64,000 bases of DNA from Marinobacter qingdaonensis (GTDB lineage: Bacteria > Pseudomonadota > Gammaproteobacteria > Pseudomonadales > Oleiphilaceae). Location: positions 558,001-622,000 of the forward strand of contig NZ_JAYDCJ010000001.1 of NCBI RefSeq assembly GCF_034555935.1, given 5' to 3'. Positions 1 through 64,000 of the stretch are shown one piece after another (position 1 is the first letter of the stretch; each line of letters begins with the position of its first letter). The notes beneath the pieces are model-generated. The model was not told where the DNA came from. It made no database searches and saw only the letters and a program-made list of their open reading frames with translations. Both the position numbers and the translations under genes were made by a program.

Positions 1-1049
1 GTCTTGCCCGGGAAAACCAGGCCTTTCTTCTTAGACCCCGGGCTCCGCTGCCACCGTTCAAACGCCTCAACGGCCTTGTTTGACAGAGGAATGTGCCGAG
101 TCTGACCGCTCTTAGCGCCGGCACCCACAACTGTCAGGGTCTTGTGTCCGAGGTCCACGTTCTTCCAGTCCAGCTCCAACAATTCCTCCGGCCGGCACCC
201 GGTGTGGATCGCAATCAGAATGAGCGGGTACACGTGATCACTGAACTGATCCTCACGGATCTCCGGCTTCAACGGCTTCTTCCGGTCTTTCAGGAAGCGG
301 TTGTAGCTCGACCTACCCTCCCGGGCCTTCGCCTCACGTCCTTCCAGCAACTCCATCAGACGCGCATCCTCTTCTTTAGAGAGGAAACGGACTTTGGTGC
401 GCATATCCACCTTCAGCTGCTTGAACTTCTTCAGCGGACTCTCTTTCAGCACACCAACGCGAACTGCATGAGACAGCACAGCCATGAGCGCAGCGATATC
501 CCGATTCACCGTCTTCTCAGAGATCCCTTTACCCAGGCGCTTCTGCCGGAACTCCAAGACCTTTCTTTCAGTGATCTCAGTCATGGGCTTTGAATACCAG
601 CCCCCGAAATGCAGCTTGAGCCGATCCAGGTCCTCGTCTGCCCTCTTCCGCTCAGCTTCCCGCCACGGCCTATAGATGTCATCGATAAAAGTGCCCAGCT
701 TCTGCGACTTTTCCGCTATAGACTTTTGACGTGCCTCCTTCTTGACCTGGTTGAGGTTCTTCCCGGCCGCCACCTCGCCAGCCCTACGCCTCGCCTCCTC
801 ACGAGCGTCAGCGAGAGACACCGCATCACAAAGCCCGATCTTGTACTTGCTGCGCTTACCATCCTCTCCCGTATAGACCAGGTAGTAAGACTTCAGCCCA
901 GTCACTCCGACTCTTACCAAGAACCCGGGGACAACCGTATCCCTCACTTCGTATCTCTTGTCTGTGGGAGCAAGGGAATTAATCAGCCTGTCTGTCAGTT
1001 TCTCCTTCACGCCATTCTCCTGGGGTTCCACCCCTTCTTTCTTTGACAT
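1..1049 (-). CDS. Tyrosine recombinase (integrase), C-terminal part beyond the left edge
   Basis: About 349 codons are open on the minus strand from ATG 1049 to the window edge, with no stop. The N-terminal 90 residues match the arm-DNA-binding domain of prophage/island integrases (DUF4102 type: ...VVPGFLVRVG...KSYYLVY...). A core-binding domain follows (about 110-210), then the start of the catalytic domain with the first catalytic Arg in HTGCRPEEL and a later GQTRHIPL segment. The remaining His/Arg/Tyr catalytic residues would lie outside the window. It would catalyse site-specific excision and integration of a mobile element extending to the left. Its start faces tRNA-Met, and five short repeats lie just upstream. 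The family call is firm; which element it belongs to cannot be told. Confidence 0.9.
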   Translation of the reverse strand, partial: MSKKEGVEPQENGVKEKLTDRLINSLAPTDKRYEVRDTVVPGFLVRVGVTGLKSYYLVYTGEDGKRSKYKIGLCDAVSLADAREEARRRAGEVAAGKNLNQVKKEARQKSIAEKSQKLGTFIDDIYRPWREAERKRADEDLDRLKLHFGGWYSKPMTEITERKVLEFRQKRLGKGISEKTVNRDIAALMAVLSHAVRVGVLKESPLKKFKQLKVDMRTKVRFLSKEEDARLMELLEGREAKAREGRSSYNRFLKDRKKPLKPEIREDQFSDHVYPLILIAIHTGCRPEELLELDWKNVDLGHKTLTVVGAGAKSGQTRHIPLSNKAVEAFERWQRSPGSKKKGLVFPGK

Positions 1050-1392
1050 CAACCTTAAACCGCACCGGGGTCCGCAGACTGGCCCGAATCTACATAATAC
1101 CTGATATTTTTGATCGGGGGTCCGCCGGGGGTCCGGATATCGGGGGTCCCTATGGGGTCCGGAAATGCTCATTTGGGACCAAACTGCCTTTTGTTTACAA
1201 CCATTCGCCCCGCAGTCATGAGCACGCTATTGAATCGATGGGAACCGGCTCGCTTGGGACTATGATTGCGCACAAAGAGAATCAGTTTATTGATTACAAA
1301 GAGAAAAAAGAGATAGACTACACATTCAGAGTTGAGATTTGAGTGCTGTGAACCACCGAATTTTGAGGGGACTCTGAAGTTGAATTCGAAAT
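1050..1392. other. Gene-free region between integrase start and tRNA-Met
   Basis: No credible gene is seen; the short plus-strand open frame at 1043-1342 has no family resemblance or clear ribosome binding site. The left half holds GGGGTCC repeats. The right half (about 1200-1390) is AT-richer, with A/G-rich stretches. No convincing -35/-10 pair for the tRNA was found. If the element boundary lies here, the tRNA promoter may be partly element-derived. Confidence 0.5.
1067..1160 (+). repeat. Five direct GGGGTCC repeats upstream of int
   Basis: The heptamer GGGGTCC occurs at 1067, 1117, 1128, 1143 and 1154, three of them extended to GGGGTCCG. The last four are spaced 11, 15 and 11 bases, roughly one helical turn. 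Short direct repeats next to an integrase start are typical of arm-type integrase binding sites or excisionase/repressor sites. That role is inferred from position and spacing only. Confidence 0.6.
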
Positions 1393-1469
1393 GGCAAGGT
1401 AGCTCAGTTGGTTAGAGCACAGCACTCATAATGCTGGGGTCGGCGGTTCGACTCCGCCCCTTGCTACCA
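1393..1469 (+). tRNA. tRNA-Met (anticodon CAT, elongator type)
   Basis: A 77-base cloverleaf. The acceptor stem is GGCAAGG with CCTTGCT (G-U at 1:72). The D arm is GCTC-AGTTGGTTAGA-GAGC-like, the anticodon stem CAGCA/TGCTG encloses loop CTCATAA (anticodon CAT), and the T arm is GGCGG-TTCGACT-CCGCC. The discriminator A and CCA are encoded. The D arm and the CAGCA stem (without the G-C run of initiators) fit elongator Met better than initiator; a lysidine-modified Ile tRNA is less likely but not excluded. Confidence 0.93.
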
Positions 1470-1480
1470 GACTTCGAAAA

Positions 1481-1511
1481 GGGCCACGATGCAGATCGTG
1501 GCCCTTTTTTT
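1481..1511 (+). terminator. Rho-independent terminator after tRNA-Met
   Basis: A perfect 10-bp stem, GGGCCACGAT (1481-1490) with ATCGTGGCCC (1495-1504), has a 4-base loop and a run of seven T. The preceding AAAA (1477-1480) makes it potentially bidirectional, so it could also serve the minus-strand gene ending at 1524. Confidence 0.9.
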
Positions 1512-1523
1512 GTTCTGCCCCCC

Positions 1524-2225
1524 TCAATCCAGGTCGTTCCGGTACCGGCACGTGCGAATCGCGCGGCGAAGGCTCGCGGTCAACTGGCTGTCGCCGTGGG
1601 CATGGGACACATACAAAGACAGATTGACCCAGGCCGCGGTCCGTTCGAAGTAATCGCCCTGGTAGCCGTCCATGTACTTGTCCACCAGCACCCAGGGCAA
1701 CACCACCACATCGGCCCGCCCCAGTTTCAGCATTTCCACCGCCTGGCCCCAATGAGAGACGTGAATGACTCTGGGATTCTGGCCCTGCAGCAGCTGATCG
1801 CCAACAAAGCGCCGGACGAAGGCGTAGGTCAGGCCCTCGGTGCTGCCCAGGGGTGGCAGATCCTTCAACAACAGGTAGACGTACTCGGTCTGGAACAACA
1901 GGCCGCCAAAATCGGCGTACTCGTCCCGATCCGAGGTTTGCACCAGCGGCAGGCCTGCGGCGATCCCGCCTTTTTTCAGCTGGTACAGCATTTGGGCCAG
2001 GGGCATTTCCACGAACTGAAAATCCCCGTCGACCCGTTCGAAGACACAACGGTAATAGGACGCAAACCGGCCAACGAGCCGGCCCTCGTCCACCGCAATC
2101 TCGCGCTTGATGCCCTCGAACACGGCCACGATCTTCGGCGCCGACGGTGCCGATAACGCTGGCCAGGGGGCCATCTGCAGCAGGGCAAGGAACAGCAAGG
2201 GGGTGAGTGAGCGCAATCGTTCCAT
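1524..2225 (-). CDS. Periplasmic solute-binding-like protein (SBP_bac_3 type)
   Basis: A 233-aa protein with a Sec signal peptide (hydrophobic LTPLLFLALLQ, predicted cleavage near residue 26) followed by a domain resembling the family 3 periplasmic binding fold, with short motifs such as ...IAAGLPLVQT... and ...VEMLKLGRADVVVLPW.... ATG 2225 is chosen because GGAG sits seven bases upstream and the signal peptide follows at once; in-frame codons further upstream lack these. No ABC permease or ATPase is nearby, so it looks like one of the orphan binding proteins common in marine gammaproteobacteria. Ligand unknown; a sensory or vestigial role is as likely as uptake. Confidence 0.65.
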   Translation of the reverse strand: MERLRSLTPLLFLALLQMAPWPALSAPSAPKIVAVFEGIKREIAVDEGRLVGRFASYYRCVFERVDGDFQFVEMPLAQMLYQLKKGGIAAGLPLVQTSDRDEYADFGGLLFQTEYVYLLLKDLPPLGSTEGLTYAFVRRFVGDQLLQGQNPRVIHVSHWGQAVEMLKLGRADVVVLPWVLVDKYMDGYQGDYFERTAAWVNLSLYVSHAHGDSQLTASLRRAIRTCRYRNDLD

Positions 2226-2476
2226 GATCGGTCTCCGAGGCACCAGATACTCATCCATGATTGGTGCTTTGTGTCCAAGTGTGGTGACTTTACCGCATCG
2301 ACGAACCCGTCGCCGATACTGGACTATAGCGTACAATCCCTATCTTGCTACCCGATTTTCAAACAGGCATGATGCCACCGGCTGCCAGGCATTGCGCCGG
2401 GTCCAGCCACTGGGGACGCCCCCACCCTTCCCTGGACATGAACGCGGGACGACCCGCCGTCGTATCTTCCTTTGTT

Positions 2477-2932
2477 ATGCGAACCACCAAAGATAGAATC
2501 CGTCAGGCCGTTCTGTTCGAATCCATCGGCCTTCTGCTCTCCATCCCCCTGGCCGCCTTTGCCTTCGGCTTCGACCTGGGCAAGACCGGGGTCCTGGGTG
2601 TGGCCGGCGCCACCATGGCGACGGTCTGGAACTACCTCTACAACCTGCTGTTCGACCACGGCCTGAAACGGCTGACCGGCTCGACCCGCAAGTCCCTGGC
2701 GTTGCGCTGCCTGCACGCCCTGGGCTTCGAATTCGGACTGATGCTGGCGTTTTTGCCGGTGATCGCCTGGTGGATGAGCATTGGTCTGCTCGAGGCGCTG
2801 CTGGTCGATGTCGCCTTCGTGGTGTTCTACCTGGTGTACGCCTTTGCCTTTACCTGGTGTTACGACACCGTGTTTCCGGACCCGGATGCCCGCCAGCCGG
2901 CGCCCTCCGGGCAGTCCCAGCAGGCTCGTTAA
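2477..2932 (+). CDS. PACE family multidrug/chlorhexidine efflux transporter
   Basis: A 151-aa inner-membrane protein with two tandem bacterial transmembrane pair (BTP) domains and four hydrophobic helices. It aligns from memory with AceI along its length: the membrane-embedded Glu15 is at the same position (QAVLFES), the second repeat has the HALGFEFGL motif, and the C-terminal WCYD motif is present. ATG 2477 gives the family's usual length and puts the Glu at 15; upstream in-frame ATGs would add an unrelated extension. No strong ribosome binding site is visible. The family expels biocides such as chlorhexidine and short diamines by proton exchange. The physiological substrate here is not known. 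Confidence 0.9.
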   Translation: MRTTKDRIRQAVLFESIGLLLSIPLAAFAFGFDLGKTGVLGVAGATMATVWNYLYNLLFDHGLKRLTGSTRKSLALRCLHALGFEFGLMLAFLPVIAWWMSIGLLEALLVDVAFVVFYLVYAFAFTWCYDTVFPDPDARQPAPSGQSQQAR

Positions 2933-3049
2933 CCCCTGTCCCGGCGCACCCGGCGCCGGGTACACACAAATTACACAAGCTTTAACAATTCATCGGGCGG
3001 CAATGCCGTACTATGACGACCTGACATCCTCACACCGGTTTTACCGATC

Positions 3050-3238
3050 ATGCCGTCTCGACACGCCGAGTCCCTGTTTCTGGTGGTTCTAGTGGTACCA
3101 GCGAGTTTGCTGGCTGCGGGCACCAACCTGAAGGCCATTGCCATTTCCCTGGCTCTGTTTGCCGTGTGCCTGCTGGTGTTCTTCTACCCGTCGATCAGCG
3201 ACTACCTCAGGCGCCAGCGCCAGCAGCGCAACGACTGA
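3050..3238 (+). CDS. Small hydrophobic protein, unknown function
   Basis: A 62-aa open frame with two hydrophobic stretches (about 7-22 and 28-46) and a basic C-terminal tail (YLRRQRQQR). This is the shape of a small inner-membrane protein with the tail in the cytoplasm. No ribosome binding site stands out. It ends eight bases before the end of the convergent gene at 3247. No family is recognised; it may be a real small membrane protein or chance coding. Confidence 0.45.
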   Translation: MPSRHAESLFLVVLVVPASLLAAGTNLKAIAISLALFAVCLLVFFYPSISDYLRRQRQQRND

Positions 3239-3246
3239 CACCCCGC

Positions 3247-4035
3247 TCAGAACCCCAGGTAGCGGTGGCCCAGCTCCTGCTGAAACGGCCCGATGTACTT
3301 CTCATTAATCTCGTACACCACACCCTCGGCCCAGGCCTCGTCGTAGCAGGCGTCGAAGGCTTCCGCCAGCTCGCGCTTCCGGAACACCATCTTGTACGGG
3401 GCCGGGGTGAAGATCGGGGCGAAGCGCAGCGCCGGCGTGCCTTTCAGGTTCAAGGTGCGGATTTCCGAGGTCAGGATCTGGCGATTGACCTCGGAGACAA
3501 TCAGGCCATCGGCCAGGATGGCATCGACGCGCCCCAGCAACAGCAGGTGGGAGTGGATTCGCTGGTTGGCGATCTCGAACAGGTTGCCCAGTTCAGGCTC
3601 CAGTTCGTCCAGCTCCAACAGCTGGATGCCATTTTTGAAGGTGACCAGGTCAAGTCCCCGGAGATCGTCGAGGTCATCCAGCGAGCCGATCCGGTTGGCG
3701 TCGTACACCGCCCCATTTTGGTACCAGATGTAGGCCGCGGTAGACGCCCCGGCCAGCTCCTGGCCCAGCGGTACGGTCATGACCGCGTCGGCTTTGTCTG
3801 ACTCCCGATAGGTCACCAGGTGCCGTCCGAAGGGCTGGATGGTGAACTCCGCCTGGTAGCCACAGCGCGCCAGGACCTGACGCACGGTCTCGGCGTCCCG
3901 ACCCGAACCGCCGACCTCGGAAGCCCCCGGCAGATCCGGCGCCAGGATGCGCAACGGCTCCGCCCGGCCAAGCTCTGAGCCAAGCAGCAGCAACACACCA
4001 AACCAGGCCAACACCGGCTTACTGGGTAGAGTCAT
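3247..4035 (-). CDS. Periplasmic solute-binding-like protein, orphan
   Basis: A 262-aa protein with a signal peptide (residues 1 to about 25, LAWFGVLLLLGSELGRA) and a periplasmic binding-protein type 2 fold related to the amino-acid-binding family (LRILAPDLPGA at the mature N-terminus, DLRGLDLVTFKNG, RVDAILADGLIV). It lies 9 bases downstream of the EmrE-like gene on the same strand, so the two may be co-transcribed. As with the protein ending at 1524, no transporter partner is present. Function beyond the fold is not inferred. Confidence 0.65.
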   Translation of the reverse strand: MTLPSKPVLAWFGVLLLLGSELGRAEPLRILAPDLPGASEVGGSGRDAETVRQVLARCGYQAEFTIQPFGRHLVTYRESDKADAVMTVPLGQELAGASTAAYIWYQNGAVYDANRIGSLDDLDDLRGLDLVTFKNGIQLLELDELEPELGNLFEIANQRIHSHLLLLGRVDAILADGLIVSEVNRQILTSEIRTLNLKGTPALRFAPIFTPAPYKMVFRKRELAEAFDACYDEAWAEGVVYEINEKYIGPFQQELGHRYLGF

Positions 4036-4044
4036 CGATCCTGC

Positions 4045-4377
4045 TCAATGGACACTGGTCTTCGACAGCACGTTCAACACAAACACCCCGGACACGATCA
4101 GCACCATGCCAACAATACCCCAGGCATCCAGCTTCTGGCCAAACACCAGCCAGCCGGCGGCCGCCACCAGGACAATCCCTAGGCCCGCCCAGATAGCATA
4201 CGCAGTGCCAACCGGGATGGTTCGCAACGCCAGGCCGAGCAGGTAGAACGCCACGCCGTAGCCGACCACCACGACCACGGACGGCCAGAGCCGGGTAAAA
4301 CCCTCGCTGGCTTTGAGTGACGACGTTGCCACCACTTCGGCGACAATGGCCATGGCCAGAAACACCCAATTCGTCAT
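4045..4377 (-). CDS. emrE: EmrE-type small multidrug resistance transporter
   Basis: A 110-aa protein, exactly the length of E. coli EmrE, with four transmembrane helices. The essential membrane Glu near residue 13 is in the IVAEVVAT segment. [10 protein letters not shown], the [14 protein letters not shown] motif of helix 3 and [13 protein letters not shown] are strongly EmrE-like. Start ATG 4377 is chosen because GGAGG lies nine bases upstream; an in-frame TTG at 4386 would abut the GGAGG. The dimer exchanges protons for quaternary cations, or guanidinium in other SMR subtypes. The subtype (Qac or Gdx) is judged Qac-like from similarity to EmrE. Confidence 0.88.
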
Positions 4378-4524
4378 ACTTAGCAACCTCCGTTTCTCGG
4401 CGGCCTATTGTGCTTGCCGGCTGGCAGAAAATGAACCGTAGAAACCGAGAGCGGTGATCCGCCCTGCCCCTTCTCGGAACCGCCAGAATGTCCTAAGCTC
4501 CGGTTTTGCCTCAAGGAGCCGCCC

Positions 4525-5736
4525 ATGTCCCGGACCACCGTCGCTGGCCTCGACCTCGAACGCCTGGAACGCATCGCCCATCACATCGATGCCAACTACC
4601 TGAAACCCGGCAAGCTGCCGGGGGCCGTGACACTGGTGGCCCGGCAGGGGCAGGTGGTCTGGACCCACGCCCAGGGTCTGATGGACGTGGAACGGCAGAA
4701 ACCAGCGCGCCGGGACACCCTGTTCCGGATCTACTCCATGACCAAGCCGGTGACCTCCATCGCGATGATGCAGCTGTACGAGCAGGGCCGGTTCCAGCTG
4801 GACGACCCGGTCCAGAAGTACATCCCGGCCTGGAAGGACCTGAAGGTGTACAAATCCGGCCATTGGCCGACGTTTGAGACCGAGCCACCCAGCCGCACCA
4901 TGACCATCCGGGACCTGCTTACCCACACGGCCGGCCTGACCTACGGCTGGCTCGACCGCACCCAGGTGGATGCCGCCTACCGTCAGCTCAAACTGGACGG
5001 CGGTGGCAGCCTGACCCTGGACAAGCTGGTGGAACGTCTGGCCGAGCTGCCCCTGGAATTCTCGCCGGGGTCGGCCTGGAACTACTCGGTCGCCACCGAC
5101 GTGGTTGGCTACCTGGTCCAGCGCCTGTCCGACCAGCCTCTGGACGACTATTTCCGGGACCACATCTTCGACCCGCTCGGCATGGACGACACCGGGTTCC
5201 AGGTGCCCGCCGCCAAGCTCGACCGCTTCGCCGCCTGCTACCTGCACCAGCCCGGCGACACCATGAAGTTGCAGGACGATCCCGAACGCTCCCGGTACCT
5301 ACGCAACCCGAACTTCCTGTCCGGCGGCGGCGGCCTGGTGTCGACCGTGGACGATTACCACCGGTTTGCCCAGGCCCTGTGCCAGGGCGGTGCCTACCAG
5401 GGCCAGCGCATCATCGGGCGCAAGACCCTGGAATACATGCGCTGCAACCACCTGCCCGGGAACCAGGACCTTCCCGCCCTGTCGATTGGCGCCTTCAGCG
5501 AGACCCCGTACGCGGGCAACGGCTTTGGCCTGGGGTTCTCGGTGCGCACCGAGGTGGCCGGGGCCGGCACCATCGGCTCGGTGGGCGAGTTTGGCTGGGG
5601 CGGACTGGCCAGCACCTACTTTGTGGTGGATCCGGTGGAGGAACTGGTGGTCGTTTTCATGACCCAGCTGATGCCGTCCTCCGCCTACCCGATCCGCCAG
5701 GAACTGCGGGCGCTGGTGCACGGCGCCCTGGTCTGA
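4525..5736 (+). CDS. Serine hydrolase of the beta-lactamase (class C/EstB) fold
   Basis: A 403-aa protein with the nucleophile motif SMTK (Ser71, Lys74), the second motif Tyr in WNYSVATD, and a GWGG segment (about 355) near the usual KTG-type third motif. There is no signal peptide, which argues for a cytoplasmic esterase or peptidase rather than a secreted beta-lactamase. An AAGGAG ribosome binding site precedes ATG 4525 at good spacing. It is divergent from emrE. Substrate unknown; EstB-like carboxylesterase activity is the most reasonable guess. Confidence 0.85.
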
Positions 5737-5845
5737 TCCCGGGCGCCGCCAGTCGGGCGCTATCTGGTCCGGGACTCTGTGGCATACTCGGACAACGCCA
5801 GCACGACAACCAACAACAGCAACAAACCAATGTAAGGACGTAGCA

Positions 5846-7123
5846 ATGAAACTTGAAACACTGGCTCTGCACGCGGGTTTCGACGGCGACCCAACCACCC
5901 ACGCCGCCACCACGCCCATTTACCAGACCACCTCCTACACCTTCGACGACACCCAGCACGGCGCCGACCTGTTTGACCTCAAGGTACAGGGCAACATCTA
6001 CACCCGCATCATGAACCCCACCAACGCGGTGCTGGAGGAGCGCATGGCCCAGCTCGAAGGGGGCATTGGCGCCCTGGCCCTGGCCTCGGGCATGGCCGCC
6101 ATCACCTACGCGCTGCAGACCATCTGCAAGGTCGGCAACAACATCGTCAGCACCAGCCAGCTCTACGGCGGCACCTACAACCTGTTCGCCCACTCCCTGC
6201 CCAACCAGGGCATCGACTGCCGGATGGTGCCCCACGACGACTTCGCCGCGGTCGAGCAGGCCATCGACGACAACACCCGGGCCCTGTTCTGCGAATCCAT
6301 CGGCAACCCGGCCGGCAACGTGGTCGACATTGAGCGCTGGGCCGAGATTGCCCACCGCCACGGCATTCCGCTGATTGTCGACAACACGGTGGCCACGCCG
6401 TTCCTGTGCCGACCGTTTGACCATGGCGCCGACATCGTCGTGCACTCACTGACCAAGTACATCGGCGGCCATGGCACCACCGTGGCCGGCATCGTCGTGG
6501 ATTCCGGCAAGTTCGACTGGAAGGCCAGCGCCGACAAGTTCCCGATGCTGAATGAACCGGACCCGTCCTATCACGGCGTGGTCTACACCGACGCCCTGGG
6601 CCCGGCGGCCTTCATTGGTCGCTGTCGGGTCGTGCCCCTGCGCAACACCGGCGCAGCGCTGGCGCCCTTCAACGCGTTCCTGATCATGCAGGGCCTGGAG
6701 ACCCTGTCCCTGCGCATGGAGCGCCACTGCCAGAACGCGGAGCAGGTCGCCAACTTCCTGCAACAGCACCCGTCCGTGGAATGGGTCAACTACGCCGCCC
6801 TCGCCGACAGCCCTTACAAGGCCACCTGCGAGAAGATCTGCGGCGGCAAGGCATCGGGCATCCTGAGCTTCGGCATCAAGGGTGGGCGCGAGGCCGGCGC
6901 CCGGTTCATCGACGCCCTGCAACTGATCTACCGCCTGGTCAACATCGGCGACGCCAAGTCCCTGGCCTGTCACCCGGCCACCACCACCCACCGCCAGCTG
7001 AGCCCGGACGAGCTCAAGAGCGCCGGTGTCAGTGAGGACCTGGTGCGGCTGTCGATCGGCATCGAGCACGTCGATGACCTGATCGCCGACATCCGCCAGG
7101 CCCTGGACGCCGCCCAGGCCTGA
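5846..7123 (+). CDS. metY: O-acetylhomoserine sulfhydrylase (aminocarboxypropyltransferase)
   Basis: A 425-aa PLP enzyme of the Cys/Met metabolism family, the normal size for MetY. N-terminal [14 protein letters not shown] and [20 protein letters not shown], the [18 protein letters not shown] motif, and the PLP-binding Lys in [15 protein letters not shown] are all present. The long insert after the PLP lysine (about 215-245) separates MetY from MetB/MetC/MetZ. It makes homocysteine from O-acetylhomoserine and sulfide in the cytoplasm. A TAAGGA ribosome binding site precedes ATG 5846. No metX is adjacent. Confidence 0.95.
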
Positions 7124-7266
7124 TCATCCGTTGCCCCCTCCCGCCGGGTACGACCAATGTCGTGCCCGGCATGCCCGTGATTGCCCGTACCTGCCTTGTA
7201 ACTGCCTGTCGCCGCCATTACTCTTTACTGTCTGGCTATTCCCTTTTTTACGAGAGTCCGGTTGCT

Positions 7267-8316
7267 ATGAGCGACAGCGCAAAATCCCGCATCACCAGTG
7301 GTTCCAAATTCCGTAACGAGCACGGCTTTTCCGCCATCAAGGATGGCATCAAGCGCAGCTCGAGCGGGACGTCGGAAGCCAAGCCGGTCGAGCGCAAGCC
7401 CAAATGGCTCCGGGCCAAGATGCCCGGCGGCGAGCGCTATGAGGCGGTGCGCAAGAATGTGTCGGAGCACCGGCTGAGCACCGTGTGCCAGGAGTCCCAC
7501 TGCCCGAACATCGGCGAGTGCTGGGCCGCTGGCACTGCCACCATCATGGTGATGGGCTCGGTCTGCACCCGGGCCTGCAAGTTCTGCGCGGTCGACACCG
7601 GCAACCCCAAGGGCTGGCTTGATCACGAAGAACCGGAAAACACCGCCAAGTCGGTGGAACTCATGGGGCTGCGCTACATCGTGCTGACCTCGGTGGACCG
7701 GGACGACCTGGACGACGGCGGTGCCGGCCATTACGCCGCCTGCGTGTCGGCGATCAAGCAGCGCACACCGGATGTGGCGGTGGAAGCCCTGACCCCGGAC
7801 TTTGACGCGGTCATGCCCCACGTGGAAAAGGTGGTGGATTCCGGCCTGGACGTGTTTGCCCAGAACGTGGAAACCGTCAAACGCCTGACCTCACGGGTAC
7901 GGGACCCACGGGCCGGCTACGAAAAGACCCTGAGCGTACTGGCCCACGCCAAGCAGCACCGGCCGGACGTACTCACCAAGACCAGCCTGATGCTGGGCCT
8001 GGGCGAGACCGAGGAGGAAATCCTCGAGACCATGGACGACCTGCGTGCCATCGGCGTCGACATCCTGACCCTGGGCCAGTACCTGCGCCCAACCCCGAAC
8101 CACCTGCCGGTGGAGCGTTACGTCACCCCGGAAGAATTCAACCGGTTCCGGGAAATCGGCCTGGAGAAGGGCTTCATGGAAGTCCCGTCCGGTCCAATGG
8201 TGCGCTCCAGCTACCGGGCCGACAAGGTGTTCGACCAGAACAACCTCGGCTTGGCCGTGCCGGAGGTGCCCCAGGCCACCAACGCCATGCAGATTCCGGT
8301 CAAAGCCGTCGACTAA
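7267..8316 (+). CDS. lipA: Lipoyl synthase
   Basis: A 349-aa radical-SAM enzyme that inserts two sulfurs into octanoyl groups on lipoyl-dependent proteins. The radical-SAM cluster motif CTRACKFC and the auxiliary cluster motif C-x4-C-x5-C ([12 protein letters not shown]) are intact, and the C-terminal RSSY motif that ligates the auxiliary cluster is present. ATG 7267 is preferred because upstream in-frame codons would add an unrelated tail; the ribosome binding site is weak. LipB, the usual partner, is not in this neighbourhood. Confidence 0.95.
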
Positions 8317-8410
8317 GGTCGCACGACCGGGCCAAAGCGCCGGTTCATGGTCACAGTTATGATGGGTTTGTGGCACACTCTGCACTCGTTTCCCGCAGAG
8401 TAGTTGCTTC

Positions 8411-10906
8411 ATGGACCGGTTTCGCGCCCTCTACGATCGTCTGATCCTCCCCAACCCCGCCTGGGTTCTCGTTGTGTTCGGCCTGCTGCTGGCCCTGGCC
8501 GCGGTGAAATTTGGCCAGTTCCGGCTCGATGCCTCGGCCGAATCCCTGGTTCTGGAGAACGACCGGTCCCTGGAACAGTACCGCGCGGTGAACCGGCGCT
8601 TCACCACCTCGGACGACTTCCTGATCGTCACCTACAGCCCCCGGGACGAGCTGTTCTCCGAACCGGGACTGGCGGATCTGCGGGCCCTGCGGGACGAACT
8701 GCAGGCGCTTGAGGCGGTCGGCTCCACCAACAGCATCCTGAACGTGCCGCTGCTGCACAGCGAGGCGCTGACCCTGGACACGGTCGATACCGAGATCAAG
8801 ACCCTGGACCAAGACGAGGTGCCGCCGGACACCGCCCGCCAGGCGCTGCTGGACAACCCGCTCTACCCCAACCTGCTGATCAGCGAAGACGCCCGTACCA
8901 CCGCCATCCAGGTCAACCTGCCGACACCGGAGCGCTATTTCGAGCTGCTCGGCGAGCGCAACCGGCTACGGGACAAGGCGGCCGCAGGCGAGGCCTCAGA
9001 CGCCGAACTGGCGCAACTGGAGACCGCCAGCGATGCCTTTATCCGCTACACCGAGCGGCTGGGCGAGGAGCGGGACGCAACCATCGATACCGTGCGCGCC
9101 ATCCTGGAGCAGTACCGGGACCGGGCCGAGATTCACCTGGGCGGGGTGCCGATGATCGTGTCGGACATGATCCGGTTTATCCAGAACGACCTGTCGACCT
9201 TCGGCCTCGGGGTGCTGGTGTTCCTGGTGCTGACCCTGGCGATCATCTTCCGGCAGTGGCGCTGGGTGCTGATTCCCATGCTCTGCTGCGGCTTCACGGT
9301 GTGGATGATGGTCGGTTTCCTGGGCTGGGCCAAGTGGCCGGTGACCGTGATCTCGGCCAATTTTGTGGCCCTGCTGCTGATCATGACCCTGTCCCTGACC
9401 ATCCACCTGATCGTGCGCTACCGGGAGTTCCAGCATGACCAGCCGGACGCCGAGCCGAGGGCGATCCTGAGCCAGACCCTCATGGCCATGATCAAGCCCT
9501 GTTTCTACATGGCGATCACCACCATGGTCGCCTTCGGCTCGCTGACCTTCAGCGGCATTCGTCCGGTCATCGACTTCGGCTGGATGATGACCCTGGGGCT
9601 GACCGTGGCCTTCCTGATCACCTTCCTGGTGTTCCCCTGCCTGATTGCCCTGCTGCCACCGCCGCTGGACGCCCGGGTCACGTCCGACCGGGTCCCCTTC
9701 ACCGATGCCTTCGCCCGCTTTACCGAGCGCTTTGGCACCACGGTGCTGGTGGCCTCGGCGATTATCGCGGTGCTGTGCGCGGTGGGAGTCAGCCGGCTGA
9801 CCGTGGAAAACAGCTTCATCGATTACTTCAAAGACTCCACCGAAATCCACCAGGGCATGATCACCATCGACGACCGGCTCGGCGGCACCACGCCGTTGGA
9901 CGTGGTGATCACCGACGATCCGGCGCCGGAAAGCGCTACCGGCGACAGCGACCCCTTCGCCAGCGGCTGCGACCCCTTCCTGGACGACTGCGGCGAGGCC
10001 GAAACCTATCGGGACACCTGGTACACCTACCAGAAGATGCGCAAACTCGGGCAGGTGCACGCCTATCTGGACAGCCTGCCGGAAACCGGCAAGGTGCTGT
10101 CCATCGACACCACCCTGGATATCCTGGCGCAGATCAACCAGGGCGAACGCCTGGATGCCCTGGAACTGGCCTTTGTGCCGGCCGCGGTTCCGGACGACCT
10201 GCAGGACGTGCTGCTGACCCCCTACATCTCCGAGGAACACGACCAGGCCCGGTTCAGCGTGCGGATCCTGGAAACCATGCCGGAACTGCGGCGTGAGGCC
10301 CTGCTGAACCGCATCCACGAGCACCTGACCACGGAACTGGGCTACGAGCCCGACCAGGTGCTGTTTACCGGCATGACGGTGATGTACAACAACATGCTGC
10401 AAAGCCTGTTCGACTCACAGATCAAGACCATTGGCGTGGTCTTCCTCGCCATCATGGCCATGTTCCTGCTGCTGTTCCGCTCGCTCAAGCTGGCGCTTAT
10501 TGGCATTGCGCCCAACGTGATCGCCGCCGGCTCGGTGCTGGGCCTGATGGGTTGGCTCGGCATTCCCCTGGATATGATGACCATCACCGTGGCCGCCATC
10601 ACCGTGGGCATCGCGGTGGACGACACCATTCACTACATCCACCGGTTCAAGACCGAGTTCAGCAAAGACCGGGATTATCTGGCGACCATGCACCGGTGCC
10701 ACCGCAGCATCGGCCAGGCCATGTTCTACACCTCCCTGACCATCGTGGCCGGCTTCTCGATCCTGGTGCTGTCCAACTTCATCCCCACCATCTACTTCGG
10801 CCTGTTCACCGGGTTCGCCATGTTCATGGCCCTGCTCGGCGCCCTTACCCTGCTGCCCCGGCTGATCGTGATGATCAAACCTTTCGGGCCGACCGACACC
10901 GACTGA
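8411..10906 (+). CDS. RND/MMPL-family membrane exporter, single-gene type
   Basis: An 831-aa inner-membrane protein with the two-fold RND layout. TM1 is near residue 20, followed by a large periplasmic loop (45-255), then a five-to-six-helix bundle (about 258-420). A second TM near 445 precedes a second periplasmic loop (465-660) and a second helix bundle (660-825). The second bundle carries GIAVDDTIHYIHRF, the typical Asp motif of sterol-sensing/patched-like RND proteins. The second loop has a Cys pair (SGCDPFLDDCGE). There is no adaptor or outer-membrane partner gene, unlike tripartite HAE1 pumps. Hydrophobic cargo such as lipids or hopanoids is possible; the substrate is not inferable. Confidence 0.85.
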   Translation: MDRFRALYDRLILPNPAWVLVVFGLLLALAAVKFGQFRLDASAESLVLENDRSLEQYRAVNRRFTTSDDFLIVTYSPRDELFSEPGLADLRALRDELQALEAVGSTNSILNVPLLHSEALTLDTVDTEIKTLDQDEVPPDTARQALLDNPLYPNLLISEDARTTAIQVNLPTPERYFELLGERNRLRDKAAAGEASDAELAQLETASDAFIRYTERLGEERDATIDTVRAILEQYRDRAEIHLGGVPMIVSDMIRFIQNDLSTFGLGVLVFLVLTLAIIFRQWRWVLIPMLCCGFTVWMMVGFLGWAKWPVTVISANFVALLLIMTLSLTIHLIVRYREFQHDQPDAEPRAILSQTLMAMIKPCFYMAITTMVAFGSLTFSGIRPVIDFGWMMTLGLTVAFLITFLVFPCLIALLPPPLDARVTSDRVPFTDAFARFTERFGTTVLVASAIIAVLCAVGVSRLTVENSFIDYFKDSTEIHQGMITIDDRLGGTTPLDVVITDDPAPESATGDSDPFASGCDPFLDDCGEAETYRDTWYTYQKMRKLGQVHAYLDSLPETGKVLSIDTTLDILAQINQGERLDALELAFVPAAVPDDLQDVLLTPYISEEHDQARFSVRILETMPELRREALLNRIHEHLTTELGYEPDQVLFTGMTVMYNNMLQSLFDSQIKTIGVVFLAIMAMFLLLFRSLKLALIGIAPNVIAAGSVLGLMGWLGIPLDMMTITVAAITVGIAVDDTIHYIHRFKTEFSKDRDYLATMHRCHRSIGQAMFYTSLTIVAGFSILVLSNFIPTIYFGLFTGFAMFMALLGALTLLPRLIVMIKPFGPTDTD

Positions 10907-10927
10907 CCGGAATCCTCCGGGCACAAA

Positions 10928-10957
10928 AAAAGGCCGCATCCTGGGATGCGGCCTTTT
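10928..10957. terminator. Bidirectional Rho-independent terminator
   Basis: The inverted repeat AAAAGGCCGCATCC/GGATGCGGCCTTTT lies between the convergent exporter gene (ends 10906) and the Spy-like gene (ends 10984). A T-run follows the stem on either strand. Confidence 0.9.
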
Positions 10958-10983
10958 GCGTTCAGCGTGCCTTGCGGGCCGGT

Positions 10984-11433
10984 TTAACCGCCCTGCTGCT
11001 GTTGCATCATCTGACGCTGCTGCTGCATTTGCTGCTGCATCTGCTGCATGCGCTGGTCCAGGGTCTCACGCTGCTCCTCGGTGAACACGCTGTCGACCTT
11101 GGCCTGCATCAGGGTGGACAGTGCCGCGATCTCACCGGTCACCTCGCCCAGCTCCTCGGCGTTGTCCCGGATGGAGTCCTCGTCATAGTCCGGCTTGATC
11201 TCGGCCTGCATCTGCTGCTGCAGGGCGCGGGCTTCCTGGCGCAGTTCGCCAATCTCGCCCTGCATGTCATCGATGATGCCGCGAATTTCGCTTTGCTGGT
11301 CGTCGGACAGACCCACCATCTGGGCCAGCTGATCGACCTGGTCCGGCTGACCGCCAGCGGCCTGCTGGGCCAGGGCCGGAGTGGACAGGGTCAGTGCCAC
11401 AAGTGCAGAACCAAAGACTTTTGCGAGCTTCAT
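10984..11433 (-). CDS. Spy/CpxP-like periplasmic protein (LTxxQ type)
   Basis: A 149-aa precursor with a signal peptide ending at ALA-QQ (about residue 21). The rest is predicted all-helical, with an LSDDQQSEIRGIIDDMQ segment resembling the LTxxQ motif of Spy/CpxP. A long charged helical region follows, then a C-terminal tail of Met/Gln repeats (QQMQQQ...). GGAG precedes ATG 11433; the longer in-frame start at 11487 would disrupt the signal peptide. Family members are ATP-independent chaperones or sensor-inhibitors in envelope stress. The role here is inferred from the fold only. Confidence 0.7.
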   Translation of the reverse strand: MKLAKVFGSALVALTLSTPALAQQAAGGQPDQVDQLAQMVGLSDDQQSEIRGIIDDMQGEIGELRQEARALQQQMQAEIKPDYDEDSIRDNAEELGEVTGEIAALSTLMQAKVDSVFTEEQRETLDQRMQQMQQQMQQQRQMMQQQQGG

Positions 11434-11675
11434 AAACTTCTCCGTTAACGGGGTGGCCACAACGTAAAAACCACCGGAATGCATCAATATGATTCGTCAG
11501 GTGTTACACCCTAAAACACCTACGCCCCGGTTTGCATCCCGATGGCCCCGGTTTTTGTACATATTTCTCACTACGCCGCCGCTCAAACCGCCACACGCGC
11601 GGGCTCAAACAAATGTGAAAATTTGGTCATTCCCCTTCATAATGGCGCCGTTCAACCACCAGCGGAGTACACGAG

Positions 11676-12608
11676 ATGGCAATCAACTGGTTTCCGGGGC
11701 ACATGCACAAGGCCCGCAAGGAGATCAAACAGGTCATGCCCCAGATGGACCTGATCATCGAGGTGCTGGACGCGCGCATTCCGTTCAGCAGCGAAAACCC
11801 GCTGGTACCGTCCCTGCGTGGCGACAAGCCGCTGATCAAGGTGCTGAACAAGCGCGACCTGGCCGACCCGGACATCACCGAGCAATGGCAGGCGTGGCTG
11901 GAACGGGAACGGGGCGTGCGCACCATTACCCTGACCCACAACCAGCGCAGCGAAGCCCTGGGCATCCTCAAGCTGGCCGAGGAAATGACTCCGGACCACG
12001 ACCGCCAGAAACGGGCGTTGCGGGTGATGATCCTGGGCATTCCCAACGTCGGCAAATCCACCATCATCAACACCCTGGCGGGTCGCCCGGCGGCCAAAAC
12101 CGGCAACGAGCCGGCCGTGACCCGGGCCCAGCAGGCGATCAAGCTGCCCAACAACGTCCTGCTGTACGACACCCCCGGCTTCCTCTGGCCCAAGCTGTCC
12201 CCGGAGGCCTGCGGCTACCGGCTGGCAGTGACCGGCGCCATCCGCAGCTCGGTCCTGGACTTTGAGGACGTCGCGCTGTTTGAGGCCGACTACCTGCGTC
12301 AGGCCTACCCGGAACTGGTGGCCGCCCGCTACGGCTTCGACCCGCTGCCCCCCGACGGTCTGGGGGTGATGGATGGCATCGCCGAAAAGCGCCGGTTTTT
12401 CAGCCGGGGTGGCATCCCCGACCTGCACAAGGTCTCGGAAATCCTGCTGAACGAATTCCGCGCCGGCACCCTGGGCCGGATTTCTTTGGAAACCCCGGAG
12501 ATGGTGGAGCGGGAAGCCCAGGAAGCGGCTCGCGCCGCCGAAGAGAAAGCCGCCCGGGACGAAGCGCGGGGCAAGACTAGGAAGAAAGGCCGCAGCGGCA
12601 AATCCTGA
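11676..12608 (+). CDS. ylqF: Ribosome biogenesis GTPase, YlqF/RbgA family
   Basis: A 310-aa circularly permuted GTPase. G4 (NKRDLAD) comes first, then G1 (GIPNVGKST), with G3 (DTPGFLWPK) after it, the order diagnostic of the YlqF/YawG class. The opening INWFPGHMHKA is typical of the family. The C-terminal helical domain ends in a basic Lys/Arg-rich tail. In Bacillus RbgA acts in late 50S assembly; the proteobacterial orthologue is presumed similar. Its 3' end overlaps the convergent AraC-type gene by 32 bases. Confidence 0.92.
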   Translation: MAINWFPGHMHKARKEIKQVMPQMDLIIEVLDARIPFSSENPLVPSLRGDKPLIKVLNKRDLADPDITEQWQAWLERERGVRTITLTHNQRSEALGILKLAEEMTPDHDRQKRALRVMILGIPNVGKSTIINTLAGRPAAKTGNEPAVTRAQQAIKLPNNVLLYDTPGFLWPKLSPEACGYRLAVTGAIRSSVLDFEDVALFEADYLRQAYPELVAARYGFDPLPPDGLGVMDGIAEKRRFFSRGGIPDLHKVSEILLNEFRAGTLGRISLETPEMVEREAQEAARAAEEKAARDEARGKTRKKGRSGKS

Positions 12609-13332
12609 ACCGGCCACCACTGGCGTAGTCCGAGGGCAAGGCATCGAACATGCCGCGCGCGGTGCGCACGAAGTGCGGCTGGTCGTAGAACCCGGCCTCC
12701 ATGGCCAAGCGCGACAGGGACTTGCCCGGCTCCCAGTGCGCCAGCACCTGGTTCATCTTCAGTTGCAGCAGGAACCGACGCAGGGTGACGCCGGTCTGCT
12801 GGCGAAACAGGTGACTGAGTCGGGACGCCGACAGTCCCACCGCCGCGCCCAGCTCCCCCACGTCGATTTTGTCCGGCAGCGCCGAGCGCAGCCAGGCACA
12901 CACCTGTTCGACCCTGGGGTCGATGGCCGTCGGGGTGGTACCGACCTGCTCGATGGCCTCGGTCAGCGCCGAGGCTACGGTCGCGCAATCAGACTCCGGA
13001 CCCAGCGCCAGGGTTTCCGAGGCAGTCCCCAGGTCCACCGAGTCGGCGCCAGCCAGCAGTGGCAGCAGCGAACGCCACAGGGCGCTGTCCGGATCCAGCT
13101 GCGCGCCCCACATCCGGGTGCTGCCGGGGTCCAGGGACTGCTCCACTTCCGGCGCCACCAAGGCCGCCCGGGTCGAGCGCCACTGGCCATTTACCTGAAG
13201 TTGGAAGGGGCCATCGAGTCCGACCAGCCAGGACGCGCTGGTGTGGCGATGGGGACGATTGGGCACGAGTTGCCCGACCACCTGCCAGTGATCGGGCCAG
13301 AGGAACAGGGTGCCGTTGGAGAACTGCTGCAT
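12577..13332 (-). CDS. AraC-family transcriptional regulator
   Basis: A 251-aa protein with an N-terminal cupin-like ligand domain (PHRHTSASWLVGLDG) and a C-terminal pair of helix-turn-helix motifs (VGELGAAVGLSASRLSHLFRQ near 165-185, then LSRLAMEAGFYDQPHFVRTARG near 210-232). ATG 13332 is used; an in-frame TTG at 13350 would add six residues. Neither has a strong ribosome binding site. Target genes are unknown. It is convergent with the YlqF gene and overlaps its end. Confidence 0.85.
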   Translation of the reverse strand: MQQFSNGTLFLWPDHWQVVGQLVPNRPHRHTSASWLVGLDGPFQLQVNGQWRSTRAALVAPEVEQSLDPGSTRMWGAQLDPDSALWRSLLPLLAGADSVDLGTASETLALGPESDCATVASALTEAIEQVGTTPTAIDPRVEQVCAWLRSALPDKIDVGELGAAVGLSASRLSHLFRQQTGVTLRRFLLQLKMNQVLAHWEPGKSLSRLAMEAGFYDQPHFVRTARGMFDALPSDYASGGRFRICRCGLSS

Positions 13333-13458
13333 ATCCGGGCTGGCTCGCAAGTCTGGACGATGGCCAAAGCATACCCCAGTTCGGCGCTTTCACCAGCCCC
13401 GGCTTCGATCATTCGGCGCCATCAACCCGGTCCGTCGGGCCGGGCCGGCGCGGTTAGC

Positions 13459-13992
13459 TCAGTGGCCCTGGATGTGACCGCCGGACTGGTTCTTGTCGTG
13501 GCTGTTCAGGGCGTATGGCACCGGAATACCCAGCTTGGCGGCAAACTCGATGCTGACGAAGATGGGCCCGATCAGCAGGAACACCAGGTCTTCGACAAAC
13601 GACGGCTTCTTGCCTTCGATCTTGTGGCCGTAGACCTGCAGCGCCCAGGCGGCGATCCACACCACCAGACTGGTCCAGAACAGGGACCAGCCGGCCGCCA
13701 GCACGGACTGGATGATCCAGGCGGAAACCGCAAACCAGCCCGCCATGAGCACGAACACGCCCAGCGACAGGCGCAGATACACCACCCCGGACACGGCCGC
13801 CAGCACCGTGGCCCCATTCAGCCATTCAGCGGCGGCGCCGGTCAGGCCGAGCCAGCTGCCGATCGGGATCAGCCACAGCAGCCCGAGGGTGGAGAAGACG
13901 ATGGCCGGCACACAGACAATGTGCACCCACTGGTTAAAGGAATTCTGGTGGCTCTCGCCGTAGTCGCCCAGAAACTGAGGCAATGAACGCAT
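13459..13992 (-). CDS. Mpo1/YGL010w-like membrane protein (DUF962)
   Basis: A 177-aa protein with four to five predicted transmembrane helices. The N-terminal YGESHQNSFNQWVHIVCVPAIVFS block, with its conserved His residues, is the signature of the Mpo1-like family, and the C-terminal GHKIEGKKPSFVEDLVFLLIGPIF block is also conserved. Yeast Mpo1 is an iron-dependent dioxygenase in alpha-oxidation of 2-hydroxy fatty acids. The conserved His residues suggest the same metal site, but bacterial function is not established. It starts 232 bases from the divergent fabB. Confidence 0.85.
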   Translation of the reverse strand: MRSLPQFLGDYGESHQNSFNQWVHIVCVPAIVFSTLGLLWLIPIGSWLGLTGAAAEWLNGATVLAAVSGVVYLRLSLGVFVLMAGWFAVSAWIIQSVLAAGWSLFWTSLVVWIAAWALQVYGHKIEGKKPSFVEDLVFLLIGPIFVSIEFAAKLGIPVPYALNSHDKNQSGGHIQGH

Positions 13993-14224
13993 GGTGTTGC
14001 TCCCTTGTTGTTGTCCGAAGTTGAGGCCAGTCTAGCAAGCCCGGGGCTGGCAACCTTGTACGTAACGGCTATCGCCCGCGTCCTGACCCTGCCCTCGTCA
14101 TTGACCCGTATCCCTGTCCCTTACCAAGGTCACATATCCCGGTTCGGGCAAAGCCCTTACACTGTGTGACAGTGACATTGCTCGAACGGTTCGGCCCCAG
14201 CAGCGGGCCACAGAGGAGGAAAGT

Positions 14225-15433
14225 ATGAGACGCGTCGTCGTCACCGGCATGGGCATCGTGTCCTGCCTTGGCAATTCCCTGGATGAGGTACTGGACAGCC
14301 TGAAAAACGGGAAATCCGGCATCCGTTTCAACGACACCTACAAGGAAATGGGCTTTCGCAGCCAGGTTTCCGGCACACCGGATGTCGACACCTCGGTCAT
14401 CGACCGCAAGATCCGCCGGTTCATGGGGCCTTCGGCCATGTACAGCTACCTGTCCATGGAGCAGGCCATTGCCCAGGCGGGCCTGACCGAGGAGCAGATC
14501 TCGAACGACCGCACCGGGCTGATCGCCGGGTCCGGCGGCGCCTCCTGCTCCAGCCAGGTTGAGGCCACCGACATCATGCGCGAGAAAGGCGTCAAGCGCA
14601 TTGGTCCGTACATGGTGCCGCGCATCATGACCAGCACGGTATCGGCGTGCCTGGCCACCGCCTACAAGATCCGTGGCGTGAACTACTCCATGTCCTCGGC
14701 CTGCGCCACCAGCGCCCACTGCATTGGCCATGCCATGGAGCAGATCCAGTCGGGCAAGCAGGACATCGTGTTCGCCGGCGGCGGTGAAGAGGAGGACTGG
14801 AGCCTGACCATGATGTTCGACGCCATGGGCGCCCTGTCCACCAAGTACAACGACGCCCCGGCCACCGCCTCACGGCCCTTCGACACCGGTCGCGATGGCT
14901 TCATCATCGCCGGTGGCGGCGGCATGATGGTGCTGGAGGAACTGGAGCACGCCAGAAAACGCGGTGCCAACATCATCGCCGAGCTGACTGGTTACGGCGC
15001 CACCTCGGACGGCTACGACATGGTCGCGCCCTCCGGCGAAGGCGCCCAGCGGTGCATGGAACAGGCCATGGCCACCATCCGGGGCAAGGTGCAGTACATC
15101 AACGCCCACGGCACCAGCACCCCGGTGGGCGATGTCGCGGAAATGGGCGCGGTGCGCAAAACCTTCGGCAGCGACGTCCCGGCGATTTCCTCCACCAAGT
15201 CCCTGTCCGGCCACTCCCTGGGCGCGGCGGGCGTGCACGAAGCCATCTACTCACTGCTGATGCTGCAGAACGGGTTCATGGCCGGCACCGCCAACCTGAC
15301 CCAGGTGGACGAGAAGATCAGCGACCTGCCCCTGGTCGGCCCGGCCTCCAAACCGGCGGACCTGACCACGGTCATGTCCAACAGCTTTGGCTTTGGTGGC
15401 ACCAACGCCTCGCTGGTGTTCGAGAAGCTCTGA
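14225..15433 (+). CDS. fabB: Beta-ketoacyl-ACP synthase I
   Basis: A 402-aa condensing enzyme. The catalytic Cys is in [12 protein letters not shown] (about residue 160), the two catalytic His in [11 protein letters not shown] and [12 protein letters not shown] (about 295 and 330), and the C-terminal [13 protein letters not shown] glycine-rich motif is present. Length and sequence match FabB rather than FabF. It elongates acyl-ACP and is needed for unsaturated fatty acids. AGGAGG precedes ATG 14225. FabA, a frequent neighbour in this group, is not in the window. A strong terminator follows. Confidence 0.95.
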
Positions 15434-15495
15434 GAGTAGCCACCACCAGGCTTTTCCCGCAGCGCTCAGTCCTCTGGGCGCGCGCTCCCTATCTG

Positions 15496-15525
15496 TCGCG
15501 GACCCTCTCTGGTCCGCGATTTTTT
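15496..15525 (+). terminator. Rho-independent terminator of fabB
   Basis: A perfect 9-bp stem, TCGCGGACC (15496-15504) with GGTCCGCGA (15511-15519), a 6-base loop and six T (15520-15525). Confidence 0.93.
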
Positions 15526-15585
15526 AGGGCCTCTCAAGACACCGCAGGATTGGCAAAAACGGGGTTCCGTACTAAGGTACGAGAA

Positions 15586-15599
15586 TTGATCCGGATCAA
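15586..15599. promoter_or_regulatory. FNR/Anr box upstream of the fnr-like gene
   Basis: TTGATCCGGATCAA is a perfect match to the FNR/Anr consensus TTGAT-N4-ATCAA, ending 19 bases before ATG 15619. This close to the start it would overlap or follow the promoter, which suggests autorepression rather than activation. The regulator encoded next is itself an FNR-type protein. Confidence 0.85.
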
Positions 15600-15618
15600 T
15601 TCAGACGAAACCCCGTTT

Positions 15619-16371
15619 ATGACTCAAGCCATCCCCTACCGTCAGGTTCCCCCAGCTCTCAAAGCCTCGTGCCATCAATGCAGCCTGAGCAATCTTTGCT
15701 TGCCCCTGGCGCTTGAGGACAACGACTTGGATCGGCTTGAGGACATCGTCCGGCAGGGTCGGGTCTTCGACCGAGGCGAGCACATCTTCGATCAGAGCAC
15801 GCCCTTCCGCTCCTGTTTTGCGGTGCGCAGCGGCGCCGTGAAAACGTCGATCGTGACCGAATCGGGGGAGGAGCAGGTCACCGGATTTTATCTGCCGGGC
15901 GAGCTGATCGGGCTCGACAGCATGAGCGACAACCACTACGCCTGCACCGCCCGGGCGCTGGAGCGCACCAACGTGTGCGAGTTTCCGGTGGATAAACTGG
16001 AAGAGCTGACGGTCAAGCTGCCGGATCTGCAGCACCACCTGTATTACCTGATGAGCCAGGAAATCCGCAACAGCCACCAGCTGGCCCTGCTGCTGAGCAA
16101 GAACACCGCCGAGGAGCGCATCGCCGCCCTGCTGCTGTCCCTGTCGAGCCGGTTCCAGCGCCGGCGCCTGTCCGGCACCCGGTTCAGCCTGCCGATGCCC
16201 CGCAACGACATCGCCAACTTTCTCGGTCTGGCGGTGGAAACGGTCAGCCGGGTGTTCACCCGCTTTCAGCAACAGGGGCTGATCAAGGCCCGGGGCCGGG
16301 AGGTGGAGTTGCAGGACCTGGAGGCGCTGCAGAAGATCACCCGGGAATTCACCCGCCAACGCTGCCAGTAA
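15619..16371 (+). CDS. anr: FNR/Anr-type oxygen-sensing transcription regulator
   Basis: A 250-aa CRP/FNR protein. The N-terminal cluster cysteines are at 18, 21 and 27 (CHQCSLSNLC), and the fourth is Cys120 (RTNVCEFP), the pattern of [4Fe-4S] FNR. The cyclic-nucleotide-like beta-roll follows, then a dimerisation helix and an HTH with VETVSR, the E-x-x-S-R recognition residues of FNR. ATG 15619 is chosen because the frame stays open far upstream only by chance and the FNR box lies at 15586-15599. It switches on anaerobic or microaerobic genes when the cluster is intact. Confidence 0.93.
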   Translation: MTQAIPYRQVPPALKASCHQCSLSNLCLPLALEDNDLDRLEDIVRQGRVFDRGEHIFDQSTPFRSCFAVRSGAVKTSIVTESGEEQVTGFYLPGELIGLDSMSDNHYACTARALERTNVCEFPVDKLEELTVKLPDLQHHLYYLMSQEIRNSHQLALLLSKNTAEERIAALLLSLSSRFQRRRLSGTRFSLPMPRNDIANFLGLAVETVSRVFTRFQQQGLIKARGREVELQDLEALQKITREFTRQRCQ

Positions 16372-16391
16372 CCGACGCTCCAGGCGTCGCG

Positions 16392-17267
16392 CTATTCCGC
16401 CGGTGCCTTGGCGTCCCGGCCGTTGGGCGCTTTCAACATGGCAATCTCATCGACCAGACCGGAGCGCCAGGGCTGCTGCTTGATGCCAAAGGTGTTGCGG
16501 ATCTTGGTGCAGATCAGGGTGGTGTTGAGCGGCTCCAGCTGGCCCCAGGACGGCACCTCGTCCACCACCCGAATGCCTTCCGGAATGCCCGGCAGACCGG
16601 CGATCGCCAACCCCAGTTCGTACAGATTGATCTCTTCCGCGCCGGCGTATTGGTAGGTGCCCCAGACTTCCGCGCCGCAATCGATCTGCATGATCACCGC
16701 GGTGATGACCCGGGCCAGGTCCCGAACCGCCACCGGCTGACCACGACAGCGCCCGGGCAGGGACAGGGTCTGGCTGGCCGCGGTGCTGGCCTGGACCTTG
16801 CGGATGAAGCGCGACAGGCTCCAGCCCGTGCGCAGGATGATGTGCCGGGGCAGCAGCGTGCGCAACGCCTGCTCGCACTCCCACTGCCAGTTGCCCAGCT
16901 CGTTGAACGGTTGACCGGGGTTGGAGGTGATGTAGCCGGTCTGCTTGCGGCCATCGAATACGTAGCACGATGACAACTGAAACAATGCCATGCCACGATC
17001 CCGGGCGTACTCGGCAATGGCCACCGGCAGGCAGAACGCGGCCTTGTGGGTGCTCTCGGGGTCCTGCTGCGCCACCTCCGGGTCGGACAGCCAGAGCGCA
17101 TTGACGATCAGGTCGGTGTCCTCGGGAATCCAGTTCTCCAGGGCATTGAGATTGGCACTGGCCGGATCGCTGACCAGCAGTGGGCTGACCTGCAAGGGGG
17201 TATCCCGCAGACGTTCCAGGACCAGCTTACCGAGCGGACCATAATCGTGGACTACAAGCACATGCAC
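16392..17267 (-). CDS. NAD(P)-dependent RmlD-like sugar nucleotide reductase/epimerase
   Basis: About 291 aa with a Rossmann fold (HVLVVHDYGPLGKLVLERL) and the RmlD pattern: YVFDGRKQTGY, a WQWECEQAL region near the usual YxxxK, and ILRTGWSLSRFIRKV. The expected catalytic YGxxK is not clearly conserved (NWQWECEQA), so activity is uncertain. GTG 17267 is preferred because GGAGG lies 12 bases upstream; an in-frame GTG at 17294 is the alternative. It is divergent from the small gene at 17428. No rhamnose genes are adjacent, so a housekeeping dehydrogenase-like role is possible. Confidence 0.65.
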   Translation of the reverse strand: MHVLVVHDYGPLGKLVLERLRDTPLQVSPLLVSDPASANLNALENWIPEDTDLIVNALWLSDPEVAQQDPESTHKAAFCLPVAIAEYARDRGMALFQLSSCYVFDGRKQTGYITSNPGQPFNELGNWQWECEQALRTLLPRHIILRTGWSLSRFIRKVQASTAASQTLSLPGRCRGQPVAVRDLARVITAVIMQIDCGAEVWGTYQYAGAEEINLYELGLAIAGLPGIPEGIRVVDEVPSWGQLEPLNTTLICTKIRNTFGIKQQPWRSGLVDEIAMLKAPNGRDAKAPAE

Positions 17268-17427
17268 GAGGAGTCGTTGCCTCCAGACTTTCACTGATAT
17301 GACGGAATTCCCGACCGGTCAGGCCAATGGCAGCCCCACACCGGTCCCTACAATAACAGCCAACACCAACCATCGGCAGTTTTCTTTTCGCCTTTGCCAT
17401 CAACTGCCTATAACAACAGGATTCGAC

Positions 17428-17784
17428 ATGCTGAAGCAACAGAGCCACATTGTGGCGCCGATTCCCGACGAACTGCGCTCCCGCGCCCTGAGTACCGTGA
17501 CCGAGCTGCGCAACCGCGGCAAGGCCGACAAACAGGCCATCGACCAATTGTTCGAACTGATTGTAGAAATGACCGACTCGGGCCTGGATTTCTTTTTTCT
17601 GGAGCCCCTGCGCCGCCTGAACGCCAGCAGCATGTTGATGGGCATGGCCCGGGTGGGCATCAGCAGCATGCTCAAGGGCAGCAAGATGGTGGTCCACAAG
17701 GTCCTGAAAAAACTGGACGATCGGAGCCTGGCGGCCATCCTCGACTTCATCGAGGAAATCATTCACGAGCCCGAAACCGCCTGA
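17428..17784 (+). CDS. Conserved-looking small helical protein, unknown function
   Basis: A 118-aa soluble protein, predicted almost entirely helical, with no signal peptide or membrane segment. It has alternating hydrophobic/charged heptads (AIDQLFELIVEMTDSGLDFFFLEPL, ILDFIEEIIHEP). I do not recognise the family. ATG 17428 is preferred to the in-frame upstream codon at 17299, whose extension is low-complexity. It sits between the RmlD-like gene and alr, 21 bases from the convergent alr end. Confidence 0.65.
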   Translation: MLKQQSHIVAPIPDELRSRALSTVTELRNRGKADKQAIDQLFELIVEMTDSGLDFFFLEPLRRLNASSMLMGMARVGISSMLKGSKMVVHKVLKKLDDRSLAAILDFIEEIIHEPETA

Positions 17785-17805
17785 TTCCGGGCCGGATCTC
17801 CTGCG

Positions 17806-18879
17806 CTACCGGTATTCCCGCGGCACCCGCGCGGTGATACCGGTCAGCAGCTCATAACCGATGGTGCCGGCACAGCGGGCCACCTCATCCACCGCCACCG
17901 TCTCGCCCCAGAGTTCAACCACGTCGCCCTCTCGGGCGTCCGGGACGTTGCTCAAATCCACCGCCAGCATGTCCATGGACACCCGCCCGATCAGGCGAAT
18001 GCGCCGGCCATTGATGGCCGCGGGCGTGTCCGTGCCCGCGTGCCGGGGGTAGCCGTCACCGTAACCGATGGCGACCATGCCCATGCGCAAACGCCGGTCG
18101 GCGACGAAGCCGGCACCGTATCCCACCGACTCGCCCGCCTCGATGGTGCGCACCGACATCAGCGGCGCCTGCAGCGACATCACCGGCTTCAGGCCGAGCT
18201 CCGGGCCGATCTTGCCGAGCAGCGGCGAGCCGCCGTACAGCATGATGCCGGGCCGGCTCCAATCGAACAGGGGCTGGCCGGGAATGAAGTGCGCGGCCGA
18301 ATTGCCAACGCTTTTCATCAGCTCCGGCCAGGGCGCCGTCGCCTCGACAAAGCAGGCGGTCTGCTCCTCGGTCATGGCGCTGTCGTTGTCGTCGGCGCAG
18401 GCGAAGTGGGTGACGAACCCGAGCAAACCGGGCCGGGCCCCGAGGCGGTCAAGCCGGGCCATAACGTCGGCCAGCTCGTCGGGATGAAAACCGAGCCGGT
18501 TCATGCCGGTGTTGACCTTGAGCCAGAAGGTGGGGCGGGCCTCGCCCTGCTCCAGCCAGTCCAGTTGCTGATGGCCGTGCAGCACCGGCTCGAAGCCCCG
18601 CTGCAGACACAGGTCCAGATCACCCGCGCTGTGCACGCCCTGCAACAGCACCACCGGCTGCAGCAGTCCGGCGGCGCGAATGGCCAGGGCTTCTTCCAGG
18701 CAGGCGACCGCGTATTTGGGGGCGTCGGAGAGCGCCTGAGCCACCTGGGCAATGCCGTGCCCGTAACCGTCGGCCTTGACCACGGCCATGGCCAGGGCCG
18801 GCGCGGCCCGTTCCGACGCTTGCCGGTAGTTGTGGCGCAGGGCCTCGAGATCAATGCGGGCAAGGGTCGGACGAGGCAT
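17806..18879 (-). CDS. alr: Alanine racemase
   Basis: A 357-aa fold-type III PLP enzyme. The PLP lysine is in AVVKADGYGHG (about residue 34), and the catalytic Tyr in ESVGYGAGFVADRR opposite it. RLIGRVSMDMLAVDL matches the C-terminal domain. It interconverts L- and D-alanine for peptidoglycan. Its ATG overlaps the dnaB stop as TGATG, so the two are very likely co-translated, an arrangement seen in related gammaproteobacteria. Confidence 0.95.
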   Translation of the reverse strand: MPRPTLARIDLEALRHNYRQASERAAPALAMAVVKADGYGHGIAQVAQALSDAPKYAVACLEEALAIRAAGLLQPVVLLQGVHSAGDLDLCLQRGFEPVLHGHQQLDWLEQGEARPTFWLKVNTGMNRLGFHPDELADVMARLDRLGARPGLLGFVTHFACADDNDSAMTEEQTACFVEATAPWPELMKSVGNSAAHFIPGQPLFDWSRPGIMLYGGSPLLGKIGPELGLKPVMSLQAPLMSVRTIEAGESVGYGAGFVADRRLRMGMVAIGYGDGYPRHAGTDTPAAINGRRIRLIGRVSMDMLAVDLSNVPDAREGDVVELWGETVAVDEVARCAGTIGYELLTGITARVPREYR

Positions 18880-20276
18880 CAGTAATCGTCACCGTAGTCG
18901 CCGTGGGCCAGGTCTTCGAATTTGGTGTACTTACCAATGAACGCCAGCCGTATCGTGCCGATCGGCCCGTTACGCTGCTTGCCGATGATGATTTCAGCGA
19001 TGCCCTTGTCCGGGGTGTCCTCGTTGTAGACCTCGTCCCGGTACACGAACATGATGACGTCGGCGTCCTGCTCGATGGCCCCGGATTCCCGCAGGTCCGA
19101 GTTGACCGGGCGCTTGTTGGGCCGCTGCTCCAGACTCCGGTTGAGCTGAGACAGCGCTACCACCGGGCAACTGAGTTCCTTGGCGATGCCCTTCAGGGAA
19201 CGCGAGATTTCCGAGATCTCCGCGGTCCGGCCCTCGGTGTTGCCGGGCACCCGCATCAGCTGCAGGTAGTCGACCATGATCAGGCCGATCTTGCCGTCGT
19301 TTTCCCGGGCAATCCGGCGCGCCCGGGAGCGCATTTCGGTGGGACTCAGGCCCGGGGTGTCGTCGATGTACAGGGGTTTGTCCTTGAGCAGGCTCACGGC
19401 GGAGGTCAGGCGCGGCCAGTCGTCCTCCTCGAGCTTGCCGCCCCGGACCTTGGTCTGGTCGATGCGGCCCAGGGAGGACAACATCCGCATGGCCAGGGCG
19501 TCGGCGGGCATCTCCATACTGAACACCAGGACCGGGGTACCGGTGCTGATCAGGGCGTTCTCGACGATGTTCATGGCGAAGGTGGTCTTACCCATGGACG
19601 GGCGACCGGCCACGATGATCAGGTCGGACGGCTGCATACCGGAGGTGCGGTCGTCCAGGTCCCGGAACCCGGTGGTCAGACCCGTGGTCTGCTCGCCGGA
19701 CTCAAACAGCTCTTCAATTCGGCTCAGGGTCTTGGTCAGGATCGGATTGATGGCCTGGGGGCCGCCGCCTTCCTTGACCCGGGACTCGGCGATCTGGAAC
19801 ACGCTGCGCTCGGCCTCGTCCAGGATCTCGTTGCTGTTGCGGCCCTGGGGGTTGAACGCGGAGTCGGAGATCTTGCCCGACACCTCCACCAACTGACGCA
19901 GCACCGAGCGCTCCCGCACGATGTCGGCGTAGGCCTTGATGTTGGCTGCGCCGGGGGTCTTTTCCGCCAGCTCGGCGAGATAGGCCAGGCCGCCGGCGTC
20001 TTCGATGTCGCCGGCGCGCTCCAGGAACTCGGCGAGGGTGACCACGTCCAGTGGCTCGCTCTCACTGGCCAGGCGCTCGACCGCGCCAAAAATCAGCCGA
20101 TGGTCCTGGCGGTAGAAATCGGCGGCGGAGATGATCTCGGAGATTTCATCGAACCGGCGGTTGTCCAGCATGAGACCACCCAGCACCGCCTGCTCAGCCT
20201 CCAGGGAATGGGGCGGCACTTTGATGCGGCTGGTTTCAAGGTCGGTGTTTGCGGGTTTGATATTGGGCTTGGCCAT
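18879..20276 (-). CDS. dnaB: Replicative DNA helicase
   Basis: A 465-aa protein with the N-terminal helical primase-interacting domain (about 20-130) and a RecA-like ATPase domain with Walker A GRPSMGKTT, Walker B-like IGLIMVDYLQLM and a C-terminal arginine-finger region. ATG 20276 gives MAKPNIKPANTD and the family length; a longer in-frame extension has no support. It is the ring helicase of the replisome. It lies downstream of rplI and upstream of alr on the same strand. Confidence 0.97.
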   Translation of the reverse strand: MAKPNIKPANTDLETSRIKVPPHSLEAEQAVLGGLMLDNRRFDEISEIISAADFYRQDHRLIFGAVERLASESEPLDVVTLAEFLERAGDIEDAGGLAYLAELAEKTPGAANIKAYADIVRERSVLRQLVEVSGKISDSAFNPQGRNSNEILDEAERSVFQIAESRVKEGGGPQAINPILTKTLSRIEELFESGEQTTGLTTGFRDLDDRTSGMQPSDLIIVAGRPSMGKTTFAMNIVENALISTGTPVLVFSMEMPADALAMRMLSSLGRIDQTKVRGGKLEEDDWPRLTSAVSLLKDKPLYIDDTPGLSPTEMRSRARRIARENDGKIGLIMVDYLQLMRVPGNTEGRTAEISEISRSLKGIAKELSCPVVALSQLNRSLEQRPNKRPVNSDLRESGAIEQDADVIMFVYRDEVYNEDTPDKGIAEIIIGKQRNGPIGTIRLAFIGKYTKFEDLAHGDYGDDY

Positions 20277-20328
20277 AACAACGTCTTCTGCTGGATACCA
20301 CGAACCGCTAAGAATACCAGAAAGCAAC

Positions 20329-20350
20329 GGGCCCGAAACCGTCTCCGGTT
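20329..20350 (-). terminator. Hairpin between rplI and dnaB, possible attenuator or terminator
   Basis: The inverted repeat CGGGCCCGAA-ACC...GGT-TTCGGGCCCG lies in the 129-base gap after rplI. The following bases on the minus strand are only moderately T-rich, so termination may be partial, which would let some transcripts continue into dnaB. Confidence 0.5.
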
Positions 20351-20405
20351 CGGGCCCGTTCAATCAAGCGGGGGTCGGGTAACCGCCCCCTGTCGATGCT
20401 ACAGA

Positions 20406-20852
20406 TCAGTCTGCAACAACGGCCAGCTTGACAGTCACTTCAACGTCAGAGTGCAGCTGCAGCTCGATGTCGTACTCGCCGGTCACGCGGAGCGGACCTT
20501 CCGGCAGACGAACTTCGCTCTTCTCGACCTCGGTACCGGCGGCGCTGATCGCGTCGGCGATGTCGCGAACACCGATGGAGCCGAACAGCTTGCCTTCTTC
20601 ACCAGCCTTGGAGCTGATGGTGAAGGACTGACCTTCCAGCGCTTCAGCGCGGCTCTGGGCAGCGGCCAGCTTCTCGGCAGCCGCTTTTTCCAGCTCGGCG
20701 CGACGCTCTTCGAACGCCTTCAGGTTTGCTTCAGTGGCAGGTACTGCCTTGCCGTACGGAAGCAGGAAATTACGACCGTAACCGGCCTTTACCTTTACCT
20801 TGTCACCCAGGGAGCCAAGGTTTGCAACTTTCTCGAGCAGAATAACTTCCAT
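20406..20852 (-). CDS. rplI: 50S ribosomal protein L9
   Basis: A 148-aa protein of standard L9 size. The N-terminal rRNA-binding domain starts [19 protein letters not shown] and has the GYGRNFLLP motif; a long connecting helix (about 40-75) leads to the C-terminal domain with GKLFGSIG. It is the last gene of the rpsF-rpsR-DUF2232-rplI cluster. Confidence 0.98.
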
Positions 20853-20872
20853 CTCGTTAACCTCTTCGTGCT

Positions 20873-21739
20873 TTATTCAGCCGGCCCGGCGGGTTTCATA
20901 CGCCCCCGGATATCCAGCCAGCTATCCACAAAAGCCAAAACCACCAACAGAATCATCAGGCTTGGGCCCAGCAGCGCCAGTGCAACGTAGAACAACACCA
21001 GCCACTGCCCACTCAGTTTCTTGAGACCGACGATGCCATGGACCAGGGCCACGCTCGCCAGGAACAGGGGCGTACCCGCCACCCATGCCAGCAACATGGC
21101 GTTCAACCCGAGCATCGGGCCCAGCACCATGGTGACTGCACACACCACCGCAACGGCGGGTGACAGCCTCAGGGCATGGAACTCCTTGCGGAATCCGCCG
21201 GGGTTATAGAGCCCCGCCTGCCACGCCCTGGCCAGCATCGTCATGCCCACGCCGATGGCCAGGTAGGAACCGGCCATGCTCGCGTTCATCGTGTCCCGGA
21301 TGACCTGTTCCAGGTCGGACCCGAGGGTCTGGGCCACGTCGGCATTGTACTGTTCGTAAAAACTGACCCCGGCCTGGACCAGATCGTCCAGCAATCCCGG
21401 GTAGATCACGGGCAACATCAGCCCGGTCACTATCGCCAGAAAGCTCCCTCCGAGAAGGGCCCTTTCCCAGGACAGCGTTGCTCTCAGGATCGACGCCATC
21501 AGCATCACCTGCAGCAAAACCGCCAGCGCGGTCGGGTCCTGCCCGAACCAGCTCCAGCCGAGTGCCGGGAGCAATGCCCAGAGGCCGACGTTCAACCCCT
21601 GACTGATGCCGAGCCTGAGAATCACCAGGCCGACAACCGCTGCGCCAATCCAGAACAGCAAGGGCACCGCAGTCGTGACTGCTGCTACCCCGCCGGCCTG
21701 CAGGGGACCGCGCATTACATACTGTGCCAGTGCACGCAT
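20873..21739 (-). CDS. DUF2232 multi-pass membrane protein
   Basis: A 288-aa protein with about eight hydrophobic helices throughout its length. Its position between rpsR and rplI is the usual place for this family in Pseudomonas and Marinobacter relatives. Its function is unknown; distant resemblance to ECF-type or YybS membrane proteins has been noted for the family. It lies 20 bases upstream of rplI and 26 downstream of rpsR. Confidence 0.8.
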
Positions 21740-21765
21740 GGTCCCAAGTCCTGTGTCTCTGTTAC

Positions 21766-21996
21766 TTAGTTATCGTGGCTGTCCGAGTACGGCAGCAGTG
21801 CCAGGTAGCGGGCACGCTTGATCGCGGTAGCCAGCTGACGCTGATAACGTGCTTTGGTGCCGGTGATGCGGCTGGGCACGATTTTGCCGGTTTCAGTGAT
21901 GTAACCTTTCAGGGTGTCCAGATCCTTGTAATCGATCTCTTTGACACCTTCTGCCGTGAAGCGGCAGAACTTACGACGTCTGAAAAAACGAGCCAT
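21766..21996 (-). CDS. rpsR: 30S ribosomal protein S18
   Basis: A 76-aa protein of standard size: [13 protein letters not shown] start, [18 protein letters not shown] and the basic [22 protein letters not shown] segment. It binds 16S rRNA as a heterodimer with S6, encoded just upstream. Confidence 0.98.
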
Positions 21997-22021
21997 AACT
22001 TAACTCCTCAACTCCGGTTAA

Positions 22022-22438
22022 TTACTCTTCTTCGTCCTGGGTCTCAGCCTTGCGACGGTCGTCGGACTCGGCTGAACGGCGCGGACGGTCATCTCCACCA
22101 GAACGACGGTCCTCGCGGGACTCGGCGGCTTTCATCGGAGACAGATCGGTAACGGCCTCGTCGCGACGCAGGATCATTTCGCGGATGATGGCATCGTTGA
22201 ACCGGAAGTTGTGAGTCAGCTCGTCCATAGCGGCCTGTGAACATTCGATGTTCATCAGCACGTAGTGAGCCTTGTGAATCTTGTTGATCGGGTAAGCCAG
22301 GTGACGACGGCCCCAATCTTCCAGGCGATGTACCTGACCGCCATCTTCAGTGATGACGCTGGTATAACGCTCGATCATCGCGGGCACCTGCTCGCTCTGA
22401 TCCGGGTGTACCATGAACACGATTTCGTAGTGACGCAT
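22022..22438 (-). CDS. rpsF: 30S ribosomal protein S6
   Basis: A 138-aa protein: [19 protein letters not shown] start, [21 protein letters not shown], then a C-terminal extension rich in Glu/Asp/Arg (about 115-138), the region that receives glutamates in E. coli through RimK. An AGGGAG ribosome binding site precedes ATG 22438. It is the first gene of the ribosomal protein operon. Confidence 0.98.
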
Positions 22439-22504
22439 GAGTTCTCCCTACGGTTTATACAGCTTTCTTTCGCCCATCGGGTACGACCCGCGTGGCCGAA
22501 CGTG

Positions 22505-22545
22505 AAAGCAAGGAGGTGACAGCTTCGGCTGCCGGTTTCATTTTT
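22505..22545 (-). promoter_or_regulatory. Possible S6:S18 autoregulatory leader hairpin
   Basis: On the rpsF transcript the leader can form a short hairpin, GGCAGC-CGAA-GCTGTC (22518-22533), flanked by CCG and followed by ACCTCC. Related bacteria use a CCG-containing leader stem bound by the S6:S18 complex. The match here is by position and a short stem only. Confidence 0.3.
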
Positions 22546-22623
22546 TGCTTTATCAATAAGGCTTTACGAAAAAGGCTTGATCAAAAGCGAGGTTTCGGAT
22601 GGCCACTTTCAGGCAATACAAAA

Positions 22624-22644
22624 CCACCCCTTGGAAAAGGGGTG
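22624..22644 (-). terminator. Terminator downstream of rlmB
   Basis: The stem CACCCCTT (22625-22632) pairs with AAGGGGTG (22637-22644) around GGAA. On the minus strand it is followed by GTTTTG. It separates rlmB from the rpsF operon. Confidence 0.7.
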
Positions 22645-22680
22645 ACGTATTCTAGGCATCCAGCGGGTTCTGTGCAAGGG

Positions 22681-23418
22681 TTAACCAAGGCGCTGGCGCA
22701 AGGCTTCGTACAGACAGACCCCGGTTGCCACCGACACGTTCAGGCTGTCGACGTGGCCGAGCATGGGGATGTTGATCAGCTGGTCGCAGTGCTCCCGGGT
22801 CAGGCGCCGCATGCCCTTGCCCTCGGCGCCCATGACCAGAGCCACCGGGCCCTTGAAGTCGGCCTGGAACAGGGTCGCCTTGGCCTCACCGGCGGTGCCG
22901 ATCAGCCAGACTCCCTGATCCTTCAAGGTGCGCAGGAAACGCGCCAGATTGGTGACCCGCACAAACGGCACCGTCTCGGCCGCGCCGCAGGCGACCTTGC
23001 GCGCCACCGGGGTCAATGACGCCGACTTGTCCTTGGGCACAATCACCGCCTGCACCCCGACCGCGTCGGCGGTGCGCATGCAGGCGCCCAGGTTATGGGG
23101 ATCGGTGACGCCGTCCAGCACCAGCAGGAAGGGCGCGGCGTCCTGGCCGGCCAGCTGCGCCAGCAGATCGTCCTCGGTCCACTCCCGGCTTTCGCTGACC
23201 GCGGCGACTATGCCCTGATGCACACCGGCGACCCGCTCATCCAGCTCCTTGCGATGAACCACCTGCCAGCGCACCCCCAGGTCATTGAGGGCATCGGTGA
23301 TCACCTTGACCCGCTTGTCCTGCCGTCCGGTCTGGATCCAGACCCGCTGCAACCGCTCCGGCTCGCGCTTGAGGACCGCCTCGACCGCGTGCCAACCAAA
23401 TACATACTCTCCGGACAC
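22681..23418 (-). CDS. rlmB: 23S rRNA (guanosine 2251-2'-O) methyltransferase
   Basis: A 245-aa SpoU-family (SPOUT) enzyme. The N-terminal substrate-binding domain starts [16 protein letters not shown]. The three knot motifs follow: [24 protein letters not shown] and [17 protein letters not shown]. It methylates G2251 of 23S rRNA using SAM. It follows rnr by 15 bases on the same strand, the classic rnr-rlmB pair. Confidence 0.97.
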
Positions 23419-23433
23419 TGAACCTGCTTCCTG

Positions 23434-25995
23434 TTACTTGCGGGATTTGCGTTTTTTCGGGGCCTTGCCGCCCTTGCCAGGCTTCTGGTCCTGCTCCAGG
23501 GCGAGCTTGGCGGCCTGGGCCACCAGCTCGTCCCGGGCCGACATGGGCTCGTCCTTGGGGCTGGCCGGTTTCTTGTCCGTGGCTGGCCGTTTGCGCGGCC
23601 GCTTCAGCTCACCGCCGCCGGAATCCTTGGCTTTCTTGCCGGCCTTGGCCGGCTTGTCCCGGCCCGCGGCCTTGCCCTTGCCGGAATTGCGTCGCCCCTT
23701 GCCCCGGTCATCGGCCTTCTTCGGCACCTCGAGGGCATCCCGGTCCGCCTGCCGGTGCACCGGGTCGCTGATCAGCTCCAGGTCAATCTTGCGATCTTCC
23801 ATGCCAACCCGCACGACCTTGACCCGGACTTCGTCCCCCAGCCGGAAACTCATGGCTGTGCGCTCACCGATCAGCCGGTGCTTGACCGCATCGTGGTGGA
23901 AATAGTCGCCACTGAGAGTGGATACGTGCACCAGACCTTCAATATAGACGCCCGACAACTCGACAAAGAACCCGAAAGGCACCACCGCGGCGATGACCCC
24001 ATCGTAGTCTTCGCCCACGTGGTCGCGCAGGTACTCGCACTTGAGCCAGGCCATGACGTCGCGGGTGGCGTCGTCGGCGCGCCGCTCCGCCATGGAGGTG
24101 TGCTCGCCAAGCTGCTCCATCCGGGCCATGTCGTAGGGATAGACGGCCAGCTCGGCATCGGTCTTCGGCGGTTTGACCACATCCTTGGCGTCGTTGGTGC
24201 CGTGGATGATCGACTTAATCGCTCGATGGGCGATCAGATCCGGGTAACGCCGGATGGGTGAGGTAAAGTGGGCATAGCCGGCGAAGCCCAGGCCAAAGTG
24301 ACCGCCCTCTTCCGGGCTGTAAACAGCCTGACTGAGCGAGCGCAGCATCACCGTCTGAATCACGTTGGCGTCCGAGCGCTCGGAGATTTCCGACAGCAGG
24401 GCCTGGTAGTCGGCGGAAGTGGGGCTGTCTCCACCGCCCAGCTGCAGCCCCAGTTCCCCCAGGAACAGCCGGACCGCATTCAGCCGCTCCTCGGAGGGGC
24501 CGTCATGCACCCGGTACAGTGCCGGCAGCTTGTACTTTTTCAGGAAGCGCGCGGTGGCCACGTTGGCGCACAGCATGCACTCCTCGATGATCTTGTGGGC
24601 GTCGTTGCGGGTGACCGGCACGATCTCCTCGATCTTGCGCTGGGCATCGAACACGATCTTGGTTTCGGTGGTCTCGAAATCGATGGCACCGCGCTCGGTG
24701 CGCGCCTCGCGCAGCAACTGATACAGGCCATACAGGTTGTGCAACTGCGGCAGCACATGGGCGTACTGCTCGGACAGGCGACTGCCCTGGGGCGATTCGG
24801 GCCGCTCCAGGATGTCGCTGACCTTGTTGTAGGTCAGCCGGGCGTGGCTGTACATCACCGCCTGATAGAACTTGTACCCGCTGATCCGGCCGGCGGCGCT
24901 GATGGTCATGTCCGCCACCATGCACAGCCGGTCCACCCCCGGGTTCAGGGAGCAGAGCCCGTTCGACAGTTTCTCGGGCAGCATCGGCACCACGTGGTCC
25001 GGGAAATACACCGAGGTACTGCGGTTGACCGCCTCCTCATCCAGCGGCGTGCCCGGACGTACATAATGGGACACGTCGGCGATGGCCACCACCAGCCGGT
25101 AGCCGCCGCGGGGTCGGGGTTCGCAGTAGACCGCGTCGTCGAAATCGCGGGCGGTCTCGTCGTCGATGGTCACCAGCCGGAGGTTGCGGATGTCGACCCG
25201 GTTTTCCTTGTCCTTTTCCGCGACCTGCTCGGGAATGCCGGCTACCTGCTCGCCCACCGCCGGCGGCCAGCTGTGGGGAATGTCGTAGGAGCGGATGGCA
25301 ACATCAATCTCCATGCCCGGCGCCATGTGCTCGCCCAGCACTTCCACCACCTTGCCCAACGGCTGGGTGCGGATACTGGGCTGACGAACGATGTCCACCA
25401 CCACGTACTGACCGTGACGGGCTTCACCCACGTTCTCGGCCGGCACCAGCACCTCGTGGTTGATGCGGGCGTTTTCCGGCACCACGAAATTGATGCCGCT
25501 CTCCTGGAAGAACCGCCCCACGGTCTGGCTGGTCCGGTGCTCCAGCACCTCGACAATCACCCCTTCCCGGCGGCCGCGCTCGTCGACCCGGTCGACCCGG
25601 GCCGCAACCCGGTCACCGTGGAAAACCTGGCGCATCTGACGGGCGGTCAGGAACAGGTCGCTGCCACCATCGTCCGGAATCAGGAAACCAAAGCCGTCCT
25701 TATGGCCCACCACTTTGCCGGTGACCAGGTCGGCCTCCTCTATAGGCAGGTAGGCGCCCCGACGGTTGCAGATCAATTGGCCGTCCCGACACATGGCGAT
25801 CAGCCGACGCCGCAGCGCCTCGATACCTTCCGGCGAGGTCTGGTCGAGTTCGGCACACAGGGTCTCGTGGGTGGCGGGCGCACCGCGCTCCTTCAGATGA
25901 GCGAGGATGAATTCCCGACTCTGGATGGGGTTGTCGTATTTCTGGGCCTCACGATTGGCGTGAGGATCCCGGGAGCTGTTCTTCCTGGAAGCCAT
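23434..25995 (-). CDS. rnr: Ribonuclease R
   Basis: An 853-aa 3'-5' exoribonuclease of the RNB family. Order of domains: N-terminal HTH (about 35-100), cold-shock OB domains (110-290), RNB catalytic domain with the active-site Asp cluster in DDETARDFDDAVYCE, an S1 domain (about 660-745), and a basic Lys/Gly/Pro-rich C-terminal tail typical of RNase R rather than RNase II. ATG 25995 has AAGGA seven bases upstream; further upstream in-frame ATGs do not. It degrades structured RNA. Confidence 0.95.
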   Translation of the reverse strand: MASRKNSSRDPHANREAQKYDNPIQSREFILAHLKERGAPATHETLCAELDQTSPEGIEALRRRLIAMCRDGQLICNRRGAYLPIEEADLVTGKVVGHKDGFGFLIPDDGGSDLFLTARQMRQVFHGDRVAARVDRVDERGRREGVIVEVLEHRTSQTVGRFFQESGINFVVPENARINHEVLVPAENVGEARHGQYVVVDIVRQPSIRTQPLGKVVEVLGEHMAPGMEIDVAIRSYDIPHSWPPAVGEQVAGIPEQVAEKDKENRVDIRNLRLVTIDDETARDFDDAVYCEPRPRGGYRLVVAIADVSHYVRPGTPLDEEAVNRSTSVYFPDHVVPMLPEKLSNGLCSLNPGVDRLCMVADMTISAAGRISGYKFYQAVMYSHARLTYNKVSDILERPESPQGSRLSEQYAHVLPQLHNLYGLYQLLREARTERGAIDFETTETKIVFDAQRKIEEIVPVTRNDAHKIIEECMLCANVATARFLKKYKLPALYRVHDGPSEERLNAVRLFLGELGLQLGGGDSPTSADYQALLSEISERSDANVIQTVMLRSLSQAVYSPEEGGHFGLGFAGYAHFTSPIRRYPDLIAHRAIKSIIHGTNDAKDVVKPPKTDAELAVYPYDMARMEQLGEHTSMAERRADDATRDVMAWLKCEYLRDHVGEDYDGVIAAVVPFGFFVELSGVYIEGLVHVSTLSGDYFHHDAVKHRLIGERTAMSFRLGDEVRVKVVRVGMEDRKIDLELISDPVHRQADRDALEVPKKADDRGKGRRNSGKGKAAGRDKPAKAGKKAKDSGGGELKRPRKRPATDKKPASPKDEPMSARDELVAQAAKLALEQDQKPGKGGKAPKKRKSRK

Positions 25996-26137
25996 TCGGA
26001 TCCTTGCTGTCATTCTGCGCCCATGGGGCGCGGATGAATTCATTTGAGGTGCAGTATAACGTTGGGAGAGCACAGCTGCCTAACAAGGGCGGGGGAATAG
26101 GCATAAATACCTGCCAAACTTTTTTTTCAGAAAATGT

Positions 26138-26166
26138 TTGACAGCTCCTGCCGGAATTATTAAAGT
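26138..26166 (+). promoter_or_regulatory. Sigma-70 promoter of tRNA-Leu
   Basis: TTGACA (26138-26143), a 17-base spacer and TAAAGT (26161-26166), then a GC-rich ACGCGCC stretch resembling a stringent discriminator. The tRNA begins about 85 bases on. Confidence 0.75.
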
Positions 26167-26252
26167 ACGCGCCATCGGTTGAGGGACACACCTAACCGAC
26201 GGCAGAAACGTCTAGTTTTCAACAAGCTAACGACGCAACTGCAAATCACCTG

Positions 26253-26338
26253 CCGAGGTGGTGAAATTGGTAGACACGCTAGCTTCAGGTGCTAGTGGGG
26301 GCAACCCCGTGGAGGTTCAAGTCCTCTCCTCGGCACCA
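26253..26338 (+). tRNA. tRNA-Leu (anticodon CAG)
   Basis: An 86-base class II tRNA: acceptor GCCGAGG/CCTCGGC, a D arm with GGTAGACACGC, anticodon stem CTAGC/GCTAG around TTCAGGT (anticodon CAG), a long variable arm TGGGGGCAACCCCG and the T arm GGAGG-TTCAAGT-CCTCT. CCA is encoded. An inverted repeat CCATTTCTT/AAGAAATGG begins at the CCA and ends at 26358, but no T-run follows. Confidence 0.97.
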
Positions 26339-26542
26339 TTTCTTCCCCCAAGAAATGGCAGAATCAGTAAACTTCCCAACACTCAATGATTGCTTCGCTC
26401 CGAGTCCAGTCGCATATTCGTAATATCGCGTGAGTCCGACGAAAGACCTGCAAAAAATTGTGCTGTTAAAGAAGCCGGCCTTGATGGCTCCGAGTGAGAA
26501 TCCACAGACACTCACCCGGAACAACCAACACACCTGATTGCA

Positions 26543-28027
26543 TTACCAATTCTTGAAAGGCACGTTCTTGACCCGCTCCACGACCGGTCGACGGAACCAA
26601 TCGGTTTTTTGCGCACCCCCCGACAGGACGTACTCCAGATAATCCGGATACGCCAGCCCCATATCGACGGCGGCCAGTGGCGGCGCAAAATCGTCGGGAA
26701 TGACCAGCGCGAACGGGTAATTATTCTCATCTTTGAAGACCGTGAGACTGTTCTGCGCGTTACGCGAGTACCCCAACACTGGCGATTTGCCCATCAGGTG
26801 CACTTCGTATTCGGTGTCGTACACATACAGATAAGGATCGAATGGCGCCTCCTCTATATCTGCAAAAGGCACCGGCAGGTCGAACACCACGGAGAAATCA
26901 AAGCGGGGTCCCTCCACGACGGCTTGCTCGTGAAACGTGTTCACATAGGTGGAGCTGCCATCCGAAAATTCGCCAGCAATGTTCTCAGCAAGCAGAAGAT
27001 CTAGCTCACCGCTCACCCATTGCTGTTTCGGGAAACCAAGCTTTGGGGTCAGGCTGCTCGCCTCGTAAAAATTGTAGGTCGCCAACCCGGATGCCCACGT
27101 TGGCAAGGCGATACGAAGACGCCAATCGTGATTGTAGGCAGCACCCCGGGCAACCAGATACCCCGACCCGGTAATCCGGCTGACCTCGCTATTGGCGTTT
27201 GTGTCCATGGCTACACGATAAGCGACCACCAGATCATTGAAGTCATAATCGCCCTGCTTGGGAAACAGGTCTTCATAAGAGGCCACATAATAGCCGTCGT
27301 TCGAGGGGTAGTAGGTCCAGTTCACCAGGGCCTCGCCGGAGGCATTCAGTGTCAATGGCGCCAGCGCCCGACCGGGGGCAAGCGCATCCAGGTAGGTAGC
27401 GTCTGCGCTCGACAGCAGAGCAATTTCCTCATCGGCTCCGGCGAAATCATAGAAGGCTTCAGGGTCCGTCAATTTACGGTCCACGACCAGAAAGCGCACG
27501 GTAAACGTGGCACCCATCAAGTCTGTCAGATCACGGGCGACCGGCACGCGAAGCGTTCCGTCAAAAGACGATCCATTCATTTCACTCAAAATGTCCGAGC
27601 TGGTTCGGTTCGATTGGCTGTCGCCAACGATCGTACTGTAGAGCGCCCGATTCGTATTACCTTTCTTTAAGAGCAACGAGTAGGTCACTGTGGAGAGATC
27701 GGTAATAACGACTGTTTCAGTCGCGTAGATCAACCTCAATTCCACTGACTCGATGGCAACCCCCTGACTCTCTGAGTTCTCACTGCCATCGTTTGGCTCG
27801 TTCAGTGAGACCGAAAAAACGAGAGCGCCGTTGTTGTCCCGTCGGAAAGCTTCCAAGGTTGCTCCGTTCGATACTTTCTCTTTGAGGGCGGGCGAAAACA
27901 GATCGATGGTGCCAACACCGTCGTTTTGGATTTTGTCCTGAAACTTGAACGACAACACACTGGCCAGGGCCTGACCACTGCCAAGCATCAGAACCACACT
28001 GGCGAACAGACACATCAGACGTTTCAT
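26543..28027 (-). CDS. LruC-domain secreted protein
   Basis: A 494-aa protein with a signal peptide (residues 1 to about 22, ending QALA). The C-terminal half carries the LruC/DUF4842 signature YEDLFPKQGDYDFNDLVVAY, and its later segments (HDWRLRIALP, EYEVHLMG) fit the domain's usual end. The N-terminal half (about 25-230) is beta-rich and unassigned. Its start overlaps the stop of the lipoprotein gene upstream as ATGA, so they form a two-gene operon with the sigma-54 promoter at 28531-28547. The LruC domain has no proven function. Co-regulation with a polysaccharide locus makes an extracellular matrix or adhesin role likely. Confidence 0.85.
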   Translation of the reverse strand: MKRLMCLFASVVLMLGSGQALASVLSFKFQDKIQNDGVGTIDLFSPALKEKVSNGATLEAFRRDNNGALVFSVSLNEPNDGSENSESQGVAIESVELRLIYATETVVITDLSTVTYSLLLKKGNTNRALYSTIVGDSQSNRTSSDILSEMNGSSFDGTLRVPVARDLTDLMGATFTVRFLVVDRKLTDPEAFYDFAGADEEIALLSSADATYLDALAPGRALAPLTLNASGEALVNWTYYPSNDGYYVASYEDLFPKQGDYDFNDLVVAYRVAMDTNANSEVSRITGSGYLVARGAAYNHDWRLRIALPTWASGLATYNFYEASSLTPKLGFPKQQWVSGELDLLLAENIAGEFSDGSSTYVNTFHEQAVVEGPRFDFSVVFDLPVPFADIEEAPFDPYLYVYDTEYEVHLMGKSPVLGYSRNAQNSLTVFKDENNYPFALVIPDDFAPPLAAVDMGLAYPDYLEYVLSGGAQKTDWFRRPVVERVKNVPFKNW

Positions 28028-28488
28028 AGTAAAAACTCCTCGGTAAATACCTGTCCGCCTTCGGACACACTGAAGATCTCGACAATGAGCGCAGCACTGG
28101 ATGTAGGAAGGGAAAAGGAAAAGGACGTTGAGTCTCCCACCCGGAATGAGGAGAGGCGGTAGACATTGTCTGCGCCGTCCGATGCCTTGAGGACGTAATT
28201 GTCCGACATCGACAGACCAGCCAGCCGATCAGCGTCCAGAACCACTGCCACTGTTTTAAAGTTGCCAAACTGGAAAGCCTCTGGCGCTTTGTTTTCAGCC
28301 AGTGCCGTGGACGTCGGCGCAGCGACAACCGCATCCTCCGTTTGCGGAGTGGAGCTGCCAGATGCACTGACGGAGCTGGAACCGCCAGAACCACCGCAAC
28401 CGGCAAGCAGCAGCAATGCGAGGGTCGACGCAAGAGCGTGGAAGATTGTTTTTTTATCCGGAGCCAGGTTGGCCGGGTTGATCTGCAT
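28024..28488 (-). CDS. Small lipoprotein, unknown function
   Basis: A 154-aa protein with a lipoprotein signal (LALLLLAGCGGSGG; lipobox LAGC), a Ser/Gly/Thr-rich linker and a beta-rich domain (about 75-154) that I do not recognise. GGAGG sits six bases before ATG 28488. It is the first gene of the operon with the LruC protein (ATGA overlap), so the two are probably translated together and may interact at the outer membrane. Confidence 0.75.
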   Translation of the reverse strand: MQINPANLAPDKKTIFHALASTLALLLLAGCGGSGGSSSVSASGSSTPQTEDAVVAAPTSTALAENKAPEAFQFGNFKTVAVVLDADRLAGLSMSDNYVLKASDGADNVYRLSSFRVGDSTSFSFSLPTSSAALIVEIFSVSEGGQVFTEEFLL

Positions 28489-28530
28489 AACTACCTCCAA
28501 TCGACAGCAAATGACTGTTAATTGGGGCAT

Positions 28531-28547
28531 TGCAGCGTTCGGGCCAA
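28531..28547 (-). promoter_or_regulatory. Sigma-54 promoter of the lipoprotein-LruC operon
   Basis: On the minus strand: TTGGCCC-G-AACG-CTGC-A, against consensus TTGGCAC-G-N4-TTGC-A. The -24 and -12 elements are at the exact spacing and 43 bases from the start codon. An enhancer-type box lies 70 bases upstream. Confidence 0.75.
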
Positions 28548-28609
28548 CTCTTCAAGCAATTGTTTTATATGTTTTTTTGTTTTACTTGCGGACGACTGTC
28601 GCAGGAGGA

Positions 28610-28624
28610 TTCGCATTCTGCTAA
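28610..28624. promoter_or_regulatory. LuxO/SypG-type enhancer box 1
   Basis: TTCGCA-TTC-TGCTAA: half-sites TTYGCA and TGCRAA with a three-base spacer, one mismatch. The centre is 70 bases upstream of the -24 element of the lipoprotein-LruC promoter. Confidence 0.6.
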
Positions 28625-28640
28625 TCACCCTTCCCAGAGT

Positions 28641-28666
28641 AAAAAAAGCCCAACCGGGGTTGGGCC
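28641..28666 (-). terminator. Rho-independent terminator of the REC-GGDEF-EAL gene
   Basis: On the minus strand GGCCCAACC pairs with GGTTGGGC around a short loop, followed by seven T. It lies 23 bases beyond the stop codon. Confidence 0.88.
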
Positions 28667-28689
28667 AAAGGCGTTGGATACAAACGGGA

Positions 28690-30810
28690 TCAGGCGGCAA
28701 CGCTTTTCGACGCAGGGCCCTCATAAAATTGATCGAAAGCGGCTTTATCCACGGGGCGACCGGTCAAGAATCCCTGAACCGAATCGCAGCCAAGAAGCTT
28801 CAGGCAATCCAACTGCTCGGGCGTTTCTACACCTTCGGCAATCACATGCAGGCCAACTTCGTGTCCGACGGTAATAATGGCTTTGGCAATCGCCAGTGCC
28901 GTATTGTCGTGGGTAATGTTTTGAACAAAACTCCGGTCGATTTTCAGGCAATCGACAGGCAAGTTTTTCAAGTAACTGAGCGATGAGTAGCCAGTGCCAA
29001 AGTCATCCACCGATACCCTGACTCCCGTCGCCCGAAGTGCCTCCAGGTTGAACACAGCACGGCTGCCAGCATCCACCATCACAGCCTCTGTCACTTCCAG
29101 TTCCACCAGCGACTGGTCGATCTCACGCTCGGCAATGGCGTCATGCAACTCTCGGGTAAATTCACCGGTGTTCAGGTGGCTACCAGAAATATTGATCGAT
29201 ACCGGCACACTCGGGCGCCCCTGGTTACGCCAGTCGACCATCTGATCCAGCACCTCCTGAATCACAAACTGACTCAATGGAACGATCAGACCGCAACGCT
29301 CGGCGGCCGGAATGAAGACTGCCGGTGATACCGGCCCCAGCTCCTTGCAATTCCAGCGAATCAGCGCTTCCATACCAACCAGCGTCATGCTGGTGAGTGA
29401 AAACTTGGGCTGATAGTGCATCTCCAGCCGGCCGCGGAGCACATCACGACGCAGCAGCCGTTCGATTTCGTAATCTCGCTGGATGTCCAGCCTGACATCC
29501 TCGTTGTAGACACTGACTGGCACTCCGGCCGCCTCATTCATATTGGCAGCACAGGCGGTCGCGGCGATAAACCCATCGGCAACGGGCACTGACTTCATCG
29601 TGTCGGTCACGCCCGCCTTCCAGGTCAGAGAAAAGGTATAGCCATTCACCTCGTAGGGTCGATTCAGCGCGGCATAAACACAGGATGCCATCTCGGCGCT
29701 CACGTTCTCATCCGTGATGCCAAAGAGCGCAATCATGAATTCCGAGTCGCCAATCCGAGCAAGGGCAGGCCGTTTTCCGCGATCCTGAAGAGGCCCCTGG
29801 TTGGCTACCACGTCCCGCATCCGATTGGCGATCAGAGCCGCCAGGTCATTCAGTCCAGCACGGCCGATTCGAGACTCATAGCTCGAAAAATTACTGGCGA
29901 TAAAGCGCAGCAAACCAGTGTGTCCGACGTTCTCAACATCGTGCTCGAACTGAGCATTCAGCTCCCGGGTAATGAAATTGAGGTTTCCAAGCTGTGTACA
30001 GGCATCCCGATAAACCAACTCGTACATTTTCTTGTCAGCCAGCCAGCTTTCGGTCAAATCGTTGAACAAACAGAAACGCTCGCCATCGACACCGAGAACA
30101 AACCTGCCCTGAATCAGCATGTCGTGCTGCTGCGTAGACCGGATGAAGAACGGCTCACCGCCGGCCATGGTCTCCGATGCCTTCCAGCCTTCCTGCGCTT
30201 CCAGCTTCGCCGAGCCCGACAACACATCGAACAACGACAGCCCCGGGAGCAACACAGAGGAAAAGGCCTGATCGATTCGCTCCAGATGATGCCGATCAAT
30301 GATGATGCCATTCGGATCCAGCGTCAGGGCTGCCTCCGATGATGACTTCAGCATACGGGTGACCTGATCAGCGCGGGCTTTTTCCCGGTTTTCGCTTTCC
30401 CGAGCGCGAATCAGTGACTTCAGGCGTTGAATGGTAATTCGCCAGTTCAACGGCTTGGGTGCAAAATCGGTAGCGCCACACTCGAAGGCGTGTTCAATCG
30501 AGTCATCGTCATCCTGGCCCGTGGCGAGAATGATTGGCACGGGGTCATCTTTCAAAAACTTGCGCATGGCTTTACAGGTATCAAAGCCATTGAGACCGGG
30601 CATACGCGCATCGAGCAACACAGCGTCAAAAACCCGGGTTTGTAGCCACCGAATAGCGCTGCTGCCATCTGATACTTCGGTGACCACAAACCCCGCTTTT
30701 TCCAGCGCTGCTCGAGCGACGATGCGAACGGCAATGTCGTCATCCACAACAAGAAGATGATGGGCGGATGATGAGTAAACGGGTGTTTCGGTCTCAGTGT
30801 TGCTTTTCAT
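28690..30810 (-). CDS. Response regulator with degenerate GGDEF and intact EAL domain
   Basis: A 706-aa cytoplasmic protein. REC domain (about 18-135) with phospho-acceptor Asp67. A PAS-like linker (150-265) precedes a GGDEF domain (about 270-440) whose active-site motif reads RIGDSEF, one Gly lost. The EAL domain (about 455-695) keeps the phosphodiesterase residues: EALIRW, ELEVTEA, DDFGTGYSS, LKIDRSF, AEGVETPEQ and QGFLTG. It should break down c-di-GMP, perhaps with GTP-binding control by the altered GGDEF. A sigma-54 promoter and enhancer box precede it, placing it in the polysaccharide regulon. Confidence 0.92.
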   Translation of the reverse strand: MKSNTETETPVYSSSAHHLLVVDDDIAVRIVARAALEKAGFVVTEVSDGSSAIRWLQTRVFDAVLLDARMPGLNGFDTCKAMRKFLKDDPVPIILATGQDDDDSIEHAFECGATDFAPKPLNWRITIQRLKSLIRARESENREKARADQVTRMLKSSSEAALTLDPNGIIIDRHHLERIDQAFSSVLLPGLSLFDVLSGSAKLEAQEGWKASETMAGGEPFFIRSTQQHDMLIQGRFVLGVDGERFCLFNDLTESWLADKKMYELVYRDACTQLGNLNFITRELNAQFEHDVENVGHTGLLRFIASNFSSYESRIGRAGLNDLAALIANRMRDVVANQGPLQDRGKRPALARIGDSEFMIALFGITDENVSAEMASCVYAALNRPYEVNGYTFSLTWKAGVTDTMKSVPVADGFIAATACAANMNEAAGVPVSVYNEDVRLDIQRDYEIERLLRRDVLRGRLEMHYQPKFSLTSMTLVGMEALIRWNCKELGPVSPAVFIPAAERCGLIVPLSQFVIQEVLDQMVDWRNQGRPSVPVSINISGSHLNTGEFTRELHDAIAEREIDQSLVELEVTEAVMVDAGSRAVFNLEALRATGVRVSVDDFGTGYSSLSYLKNLPVDCLKIDRSFVQNITHDNTALAIAKAIITVGHEVGLHVIAEGVETPEQLDCLKLLGCDSVQGFLTGRPVDKAAFDQFYEGPASKSVAA

Positions 30811-30872
30811 GGCAGCGCCCCTTCTCCGGCAGTGCGTAAAAAATCAGGAATCCCCTTTTCTATCCCTCACTT

Positions 30873-30889
30873 TGCATCAGGCATGCCAG
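30873..30889 (-). promoter_or_regulatory. Sigma-54 promoter of the REC-GGDEF-EAL gene
   Basis: On the minus strand: CTGGCAT-G-CCTG-ATGC-A. Correct -24/-12 spacing, 63 bases upstream of ATG 30810. The box centred at 30956 is 67 bases further upstream. Confidence 0.7.
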
Positions 30890-30948
30890 AATTGAATTAT
30901 TATTTTTTTCAGTGGGTTGCATTCTTTCTCATGGAGAAACAAAGCGTT

Positions 30949-30963
30949 TTCGCAAATTGCATC
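30949..30963. promoter_or_regulatory. LuxO/SypG-type enhancer box 2
   Basis: TTCGCA-AAT-TGCATC. The first half-site is exact; the second matches at TGCA. It is followed by a further GCAATG that may form an overlapping half-site. Confidence 0.55.
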
Positions 30964-31016
30964 GCAATGTGAGGGCGTCGTTTTTGCAGTTCGACAACCC
31001 GCGATCTCGCAGCCCC

Positions 31017-31042
31017 AAAAAAAGGCCGCAAAAGCGGCCTTT
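31017..31042 (-). terminator. Rho-independent terminator of the kinase-regulator operon
   Basis: AAAGGCCGC/GCGGCCTTT with loop TTTT on the minus strand, followed by seven T (31017-31023 region). It lies just beyond the end of the sigma-54 regulator gene. Confidence 0.9.
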
Positions 31043-31074
31043 AAACGATAAAGCTCGGTCTCAGGGGCTAAGCG

Positions 31075-32517
31075 CTAAACCGCCTCCCACTGCTGTTTCT
31101 TGCGATAAATCGTGGAAGCGCTGATCTCGAGGAACGCGGCTGCCCTGGGTACATTGCCACCACAACGGTCTATCGCCCGTTCAATGATTTCTTTCTCCTC
31201 AACCCACAACGGCCGAATGTCGCCATTAGCCTCTGGCGGTTGCGGCGCCACTGCGCCATTGAGCGGCTGGCGGTCGATTTGACTCGGGGTCCTCTCCATT
31301 GCGTAGGCATGGCTTGATTTCGCGACGGCTCGACCGCCCGAACGGACGGAATCAGGCAACATATCCGGCCGAACCAGCTCGCCATCGTTCAGCACAACGA
31401 TATTCCGAATGACATTGCCAAGTTCCCGGACATTCCCCGGCCAGCTGTAATCCAGCAGGATGCGTTTTACCTCTTCGCTGAAACCGCGAAAGCGCTTGTT
31501 CTCTTCAACCGTGCACTGCTTGAGCATCCGCTCACCGATCAGCAGGCTGTCATTGCCGCGCTGACGGAGCGGTGGCATCTCCAGAGGAATAACGTGAAGC
31601 CGGTAATACAGGTCTTCCCGGAACCGCCCGGCTCTGACCTCTTCCAATGGATCGCGGTTGGTGGCACAGATGAAGCGAACGTCCACCTTGACCTCCCGAT
31701 TGGCACCGACCGGCTGAAACGTTCCCGACTGGATGAAGCGCAGCAGCTTGCTCTGCAGATCCATGGGCATTTCGCCAATCTCATCCAAAAACAGCGTGCC
31801 GCCAGAGGCCCGGGCTGCTGCACCTTCACGGCTGCCGGTCGCGCCGGTAAACGCACCCTTCACATGGCCAAAGATTTCGCTTTCCAGCAGATCCTTGGGG
31901 ATGGCCGCACAGTTCAGGGCGATGAAGGGTTTGTCCCGACGCAGGCTTTCGGCGTGCAGCGCCGATGCACAGAGTTCCTTGCCGGTTCCGCTCTCACCAG
32001 TGATAAACACGGTGGCATTGCTCTTCGATGCGCTTTCGATGATGCGATACACATTCTGCATAGGCAGCGATGCCCCGACCATCTCGTGAAAGGCATCGCG
32101 CTGGAACGATTTCTCGTACTCCGTGACAATCTCTTTCAGCTGTTCCTTTTTGAGAATATTTTCCAGCGTGACCAGAAGACGAGCTTTTTCAAAAGGCTTG
32201 GACAGGAAATCGCTGGCGCCTCGCTGCATGGAGTCGACGACCACATCAACCGAACCATGGGCGGTCATAACCACCACCGGCAACGGATCTTCCGTTCTCT
32301 GGATTTCGTCGAGAATGTCCAGGCCTGTCATATCCGGCAGGCGGACGTCTGTCAGTACCAGGTCGAACCGTTGTGACGCCAGTTTTTCAAGCGCTTCAGA
32401 ACCTGTCCCAGCTGTCACCACCGAATAATCGGCCTCCAGATAGCTGCGGTAGACCAGCGCATTGGAGGCACTGTCTTCCACCAGGAGAACACGAGGACTG
32501 GATTGATAATCAGGCAT
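31075..32517 (-). CDS. LuxO/SypG-type sigma-54-dependent response regulator
   Basis: A 480-aa NtrC-family activator. REC domain (about 8-122) with Asp57. The AAA+ domain (about 145-385) has Walker A GESGTGKE, the sigma-54-contacting GAFTGA motif, Walker B GGTLFLDEIGE and an arginine-finger region. A Fis-type HTH is at the C-terminus (NVPRAAAFLEISASTIYRKKQ). It closes the operon with the PhnD-like protein and hybrid kinase, 15 bases after the kinase. Boxes of the LuxO/SypG type with sigma-54 promoters surround the locus, so it is the probable activator of those promoters, including that of its own operon. Confidence 0.93.
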   Translation of the reverse strand: MPDYQSSPRVLLVEDSASNALVYRSYLEADYSVVTAGTGSEALEKLASQRFDLVLTDVRLPDMTGLDILDEIQRTEDPLPVVVMTAHGSVDVVVDSMQRGASDFLSKPFEKARLLVTLENILKKEQLKEIVTEYEKSFQRDAFHEMVGASLPMQNVYRIIESASKSNATVFITGESGTGKELCASALHAESLRRDKPFIALNCAAIPKDLLESEIFGHVKGAFTGATGSREGAAARASGGTLFLDEIGEMPMDLQSKLLRFIQSGTFQPVGANREVKVDVRFICATNRDPLEEVRAGRFREDLYYRLHVIPLEMPPLRQRGNDSLLIGERMLKQCTVEENKRFRGFSEEVKRILLDYSWPGNVRELGNVIRNIVVLNDGELVRPDMLPDSVRSGGRAVAKSSHAYAMERTPSQIDRQPLNGAVAPQPPEANGDIRPLWVEEKEIIERAIDRCGGNVPRAAAFLEISASTIYRKKQQWEAV

Positions 32518-32531
32518 GTTCGGGAGCGTCC

Positions 32532-35500
32532 TTATTCAGAGGCGATTTTTTCTTCCAATGCAGTCATTTTCTGACTGTAGGCCTTTTCGGTTTCCTCGGC
32601 TACAGTGGCCAGTGTAGCTACCAGTCCCGCCAGCAAGTCCGTCTGATGCTCTGCCGCCGCATATTCCAGCGATTTCGCCACTGCCGATAGCCGGGCCCCA
32701 CCGTAGGTACCGGAGCAACTTTTGAGCGCGTGCGCCTGCTCTCTCAGCTCGCCAATGTCCCCTTCGGCAAAGGCGGCTTCGACGGCTGACCAACGGTTTT
32801 TTATCTCGCGGATAAATATAGACAACATCATGGGAATGGTCTCCCAGGAAGTGTCGGTCGCAAGCTGAGCAAGCGCTGGCTCGTTCAGCACTTCCTCATT
32901 TTCGAACGCCGCTGTACTTGTCATTGTTGTGTCCTCGTTGTTCTGTCTGCGTTGAGCAACCGCTGAGATCAATGTAGTCACCTGAAACGGTTTACTGACA
33001 AAGTCATCCATGCCGGCTTCCCTACACCGATCAATTTCGGATGTTTCAGCGTTTGCGGTCAGTGCGATGATCTTGGTTCTAGCGTTTGGCCCATGCCCCT
33101 TGCGGATGATCTCGGTGGCTTGCAGGCCATTCATCTTCGGCATTCGCACATCCATCAAAATCGCATGGTATGGCTGCTTGCCTGCCATCGCGACCGCCTG
33201 TTCGCCATCCTCAGCATGGTCCAGGCGGTAACCGTGACGCTGCAGAACCGCGGCCGCCACCAGCCGATTGGCTTCAACGTCATCCACCAGCAGGAGACGA
33301 TGTTCTGCTTCATCGGGTGACAACGGCTGTTCCGGAGGTGCCGCTGCCATGTGCAAGCCCTCGTCGCTGCGCGCACCCAGTGTCGACGACTGGCTGGCCG
33401 GTTCGAAAATGGCAGCAATCAGGTTTTCGGCAAACAGGGTACCGCCGCCGAGCGACTCCACATTCCGCTCATCACTCGCTTCGCCCAACTTCAAGATGCG
33501 CCAGTCACCCACTTCCGGCACCGGCAACTCAGCGAGGCTTGGAGTATCGACCAACAGGATGCGTTCGTCGGCAACCGAGGACTGACTCAGCCATGACATC
33601 TGATGGTTGACGCCGTCAGTGTTCGCCACGACGTTTAGGCCTGTGTGCTCTGCCCACTCGGCGAGGGCGAAGGCAAGGCCCCGGTCAGAAACCACCATGG
33701 CAACATCAACGGCCCTCTGGGCAGGCGCCGCCAATTCGTTCTTTTGCTTCCCCTCGGGCTGTGCGGCTTTCACCGTGAAGGAAAAGCACGAACCCTCTCT
33801 CTCAGTGCTCACCACTGACACGCTACCACCCATCAACTGAACCAGTTGCCGGGCAATGGTCAGGCCCAGTCCAGTGCCACCATATCCGGTGTCTCTTGCA
33901 GCATCTACCTGCTCGAACTCACCGAAAACGGCATCGATCATGCTTTCCGGGATACCCGGGCCGGTGTCATGAACGTCAACCTGCCACATTGTCTCCCCAT
34001 CCACCTCAATCTGGCGCGGCGCAACGGTAATCGATCCGCTCTGGGTAAACTTGAACGCGTTGTCGACCAGAATGGTCAATACCTGGCGAACCCGGTCGGG
34101 GTCGGCACACACCCTCAGCGGCGAGAAGGCATCCGCCAGAAACGCCAGCGTCAGATCGGGCTTGCTCGGGCGAGTCATGATGGCGGCAAAGACCTCACGC
34201 ACGATCGGTCCCAGGCTAAAGATCTCTTCGCGCACTTCGATCTGCCCGGCCTCGATGCGAGAAAAATCCAGTACATCATTAATCACGTGCAACAAGGCAT
34301 TGCCCGATCCACGGGCGATACCGATCATCTTTTGCATGTCAGGCGACAGGTCCTGCCCCTGGCCGAGAACCTCAAGCGCCCCCAGAACCGCATTCAGCGG
34401 CGAACGGATTTCATGGGACATGTGAGACAGAAAACGCGATTTGGCCAGCGACGCTTCCTCGGCAGTCGACTTGGCCTCAATCAACGCCGCTTCACTGGCT
34501 TTGCGCTCGGTGATATCTCGCAGAGTCGCGGTGACGACAACATCGTTTTCAAGGTAGGTGGCCATCAATGCCAACTCAATCGGGAACTGATGCCCTCTGC
34601 GATGCAAAGCTACAGCTTCGATACGCTTGCCAATCAGCGGGCCCTCTCCAGTCTCAAGGAATTTCTGCATTCCCGCAGCATGGGCTGACCGGTATTGTTC
34701 CGGAATCAACATCGTGGCCATATCCCGGCCCATGGCCTCTTCTCGGGTCCAGCCCAGCATTTCAACGGCCGACTTGCTGTACTCAATGATCCGCCCCTCG
34801 GAGTCGATACTGAGTAGTGCGTCCAGGCTGGAGTCAACGATGGAAGATCTGAGCTCCTGGGCTTGCTGGGTCTGACGCTGAAGAAGCTGCATCTCTTTAC
34901 GCTGGTCATCCAGTCTCTGATTTTTTTCTTCCAGGCTGGCAATCGTGTCTTTCAGGCGTTGTTCACGCTCGCCAAGCGCGTGACTCATTTGATCAAACGC
35001 CTGCATCGTCTGGCCGAGTTCATCCCCTTTGCCGGCCGACGAAAGCCTGAGCCACTGTCCCTTCTGGGCGGCCTCGGCTGCTTTTCTGAGCTGAGTGATT
35101 CGCCGGGTCAACAGCGTCGCCAACAGCCACGAACACAGCGCGACCAGCACCAATTCAAGCCCCGCAATGACCAGAAAGCGTTGCCGGGCCTCGGCGACCA
35201 GGGCGTTCAATGAATCGACCGAGATGCCGAGTTCAATTTGCCCGAAAGAATATCCGCTCTCCACAATGCCGGTTCTGGTGTCATACACCCCATCATCGAC
35301 CGACTGAAAATCCGAGTCGGCGGAAAACGTGCTCTCCGGCAGATTCCCGGCCGCAGCCAGATAACCGCTGTCGTCGGTGATCTGCACATAGACCACCTCC
35401 TCAAGCTGCACCACCTGACCGGCCACCTCCTCCAGTGTTGCCAGGTCCATGCTGATCACGGCATCTTTCACCACCGACTCGATCAAATTCACCGTGTCGC

Positions 35501-35633
35501 CGGCTCGTTTCGACAAGGCCTGCTGATTGGAAACGGTCAGGTAGTTCACTGCCTGCCAGATCAGAATCGCCAGAAAAAACGTTTCCAGCAGGGCGATGCC
35601 TACGATGGTTTTCCATTTAATCGACACAACCAT
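32532..35633 (-). CDS. Hybrid histidine kinase with receiver and HPt domains (SypF/LuxQ-like layout)
   Basis: About 1033 aa. TM1 (about 12-32), a periplasmic sensor (about 33-152), TM2 (153-176), HAMP (177-230), a coiled coil, and PAS (about 265-380). The kinase core follows with His407 in SHMSHEIRSP and an HATPase with DTGPGIP and GTGLGL. A diverged receiver-like region comes next, then a typical REC with Asp828 (ILMDVRMP), and an HPt domain with His968 (QAHALKSCSG). The H-D-H chain would pass phosphate to the sigma-54 regulator encoded next. ATG 35633 is used, though GAGGAG is only two bases away; GTG 35627 is an alternative at better spacing. The PhnD-like gene precedes it by 30 bases. Confidence 0.92.
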   Translation of the reverse strand: MVVSIKWKTIVGIALLETFFLAILIWQAVNYLTVSNQQALSKRAGDTVNLIESVVKDAVISMDLATLEEVAGQVVQLEEVVYVQITDDSGYLAAAGNLPESTFSADSDFQSVDDGVYDTRTGIVESGYSFGQIELGISVDSLNALVAEARQRFLVIAGLELVLVALCSWLLATLLTRRITQLRKAAEAAQKGQWLRLSSAGKGDELGQTMQAFDQMSHALGEREQRLKDTIASLEEKNQRLDDQRKEMQLLQRQTQQAQELRSSIVDSSLDALLSIDSEGRIIEYSKSAVEMLGWTREEAMGRDMATMLIPEQYRSAHAAGMQKFLETGEGPLIGKRIEAVALHRRGHQFPIELALMATYLENDVVVTATLRDITERKASEAALIEAKSTAEEASLAKSRFLSHMSHEIRSPLNAVLGALEVLGQGQDLSPDMQKMIGIARGSGNALLHVINDVLDFSRIEAGQIEVREEIFSLGPIVREVFAAIMTRPSKPDLTLAFLADAFSPLRVCADPDRVRQVLTILVDNAFKFTQSGSITVAPRQIEVDGETMWQVDVHDTGPGIPESMIDAVFGEFEQVDAARDTGYGGTGLGLTIARQLVQLMGGSVSVVSTEREGSCFSFTVKAAQPEGKQKNELAAPAQRAVDVAMVVSDRGLAFALAEWAEHTGLNVVANTDGVNHQMSWLSQSSVADERILLVDTPSLAELPVPEVGDWRILKLGEASDERNVESLGGGTLFAENLIAAIFEPASQSSTLGARSDEGLHMAAAPPEQPLSPDEAEHRLLLVDDVEANRLVAAAVLQRHGYRLDHAEDGEQAVAMAGKQPYHAILMDVRMPKMNGLQATEIIRKGHGPNARTKIIALTANAETSEIDRCREAGMDDFVSKPFQVTTLISAVAQRRQNNEDTTMTSTAAFENEEVLNEPALAQLATDTSWETIPMMLSIFIREIKNRWSAVEAAFAEGDIGELREQAHALKSCSGTYGGARLSAVAKSLEYAAAEHQTDLLAGLVATLATVAEETEKAYSQKMTALEEKIASE

Positions 35634-35663
35634 CACTCCTCAAAACGGATAACAGCCATTGGC

Positions 35664-36518
35664 CTATTGTGCCGAGATGTTGAGCCGACGTACGTCGTCC
35701 CAGTCAGCATTGGCAGCCGCTTCAAAGCCCTTCATGCGCAAAGGCTCCAGTATTTGCAACCCCGCCTCACTGTCCTCCAGGCCTGTGAGAGCGCCAAGCA
35801 GGGTGCGACGCGTTTCTTCATTGACGCGTGGGTGCACGGCAATCGCGTGAGGGGTATATCCTGGCGATCGCCACAACACCCTCAGTTCTTCCCGCACACC
35901 AGCCTCAAGGGCGTTCAGGGTGCGCTGGATGCCCCCCCCGGCCACAAAACGACCGGAGGCAACGCTGCGATAAACCGAATCGTGGGAAGAAACAAAATGG
36001 GCCGTATAGCCCGCAGCCTCTGTTTCGAGATGGGAGCGTGTTACCAAGGTTGCCGCGAACGCTCGTGGTGCTGGGAATGCGAGCGCTTGTCCGGCCAGAT
36101 CCGAGAGCGAAGTGATTCCGCTCTCTCGCCGCACGACGATGATCCCCCTGATTCGATGGTCCCGAGCCCGAGCCAGTGCCTGATACCCAGGATTTTCGTT
36201 GAACAGGGTGAAGTGGTAAGGGTTCATGTATGCAATATCGTATTCGCCCCGGGCCAATCGCTCTTCGAACGTCGGAATGTCTGGCGCCGTGGCAAAGTCA
36301 ACGGTCAATCCTGAGCGGTCACTGATGTTTTTGAGCATGGGTACCCAGGCGCGGGCCAGCTTGGAGGCCGCCTGCTGCGGCACGACACCAAAGGTGAGCG
36401 TATTTGTCCCGTTGCTTTCTGCGGTTCCCTGAGCACTGACGACGTGCGGCGCCAGTAGAAACAGCACCAGGATTCCCATCAAGGTTTTTTGCCTTGGCAT
36501 GGCCTGAAGCCTGCGCAT
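35664..36518 (-). CDS. PhnD-like periplasmic binding protein, probable co-sensor
   Basis: A 284-aa precursor with a signal peptide (about 1-29, LMGILVLFLLAPHVVSA) and a PhnD/phosphonate-binding-type domain: LTFGVVPQQAASKLARAWVPML, EYDIAYMNPYHFT, a DLAGQALAFPAPRAFAAT motif. AGGAG lies seven bases before ATG 36518. There is no ABC permease or ATPase nearby. It is the first gene of the operon with the hybrid kinase and sigma-54 regulator. By analogy with LuxP-LuxQ and other binding-protein/kinase pairs, it probably presents a ligand to the kinase; the ligand is unknown. Confidence 0.8.
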   Translation of the reverse strand: MRRLQAMPRQKTLMGILVLFLLAPHVVSAQGTAESNGTNTLTFGVVPQQAASKLARAWVPMLKNISDRSGLTVDFATAPDIPTFEERLARGEYDIAYMNPYHFTLFNENPGYQALARARDHRIRGIIVVRRESGITSLSDLAGQALAFPAPRAFAATLVTRSHLETEAAGYTAHFVSSHDSVYRSVASGRFVAGGGIQRTLNALEAGVREELRVLWRSPGYTPHAIAVHPRVNEETRRTLLGALTGLEDSEAGLQILEPLRMKGFEAAANADWDDVRRLNISAQ

Positions 36519-36570
36519 CACCGTCTCTCCTGTTTCGGGCCGCCCGACCACCGAGCGACTCCATAAAGAC

Positions 36571-36587
36571 AGCAATTGCCGCGCCAT
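36571..36587 (-). promoter_or_regulatory. Sigma-54 promoter of the PhnD-kinase-regulator operon
   Basis: On the minus strand: ATGGCGC-G-GCAA-TTGC-T. The -12 TTGC is exact and the spacing correct. It lies 53 bases from ATG 36518 and about 90 bases from the centre of the shared box at 36670-36684. Confidence 0.65.
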
Positions 36588-36669
36588 CTTTACGGGGCGC
36601 GTAAATCCTCGCTTTTCGCCAACCATTGGCAGGCTGAGCCCCAAATTGCAGAGACCCACCTCACTTTGC

Positions 36670-36684
36670 AATGCATTTTGCAAA
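36670..36684. promoter_or_regulatory. LuxO/SypG-type enhancer box 3, shared by divergent operons
   Basis: AATGCA-TTT-TGCAAA, overlapped by another TTTGCA at 36665-36670. It sits between the minus-strand regulator operon and the plus-strand PP2C operon, each with its own sigma-54 promoter. Confidence 0.7.
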
Positions 36685-36735
36685 GCGTTGTGAGAATGAT
36701 TGGCGAAGCAAAGGGCCCTGTGTCCGGCCAGGCAG

Positions 36736-36752
36736 TTGGCACTGCTTTTGCT
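36736..36752 (+). promoter_or_regulatory. Sigma-54 promoter of the REC-PP2C operon
   Basis: TTGGCAC-T-GCTT-TTGC-T: near-perfect -24/-12 element, 45 bases before ATG 36797 and 59 bases from the box centre. Confidence 0.85.
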
Positions 36753-36796
36753 GATTGACAGAAGACAGGCCCAGAAACGGTTAATGGAATCGCGCC

Positions 36797-38080
36797 ATGC
36801 ATAAAGCCTTTGTTCACTCCCCCAAACCCAGAACCAACCAGACAGAACCCATTCGTATTCTGGTGGTTGATGACTCGCTGGCCGAACGCTCCGTCGTCAT
36901 GAGCATGCTGACCAAACTGGAATACGAAGTCTTTGAGGCGTGCAATGGTGTGCAGGCGCTGAAAGTGATGGACGAACAACCCATCGATCTCATTCTCAGC
37001 GACTGGCGGATGCCGGAACTCAATGGTCTGGATCTATGCGTGGCCGTGAAAAAACGGGGAGAGAATGCGCCCTACTTCATAATGGTGACGGGGCAGAACA
37101 ATCCCTGCGATCTTGTCGCCGGCATGGACTCGGGGGCCGACGACTTCATAACCAAGCCTTTCGTAATGGAGGAAATGCGGGTTCGGCTGGAAGCGGGCGA
37201 GCGGATTGTACAGCTGCGCAAATCCCTGGACAGCCGAAACAAGGCGCTTAAAGGTCTGCTTGAACGGGAAACCCACGCCAAACAGGCGATGCTTAAGGAC
37301 CTGAAAGCCGCGGAGATGCTTCAGCGCGCCATGTTGCCCGAGAAGAACCGCAGGGTGGGCCAGATTGAGCTTGCTCACTTCTACCAGCCTGCGATGGGAG
37401 TGGCGGGCGACATCTACAATGTATTGCACCTCGATGAGAACCACGTGGCCTTTTACCTCATCGACGTGGCCGGCCATGGAATCCGATCAGCCATGCTGTC
37501 GTTCTATGCGTCACAGTTGCTGTCGGCAACAGGCGCGTCCCACTCGTTGTGCTTCGACGAAGACGGGGCGATTTCGAGGCCCTCGGCAGTCGCTGCCAGG
37601 CTGAATCAGACGTTTACCGGTAACGCGGATCAGCGCGATTATCTGACCATGATCTACGGCGTACTGAACACTCAGACAGGGCAGTGCGCTCTCTGCCAGG
37701 CCGGCCATCCACCGCCAATGCACATTCCGTCTGGCGAGCAGCGACCAAGGTATCTGGGCAAAGGCGGCTTTGCTGTCGGCATGCTGGAGGACGCCACTTA
37801 CGAAGACATGAACCTCACACTGTCCCCGGGGGACCGCCTCCTGCTGACATCCGACGGCCTGTACGAGTGCCGTCTTAAAACTCAAAAGGAAGTCACACCG
37901 AACCACATGATCGGGTTGATGGCACACCTCCGCCAGTTCCCGACGCATGATGTCCAGAAACAGCTGGATACCATGTTCCATGCAATGGCGACCCGCCGAC
38001 CGGTCGAAGACGACCTGTCGATTCTGATGATCCATTGGTCCCGGCCAGAACAGAGGGCGCACTGCGACTCACAGGACTGA
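36797..38080 (+). CDS. Response regulator-PP2C serine phosphatase (SypE/RsbU/HsbR-like)
   Basis: A 427-aa protein: REC domain (about 18-135) with Asp69 (LILSDWRMPE), a coiled linker (140-185), and a SpoIIE-type PP2C domain (about 190-415). The PP2C metal-binding motifs are seen: GVAGDIYNV, LIDVAGHGIRSAM, LTSDGLYE and EDDLSILMI. It would dephosphorylate the STAS protein encoded downstream when its receiver is in the permissive state. The RsbW-like kinase gene starts six bases after its stop codon. In V. fischeri SypE kinase and phosphatase are one protein; here they are separate. Confidence 0.9.
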   Translation: MHKAFVHSPKPRTNQTEPIRILVVDDSLAERSVVMSMLTKLEYEVFEACNGVQALKVMDEQPIDLILSDWRMPELNGLDLCVAVKKRGENAPYFIMVTGQNNPCDLVAGMDSGADDFITKPFVMEEMRVRLEAGERIVQLRKSLDSRNKALKGLLERETHAKQAMLKDLKAAEMLQRAMLPEKNRRVGQIELAHFYQPAMGVAGDIYNVLHLDENHVAFYLIDVAGHGIRSAMLSFYASQLLSATGASHSLCFDEDGAISRPSAVAARLNQTFTGNADQRDYLTMIYGVLNTQTGQCALCQAGHPPPMHIPSGEQRPRYLGKGGFAVGMLEDATYEDMNLTLSPGDRLLLTSDGLYECRLKTQKEVTPNHMIGLMAHLRQFPTHDVQKQLDTMFHAMATRRPVEDDLSILMIHWSRPEQRAHCDSQD

Positions 38081-38085
38081 CGCTG

Positions 38086-38502
38086 ATGGCATCCGTGATT
38101 GTTAGGTTTCAAGCCAAAGAGGCCAATATCGAGAAGGCTATCGAGCAGTTGGAGCTTTACCTGGAAACGCTGGACGTGTCGCCAGAGCACCAGTTTCAGA
38201 TCCAGACCTGCTGCCGGGAAGCGCTCAACAATATCGTCGAACACGGAACCCAGGGGCAGCAAGAGTCGCCTTTGATGTTCTCACTCTCCCTATGGCTCGA
38301 AAAACACCCCAACCGGCGCAGGGCCCGGGTTCAGATCACCGATAACGGCGCAGCGTATGAGCCTCCAACTGCGTCGCCCAAGCCGGACGAACTCTCGCTG
38401 TCAGGCCGAGGCTGGTCAATCCTGCAGCAGTGGTCAGACGAACTCAGCCTGACCCGGAAACAGGGTTTGAATTATCTGACAATAACCAAGCGCCTTGACT
38501 AA
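38086..38502 (+). CDS. RsbW-like anti-sigma/serine kinase (HATPase_c)
   Basis: A 138-aa GHKL-fold protein. N box CREALNNIVEHG (Glu45, Asn49), G1-type ITDNGAAYEPP, and G2-type LSGRGWSILQQWSDEL. It is short and lacks a dimerisation His domain, as in RsbW/SpoIIAB and the kinase half of SypE. ATG 38086 follows the phosphatase stop at once; an in-frame upstream start at 38035 would overlap it. It would phosphorylate the STAS protein at its conserved Ser. Confidence 0.88.
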   Translation: MASVIVRFQAKEANIEKAIEQLELYLETLDVSPEHQFQIQTCCREALNNIVEHGTQGQQESPLMFSLSLWLEKHPNRRRARVQITDNGAAYEPPTASPKPDELSLSGRGWSILQQWSDELSLTRKQGLNYLTITKRLD

Positions 38503-38554
38503 CAAGCAACCTGAGACGCAGGCCGGGATCCCCGGCAAACGATTCGCCAATCGC

Positions 38555-38569
38555 TTTGCATTTTGCAAA
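38555..38569. promoter_or_regulatory. LuxO/SypG-type enhancer box 4 (perfect palindrome half-sites)
   Basis: TTTGCA-TTT-TGCAAA, the best copy: both half-sites are exact inverted repeats and it matches the published LuxO pattern TTGCA-W3-TGCAA. The centre is 80 bases upstream of the -24 of the STAS promoter. Confidence 0.8.
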
Positions 38570-38641
38570 TCGAATTCAGGTGCAGCCGCTACCTCTCCTC
38601 CAAATAATTCATAACTCACTGTATTCACTTACTTTAAAGAC

Positions 38642-38658
38642 TTGGCACACCAATTGAT
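38642..38658 (+). promoter_or_regulatory. Sigma-54 promoter of the STAS-wza-wzc operon
   Basis: TTGGCAC-A-CCAA-TTGA-T: exact -24, -12 with A for C. About 50 bases before ATG 38709. It probably drives the tightly overlapping chain up to 45338. Confidence 0.8.
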
Positions 38659-38708
38659 AAGGATCTTGTGAACCAGCTCACACGATGGCTTCACAAGAGA
38701 GGTATGCC

Positions 38709-39059
38709 ATGCAAGCAGCGACTCAAACCCTAGCTCCTGACGTTCTGGTCGTTGATCTGCCAGACAAACTCGTCATGGCAAATTCGCAAGCCCAGGCCGA
38801 CGCTGTAACCCGACAGATCGACCAGGGCCACCACCGCGTCGTTTTCAACCTGGCCCCCGTTAAATTCATTGATTCAAGCGGTCTTGCAGTCCTCGTCGCT
38901 GCACTGAAAAAGCTGCGTCCACTGAACGGCAAAGTGGCTCTGGCCTCCCCCGGCGCCAACGTGCTTTCCCTGATCGAACTCACCCGACTGCACGAGATCT
39001 TCGAGATCTTCTCCGATCTTGAAACGGCCGTCGCTGAACTCACCAACGACAAGAATTGA
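38709..39059 (+). CDS. STAS anti-anti-sigma factor (SypA-like)
   Basis: A 116-aa single STAS domain. The phosphorylatable Ser is Ser56 in KFIDSSGLAVL (the DSSGL motif), the same position as the regulatory Ser reported for V. fischeri SypA. GAGAGG six bases upstream supports ATG 38709 over the in-frame ATG 38685. It is expected to be switched by the RsbW-like kinase and PP2C phosphatase upstream. Its stop overlaps the next start as TGATG. Whether it controls a sigma factor or, as SypA, the polysaccharide machinery directly is open. Confidence 0.9.
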   Translation: MQAATQTLAPDVLVVDLPDKLVMANSQAQADAVTRQIDQGHHRVVFNLAPVKFIDSSGLAVLVAALKKLRPLNGKVALASPGANVLSLIELTRLHEIFEIFSDLETAVAELTNDKN

Positions 39060-40321
39060 TGACCATGCTGCGCTCGCTGCTGACTCAATCCGGTGTTCTG
39101 CCAGTGGTCTTCCTGCTCGGCTGTGCCTCCCCCGGGATGGACACCTCAGAGGGAAACCGGGTGGTTCACGATCAGCACTGGTCAGCAGACCTGAACGGAC
39201 CACGCAGCGAGCGCCCGTATTACATTGCGCCGACCGCCGCCTATACCGCCTATGAGCATGCCGCTCTGAGCGCGAGCCCTCGAACAGCCCGGTTGGACGC
39301 CAGCAGCGCATTCGGACGGACACCGGCCCCGCGGCTTTCTCCCGGGGATCGGGTTCGGATTGCCCTGCCACCAAAAGCGGTGTTTGAGGGCGTTTTCCAA
39401 CACTCTGACGACGCCTTTAGCGGTATTTTCGAAATCAGCTTCGATGGCACGCTGCATCTGCCGTATGTGCCTGCGATCGAAGCGGCTGGTAGCACGCTTG
39501 CCGAGCTGGAAATGCGAATCAACCAGACACTGGAGACCAACGGCTATTTCCGCCCCGGCATGGCCCGACTGCATCTGTCGATCCAGGAGTGGGCACCGAT
39601 TCAGGTGTCTGTCTCCGGAGCGGTGTTCAATCCGGGACTGATCGGAGTCAACGCCCGAACCCCGGACGGATCGGGCGATCAACTTCAGCTCCAGGGTGGC
39701 AGTACGGCGCTTAATCGTCTGTTGACCGCAGCGCTGAGAGGCGCCGGCGGTGTCACTCCCAACGCCAATGTTGAAACCATTGAAATCGTCCGCGACGGAC
39801 AGGTTTTAACGGCTGACCTGACCGGAGCCCTCGATGGCTCTCACCTCCAGGATGTCGCTCTGGTTCACGGCGATCAAATCAGGGTGCCGGGCCGAGCCCT
39901 GCCAGATCGCAGGATGGTCCGGCCCACAGCGATCACCCCGCCCGGCATCCGCGTGTTTATCTCGAATCTGACGGTGCCCGCCCTGAACAACGCCAGCTCT
40001 GCCGTAGAGAGGCATGCGACCAGCCTGCCCTATGGCTCTCGGTTGCATACAGCCGTGGTCTCGGGTAACTGCGCCGGCGGCATCGTCTCCACCAACAGCG
40101 ACCGGTATGCCGTTCTGGTCACCAACGATCCGGTGTCAAAGCGCCCGGTTACCATCGAACGCCGCGTGGAGCAGTTGATCCAGGCCCCCAACCAGACCGC
40201 CTACAACCCGTTTCTCATGCCGAATGACAGCATTGTCTGCTACGACTCCCGCGTGACCAATCTCAGGGACATCGGACGCGCCATCGGCGACATTCTCAAC
40301 CCGTTCGGATGGTTCTTCTGA
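39059..40321 (+). CDS. Wza-like outer-membrane polysaccharide export lipoprotein
   Basis: A 420-aa lipoprotein with the lipobox VVFLLGC (Cys22). The polysaccharide export domain (about 90-185: LSPGDRVRIALPP..., SFDGTLHLPYVPAIEAAG) is followed by SLBB-type repeats (QVSVSGAVFNPG...). The C-terminal region (about 300-420) is longer and less familiar. It should form the outer-membrane channel for the exported chain. Overlaps: TGATG with STAS upstream and TGATG with the wzc-like gene downstream. Confidence 0.87.
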   Translation: MTMLRSLLTQSGVLPVVFLLGCASPGMDTSEGNRVVHDQHWSADLNGPRSERPYYIAPTAAYTAYEHAALSASPRTARLDASSAFGRTPAPRLSPGDRVRIALPPKAVFEGVFQHSDDAFSGIFEISFDGTLHLPYVPAIEAAGSTLAELEMRINQTLETNGYFRPGMARLHLSIQEWAPIQVSVSGAVFNPGLIGVNARTPDGSGDQLQLQGGSTALNRLLTAALRGAGGVTPNANVETIEIVRDGQVLTADLTGALDGSHLQDVALVHGDQIRVPGRALPDRRMVRPTAITPPGIRVFISNLTVPALNNASSAVERHATSLPYGSRLHTAVVSGNCAGGIVSTNSDRYAVLVTNDPVSKRPVTIERRVEQLIQAPNQTAYNPFLMPNDSIVCYDSRVTNLRDIGRAIGDILNPFGWFF

Positions 40322-41751
40322 TGACCTCTGCGGCAGGACCGTCCGAACCGGGATCTACGCCCGGTACAGGCCTGATCCGTCGCCTGGTCGTTGAAGGTAG
40401 CAGCCTGCCGCCCAGAGCCCGTGCCCGACTCTACTTGATCATCTTCGGCACCATCCTGCTGCTGGTCTGGGGGCCGATCAGTCTGATGCTGGCCTTGAAG
40501 CCCGACACGTACACCAGTGAGTGGACGCTGATCCTGCCCGGCACCGGTAACGGTCTGGCCCTGAACCTGGACAGCATCGGTCAGGCGGCGGCCAACTCGG
40601 CATCGCCCTACACCAACAGCTCGGTCGACCCGGTGGTGAACTACAAGGCCATCGCTCAGAGCAGCTCTGTACTTGCTCAAGCAGCGAGGGCTCTGGACAT
40701 GACCCTGACGGAGTTCGGCCAGCCAAAAATCAAGCTTGTTGATCAGACCGCGCTGATGGAATTTCGCATCACGGGCCGGACATCCGAGCAGGCCTACCAG
40801 AAAGCCATCGCGCTTAACCAAGCTTTGAAGCATCGACTCGACCAGCTCAGGGACGACGAAGCCGAGCAGCAGGCCGCTGCCAGCCTGGCCATGCTCGAAC
40901 AGTTCAACAGCAAACTGGAGCAAGCCCAACAGCAGAAGCTGTCCTACCAGATCAATGCGGACATTATCTCGCTGAACCAGTTCGAAGAATTGATTGAGAC
41001 CCTGGAAGCCCGTAAACAGCATCAGCAGACGATGGCCAAGCGCCAGCAGGCACTGCTGCAACGGATCGAAACCCTGAAAACGGGGCTGGCTGTGAGTGAG
41101 TCGGAATTGGCCTACGCGCTCGCTCTGCGCAGCGACTCGGCGTTCCAGCAGATGGTCAGCCAGCACGCGGCGGTACATACCCAGATCTCCACCATCGACG
41201 GCGTCTGGGGTCACAACCACCCACAACTGAACCAGCTGAATGTGGCGCACGACACGGTGGAAGCGGAACTGATCCGTCGCGGTCGTTACGTCACCCAGAA
41301 CGAACGTCTGACGGCCCGCCAACTGGTTCAGCTCGGCACTCATTCAGAGCACGACCATGCGTTGATCGAACTGCTGGAGCTCACCGCAGAAAGGGACGGT
41401 CTGGTGGCCGAGATTCGGATGGAGGCCGAACAGATCGACCAACTCCAGCGACGCATTGAGACCGGCGCCGCCCAGGCCATTCGTCTGGAGGACCTGAACC
41501 GCAAGCAGCAGGTATCCACCGCCGTCTTTTCTACCGCCTTGGCCAAGCAGGACATCGGCAATGCAGATCGGTTCTCCTCCTACCCGCTGGTCCAGATGCT
41601 GACAGCGCCCAGTCAACCCGAAACACCCGATCGCATGATGAAAACGCTGGCTCTTCTGGGCGGCATTGCAGCCACGCTGGGCACCGCCTTCGGTCTCGGC
41701 TTGCTTTGGATAAGAAAATCATGGCTCCGGAAAGTACTGAAGAACGCCTAG
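40321..41751 (+). CDS. Wzc/Wzz-like chain-length protein without kinase domain
   Basis: A 476-aa inner-membrane protein: TM1 (about 37-58), a large periplasmic domain with long coiled coils (about 190-260 and 330-400, Gln/Leu/Glu-rich), TM2 (about 445-468) and a short basic cytoplasmic tail. There is no Walker A/B BY-kinase domain at the C-terminus and none elsewhere in the locus. It would set chain length and bridge to the Wza-like channel. It starts within the Wza stop (TGATG) and overlaps the next gene by 31 bases. Confidence 0.82.
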   Translation: MTSAAGPSEPGSTPGTGLIRRLVVEGSSLPPRARARLYLIIFGTILLLVWGPISLMLALKPDTYTSEWTLILPGTGNGLALNLDSIGQAAANSASPYTNSSVDPVVNYKAIAQSSSVLAQAARALDMTLTEFGQPKIKLVDQTALMEFRITGRTSEQAYQKAIALNQALKHRLDQLRDDEAEQQAAASLAMLEQFNSKLEQAQQQKLSYQINADIISLNQFEELIETLEARKQHQQTMAKRQQALLQRIETLKTGLAVSESELAYALALRSDSAFQQMVSQHAAVHTQISTIDGVWGHNHPQLNQLNVAHDTVEAELIRRGRYVTQNERLTARQLVQLGTHSEHDHALIELLELTAERDGLVAEIRMEAEQIDQLQRRIETGAAQAIRLEDLNRKQQVSTAVFSTALAKQDIGNADRFSSYPLVQMLTAPSQPETPDRMMKTLALLGGIAATLGTAFGLGLLWIRKSWLRKVLKNA

Positions 41752-43022
41752 TCTGGACCGCTCTGGTCTGGACCTATCCCCTGTATTTTCTGGGGGCACT
41801 GTACCTGTCCGGACCGGTTGTGGGCTGGTTGCTGTTCTTGCTGTTTCTCGGACGCTTCGCTCGTGGCGAACAGCAACAGCGGATTCCGCTGGCCGTATGG
41901 CTTTGGTGCGCCGGCATGCTGGTGATGCTGATCAGCCTGGTGATTGGCCACGTGCTGAACCACCTGGGCACGGTCCAGCTCATCAAATCCTCGATCGGCT
42001 GGGCCAAGGGCTGGGCGCTTCTGGCGATTTTCATCCTGGCAGGCACGCAACACATTCGCCCAGAGATTCTGGTTCGCGGGGCGATGCATGTGTGCCTGCA
42101 CACACTGATGTTGCTGCCTCTGTTTATCGGCGCCTGGCTATTGCGCCTGCCGGAAACCGCTTACGTGTCGCCCATCAAAATGATCGGCGGCCCCGGCCCC
42201 GAATTTTTCGCCGTGTCGCTCTATGAAATCGATCCGGGCAGTGGGTTGCCTCGCTGGCGCCTGTTCACACCCTGGGCGCCGGCACTGGGCTTTGTTGCCA
42301 ACGTCTTTTTCCTGCTCAGCCGTCTCGAGACCGACCGTTTCTGGCGCAGAAGCGGCGTCACCGCGAGCGTGATGATGATTCTGATGTCCCAGTCACGCCT
42401 GGCTCTGCTGGCGCTGATCTTCATGGTGGGCCTGCTGTGGGCATGGCGGCGCCTGAGTGCCCCCGCCATCGCCTTCTGCACCGCTGCAGGCGCTTTCGTT
42501 TTTGCTTTCGCCGGAGGCTGGATTCTGGAAACGCTGGCCTCTTCCTACGATGCCATCAAGGCGGCCCGTGCCGATTCCACTCGGGTCAGAGAAACGCTGG
42601 CGCGCATTGCATTGCAGCGCTGGGAGAACGAGGCCCCCGTCTGGGGTCACGGTGTCGTCGAACGCGGCCCTCATCTGGTGGAGTACATGCCCATTGGCAG
42701 CCACCACAGCTGGTATGGGCTGCTGTTCGTCAAGGGCGTGGTGGGCTTGCTGGCTCTGGCAATTCCTATGGCCTGCTCTGTGTGCGCGCTGATCCGAGCC
42801 GGTGCCGCGCTGCCCTGCCGGGTGGCTGCCTGCTGTGCGCTACTGCTGTTTGCCTATACCTTCGGTGAAAACCTGGAGATCCTCGCCTACCTGATCTGGC
42901 CTGGCCTGATCATGATCGGCGTCGGCCACCGTCTGGCCGCAGAAAACAGGACCAAAGCGGCCCCGAACCTTCCACAACTCGCTCGACCCTGTCGACAGGA
43001 GACCCTCCATGGCGAAGCCTGA
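41721..43022 (+). CDS. Wzy-like polymerase / O-antigen ligase-type membrane protein
   Basis: A 433-aa protein with 10-12 hydrophobic helices. The large periplasmic loop (about 275-330) carries the RVRETLARIAL...GHGVVERG...GSHHSWYGLLFVKG pattern of the Wzy_C/O-antigen ligase family, with Arg and His residues in the expected places. ATG 41721 is chosen; the in-frame start at 41706 would add five residues. It presumably polymerises repeat units in the periplasm. It overlaps neighbours on both sides. Confidence 0.8.
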   Translation: MAPESTEERLVWTALVWTYPLYFLGALYLSGPVVGWLLFLLFLGRFARGEQQQRIPLAVWLWCAGMLVMLISLVIGHVLNHLGTVQLIKSSIGWAKGWALLAIFILAGTQHIRPEILVRGAMHVCLHTLMLLPLFIGAWLLRLPETAYVSPIKMIGGPGPEFFAVSLYEIDPGSGLPRWRLFTPWAPALGFVANVFFLLSRLETDRFWRRSGVTASVMMILMSQSRLALLALIFMVGLLWAWRRLSAPAIAFCTAAGAFVFAFAGGWILETLASSYDAIKAARADSTRVRETLARIALQRWENEAPVWGHGVVERGPHLVEYMPIGSHHSWYGLLFVKGVVGLLALAIPMACSVCALIRAGAALPCRVAACCALLLFAYTFGENLEILAYLIWPGLIMIGVGHRLAAENRTKAAPNLPQLARPCRQETLHGEA

Positions 43023-44298
43023 TAAACCACGCGTAACCGTCGTCGTACCCCGTTATTGGCCAGCAACCGGCGGCTCAGAACTACACGCCCACCTGTTGGT
43101 GAACGGCCTGTGCGAGCAGGGCTGGGGCGTGAACGTGATCACTCAGGTGTTGACCAACACCGAGAACTGCGAACTGGCCGCCACCTTTGCCTCCTCCCAG
43201 ACGTTTGCAGACGGTGAGGCAGAGGTGACAGTGACGGCGCCCGAAGGCTGGAGAAAGCACATTCTGACCACCCTCGCCGAATCCCACCAATCGTCGGCCC
43301 TGGCCCGGCGCGGCTACGACAGCCTGATGCGTCCCTTTGCCACCGCCAACATCGTTGAGCGGGCCCGGGGATCTCAGCTCATCCATTTCATCTACAACGG
43401 CATGACAAGCGTCGCCGAAGCAGCCCTGGACGCCGCCCGCGCGCTCAACATTCCATTTGTGCTCACGCCCCTCGCCAACACCGAATTGCCACCGGGCACC
43501 GGTTGGGCGTCCCGACGAATGTCGCGAGTTCTGAAAGCGGCTGACAGCATCATCGCCCTGACCGAAGTCGAACGCACCTGGCTGATCGCCCGGGGAGCTC
43601 CTGAGGCCGCGACCACGGTCTGTCCGATGGGCCCGGTGATCACTTCCCCCTCTCCGGTGCACGAGTTCCGCCAACGTCACGCACTGGCAGACCACCCTGT
43701 GGTGCTGTTTCTGGCTCGACATGACGAAGCCAAAGGCTACCAACTGCTGGCAGAAGCCCGCCATGAAATATGGGCAAGACATCCGGACACCCGACTACTG
43801 TTCGTTGGCCCCCAGACCGCCCGCTCGCAGGCGTTTTTTGACCGTATCCACGACCCTCGCCTGCTTCTTTTGGACAACTTGTCCCAGCCCGACAAGAACG
43901 CAGCCTTGCAGGCCTGCTCATTGCTTTGCGTGCCCTCCAGCCGCGAGTCACTTGGGTCCGTCTATCTGGAAGCCTGGCACTATCAAAAACCCGTGGTGGC
44001 ACTGGCCATTCCGGTGTTACAGAGCCTGATGTGTCATCAGGTCGATAGCCTCTTGTGCCAGCCCAACCACAGTGACATTGCCAATGCCATCAATTCTCTT
44101 CTCGACGCCCCGGACCAATGTGAAGCCATGGGGCTTGCCGGCCACCTGAAACAACAGGCCAGGTTTCGCTGGCCAGTCATCGTCGAGACACATCAAGCAC
44201 TTTTCAAAGTGCTGTGCGAACAGACCTCGAGTTCGTTCCGCCACACGGGATCTAGAGATCTTTCTGTTAACAACTCCGACTGTGGAGTCCACTCATGA
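43009..44298 (+). CDS. Family 4 glycosyltransferase
   Basis: A 429-aa GT-B protein. The N-terminal RVTVVVPRYWPATGGSELHAHLL loop is typical of GT4, the C-terminal half has LFLARHDEAKGYQLLAEA and the donor-binding E-x7-E motif (ESLGSVYLEAWHYQKPVVAL). It transfers a sugar with retention during repeat-unit assembly in the cytoplasm; donor and acceptor cannot be told. It overlaps the Wzy-like gene by 14 bases and the next gene by ATGA. Confidence 0.88.
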   Translation: MAKPDKPRVTVVVPRYWPATGGSELHAHLLVNGLCEQGWGVNVITQVLTNTENCELAATFASSQTFADGEAEVTVTAPEGWRKHILTTLAESHQSSALARRGYDSLMRPFATANIVERARGSQLIHFIYNGMTSVAEAALDAARALNIPFVLTPLANTELPPGTGWASRRMSRVLKAADSIIALTEVERTWLIARGAPEAATTVCPMGPVITSPSPVHEFRQRHALADHPVVLFLARHDEAKGYQLLAEARHEIWARHPDTRLLFVGPQTARSQAFFDRIHDPRLLLLDNLSQPDKNAALQACSLLCVPSSRESLGSVYLEAWHYQKPVVALAIPVLQSLMCHQVDSLLCQPNHSDIANAINSLLDAPDQCEAMGLAGHLKQQARFRWPVIVETHQALFKVLCEQTSSSFRHTGSRDLSVNNSDCGVHS

Positions 44299-45338
44299 AG
44301 AAGGTACCAACCATGCCGTCCATCAGCGTAGTGATGCCCGTTTACAACGTCGCAGAGTTTGTTGCCGTTGCGATTCGTTCCGTCCTCGATCAAACCATGG
44401 CCGATTTCGAGATGATCATCGTGGATGACTGCTCTCCAGATAACAGCATCGAGATCTGCGAGTCGTTCCAGGATCCACGTATACGCATTGTTCGTCATCA
44501 GCAGAACCGGGGCCTGGCCGGCGCCCGCAACACCGGTATTCACGCTGCCCGAGCGCCGCTGATTGCGTTCCTCGATTCCGACGATTTCTGGCACCCGGAG
44601 AAGCTGGATAAGCATCTCCAGCACCTGAACCAACGTGCCTCTGTTGGCATTTCGTTCAGCCGCTCAGCCTTTGTGGACCGCTGGGGCATGCCGCTGCGCT
44701 GCTATCAGATGCCTTTGCTCAGTGGCATCACGCCAGACCACCTGTTCTGTCGTAACCCCGTTGGTAATGGCTCTGCCCCCGTGGTGCGCCGTGAGGTTTT
44801 TGACGCCATTGGTTACCAGGCCGAGTTCCGAGGAGAGCCGGAAATCCGTTATTTTGACTCGGAACTTCGACGGTCTGAGGACATCGAGTGCTGGCTAAGG
44901 ATCTCACTGCAAACCAACTGGAGCATTGAAGGCATTCCCGAACCGCTCACGTTCTATCGTCTGAATGAGGGTGGCCTGTCATCGAACCTCCACAAACAGC
45001 TCGAGTCCTGGGAAGAGGTCGTGGAGAAAACCCGCCGGTATTCACCCCAGTTTGTCGAGCGGCATTACCGGACGGCCCGCGCCTATCAGTTGCGTTATCT
45101 CTCCCGCCAGGCAATCCGTCTCGGGGACGGCGAAACCGCGATGCGTTTTTTGCAACGAGCCTTCGCAGCCGACAAACGCATGCTCACCCAGGAACCGGCG
45201 AGGACCCTCTGCACGGCCGGCGCCGCTTTTTTATTGAAGCTGTTGCCGCGTGGTTATCGACTGGTCGAATGGCAGGCTCTGCAGATTATTGGTCTCCTGC
45301 AAAAACGCCGCATCCAGCGGGACATTAAAACCGTTTGA
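44295..45338 (+). CDS. Family 2 glycosyltransferase
   Basis: A 347-aa GT-A protein: ISVVMPVYNVAEFVAVAIRSVL, the nucleotide-binding IIVDDCSPDNS, and the DxD motif in LIAFLDSDDFWHPEKL. A C-terminal helical tail (about 255-347) may be a membrane-association region. It is the last gene of the chain begun at the STAS promoter; an intergenic region with box 5 and a new sigma-54 promoter follows. Confidence 0.9.
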   Translation: MKKVPTMPSISVVMPVYNVAEFVAVAIRSVLDQTMADFEMIIVDDCSPDNSIEICESFQDPRIRIVRHQQNRGLAGARNTGIHAARAPLIAFLDSDDFWHPEKLDKHLQHLNQRASVGISFSRSAFVDRWGMPLRCYQMPLLSGITPDHLFCRNPVGNGSAPVVRREVFDAIGYQAEFRGEPEIRYFDSELRRSEDIECWLRISLQTNWSIEGIPEPLTFYRLNEGGLSSNLHKQLESWEEVVEKTRRYSPQFVERHYRTARAYQLRYLSRQAIRLGDGETAMRFLQRAFAADKRMLTQEPARTLCTAGAAFLLKLLPRGYRLVEWQALQIIGLLQKRRIQRDIKTV

Positions 45339-45355
45339 TGTGCGGGGCAGAGTGA

Positions 45356-45370
45356 TTCGCATTTTGCGAC
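45356..45370. promoter_or_regulatory. LuxO/SypG-type enhancer box 5
   Basis: TTCGCA-TTT-TGCGAC, one mismatch from an inverted repeat. The centre is 93 bases upstream of the -24 element at 45456. Confidence 0.72.
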
Positions 45371-45455
45371 GCACTCTGCTCAGGAGTCTGCCGATTCCAC
45401 GTTGTTACCGGATGACCTGCGCCCTGAAGCCGCATGTCCAGGGCGCTTTCTGCAC

Positions 45456-45472
45456 TTGGCACGAAGATTGGA
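45456..45472 (+). promoter_or_regulatory. Sigma-54 promoter of the WecG/WbaP-fusion operon
   Basis: TTGGCAC-G-AAGA-TTGG-A: the -24 is exact with the conserved G; the -12 has G for C. It lies 41 bases before ATG 45513. Confidence 0.78.
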
Positions 45473-45512
45473 AAGGTCTCTGTGAGATTCACATGAGATC
45501 GGGGCTGACGTT

Positions 45513-47033
45513 ATGCACCAGACGATTCCAAACACCATCGAGCCGGCCGGGGCACTGATATTCAGCGGCACGACGCCCCAACGACAAACACCGACACCGA
45601 TGGACAAAGTGTTGGGAATTCACTTCGCCAACGTTAGCTTCCCTGAGGCCATGAGCCTTCTTGGCGCAACACTGAAAAGCAGTGACTCCAGCAACCTGTT
45701 TTTCATTAACGCCCACTGCCTGAACGTCTCGTTTGAAGACCCTGTTTATCGCGACGTTCTGAAACAGACGCCGCTGATTTTCCCGGATGGCTCCGGCATC
45801 CGTCGTGGTTGTCAACTGCAGGGCATCCCCCTGCAAGCCAACCTGAACGGGACCGACCTGTTTCCCGAGCTTTGTCGACTGCTGGCCGAGGAACAAAAAT
45901 CGCTGTATCTGCTTGGCGCAACACCTGGCACCGTAGAAAAAGTCGCTGCCTGGGCCACCCGCGAGTTTCCGGGGCTCAGAATTGCCGGAACGCAGCACGG
46001 CTACTTTGCCAAAGACGATGAGGCCGCCGTCATTGACGCCATCAATACCAGTGGTGCCGATGTCCTCTGTGTTGCCATGGGGGTGCCACTGCAGGAAAAA
46101 TGGCTGCATCGTCATAGCGGTGGCCTGAATACCCGGCTAAACCTCGCGGTCGGCGGGCTGTTCGACTTTTACGCCGGCAACGTTTCCCGCGCCCCCCTGT
46201 ATTTCCGCCAGAAGGGCATTGAATGGGTCTGGCGCCTGATTCAGGAGCCGGGTCGGATGTGGCGCCGTTATCTTCTTGGCAATCCGATCTACGCAATGCG
46301 GCTGCGCTACGAGGCGAAAACCCGGGCACTGATCAGTGCCTTCCCCGAACGCCTCAACAACCGTTTTCAGAGGGCGCGGTTGTCTGCGCGGGCCGCCCTG
46401 CGACGACTGGCCCATCGCTGGTCTACCTCACTGGGCAGCGCCTCCAAGCGTTCCAGCGACATTGTGCTTTCAGTGGCCGCTCTGACGGCTCTGCTCCCGG
46501 TGTTTCTCATCGTCGCGATCGCCATCAAACTGGATTCACCCGGTCCGATTTTCTATCGGCAACAACGTGCTGGTCTCCGCGGTCGAGCCTTTTCGATGTG
46601 GAAATTACGCTCCATGTGCGTGAACGCTGAACATCTGCGCGAGCAGTTGGAGGCCCAGAACGAGATTGCCGATGGCGTTACCTTCAAGATCCGCAACGAT
46701 CCGCGGGTCACACGCGTGGGGCGTTTTATCCGCAAATACTCGATCGATGAACTGCCACAGCTGTTCAACGTCCTGCGAGGTGACATGTCCATTGTGGGGC
46801 CAAGACCGGGTCTGTTCAGCGAACTGACCAAATACGAGCTGTCGCAGCGTCAGCGCCTGGACATCAAGCCCGGCCTCACCAGTGAATGGGTGGTCGCCGG
46901 TCGTAACAATCTTTCCTTTGCCGAGCAGGCTGAACTGGACATCCAGTACCGCAACCAGCGAACCCTGTGGCGGGATTTTGTCCTGATGCTTAAAACCGTG
47001 CCTGCGCTCATTCGCGGCAGCGGTGCCAGCTGA
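45513..47033 (+). CDS. Fusion of WecG/TagA glycosyltransferase with WbaP-type sugar transferase
   Basis: A 506-aa protein made of two enzymes. Residues about 33-250 are a WecG/TagA/CpsF glycosyltransferase (FINAHCLNVSFEDP, FPDGSGIRRG, LYLLGATPGTVEKVA, VAMGVPLQEKWL). From about 310 to the end is a polyprenyl-phosphate sugar-phosphotransferase: one TM helix (about 315-340), SPGPIFYRQQRAG, FSMWKLRSMCVNAE, RFIRKYSIDELPQLFNVLRGDMSIVGPRPG. The second half starts a repeat unit on undecaprenyl phosphate; the first may add the second sugar. In most loci these are separate genes. ATG 45513 is used; ATG 45600 would still keep both domains. Confidence 0.9.
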   Translation: MHQTIPNTIEPAGALIFSGTTPQRQTPTPMDKVLGIHFANVSFPEAMSLLGATLKSSDSSNLFFINAHCLNVSFEDPVYRDVLKQTPLIFPDGSGIRRGCQLQGIPLQANLNGTDLFPELCRLLAEEQKSLYLLGATPGTVEKVAAWATREFPGLRIAGTQHGYFAKDDEAAVIDAINTSGADVLCVAMGVPLQEKWLHRHSGGLNTRLNLAVGGLFDFYAGNVSRAPLYFRQKGIEWVWRLIQEPGRMWRRYLLGNPIYAMRLRYEAKTRALISAFPERLNNRFQRARLSARAALRRLAHRWSTSLGSASKRSSDIVLSVAALTALLPVFLIVAIAIKLDSPGPIFYRQQRAGLRGRAFSMWKLRSMCVNAEHLREQLEAQNEIADGVTFKIRNDPRVTRVGRFIRKYSIDELPQLFNVLRGDMSIVGPRPGLFSELTKYELSQRQRLDIKPGLTSEWVVAGRNNLSFAEQAELDIQYRNQRTLWRDFVLMLKTVPALIRGSGAS

Positions 47034-47049
47034 CTTTCCGGAGATGCTT

Positions 47050-48417
47050 ATGAAATCTGCCATCGTTTTTGCTGATCGCGACGGTCGCGAGCTGGAACCG
47101 CTCAATGACCGCTACTGCCCCGCCATGCTGCCTGTTCTGGGCAAACCGCTGCTTGAGCATGCTCTTGAGCACTGTCTAGGCCTAGGTGTCGAAACCGTCT
47201 TTGTAGTCATCAATGCCCATGCCGCTTCGGTACGCGCTTACTTCGAGTCTGGTGCCCGCTGGAGCCTGAACATTCACTATGTTCTCAGTCGTCAGGATGA
47301 GCCCTCCAATCGGGTACGACAGCGGATCGGGCGCTCGCTGAAAGGCCCCTTTGTCGCAATGCGCGGCGATATCTGGCATGGCCTGACCCCGGATTTTCCC
47401 TGTAACGACGTAGGCCTGCCGGCACCCCACAGCCGGCTTGGCTATATCGCCGGCCAGTCCAGCGACGAGAGGTTGGAAGCGTTGGGCTGGCAGTCCATTT
47501 GCAGCACCCACATTCCAGCTTCACAACCACAGGCGGTGCATCGGCCGTGCACGGTGCGCTCCCTGGCCGACTATCATTCGCTTTCCCTGGCAACCCTGGA
47601 AGCGGTTTTCGCAGACGCAGAGCGAGAGCAAGGCGCACCGGCCTCCCGGTTGATGCTTGGTGCCCAAACCCGGGTCAACCACGTCAGTCTGGATGAGGGT
47701 ACGGCCTATATCGCAGAACACAGCCGGGTAGATATTGGTGCCCAGCTAACGGGCGCTGTGTCAGTGGGGCGGCATTGCCTGATCGACCGGGGTACTCATA
47801 TTGCCAATTCGGTTCTGATGGACCATACCTACGTGGGCGCCGGTCTGACCGTCAGGAATGCCATTGTCGATCAGGACCGCATCATTCGGGTGGATCTGGA
47901 TGCCACCATGACCATTGCCGACTCGTTTCTGCTCTGGCCAAACAAACTACCTGTCGAAGGTAGCTGGATGAGCAGGATACTGGAGCGACTGATGGCACTG
48001 CTTCTAATCCCACTGGGCGCACTGATCGATGGCCTTTACTGGTCCAGCAAACGCGGTAAGCCCAGCAATAATTACCGGGACCGCCTTCCACTGAGCGTGC
48101 AACTCTGGGCCGCTGCAAAAGGCCGGATAGCGCTTTTCGGCCGCGACGAGCACACTGGCCAACTCCTGCAGAAATCGTCAGAAACGCTGCCCTGGCGGGA
48201 ACGCTACGAGACACTGCCACTCGGAGCCATCAGTCTGGCCAGGATGCAATTGCCAGATCGCGCTGAGCTTGCCCTGATCATGCTGACCGAACTGGAATTG
48301 AGTCGTCCAAGGACCATTGGCTATCTATACCTGAACCTGGTCAGATGCTGCTGGTCAGGGTTAATGGCGTTGAGTCCATTGTCCGCTTTTACGTCCCGCT
48401 CCACGAACATCGCCTGA
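47050..48417 (+). CDS. Degenerate nucleotidyltransferase-like protein with membrane helix
   Basis: A 455-aa protein. The N-terminal part (about 1-190) resembles sugar nucleotidyltransferases (CPAMLPVLGKPLLEHALEHCLGLGVETVFVVIN), but the usual Gly-rich G-x-G-T-R nucleotide loop is replaced by ADRDGRELEPL, so catalysis is doubtful. A left-handed beta-helix (about 225-310) follows, then a hydrophobic segment (LMALLLIPLGALIDGLYW, about 325-345) and a cytoplasmic tail with PLGAISLARMQLPDRAELALIM. GGAG precedes ATG 47050. It lies between the sugar-transferase fusion and the second kinase. A scaffold or regulatory role is possible; no close family is recognised. Confidence 0.6.
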   Translation: MKSAIVFADRDGRELEPLNDRYCPAMLPVLGKPLLEHALEHCLGLGVETVFVVINAHAASVRAYFESGARWSLNIHYVLSRQDEPSNRVRQRIGRSLKGPFVAMRGDIWHGLTPDFPCNDVGLPAPHSRLGYIAGQSSDERLEALGWQSICSTHIPASQPQAVHRPCTVRSLADYHSLSLATLEAVFADAEREQGAPASRLMLGAQTRVNHVSLDEGTAYIAEHSRVDIGAQLTGAVSVGRHCLIDRGTHIANSVLMDHTYVGAGLTVRNAIVDQDRIIRVDLDATMTIADSFLLWPNKLPVEGSWMSRILERLMALLLIPLGALIDGLYWSSKRGKPSNNYRDRLPLSVQLWAAAKGRIALFGRDEHTGQLLQKSSETLPWRERYETLPLGAISLARMQLPDRAELALIMLTELELSRPRTIGYLYLNLVRCCWSGLMALSPLSAFTSRSTNIA

Positions 48418-48426
48418 GGAATTGAG

Positions 48427-51400
48427 ATGAACACGCCCGACCTGCCCATCAACGAGGTATCCAGACTGGAGGCGCTCCACAAACTCCGCATTCTGGACAC
48501 CGATCCGGAGGAGCGGTTCGACCGCATCACGCGACTGGCTCAGCGCCTGTTCGACGTTCCGATCGTCGCTATCAGCCTGGTTGATAAAGACCGGCAGTGG
48601 TTCAAGTCCAGGATCGGACTAGAGGCGAGGGAAACTGAGCGCTGCGTATCCTTCTGCGGGCATACCCTGCTCAGCGAAAAACCGCTGGTCGTACCGGACG
48701 CCCACACCGACGAGCGTTTTGCAGATAACCCTCTAGTCACAGGCGAGCCGTATATCCGGTTCTACGCTGGTCACCCGATCCATGCAGCGGATGGGCAGCG
48801 CATCGGCTCCTTGTGCATCATTGACACCCAACCCCGCGAACTGACCCAGGGACAGATCGTGACGCTTGCCGAGCTTGCCAACCTGGTCGATTACGAGTTG
48901 ATCAAGCCGGCTGCAGAGGCAAATGAAGATGGACACGGCAATCACGCCTTTACGCACTTTCTGGAGAGGGTCGGAAAGGTTGTTTCCTCACGACAGAAAG
49001 CTTTCCTGATTGCCTCCGTGGTGTTTCTGCTAGTGTGCGCGTTTGGTTGGAGCTGGAAAGGCGCCACGCGGGATGCCATCGCTGCCGTTGATGAGGCCAG
49101 CGTCGTAGAGCGATTGTCCAACCTGCGCGGTCGTCTGGAGACCGAGCTGAACGCGAGACTCCACCTGACCAGAGGTCTGGCCGGATTTGTCCGGGCTGAT
49201 CAGAACAATGTGGACCCGGATCGATTCCAGGCCTTCGCCGACGATCTCGGTCACGAAATGACAGCGGTACGAAGCTTACAGCTCGCACCTGATGGCGTGG
49301 TGCAATACGTGTGGCCAGTGAGCAAAAACCAGAAAGCCATCGGCCACGATCTGTTAGGCGATCCCAATCGTCGTATCGCCGCGCAGAAAGCGATCGACAG
49401 TCAGCGTATGTGGCTCTCCGGCCCGCTAGAACTGATCCAAGGCGGCACGGCTCTCATTGCTCGTGAGCCGATCTTTGTTCCTGTTGACGGTGAGCGCGAG
49501 GAGCAGTTCTGGGGCTTCGCCACCATCCTGGTAGACATGCCGGAACTGCTCGCAGCGGTGGAGCTGGACACGGAAGAGGCGCGCAGTCGTTTTGCCATTC
49601 GCAGTGTTCATGAGTCCGACAACAAGGTGTTCTACGGCAACCCTGAAGCCTTCGAGATCGCCGATAACATCGCCTCGGTTGCTCTTCCCGGCGGACAGTG
49701 GGAAATCGCCCTCACTCACGACTCTGAGGGGAAATCGTTCCCGGCGCTTCTCATCATGTTGCTGATACTGATATCCGCTCTCGGTGCGGCAGTCTTCATT
49801 TACGTTTTGCTTCGACTGCCAAGCCAGTATCAGAGGGCGGTTGCGTCTGCTAGAACGGCATTGGAAAAAGCCAACTCGCTGTTCCGCGAGGCTATCGAAT
49901 CACTTCCCGATGGCTTCGCGGTGTTTGACCGTGAGGACAGATTGCTGACCTGCAACCAGCGTTTTCGGGATTTCTTTGAAACCTCTCAGTTGGCCAGTCT
50001 CAGCGGCATCAAGTTCGAAACGCTGCTGCGTATGACCGTCAACATGGGCATTGTCGAACTGGAAGACAATTCCGAAGCCGGCAAGGCGGAATTTATTCGC
50101 CAGCGACTCGAGCAGCACCGAAATCCGGGCAGCGGCGGCAGTGAGACCAAGTTGACCTCCGGGCGTTGGGTACGGTCCGTGGAAAGCAAAATTCCCAGCG
50201 GCGGCTCTGTGGTGTCATACACCGACATCACCGAACTGAAAACCAAGGAACAGGAAATACAACTTGCCAGGGAAAAGGCAGAAACCGCGAACACAACCAA
50301 GAGCGCCTTCTTAGCCACCGTCAGCCATGAGTTGCGCACTCCAATGAATGCCATTCTGGGGGTCATGAACCTTGTCCAGTCCAATAGCGATCTCTCCGAC
50401 GAGAATAAACACCTGATGGAGACGGCCCAAAATTCGGCTGAACGTTTACTGCAACTGCTCAATGAATTGCTCGACATCTCCAAGATGGAGGCGGGCAAGC
50501 TGGAACTGGAGATGTCCCGATTCTCACTGGAAACCGTGATCCATCGCGTGGTGACCCTGGCTAAAACCCGGGCCGAAGAAAAACACCTGGTGCTGGATTA
50601 CTGTATTGCGAAAGAGGCCAGTCTGTTTGTCGAGGGCGACCCGGGACGAATCCAGCAGATTCTTCTCAACCTGCTCGGCAATGCCATCAAGTTCACCAAT
50701 GCTGGTCGGGTGGCTCTCAACGTTTCACTGGACGATCGCGACGCCAATACCGCCAGAATCCGTTTTATCGTGACCGATACCGGTGAAGGGTTCCCCGAAG
50801 AACAGGCAGGCCGACTGTTCAAACCCTTCTCCCAGCTTGATTCTTCGGCCTCTCGGAAGTACGAGGGCACCGGTCTTGGTCTTGCTATCTGTCATCGCTT
50901 GGTCACCTTGATGGGAGGCGACATCAGCGCTTCTTCGGTACCGGGGGAAGGCGCGACGTTTGAATTTGTCATACCCATGGCCATCAAACAGGACGAAGAC
51001 GAGACACAGGCGACCCAAACGCCCCCGCGCTACCAACTGCCCAGCGATTGCGGCAAAGAGGCCGTCCGCGTCCTTCTGGCCGAGGACTCACCGGCCAACC
51101 AGGTGGTTTTCAAGGCCATGCTGCAAAAAACCGGCTATCAGGTGGACATCGTGGGCAATGGTAAAGAGGCCGTTGAAGCGACTGAAAAATTCCCCTACGA
51201 CGTTATTCTAATGGACATCTTCATGCCGGAACTGGACGGTATCGAGGCTACCAAGGAGATACGTGCCAATGGGCGCCAGGAAAACATCCCCATCATCGCG
51301 CTGACGGCAAACGCCATGCAAGGCGACAAGGAGCGATTCCTGGCAGCAGGCATGGACGATTACCTGCCAAAGCCGGTTAACCGGGCGGATCTGCTCAAGA

Positions 51401-51441
51401 AGCTTGAACGCTGGACTCTGGCCGACCTCCCCGGCAAGTGA
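48427..51441 (+). CDS. Second hybrid histidine kinase (GAF-CHASE-like-PAS-HK-REC)
   Basis: 1004 aa. An N-terminal GAF domain (about 20-165), TM1 (about 195-212), a periplasmic CHASE-like domain (about 225-430), TM2 (440-462) and a PAS-like segment (about 480-610). The kinase core has His634 (SHELRTPMN) and an HATPase with DTGEGFP and GTGLGLAI; the C-terminal REC has Asp930 (ILMDIFMPELDG). There is no HPt domain or cognate output gene beside it, so it may feed the HPt of the first kinase. A cytoplasmic GAF before the first TM is an uncommon order. It starts nine bases after the preceding gene. Confidence 0.9.
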   Translation: MNTPDLPINEVSRLEALHKLRILDTDPEERFDRITRLAQRLFDVPIVAISLVDKDRQWFKSRIGLEARETERCVSFCGHTLLSEKPLVVPDAHTDERFADNPLVTGEPYIRFYAGHPIHAADGQRIGSLCIIDTQPRELTQGQIVTLAELANLVDYELIKPAAEANEDGHGNHAFTHFLERVGKVVSSRQKAFLIASVVFLLVCAFGWSWKGATRDAIAAVDEASVVERLSNLRGRLETELNARLHLTRGLAGFVRADQNNVDPDRFQAFADDLGHEMTAVRSLQLAPDGVVQYVWPVSKNQKAIGHDLLGDPNRRIAAQKAIDSQRMWLSGPLELIQGGTALIAREPIFVPVDGEREEQFWGFATILVDMPELLAAVELDTEEARSRFAIRSVHESDNKVFYGNPEAFEIADNIASVALPGGQWEIALTHDSEGKSFPALLIMLLILISALGAAVFIYVLLRLPSQYQRAVASARTALEKANSLFREAIESLPDGFAVFDREDRLLTCNQRFRDFFETSQLASLSGIKFETLLRMTVNMGIVELEDNSEAGKAEFIRQRLEQHRNPGSGGSETKLTSGRWVRSVESKIPSGGSVVSYTDITELKTKEQEIQLAREKAETANTTKSAFLATVSHELRTPMNAILGVMNLVQSNSDLSDENKHLMETAQNSAERLLQLLNELLDISKMEAGKLELEMSRFSLETVIHRVVTLAKTRAEEKHLVLDYCIAKEASLFVEGDPGRIQQILLNLLGNAIKFTNAGRVALNVSLDDRDANTARIRFIVTDTGEGFPEEQAGRLFKPFSQLDSSASRKYEGTGLGLAICHRLVTLMGGDISASSVPGEGATFEFVIPMAIKQDEDETQATQTPPRYQLPSDCGKEAVRVLLAEDSPANQVVFKAMLQKTGYQVDIVGNGKEAVEATEKFPYDVILMDIFMPELDGIEATKEIRANGRQENIPIIALTANAMQGDKERFLAAGMDDYLPKPVNRADLLKKLERWTLADLPGK

Positions 51442-51470
51442 TTACTCGCCAGTCTGCTCCGGCAACTCGC

Positions 51471-51485
51471 GTTGCAAAATGCAAT
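51471..51485. promoter_or_regulatory. LuxO/SypG-type enhancer box 6 inside a longer inverted repeat
   Basis: GTTGCA-AAA-TGCAAT. It forms the centre of a longer near-perfect inverted repeat (51461-51495), arms GGCAACTCGCGTTGC and GCAATGCGAGTTGCC with one mismatch around AAAAT. No T-run follows, so a terminator is less likely, though the hairpin could stabilise the upstream mRNA end. Confidence 0.68.
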
Positions 51486-51597
51486 GCGAGTTGCCAGCAA
51501 AGGGACCGAAAGACCTCACTCAAATCCAATATCAGAAAAAAAACTTCATAAGAATTTGTTTTTATTATTATTTTCACCCTCCCACTGACAAGCGGAG

Positions 51598-51614
51598 TTG
51601 GCACGGTTTCTGAG
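51598..51614 (+). promoter_or_regulatory. Candidate sigma-54 promoter of the wzx-like gene
   Basis: TTGGCAC-G-GTTT-CTGA-G: exact -24 with the conserved G, but a poor -12 (CTGA for TTGC). It lies 35 bases before ATG 51649. This is the weakest of the seven. Confidence 0.55.
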
Positions 51615-51648
51615 TTATTTCTTGAAAGCCAACAACGGGCATTAATCC

Positions 51649-53013
51649 ATGCGCTTCAATAACCTTGCCACTCGCTTCAAACAGCGACTGACCAAAAACC
51701 AGGATCGTAGACTACTGGCCAACATCGGCTGGTTGACCGTTGGGATGATGACGAATCGTGTCCTGCGCCTGCTCATCACCATTGTGGTGGCACGCACTCT
51801 GTCTCAAGCGGATTACGGTCTGATTGCCCTCATTTTCACCGCCCATGAAATGATTGGCCTATTTCTTCAGCGCTGCACCTCGGTGAAGCTGATTCAGGCA
51901 GCCGAAAACGAACTGCCCCATCTGTGCGAGGCGACCTCGTCACTGAATTGGGTCCTGGGCGCGAGCCTGTTCCTGATCCAGTGCGCAACCGGTTGGCTAT
52001 TAAGCCAGGCTTATCAGGCGCCGGAACTGTTTTTGCCCCTGTGTGCGCTAGGGCTCACATACCTGCAGTTACCCACCGCGATGGTACAGGCCGCACTGAA
52101 TTTTCGGGCGGGTAAATTGCGCCTGATGGCCAAAATTGATGTAGGCCAGACCCTGGTTGACACATTGGGCATCTTGGCGCTGATTGTTGCAGGCGCTGGG
52201 ATATGGGCGCTGGTCATCCCAAAGATTTTCACTCCACTGATCTGGATTATTGGCAACCGCAGGGTCTGTGGTTGGCGCCCGCCCGCGGTTTGGAGCTTCA
52301 ATGGCTGGAGAACCATTGTGTCATACAGCAGTAGCCTGCTACTGATCGATGCCATGCAGGTGCTGCGGCAAAACGCAGATTATTTGCTGATCGGCTACTT
52401 TCTGGGTGTCGAAGCCCTCGGGCTCTATTTTTTTGCGTTTAACGCCGGCCTGGGTATCGCTACCTCGTTCTCCACTGCGATCAGCAGTGCACTTCTGCCA
52501 CACCTCTGCGAGTCCGCCGAGCAGCAAGACATTCTGCGGGCGCGCTACCGGCGAGGGCTCAAGCTGACAGTGATACTTGTCGGTGGTCTGATGCTCGTGC
52601 AAACCAGCCTGGCACCGTTCTATGTGCCGGTGGTTTTTGGTCAGGACTGGGTTGAGCGAGGGAGCGTTGAACTGATCGTGCTGCTGTGTCTGGTGGCACT
52701 GCCCAAGAGCTTGATGGACGCGAGCAGTCAGTACCTGCGCGCGGAGGATCGGCCAGACACCGATCTTCAACTGCAAACGGTGCTCACGGTGTTGCTACTC
52801 GCAGGCTTCGGCGTGGCGGTCACTTTGGGCCTGAAAGCCGTGGCCGTGGCGACGGTGGTTTGCTACTACCTTTTCGCCGCCATCGTGATCAGCCGTTGTC
52901 TGCGCCTCACCAGGAAAGCGACTTCGGTCAGCGGCCCGCACACCAAGCCAGAAACTTCGCTTTCATCCTCGAACCACACTCGGCCTCAGCTGCCTGCACA
53001 GGCCAATGCCTGA
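51649..53013 (+). CDS. Wzx-like polysaccharide flippase
   Basis: A 454-aa MATE/MVF-superfamily membrane protein with 12 or more predicted helices. GWLTVGMMTNRVLRLLITIVVARTLSQADYGLIAL at the N-terminus is typical of lipid-linked oligosaccharide flippases, and SLLLIDAMQVLRQNADYLLIGYFLGVEALGLYFFAFN is the conserved middle block. It would flip undecaprenyl-linked repeat units to the periplasm for the Wzy-like polymerase. A polar tail (about 420-454) follows the last helix. It is transcribed from its own box and promoter. Confidence 0.88.
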   Translation: MRFNNLATRFKQRLTKNQDRRLLANIGWLTVGMMTNRVLRLLITIVVARTLSQADYGLIALIFTAHEMIGLFLQRCTSVKLIQAAENELPHLCEATSSLNWVLGASLFLIQCATGWLLSQAYQAPELFLPLCALGLTYLQLPTAMVQAALNFRAGKLRLMAKIDVGQTLVDTLGILALIVAGAGIWALVIPKIFTPLIWIIGNRRVCGWRPPAVWSFNGWRTIVSYSSSLLLIDAMQVLRQNADYLLIGYFLGVEALGLYFFAFNAGLGIATSFSTAISSALLPHLCESAEQQDILRARYRRGLKLTVILVGGLMLVQTSLAPFYVPVVFGQDWVERGSVELIVLLCLVALPKSLMDASSQYLRAEDRPDTDLQLQTVLTVLLLAGFGVAVTLGLKAVAVATVVCYYLFAAIVISRCLRLTRKATSVSGPHTKPETSLSSSNHTRPQLPAQANA

Positions 53014-53168
53014 CCCCATGCCTTCGAATTATTTTGATGATGCTTTCGCATCGCCCGGCAATCACTGAATGTTCCCGATTGAAGTTCCGCGAAGCGCTGA
53101 CAGTGGGAGCGCAACCTGCGTTTCGATAAGGGTTGTGGTAGCGCTGCCCTACTCCGATTGGCAATGAC

Positions 53169-53579
53169 TCACACCAGCGGGCCATCCTCACGCTCCGCGT
53201 AACGCGGCAGTCCATCGGTGAACTCGTACCACTCGGCCGCCGAGGCGGCAAAAATGTGATACGCCGGCCGGGCATCGATTGCCGTGGTCAGGGTGCCGAT
53301 GCGCAGACGCAACAGCTCCGGCTTCGAGTCCAACCGACTGTACAGGGGACTGCCGCACTCGCGGCAGAAGGCCCGCTGCTTTCCCGGTTTCGATTCAAAC
53401 TCCTTCACCAGCGCCCGCCCGGCCACAAACCGGAAATGGGCGGCCTCGACGGGACTGTTGGTGGCGTGGGCCGAGCCCTGGGCACGGCGACACTGCGAGC
53501 AATGACACATGACGATCGGTCCGAGGGTGCCGTCGTATTCGTACTGGACCCCACCACACAGACAGCTGCCCTTAAGCAT
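53169..53579 (-). CDS. GFA-family protein (glutathione-dependent formaldehyde-activating type)
   Basis: A 136-aa zinc protein: GSCLCGGVQYEYDG, CHCSQCRRAQGSA and FCRECGSPLYSR give the Cys ligands of the two zinc sites of the GFA fold. GGAGG lies eight bases upstream of ATG 53579; the longer frame from 53612 has no such signal. Despite the name, most family members lack proven formaldehyde activity. It lies convergent to wzx and is not part of the polysaccharide regulon as far as I can see. Confidence 0.88.
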   Translation of the reverse strand: MLKGSCLCGGVQYEYDGTLGPIVMCHCSQCRRAQGSAHATNSPVEAAHFRFVAGRALVKEFESKPGKQRAFCRECGSPLYSRLDSKPELLRLRIGTLTTAIDARPAYHIFAASAAEWYEFTDGLPRYAEREDGPLV

Positions 53580-53657
53580 CGTTTCGGCCTCCTGGTATCG
53601 CGAGCTACACAAGTAACGCTGGCTTGATGACGCTATAGCCTAGCCCATCGCTGCCGC

Positions 53658-55559
53658 CTACTGCAGCAATCCGACCAGATACCCGGACAACGACTGGTAC
53701 CGGTACTCCACCCGGGCGAAGGCGCTCGACGGCAGGTCCCCGAACTCTCGGCCACAGGCCTGGCTGCCGCTGTACGTCTTCAGATAGGCCTCACGGATGA
53801 GGTTCGGCTGGCCGTCAATGAAACCGGCGCCACCCAGGGCCGGATACAGCATCAACCATTCGAACGCGCCGTCGGAGTCCACGTTGTCCAGGCCGGCCGT
53901 GGCCAGGTCCAGGACGCCATAACGCAGCGGGCGGGACGTGCTCAGGCTGTCCTCTTCCCCCGGATAGCTGAATTCCCGGGCATCCAATTCCAGCGCCAGA
54001 TCGACCAAGCCGGCGGGCAGCGGGGCATCGCTTGTGACGGTGAATGGCTGACGGGCGCTGACCGCCAGGGGCGCGTCTTTCGCCTCATCCATCAGGGCGC
54101 AGCCCTGGACTGTGGCATCGAAGACCAGGGACGCAACCGCACTGCCCTGCTCGCTCAGGCGGTAGCCCGGGAACTGATCGGCGGCGTTGCTGGTGTCCGG
54201 CACCAGGGTCCGGGTCAGCGTACCGCCGCCGGGCTGCGGCAGCTGCGCCACCAGCTCGGCCAACGCGCCCTCGGCCAGGGTCCAGCTGTAGGTGATTTCC
54301 GGGGTGCCGCCCAACTCGCTGGAGCCGGCGTAGACGTCGTTGTGCTGGTGACAGCTGGTGGTGGTCTCAAACCGGATCTGGCGGTTATCCCAATCGAATT
54401 CGAGACGCTCGTCCACGCCCTCAACGTCGTAATGGATCCGACTCTGGGATGACAGCGCGGCCGCCGGCAGCCATTGGGTCGGCAGTTCGGCCATGTAGCC
54501 ATTCACGGAAATCAGCCGGGCCAGCTCCGGCATGGACGGCGCCAGACAGCCGTCGGCCGACACCGATTTCAGGCGCCCGGCTTCGGTGTAGTCGAAGGTC
54601 AGCTCGGCGGACAGATCCAGATCGGACAGGTTGGACGGCAGGGTCTGGGATCGCTCGGGCTGGGCATAGACTCGCTGGCTGGTGAGCAGGGTTGGATCAC
54701 TCAGTTCCAGGGGCACGGTGGGCAGGGCCAGCGACTGAATGTCGACGTTGCGGTAGCGCCCGGACGCGGCGTCGTCGACCAGGGCGACCACGGTGTTGGC
54801 CTGGCGCACCAGAGAAATCCCCAGCAGTCTGACACCCTGGGGACTGAGATAGCGTTCGGTGCCGTCGCTGCCGCTGCGGCCCAGCAGATCGTTGTAGCCG
54901 TCAGGGATCTGACTGGCCATGAAGCGCACCAGCGCTCGGGCGTACGCGTGGGCCCGGTCATCCCCGGCCATGACGTAGTCGCGCACCAGGTTCAGCTCGC
55001 TCAGACTCTCGGCAAGGTCGTCGCCGGTGCCCGCCGGCAGCCCTACCAGACTGCGGTACCGGGCCAGCGTGGTCAGCGGGGTCACGTTCCGCACCCCGGG
55101 CGCCGCCGACATCAGGTAGGCCCGGGCGACCGGCACGTCCCCGGACGGGGTTTCTTCCAGGGTCTTGCCCGGCAGGGCCAGGGCGATGAGCGGGAAGTCC
55201 CTGGGATCGAGATCCGGGCCCACCGACGCAGGCACCGCCAGCTCGGCGGTGTCCAGGGCAAAGTTGCCGCCCGCACCGGTCATTGCCGTGGGCTCACCGG
55301 AAGCCAGCTCCACGGACGCCCCGTTGTCCAGGGTAACGGTCAGGGGGCCCGGCGTGTACTGGCCGTCACCGTCCATATCCAGCCAGACCCGGGCGTTGAC
55401 CAGGTAACCGTCGATGACTTTGCCGGTGTAGGAGGCGGATTCACCGTAGGCGACGCCGTCAAAGTCCCGGCCGTCGACCGGCATGGTGTCGGATTCCTCA
55501 CCGCAACCGGCGAGACCAAGGGCAAACAGGGAGGCAGAGAGGCTCAGCAGGGGTTTCAT
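53658..55559 (-). CDS. Large lipoprotein of unknown function
   Basis: A 633-aa protein with the lipobox ALGLAGC (Cys19) and acidic residues at +2/+3 (GEE), favouring the outer membrane. Residues about 40-130 resemble a domain seen in surface lipoproteins: GKVIDGYLVNARVWLDMDGDGQYTPG, with a Ca-binding-like DMDGDG loop. The rest is acidic and beta-rich, with four Cys (SADGCLAP, TTSCHQH, VQGCALM, SQACGRE) that may form disulfides. No enzyme motif is seen. It is transcribed alone. Confidence 0.75.
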   Translation of the reverse strand: MKPLLSLSASLFALGLAGCGEESDTMPVDGRDFDGVAYGESASYTGKVIDGYLVNARVWLDMDGDGQYTPGPLTVTLDNGASVELASGEPTAMTGAGGNFALDTAELAVPASVGPDLDPRDFPLIALALPGKTLEETPSGDVPVARAYLMSAAPGVRNVTPLTTLARYRSLVGLPAGTGDDLAESLSELNLVRDYVMAGDDRAHAYARALVRFMASQIPDGYNDLLGRSGSDGTERYLSPQGVRLLGISLVRQANTVVALVDDAASGRYRNVDIQSLALPTVPLELSDPTLLTSQRVYAQPERSQTLPSNLSDLDLSAELTFDYTEAGRLKSVSADGCLAPSMPELARLISVNGYMAELPTQWLPAAALSSQSRIHYDVEGVDERLEFDWDNRQIRFETTTSCHQHNDVYAGSSELGGTPEITYSWTLAEGALAELVAQLPQPGGGTLTRTLVPDTSNAADQFPGYRLSEQGSAVASLVFDATVQGCALMDEAKDAPLAVSARQPFTVTSDAPLPAGLVDLALELDAREFSYPGEEDSLSTSRPLRYGVLDLATAGLDNVDSDGAFEWLMLYPALGGAGFIDGQPNLIREAYLKTYSGSQACGREFGDLPSSAFARVEYRYQSLSGYLVGLLQ

Positions 55560-55698
55560 CGCGGCAACCGATTATCCTTGTTGGAGGTTGTGCCGCTACT
55601 TTAGGGGATGTGGAAACGGGAGACCTTGATAGGTTTGGCAATTTGTAAACTTTGGTAACCGGGCGGCCCGGCGGTAGGTCCGCCGGGCCGCCCAAGGC

Positions 55699-56838
55699 TC
55701 AGAACGAGCGCGCCACGATTTCCTTCATGATTTCGTTGGTGCCGGCGTAAATGCGCTGGACCCGGGAATCGGCCCAGGCGCGGGCGATGGGGTACTCCCA
55801 CATGTAGCCGTAGCCACCGTGGAGCTGAACACACTCGTCCATCACCTTGCACTGCAGGTCGGTGGTGTGCTGCTTGAGCATGGCCGCGGTCGGCACGTCC
55901 AGTTTCTTGTCCAGATGCAGCTCCAGGCAGCGGTCGGTGAACACCCGGGCGGCGGTGATTTCCGCTTTCATTTCGGCCATCTTGAACCGGGTGTTCTGGA
56001 ACGCGATCACCGGCTTGTCGAACGCCTTGCGTTCCTTGACGTAATCCAGGGTCCATTGCCAGGCGGCCTCGGCCGCGGCCACCGCCGTCAGTGCCACCTG
56101 CAGGCGTTCCGCCGGCAACTCCTGCATCAGCTGGAAGAAGCCCTGGCCTTCCAGGCTTCCCAGCAGATTGCCGGCCGGCACTTTCACGTCCTGGAAGAAG
56201 AGTTCCGAGGTGTCCTGGGCCTTCATGCCCACCTTGTTGAGGTTCTGACCCTTCTCGAAACCGTCCCAGGCCGACTCCACCAGCAGCAGGCTGGTGCCCT
56301 TGGCGCCTTCCTTGGGGTCGGTCTTGGCCACCACGATCACCAGGTCGGCCAACTGACCGTTGGTGATGAAGGTCTTGGAGCCGTTCAGCAGGTAATGGTC
56401 GCCCTGCTTCACGGCACTGGTCTTGACCCCCTGCAGGTCGGAACCGGCACCCGGCTCGGTCATGGCGATGGCGCCGATCATTTCGCCGGAGACCAGCTTG
56501 GGCAGATAATGCTGCTTCTGCTCTTCCGACCCGTAGTTCAGGATGTAGGGCGCCACGATGTCGGAATGCAGGCCCCAGCCAATGCCGCTCAAGCCGGACC
56601 GGGCCAGCTCCTCCATGACCACGGCACTGTAGCGGAAATCGGCGCCCACGCCGCCGTACTCCTCGGGCAAGGTGGGGCACAGGAACCCGAGTTCGCCGGC
56701 TTTGCGCCAGACCTCGCGGCTGACCTGGCCATCCTTTTCCCATTGCTCGTGGTAGGGCGCCGCCTCCTGCTCCAGGAACTTACGGACAGAATCGCGGAAG
56801 CCGTCGAGATCGGCGTCGAACAGAGTGCGTGGAATCAT
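55699..56838 (-). CDS. Acyl-CoA dehydrogenase, long-chain type
   Basis: A 379-aa FAD enzyme of normal length. ITNGQLADLVIVVAKTDP and AMTEPGAGSDLQGVKTSA (FAD/substrate loop) are typical. The C-terminal motif reads YAGTNEIMKEIVARS, as in long-chain dehydrogenases, where the catalytic Glu lies not in a YEGT motif but earlier, in an LMQELPxERL helix; that segment is present (QLMQELPAERLQVAL). It catalyses the first step of beta-oxidation. GAGG precedes ATG 56838. No ETF or other beta-oxidation gene is adjacent. Confidence 0.92.
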   Translation of the reverse strand: MIPRTLFDADLDGFRDSVRKFLEQEAAPYHEQWEKDGQVSREVWRKAGELGFLCPTLPEEYGGVGADFRYSAVVMEELARSGLSGIGWGLHSDIVAPYILNYGSEEQKQHYLPKLVSGEMIGAIAMTEPGAGSDLQGVKTSAVKQGDHYLLNGSKTFITNGQLADLVIVVAKTDPKEGAKGTSLLLVESAWDGFEKGQNLNKVGMKAQDTSELFFQDVKVPAGNLLGSLEGQGFFQLMQELPAERLQVALTAVAAAEAAWQWTLDYVKERKAFDKPVIAFQNTRFKMAEMKAEITAARVFTDRCLELHLDKKLDVPTAAMLKQHTTDLQCKVMDECVQLHGGYGYMWEYPIARAWADSRVQRIYAGTNEIMKEIVARSF

Positions 56839-56963
56839 GATGAACCTCGGTGAGAGACCAGTGTTGTGTTTATCGTCTCTCAAGTCTCGGCCGGCGGGCG
56901 TCTGCGCTCAATGATGAAAACCATCAATCGGGCTGACCAAAATGATCGTCGGTCGCCGGCGGC

Positions 56964-57611
56964 TCAGTCCGGCAGCTTGGCCTGGACCCGACCCTCGCCC
57001 CAACGGGGCATCAGGTCCTGGTCGATACCCAGGTGGTCCAGCAGGCGGGCGACGATAAAATCCACCAGGTCTTCCACCGAGGCCGGCTTGTGATAGAAAC
57101 CGGGACTGGCGGGCATGATCACCGCGCCCATGCGGGTGAGTTTCAGCATGTTTTCCAGATGGACTTCCGAGAACGGGGCTTCCCGGGGTACCAGAATGAG
57201 TTGCCTGCGCTCCTTCAGGGCCACGTCGCCGGCCCGTTCAATCAGGTTGTTGCTGGCACCCGTGGCCAGGGCCGACAGGGTGCCGGTGCTGCACGGACAC
57301 ACCACCAGCGGCGCTTTTTCCCCCGAGCCCGACGCCGGCGGTGCGAACCAGTCTTCCCGCCCGAACACCAACACCTGCCCCGGCTGCGCCTGGGCCCAGT
57401 CGGTCAGGGCGTCCTGCATGGCCGCCGGTGAACCCGGCAGTTTCAGATCGGTCTCGGTCGCCATGACCACCTGCGCGGCCCGACTGACCATGACCTGCAC
57501 CCGGCAACCGGCGGCCACCAGGCACTGCAGCAGGCGGAGGCCATACTGGGCACCGGACGCGCCGGTGAACGCCAGGTTGATGGTGCGGGAATAGGATGCA
57601 GGTTCGCTCAT
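56964..57611 (-). CDS. ubiX: Flavin prenyltransferase
   Basis: A 215-aa flavoprotein: [59 protein letters not shown] and [11 protein letters not shown]. It prenylates FMN to give the cofactor for UbiD in ubiquinone synthesis. AAGGA precedes ATG 57611. It lies 56 bases downstream of mpl on the same strand, a pairing seen in Pseudomonas relatives. Confidence 0.95.
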
Positions 57612-57667
57612 GTTGGGGTCCTTGGGTCGGAAAGCATCAGGGGCTGGCTGAGCCAGGGCTGAATCGA

Positions 57668-59062
57668 TCAGGGCTGAATACGTTCCAGTTCCGCGACGAG
57701 TTTACCGTGAATACCACCAAACCCGCCGTTGCTCATGATGACAATGTGGCAGGGGCTGGGCAGCTCGTCCAATGCCTGCCCTATCAGCGCTTCCACCGAC
57801 GCCTCCACCCGGTGCTGGCCGGCGGTTCCGTTGGTGGCCTGCCAGCCGGCCACCAGCTCGGGCAACCAGTCCATGCCGTTGAGGTTGGCCCAGAGCACCC
57901 GGTCGGCGGCCGCAGCACTGGGCAGCAGGGTCTGCTGATGCACCCCCTGCTTCATGGTGTTCGAGCGCGGCTCGATCAGCGCCAGGATCGGCTCGTCACC
58001 GACCTGCGCCCGCAGCCCCTCCAGGGTGGTGGCGATGGCCGTGGGGTGATGGGCGAAATCGTCGTAGACCCGCACGCCACCGATGTCCGCCAGCAGTTCC
58101 ATCCGTCGTTTCACCCCGGAGAACCGGCACAAAGCCGCCACCGCGTGGTCCGGGGTCACCCCGACGTGGCGGGCGGCGGCAATGGCCGCCAGGGCATTGC
58201 GGACATTGTGCAGGCCGGTCTGGGCCCAGGTCAGTGTCGCCACCGGTTGTTCGTGATGAATCACCATGAACCGGCTGCCGTCCTCGGCCAGCAGTTCGGC
58301 GCGCCAGTCCGCGGTACGGGGGATCTCACTGCCCACGGCGGTATCCTGCACCGGGCTCCAGCAGCCCAGCTCCAGGGCCTTGTCCAGGTGCCCGTCCAGG
58401 GCCGGCCGGATGATCAGGCCCTGGGAGGGGACGGTGCGCACCAGGTGGTGGAACTGACGCTCGATGGCCTCGACGTTGTCGAAGATGTCGGCATGGTCGA
58501 ATTCCAGGTTGTTCAGAATCAGGGTGTTGGGGCGGTAATGGACAAACTTGGAACGCTTGTCGAAAAAGGCGCTGTCGTATTCGTCCGCCTCGATCACGAA
58601 GAAGTCGCTGGTCCCCAGCCGCGCCGACACCGGGAAATCCTTGGGCACGCCGCCGACCAGGTAGCCCGGGTCGAAGCCGGCCTGATCCAGAATCCACAGC
58701 AGCATGGAGGTGGTGGTGGTCTTGCCGTGGGTGCCGGCGACCGCCAGCACCCAGCGATGGCGCAGCACCTCCCGGGACAGCCACTCCGGACCGGACATGT
58801 AATCGATCTTGCGGTTCAGCACCGCTTCGACCTCGGCGTTGCCCCGGGACATGGCGTTGCCGATCAGCACCAGATCGGGCTTGGGCTCCAGGTGCTCGGC
58901 CCGGTAACCTTCCATCAGTTGAATGCCCTGGGCCTCAAGCTGGGTACTCATGGGCGGGTAGACGCCTTGGTCGGAGCCGGTCACGGTGTGGCCCAGTTCC
59001 CGCGCCAAAACCGCCAGGCTGCCCATAAAGGTGCCACAGATTCCCAGGATGTGAATGTGCAT
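57668..59062 (-). CDS. mpl: UDP-N-acetylmuramate:L-Ala-gamma-D-Glu-meso-Dap ligase
   Basis: A 464-aa Mur ligase for peptidoglycan recycling. [28 protein letters not shown] at the N-terminus, ATP-binding [18 protein letters not shown]-like [14 protein letters not shown] and [10 protein letters not shown]. It joins recycled tripeptide to UDP-MurNAc. ATG 59062 is used; the same frame is open far upstream only as the antisense of the phosphofructokinase gene. An in-frame ATG at 59083 is an alternative. Confidence 0.95.
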
Positions 59063-59218
59063 TCCGTTACTGCCCTCTGCCATTGAAACCCGACAAGCCT
59101 CCCGTATCCGTCCGGGCCCGTCAAGAGCGGCACCATCCGCAAACCTGCTCATGAAAATCCCCGGCGTTTGGCGTATCATCTGCGCCATTGTCGAACCAGC
59201 AGGAGGCTCTTTCCCGAG

Positions 59219-60481
59219 ATGGCCATTAAGAACGCGTTCTATGCTCAATCCGGCGGTGTAACCGCTGTCATCAATGCCAGTGCCAGCGGGGTCATCCAGA
59301 CCGCCCGCAAGCACCCCGATAAGATCGGCAAGGTCTATGCCGGCCGCAACGGCATCATCGGGGCGCTGCAGGAAGAATTGATCGACACCAGCGTCGAAAG
59401 CGACGAGGCCATCCAGGCTCTGATCCACACCCCGGGCGGTGCCTTCGGTTCCTGCCGGCACAAGCTCAAGAACATCTCCGAGAACCGCCGCGAGTACGAG
59501 CGCCTGATCGAGGTGTTCCGGGCCCACGACATCGGCTACTTCTTCTACAACGGCGGGGGCGACTCCCAGGACACCGCCTACAAGGTGTCCCAGATTGGCG
59601 AGAAGATGGGTTACCCGATAACCTGCATCGGCGTGCCCAAGACCGTCGACAACGACCTGCCGTTCACCGACTGCTGCCCCGGTTTTGGCTCGGTCGCCAA
59701 GTACATCGCCACCTCCACTCTGGAAGCCAGTCTGGACATCAAGTCCATGTGCGAAACCTCCACCAAGGTGTTCATCCTGGAAGTCATGGGTCGCCATGCC
59801 GGCTGGATTGCTGCCGCCGGCGGCCTGGCGGGCCAGGGCGAGGGCGAGCCGCCGCACATCATCCTGTTCCCGGAAATCCCGTTCGACCGGGACGCCTTCC
59901 TGGCCCGGGTCGATCACTGCGTCAAGGAATACGGCTACTGCGTGGTGGTGGCGTCCGAAGGCGCCCAGTACGAAGACGGCCGCTTCCTGGCCGATGCCGG
60001 TGCCAAGGACGCGTTTGGCCACACCCAGCTGGGCGGCGTGGCGCCGGCCCTGGCCAACATGGTCAGGCAGGCCCTGGGGCACAAATACCACTGGGCCGTG
60101 GCCGACTACCTGCAGCGCAGCGCCCGGCACATCGCCTCCGCCACCGACGTCAAGCAGGCCTACGCCGTGGGCGAAGCGGCGGTGGAAATGGCCATTGACG
60201 GCAAGCAGGCATTGATGCCGACCATTGTCCGCGAGCAGGCCAAGCCCTATCGCTGGAAGATTGGCGAGGCGCCCCTGAGCGAAGTCGCCAACCAGGAAAA
60301 GAAGATGCCGATCCACTTCATCACCGACGACGGTTTCGGCATTACCCAGGATTGCCGCGACTACCTCGAGCCCCTGATCGAGGGCGAGAGCTTCCCACCG
60401 TTCGACAACGGCCTGCCGCGGGTCGCCAAGCTGAAAAACCAGCTGGTCGAGAAGAAGCTGAAGACGCCGTTCCAGCTGTGA
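59219..60481 (+). CDS. pfp: Phosphofructokinase, PPi-dependent type
   Basis: A 420-aa PfkA-superfamily enzyme. The phosphoryl-donor site reads YNGGGDSQDTAYK; Asp at the position equivalent to E. coli Gly104, and Lys in the VPKTVDNDLP motif, point to pyrophosphate rather than ATP as donor. MGRHAGWIAAAGGLA is the conserved substrate segment. It makes fructose 1,6-bisphosphate reversibly. AGGAGG lies upstream of ATG 59219 at long spacing. It is divergent from mpl. Confidence 0.88.
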   Translation: MAIKNAFYAQSGGVTAVINASASGVIQTARKHPDKIGKVYAGRNGIIGALQEELIDTSVESDEAIQALIHTPGGAFGSCRHKLKNISENRREYERLIEVFRAHDIGYFFYNGGGDSQDTAYKVSQIGEKMGYPITCIGVPKTVDNDLPFTDCCPGFGSVAKYIATSTLEASLDIKSMCETSTKVFILEVMGRHAGWIAAAGGLAGQGEGEPPHIILFPEIPFDRDAFLARVDHCVKEYGYCVVVASEGAQYEDGRFLADAGAKDAFGHTQLGGVAPALANMVRQALGHKYHWAVADYLQRSARHIASATDVKQAYAVGEAAVEMAIDGKQALMPTIVREQAKPYRWKIGEAPLSEVANQEKKMPIHFITDDGFGITQDCRDYLEPLIEGESFPPFDNGLPRVAKLKNQLVEKKLKTPFQL

Positions 60482-60498
60482 TCGGCTAGGCACAAAAA

Positions 60499-60533
60499 AC
60501 GCCCGGATGCGACAGCGTCCGGGCGTTTTTTTT
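60499..60533. terminator. Bidirectional Rho-independent terminator
   Basis: ACGCCCGGA (60499-60507) pairs with TCCGGGCGT (60518-60526), then eight T; the A-run before the stem makes it work on the minus strand too. It lies between the convergent phosphofructokinase and glutaredoxin genes. Confidence 0.93.
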
Positions 60534-60548
60534 GGCGCCGGCCCGAGA

Positions 60549-60800
60549 TTAGCGGGCCGCCACCTCCTGGCTGCGGGCGAAGTCGAAGAATTCGTCGCAG
60601 CCGCCGATGTACTGCTCGCCCACCAGAATCTGCGGCACCGTGTGTACCGGACGCCCGATTTTAGCGGCGATGTCGGCCTTGCTCAGGCCCTCGGTCATCA
60701 TGTCGACCCAGGTGTAGGGCCAGCCGTTAGCCTCGCACAGGCTCTTGGCGCGTAGGCAAAAGCCGCAGCTGGCGCGGCCGTAAATTGTAACCCGATCCAT
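60549..60800 (-). CDS. grxC: Glutaredoxin (Grx3 type)
   Basis: An 83-aa protein with the active site CGFC (Cys12, Cys15), the cis-Pro motif HTVPQILVGEQYIGGCDEFFD, and the size of GrxC. A Phe replaces the usual Pro-Tyr/Pro-Phe at the first x of CPYC. It reduces disulfides with glutathione. It is transcribed alone. Confidence 0.93.
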   Translation of the reverse strand: MDRVTIYGRASCGFCLRAKSLCEANGWPYTWVDMMTEGLSKADIAAKIGRPVHTVPQILVGEQYIGGCDEFFDFARSQEVAAR

Positions 60801-60982
60801 TCAGACCTCCTGCCTCTCGGCATGATCGGTGAGTAACTTGCTTGGCAAACTTGCTGACCATGGTCGCACGGTCACCGCGAATTGAAAATTGATGCTGTGA
60901 ATCGGCGTCATAGGCCGGGACCATTTCCGCGGCCCCTATTCCGCCCGTCTCCGACCCATACCCGGCCCATACCCGGCCCGCC

Positions 60983-63109
60983 TCAGGTTTTCAGGCGCCC
61001 CAGCTCCCGCTCCAGCACCGTTACCTGCTCGTCGAGACTGGTGCCGCTGCCCTTGACCCGGGTTGCCAGCTGACGCAGGTCACTGGCGGCATCGCCGATC
61101 TGGGTCAGGTTCCGGTTGATCTCTTCACTGACCGAGCTCTGTTCCTCGGCCGCCGTGGCCACGTGGGTGACGTGTTCAACGATGGTGCCGATGCGCTCCA
61201 CCACCGTGGCCAGCGAGTGCGCGGCCTCCTGGGTGCCATCGACCGCGGCCGAGGCCCGGCCGACGCCGCTTTCGATCACCGAGACCGCGCCGTCGACGTC
61301 GGCTTTCAAGCCCTCGATCATCTCGCTGATGTCATCCGTGGACTGGCGGGTGCGCAACGCCAGGGTGCGCACCTCGTCCGCCACCACCGCGAAGCCGCGG
61401 CCCTGCTCGCCGGCCCGGGCCGCCTCGATGGCGGCGTTGAGGGCCAGCAGGTTGGTCTGTTCCGCGACCCCGCGGATGACTTCCAGGATCCGGTTGATGT
61501 CTTCGCTGCGGCTAGCGACCTGGCTGATGGCGGCGCTGGCTTGGCTCATGTCCCCCGACACCGCATTGACGCCGTTGACCGCCGACAACAGGGTGTCCTG
61601 GGTGAAGCTGATGCCATCCTGGGCCATGCGGGCGTTGTCTGCGGCGTCACTGGCAAAGCCGGCCACTTCCCCGGCGGCGGCCGACATCTGGTTCATGGCT
61701 GCGACCACGCTGTCGATGTCCTGGTGCTGACGCGAGGTCTGCTCGTCGGTTTCCGCGGCGATGCGGCCGACCCCGCGGGCCTGTTCACTGACCCGGGCAT
61801 TGACCTGCTTGAGGTCGTTGATCATGTCCCGCAACCGGGCCAGGAAGGTGTTGAAGCCGTCGGCCAGGTCGATCAGTTCGGCGTGGGTGTCGATGGCCAG
61901 CTCCCGGGTCAGGTCGCCCTCGGCACTGGCGAGGTTCTGCATCCGGTCCCGGATTTCAGTCAGCGGCCGGGTCACCGAGCGCACCAGTACCACCAGGGCC
62001 AGGCTGGCCAGCACCACCACCAGGATGCCCACCATCATCTGGTCCCGGGCCGTGGCCGCTACTTCCTCCGAGAGCATGCCGGTGATCTCGCCCACACCCG
62101 CCAGGGCCGCGTCCCTGGGCAGCTCGATCAGCAGCGACCACTGGCTGCCGGCCAGCTCAATATCCACCGGGTAGGACACCGCCAGGGTCTCGCCATCGTC
62201 GTACCGGCCGTCCCCCTGGTGCAATTGGACGAACTCGTCGGCCAATTCGGGCAGGGCTTCGGCCAAGGGCCGCCCCAGATGCGCCTGGTAGTGACTGGAC
62301 GCGGCGATCAGTCCGGTCCGGCTGAGCAGGGTGACCCGGGACTGGCCGTCGAACAGGGTGCGGCTGACCTCGGCGATGGTCTGCTGCAGGGTGCTCAGGT
62401 TCAGGTCGGTGCCGGTCACGCCGGCAAACTCGCCGTCGTCCAGGATCGGCACTACCAGACTGGTCATCAGCTCGGTGTAGCCCTCCTCGATCTCATACTC
62501 GTACGGCTCCATGATGCACGGTGCCCGGGACTCCAGGGAGCACAGGTACCATTCGCCATCACGGATGCCAAATTCGTTGCGGGTCTCCAGGTACTTGAAC
62601 GACGGATCCTGGGTGGCGTTGAACACCACGTCCCCGTCCGGGCCCCGGTAGTAGTAGATTTCCAGGGTCCCCTCGTCGCTGCTGTGCTCTTCCACGCCCC
62701 CGGTGAAGTAGCGGTCCTGGCCGTCGTAGGCGTCCGGCTCGAAGTGGGCGTAGATGGAACTCAGGCTGGCCTGGTCCTCGAGGATGGCGCCGATGGTTTC
62801 CTGCATGTCCCGGCGGCTGATGCGCCCGGAACTGTCGGCCTGGATGTTGCGGGTCACCACGTTGCGCACCACCTCGGGCGTGCGGTAGGCGGTGGCGAAC
62901 TGGCCGCTAACCAGCTCGCCGTATTTGCCGGCGGTTGCGCTCAGCTGGTCCATGACAATACTCTGCACCGTATCCCTGGATTCGGACGTCAGTCGCTGCT
63001 CCATGCTGCCGAGCGACATTTGCGCGGTCACCACGATGCTGATGCCCATGACCAGCAGCAGCGCAATCACCAGCGCGTAGAGTTTGAATTGAAGGGAGAG
63101 CTGTCTCAT
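60983..63109 (-). CDS. Methyl-accepting chemotaxis protein with dCache-type sensor
   Basis: A 708-aa transmembrane receptor. TM1 (about 8-30), a large periplasmic domain (about 30-350) of dCache type ([30 protein letters not shown]), TM2 (about 355-378) and HAMP (380-435). The signalling domain carries the hairpin tip motif [35 protein letters not shown]. There is no C-terminal CheR-binding pentapeptide. ATG 63109 is used; a GTG at 63157 would add 16 residues. It is divergent from the YqaA-like gene. The ligand is unknown. Confidence 0.92.
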
Positions 63110-63169
63110 TTTAGGGGGAACCTGTTGACGGGTGTTGCGGGTTTCGAATTCTGACACAAGGAGAACCGG

Positions 63170-63598
63170 TTGGCCTACCTGACCCTGTTTCTGACGGCCT
63201 TTGCCGCCGCCACCCTACTGCCCGCCTATTCGGAAATTCTGCTGGGCACGCTGGTGGCCCAGGGGCTGTCGTACTGGTGGCTGTGGTTTGCGGCGACCCT
63301 GGGGAACACCCTGGGCTCCGTGGTCAATGGTGTTATCGGCCGGCAGGTCGATCGCTTTAAAGACAGGAAGTGGTTTCCGATCAGCGAGCAGCAACTGCAC
63401 CGGGCCCGCAACCGGTTCAACCGCTACGGTCAGTGGTCGCTGCTGCTGGGCTGGCTGCCCCTGGGCGGAGATGCGCTGACCCTGGTGGGCGGCATCATGC
63501 GGGTGCCCTGGCTGAATTTCGTGATCCTGGTGGGAATCGGCAAGGGCCTGCGCTACGCCTTCGTGCTCTGGCTGGTCGCCGAGGCGTCCTCGCCGTAG
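63170..63598 (+). CDS. yqaA: YqaA-family (DedA/VTT-like) inner-membrane protein
   Basis: A 142-aa protein with four hydrophobic segments; [42 protein letters not shown] and [17 protein letters not shown] are typical of the YqaA/VTT family. The start is TTG 63170, chosen because AAGGAG lies six bases upstream and no ATG fits. Its 3' end overlaps the convergent gene below by 46 bases. Related DedA proteins act in undecaprenyl-phosphate flipping and pH/cation balance; for YqaA this is not shown. Confidence 0.85.
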
Positions 63599-64000
63599 AG
63601 GTATTTGCGCAGCAGGGGTTCACCGTTGAATTCCGAGTGCAGCACCGCGATGAAGGTGTACACCCCGATCAGCTTGCGGTTGAGGAACACAAACTCCTTC
63701 GGCGGCACGCGGAAATAGCGGCTGATCGCCGAACGTGCGGCCTGGCGGGCAACCCGGGACGGCAGGTCGCTCTGCTTCCAGCGGTACTCGCCGTCGGCGT
63801 TGACGGCGTACTCCGGCCAGGTGCCGTGGTCCGGCGCCAGGGGTTCCAGCACCGACATGCACACCGCGCCGAAGGTCTTGAGCACCTCCGGGGGCCAGTC
63901 CCGGCTCATGAAGCGCAACTGGACCCCGCCATCAATCACCGCCTCCAGATCGTTCTCATAGGAAGCCCGGATCATCTGCCGGACCGGATCCAGGAACTCG
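63553..64000 (-). CDS. C-terminal part of an ABC1/AarF-like kinase family protein
   Basis: The last 148 codons of a minus-strand gene are visible; the frame stays open through the right edge, so the N-terminal part is outside the window. The visible segment (VLKTFGAVCMSVLEPLAP, PKEFVFLNRKLIGVYTFIAVLHSEF) resembles the C-terminal helical region of the ABC1/UbiB/AarF family. The kinase-like motifs would be upstream, so the call rests on the tail only. It overlaps the convergent YqaA-like gene by 46 bases. Confidence 0.6.
   Translation of the reverse strand, partial: EFLDPVRQMIRASYENDLEAVIDGGVQLRFMSRDWPPEVLKTFGAVCMSVLEPLAPDHGTWPEYAVNADGEYRWKQSDLPSRVARQAARSAISRYFRVPPKEFVFLNRKLIGVYTFIAVLHSEFNGEPLLRKYLYGEDASATSQSTKA

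Follow-up and report, generated by a model that had tools for sequence, protein, structure and literature searches.

Six boxes of the form TTYGCA-W3-TGCRAA, spread over a 23 kb locus, are real and non-random, and we suggest that they very probably constitute upstream activating sequences (UAS), that is, enhancers, at which the LuxO/SypG-family response regulator encoded in the same locus (31075-32517) would bind. The boxes, the promoter-like elements that follow them, the geometry of the two, their conservation and their co-occurrence with the regulator are read directly from the DNA of this genome and its relatives.

Boxes, promoter-like elements and genes of the locus

All six sequences are present where the original prediction had placed them in the window (the whole stretch of 64 kb that was analysed), at 28610, 30949, 36670, 38555, 45356 and 51471, and the copy at 38555 is indeed a perfect palindrome. 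The accompanying claim that all boxes are intergenic holds after correction of two gene starts (from 28530 to 28488, and from 36683 to near 36518), but not with the listed starts. Their predicted position upstream of operons is confirmed, since each box is followed, 52-113 bp downstream, by a correctly oriented sigma-54 -24/-12-like element (8-10 of 11 matches) directed into the operon; the distance from the end of this element to the start codon is 26-62 nt for five operons when the listed start is used.

28610..28624, minus strand: box 1, TTAGCAGAATGCGAA on the minus strand; proposed UAS of the lipoprotein/LruC operon
28531..28546, minus strand: sigma-54 -24/-12 element, TGGCCCGAACGCTGCA, 9/11, 63 bp from box 1
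30949..30963, minus strand: box 2, GATGCAATTTGCGAA on the minus strand; proposed UAS of the phosphodiesterase gene
30873..30888, minus strand: sigma-54 element, TGGCATGCCTGATGCA, 9/11, 60 bp from box 2
36670..36684, plus strand: box 3, AATGCATTTTGCAAA; proposed UAS of the REC-SpoIIE gene
36737..36752, plus strand: sigma-54 element, TGGCACTGCTTTTGCT, 10/11, 52 bp from box 3
36571..36586, minus strand: possible divergent sigma-54 element, TGGCGCGGCAATTGCT, 9/11, 83 bp from box 3
38555..38569, plus strand: box 4, TTTGCATTTTGCAAA; perfect palindrome, contains the exact LuxO 13-mer
38643..38658, plus strand: sigma-54 element, TGGCACACCAATTGAT, 9/11, 73 bp from box 4
45356..45370, plus strand: box 5, TTCGCATTTTGCGAC
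45457..45472, plus strand: sigma-54 element, TGGCACGAAGATTGGA, 10/11, 86 bp from box 5
51471..51485, plus strand: box 6, GTTGCAAAATGCAAT; contains the exact LuxO 13-mer
51599..51614, plus strand: sigma-54 element, TGGCACGGTTTCTGAG, 8/11, 113 bp from box 6

Because 8/11 elements are common (127 in the window), the promoter following the box at 51471 is weak evidence. Box 3 is possibly shared by the REC-SpoIIE gene and the divergent binding-protein operon. The divergent minus-strand element matches at 9 of 11 positions here and in one relative (L106), at 8 in another (L012) and at 4-7 in five others, and box 3 may serve autoregulation on the minus strand. The genes of the locus are the following.

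26543..28027, minus strand: LruC-domain (DUF4842) protein, second gene of the box 1 operon; Pfam E 4.3e-26
28024..28488, minus strand: predicted small lipoprotein; LLLAGCGG lipobox, read by eye
28690..30810, minus strand: REC-GGDEF-EAL protein; EAL, DDFGTG and KID motifs present
31075..32517, minus strand: LuxO/SypG-family sigma-54 response regulator; REC, AAA+ with GAFTGA, Fis-type HTH
32532..35636, minus strand: hybrid histidine kinase, HAMP-PAS-HisKA-HATPase-REC-Hpt
35664..36518, minus strand: PhnD-like periplasmic binding protein, with the corrected start
36797..38080, plus strand: REC-SpoIIE phosphatase, SypE-like, without the kinase part
38035..38502, plus strand: RsbW/SpoIIAB-like HATPase_c_2 open reading frame, the SypE kinase part as a gene of its own; start uncertain
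38685..45338, plus strand: operon after box 4; STAS (SypA-like), Poly_export/Wza, 480 aa protein, Wzy_C, GT4, GT2
45513..51441, plus strand: operon after box 5; WecG-Bac_transf fusion (PGT), nucleotidyltransferase/hexapeptide protein, GAF-CHASE-PAS hybrid kinase
51649..53013, plus strand: polysaccharide flippase (Wzx-type)

The lipoprotein start was placed at 28488 because the listed one, 28530, falls on the -12 element; the longer form of this protein has no match in Pfam, NCBIfam or PHROGs. The LruC-domain protein scores 158.6 bits against TIGR04456 (cut-off 36). The REC-GGDEF-EAL protein, in which a GGDEF motif was not found, is likely a c-di-GMP phosphodiesterase, and the PhnD-like protein, which scores below the PhnD equivalog cut-off of NCBIfam, is a possible sensor partner of the hybrid kinase. 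Searches gave no family match for the 480 aa protein, no PHROG match for four unnamed proteins and, with Rfam at gathering scores, two tRNAs only in the window.

Distribution and conservation of the boxes

Counting the bare consensus was dropped as a test, since it runs at chance level in the window (11 matches at up to two mismatches against 8.4 expected, not significant) and yields 11 matches against a control of 9 genome-wide at one mismatch. When a weight matrix derived from 27 sites of relatives, with the window excluded, is run over the 64 kb, the six boxes take ranks 1-6; rank 7 is a site at 55635 that lies inside a gene and has no promoter. The strict 15-mer TTYGCANNNTGCRAA is fitted exactly, among the six boxes, at 38555 only, with one mismatch at 28610 and 45356 and two at 30949, 36670 and 51471. 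The published LuxO site at Vibrio qrr promoters is TTGCAWWWTGCAA (PMC10162802), and the proposed identity of the box with this site is borne out: the 3.985 Mb genome contains exactly two copies of the 13-mer, both among the six boxes (control 0). The motif is thus not equally dense across the organism's own genome, a point on which the original prediction had staked itself. Besides both 13-mers, the 23 kb locus holds 3 of the 11 strict one-mismatch matches and 6 of the 26 places that match with a W3 spacer at up to two mismatches (16 for the reversed control), these six being the boxes and a seventh the intragenic site at 55635. The composite pattern GCAWWWTGC-N55-85-TGGCAY is found at seven places in the genome, three of them in the locus (control 0). 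Fourteen sites elsewhere in the genome that score at least 11 were examined; three also have an 8/11 sigma-54 element and sit in stop-to-stop frames of 334-487 residues, and box 36670 itself overlaps such a frame of 411.

Our genus sample comprises 124 genomes, the organism's own included, of which 12 carry the regulator and 112 do not at the cut-off used. Exact TTYGCAWWWTGCRAA is present in 7/12 genomes with the regulator versus 7/112 without (Fisher p 2.7e-5; reversed control 1/12 and 11/112), and 11 of its 13 sites are at most 14 kb away from the regulator gene. The LuxO 13-mer is likewise found in 8/12 versus 19/112 genomes (p 5e-4; control 1/12 and 10/112), with the regulator gene no more than 20 kb away from 13 of the 15 copies in regulator-bearing genomes. 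Four of the 12 lack the exact 13-mer (G059, G068, G134 and G135), a further one (G034) has its sole copy on another contig, and for three regulator copies (L109, L111 and L112) the stretches searched contain no box scoring at least 14 with a promoter scoring at least 8.

A first dyad test was biased, its 18 regions having been picked for carrying boxes, and was replaced by a consensus-free count over 52 regions upstream of locus-gene orthologues, boxed or not. GCA-N3-TGC comes out on top of 26,772 dyads (25/52 regions, 6.0 expected, log10 p -10.2). GCAWWWTGC precedes 5/5 EAL, 4/4 SpoIIE and 3/3 PGT genes and 0/9 orthologues of 40309, Wzy, GT4 and Wzx, while the binding-protein gene yields 0/6 because its listed start is overlong. 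The same box precedes pilin-like genes in three relatives. Amphritea has kept the box together with a 10/11 sigma-54 element before the PGT gene; the PGT homologue L188, from G436, lacks this box, and among 369 genomes of the class the PGT protein occurs in one genome besides the organism's own, there without the box. A manual count without a chance level finds the box with a 9/11 element at 42/80 loci, but at only 4/26 alphaproteobacterial ones, which leaves the idea that the box is older than the entire family unsupported.

The regulator and competing explanations

The original prediction named the sigma-54 regulator as the obvious protein to bind the boxes, and it stands as the candidate binder, no other close activator of the LuxO/SypG type having been found in the genome. 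It exhibits the architecture of a bacterial enhancer-binding protein of the NtrC family, its HTH keeps 8 of 11 residues reported critical for DNA binding by LuxO, and its best PDB match is LuxO (5ep0, E 1.4e-140). The best score among the NCBIfam models listed is with the LuxO equivalog NF041946 (627.7 bits, cut-off 800), and sequence identity is 55% to A. fischeri LuxO and 49% to A. fischeri SypG. In four genomes a LuxO-clade copy occurs alongside a SypG-clade one, LuxO being recognised by an adjacent Qrr in A. fischeri only and by tree position in the others; the LuxO copy scores higher in A. fischeri, Grimontia and Aliivibrio EL58, and the SypG-like copy in V. splendidus (524.5 versus 494.9 bits). 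A plain SypG assignment was rejected on this three-to-one outcome. The regulator groups with Vibrio LuxO in a quick tree (SH-aLRT 88) and stands apart from LuxO in a careful one; a single clade with Vibrio LuxO has an AU p of 0.085 (0.132 with Pseudoalteromonas added), and a clade with Vibrio SypG, recovered in neither tree, 0.102. Neither LuxO nor SypG is a clean match for the regulator.

It is very unlikely that another, unrelated palindrome-binding factor occupies the boxes and that their likeness to the LuxO site is coincidental. Such a factor would account for the 20 places at which the exact 13-mer occurs in the 19 genus genomes without the regulator; the clustering of the 13-mer around the regulator gene in genomes that carry it argues for the regulator instead, as do the sigma-54 elements behind all six boxes, since sigma-54 promoters need an activator of the NtrC-type class. 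Thirteen other activators of this class were found in the genome, yet none exceeds 48% identity in the aligned part, 10 of the 13 alignments stop short of the HTH, and the best-scoring one is 42% identical over residues 7-388, again short of the HTH. The bare-consensus counts, taken by themselves, are what one would expect of chance palindromes picked by eye, an explanation that becomes practically untenable in view of (i) the out-of-sample matrix ranking, (ii) the a priori LuxO 13-mer with both copies in the locus, (iii) the conservation of the box in orthologous promoters, and (iv) its co-occurrence with the regulator in the genus.

Boxes 5 and 6 form the tips of long hairpins.

45347..45379, plus strand: hairpin around box 5; 13/15 pairs, loop 3; begins 9 nt after the GT2 stop codon
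51462..51494, plus strand: hairpin around box 6; 14/15 pairs, loop 3; begins 20 nt after the kinase stop codon

The RNA fold z values are -4.9 and -5.4, and the arms co-vary with relatives (four sequences, six pairs changed on both sides; 0/500 shuffles reach the score). Their position just after stop codons, their folding and this covariation would also suit a role of boxes 5 and 6 primarily as RNA hairpins, be it 3' terminators of the upstream operons or mRNA stabilisers, with the box likeness as a by-product. We consider this improbable, however: no terminator-like match (hairpin plus T-run) overlaps either box, the GCA-W3-TGC tip is conserved while the arms change, and both boxes precede sigma-54 elements. 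Moreover, the flanks of boxes 1-4 pair at 6, 1, 7 and 5 of 12 positions, none of these boxes has a 13/15 hairpin, and the Amphritea box before the same PGT gene has 3/12 flank pairs without a long hairpin. Among the titles listed by a literature search of open-licence PMC text, there was no publication on this locus or on hairpin-nested enhancers.

Proposed mechanism and relation to LuxO and SypG

From what is known of NtrC-family activators, we infer a sequence of signal, phosphorylation, binding, ring assembly, looping and activation. The hybrid kinase, with its own Hpt and possibly reading the periplasmic binding protein, would phosphorylate the regulator; a regulator dimer would bind TTYGCA-W3-TGCRAA, followed by assembly of the AAA+ ring, and DNA looping would enable it to contact RNA polymerase-sigma-54 at the -24/-12 promoter 52-113 bp downstream and to open that promoter. 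One signal would switch on six transcription units together, namely the SypE-like phosphatase/kinase, the SypA-to-glycosyltransferase operon, the phosphoglycosyltransferase/second-kinase operon, the flippase, the c-di-GMP phosphodiesterase, and the lipoprotein with the LruC-domain protein.

The locus shares with LuxO systems the 13-mer TTGCAWWWTGCAA, and at the divergent qrr of A. fischeri (L030) a box is likewise accompanied by a sigma-54 element. In contrast to those systems, the boxed targets here are polysaccharide operons and the kinase neighbouring the regulator itself carries an Hpt. A Qrr RNA was not found at E 0.01 in the organism's own genome (G000) or in 11 other genus carriers, in a search that did find it in A. 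fischeri (G145) and that scored, in three carriers, 139 of 156-268 first-look candidates. As with SypG, the gene of the regulator belongs to a syp-like polysaccharide locus and is adjoined by one for a hybrid-kinase homologue. The enhancer of V. fischeri syp is given as TTCTCANNNTGMDWN (PMC10162802). The resemblance to this enhancer that the original prediction proposed extends to geometry, the boxes of the A. fischeri control locus lying 48-88 bp from sigma-54 elements, but not to the half-site, which is TTYGCA as for LuxO; TTCTCA, present in the control syp locus, was seen by eye in none of the six boxes on either strand. Loci of the scv/syp type are described from 28 genera (PMC8941931). 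SypA, SypE, SypF and SypG types are present here along with export and glycosyltransferase genes, so that the locus has STAS, SypE-type phosphatase/kinase, Wza, Wzy, glycosyltransferases, flippase and sigma-54 regulator in common with them. It differs in that two genes share the SypE functions, the kinase is adjoined by a PhnD-like binding protein, the LruC and EAL operons belong to the box set, and no OmpA (SypB) gene lies between STAS and Wza, an OmpA match being absent among the locus genes scanned.

It is tempting to speculate further, though we hold this wider reading to be rather doubtful, that a member of the LuxO/SypG family without Qrr RNAs controls surface programmes directly by means of the LuxO DNA word. 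Sensor kinases and the c-di-GMP phosphodiesterase would make up an invariant core, joined to an exchangeable output, which is polysaccharide in the present species and Tad-like pili in its sister species. The LuxO word would be the older one, and an enhancer would be nested in a co-varying RNA hairpin. Our confidence in it was lowered slightly because of the alphaproteobacterial loci in the recount. If true, the LuxO word would be older in gammaproteobacteria, and Qrr RNAs and the TTCTCA half-site of SypG would be later, Vibrio-side changes; one and the same stretch at an operon junction would serve as the DNA enhancer of the next operon and the RNA 3' element of the previous one.

The proposed UAS yield a promoter map of a non-Vibrio biofilm locus that can be put to the test. 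They suggest that the LuxO recognition word is common to a wider set of activators with surface polymers as direct targets, which bears on the sharing of a promoter by SypG and LuxO in V. fischeri. Finally, at the position where the second helix of the HTH begins, the regulator has Pro, against Leu in the four SypG-clade proteins, and this difference, set beside the half-sites TTYGCA and TTCTCA, offers a test of specificity.

Boxes and predicted sigma-54 promoters

All six boxes of the type TTYGCA-N3-TGCRAA which the original prediction had placed ahead of the operons of this locus are present, and downstream of each, toward the nearest operon, lies a sigma-54 -24/-12 element, scored over the 11 positions of the consensus.

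Boxes in the window, with the genes they precede, box-to-element distance and element matches (of 11)
Box 1, 28610: lipoprotein/LruC; 63 bp; 9
Box 2, 30949: probable EAL phosphodiesterase; 60 bp; 9
Box 3, 36670: SpoIIE; 52 bp; 10
Box 4, 38555: STAS to GT2; 73 bp; 9
Box 5, 45356: PGT/CHASE kinase; 86 bp; 10
Box 6, 51471: Wzx flippase; 113 bp; 8

The strict consensus TTYGCANNNTGCRAA is exact at 38555 only, with one mismatch in two boxes and two in three. At two mismatches it yields 11 matches in the window against 8.4 expected, i.e. chance level; the case for the boxes rests on other evidence. A matrix derived from 27 sites of relatives, and containing no window site, assigns ranks 1-6 of the window to the six boxes (scores 26.3 to 16.6); the seventh-ranked site (15.8) is intragenic and without promoter. 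Since the training sites had been located with the predicted consensus itself, all trinucleotide dyads were counted as well, in 52 regions upstream of locus-gene orthologues selected by orthology alone. GCA-N3-TGC ranked first of 26,772 dyads (25/52 regions, 6.0 expected), followed by TGGCAC, the -24 word. GCAWWWTGC lies upstream of EAL (5/5), SpoIIE (4/4), PGT (3/3), Wza (2/3), CHASE-kinase (4/6), STAS (1/3) and regulator (1/13) orthologues; it precedes none of nine orthologues of the 40309 gene, Wzy, GT4 and Wzx, and none of six binding-protein genes, the latter count being an artefact of an overlong listed start.

Elements with at least 8, 9 and 10 matches occur 127, 23 and 4 times in the window, and the 51471 element is thus unconvincing by itself. 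Fourteen further sites scoring at least 11 were examined in the genome; three have an element with 8 of 11 matches and the remainder 7 or less. In five operons the element ends 26-62 nt ahead of the start codon. The listed start of the lipoprotein gene (28530) overlaps the -12 element of the box 1 promoter; an alternative start at 28488 is preceded by GGAGG and gives a predicted lipoprotein.

Boxes 45356 and 51471 also lie at the tip of hairpins, each 33 nt long with a 3-base loop (45347-45379 and 51462-51494). These hairpins start 9 and 20 nt past the preceding stop codon and are overlapped by no terminator-like T-run match. Such hairpins are absent from boxes 1-4 and from the Amphritea box ahead of the PGT gene. 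At the GT2/PGT junction of two relatives (L171, 1168-1200; L172, 1090-1122) the arms have changed and pairing is kept. In the small set of four hairpin sequences, one of them from another junction, 96.7% of cells are paired and six pairs are altered on both sides; the covariation score was matched by none of 500 shuffles, and slid registers fail.

Distribution across the genus

The likening of the boxes to the published LuxO site is borne out by a source independent of the window: the 13-mer TTGCAWWWTGCAA, as given in PMC10162802, has two exact copies in the 3.985 Mb genome, one within box 38555 and one within box 51471 (control: 0). The regulator is present in 12 of 124 genus genomes, including this one (match at E below 1e-120; 12 candidates per genome scored). 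TTGCAWWWTGCAA occurs in 8/12 carriers versus 19/112 other genomes (p 5e-4), its reversed control in 1/12 and 10/112, and 13 of its 15 copies in carriers are no more than 20 kb away from the regulator gene. Speaking against the association, four carriers have no exact copy. The 15-mer with W3 spacer occurs in 7/12 versus 7/112 (p 2.7e-5), with 11 of 13 carrier copies within 14 kb of that gene. A tRNA gene (26252-26335) at the edge of the locus, whose regulator occurs in 12 of the 124 genomes, is a possible integration site.

Also on the contrary side, no boxed promoter (box score 14 or more, element of 8 or more matches) was found in the stretches examined near three regulator copies (L109, L111 and L112). 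Relative to the other copies aligned, all three share a Ser-to-Gly change in the HTH, two positions ahead of the Ser-Thr in the recognition helix; this change is possibly, but not necessarily, connected with the lack of boxes at these thresholds. Another copy (L105/L117; G109:C85:7372-8799) carries one in-frame TAG with boxes around it still present; there are intact copies elsewhere.

Relation of the regulator to LuxO and SypG

The regulator (31075-32517, minus strand) comprises REC, GAFTGA and a Fis-type HTH. Its top NCBIfam model is LuxO (627.7 bits, below the 800 cut-off), as is its top PDB match (5ep0). Identity is 55% to LuxO of A. fischeri, recognised by the adjacent Qrr, and 49% to the syp-locus copy, whereas in V. 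splendidus the SypG-type copy outscores the LuxO-type. At eleven LuxO residues whose change to alanine abolished DNA binding, according to PMC11407668, the regulator by eye has eight identical, two conservative and one Lys as in SypG. A quick tree (98 rows) groups it with LuxO (support 88) and a careful one (58 rows) sets it apart from both; AU tests rejected no grouping (p 0.102 with SypG, 0.085 with LuxO, 0.132 with LuxO plus Pseudoalteromonas). We refer to it as a separate lineage within the LuxO/SypG family. Qrr RNA was detected neither in this genome nor in the 11 other carriers, although a diverged RNA could escape detection, and action through Qrr thus appears unlikely.

The predicted likeness to both LuxO and SypG sites holds for LuxO, whose word the TTYGCA-like half-sites represent, but not for SypG: in the A. 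fischeri syp locus, our control for box type, the sites start with TTCTCA, end with TGAGAA, TGATAA or TGCAAA, and sit 48-88 bp ahead of sigma-54 elements. The second helix begins with Pro in LuxO and in the window regulator, and with Leu in the SypG-clade proteins compared; we hypothesize that this difference may govern half-site specificity. Box and element were found in 42/80 loci compared, and as only 4/26 alphaproteobacterial ones are boxed, the word is not established as common to the whole family.

Proposed circuit and its outputs

It appears likely that the adjoining hybrid kinase (32532-35636, minus strand), with REC and Hpt, would pass phosphate to the regulator, which would then bind the boxes and reach sigma-54 polymerase by DNA looping, so that the six transcription units fire jointly. 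LuxP serves LuxQ as sensor partner. A PhnD-like binding protein (35664-36518), whose start resembles a signal peptide, adjoins the kinase; as it scores under the PhnD cut-off and has no permease gene as a neighbour, a LuxP-like sensor role is, by analogy, plausible. The 28690-30810 protein contains EAL, DDFGTG and KID motifs, and GGDEF was not detected, a pattern suggesting built-in removal of c-di-GMP. A SypE-type protein is split in two here (36797-38502): the phosphatase is of the REC-SpoIIE type, and the kinase part forms an RsbW-like ORF of its own. The 480 aa protein at 40309-41751, between Wza and Wzy, is 49-56% identical in three relatives (L106, L107, L012) and has no Pfam or PHROG match. 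An LruC-domain homologue (L169:2231; 30% identity, E 4e-26) adjoins the A. fischeri syp locus, in parallel to the boxed LruC operon here.

Other relatives point to alternative outputs. The stretches examined in L108, L110 and L117 yielded no Wza, Wzy or glycosyltransferase orthologues; there, box and promoter precede a gene whose product, 126-145 residues long, by eye looks pilin-like (no Pfam match in L108). L110 has a further box ahead of a gene with an OmpA domain; after it, in the adjoining L183, come secretin, T2SSE and T2SSF genes, which make up a predicted Tad-like set observed in this single genome. Loci of the polysaccharide and of the pilin-like kind alike carry a box ahead of the EAL gene, and the CHASE kinase, part of the boxed PGT operon in the window, has its own box in these three relatives.

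Overall, the original prediction is right in substance, and stronger than the evidence first given for it. We consider the system a probable sigma-54 regulon of the LuxO/SypG family, with surface-polymer genes as its direct targets.
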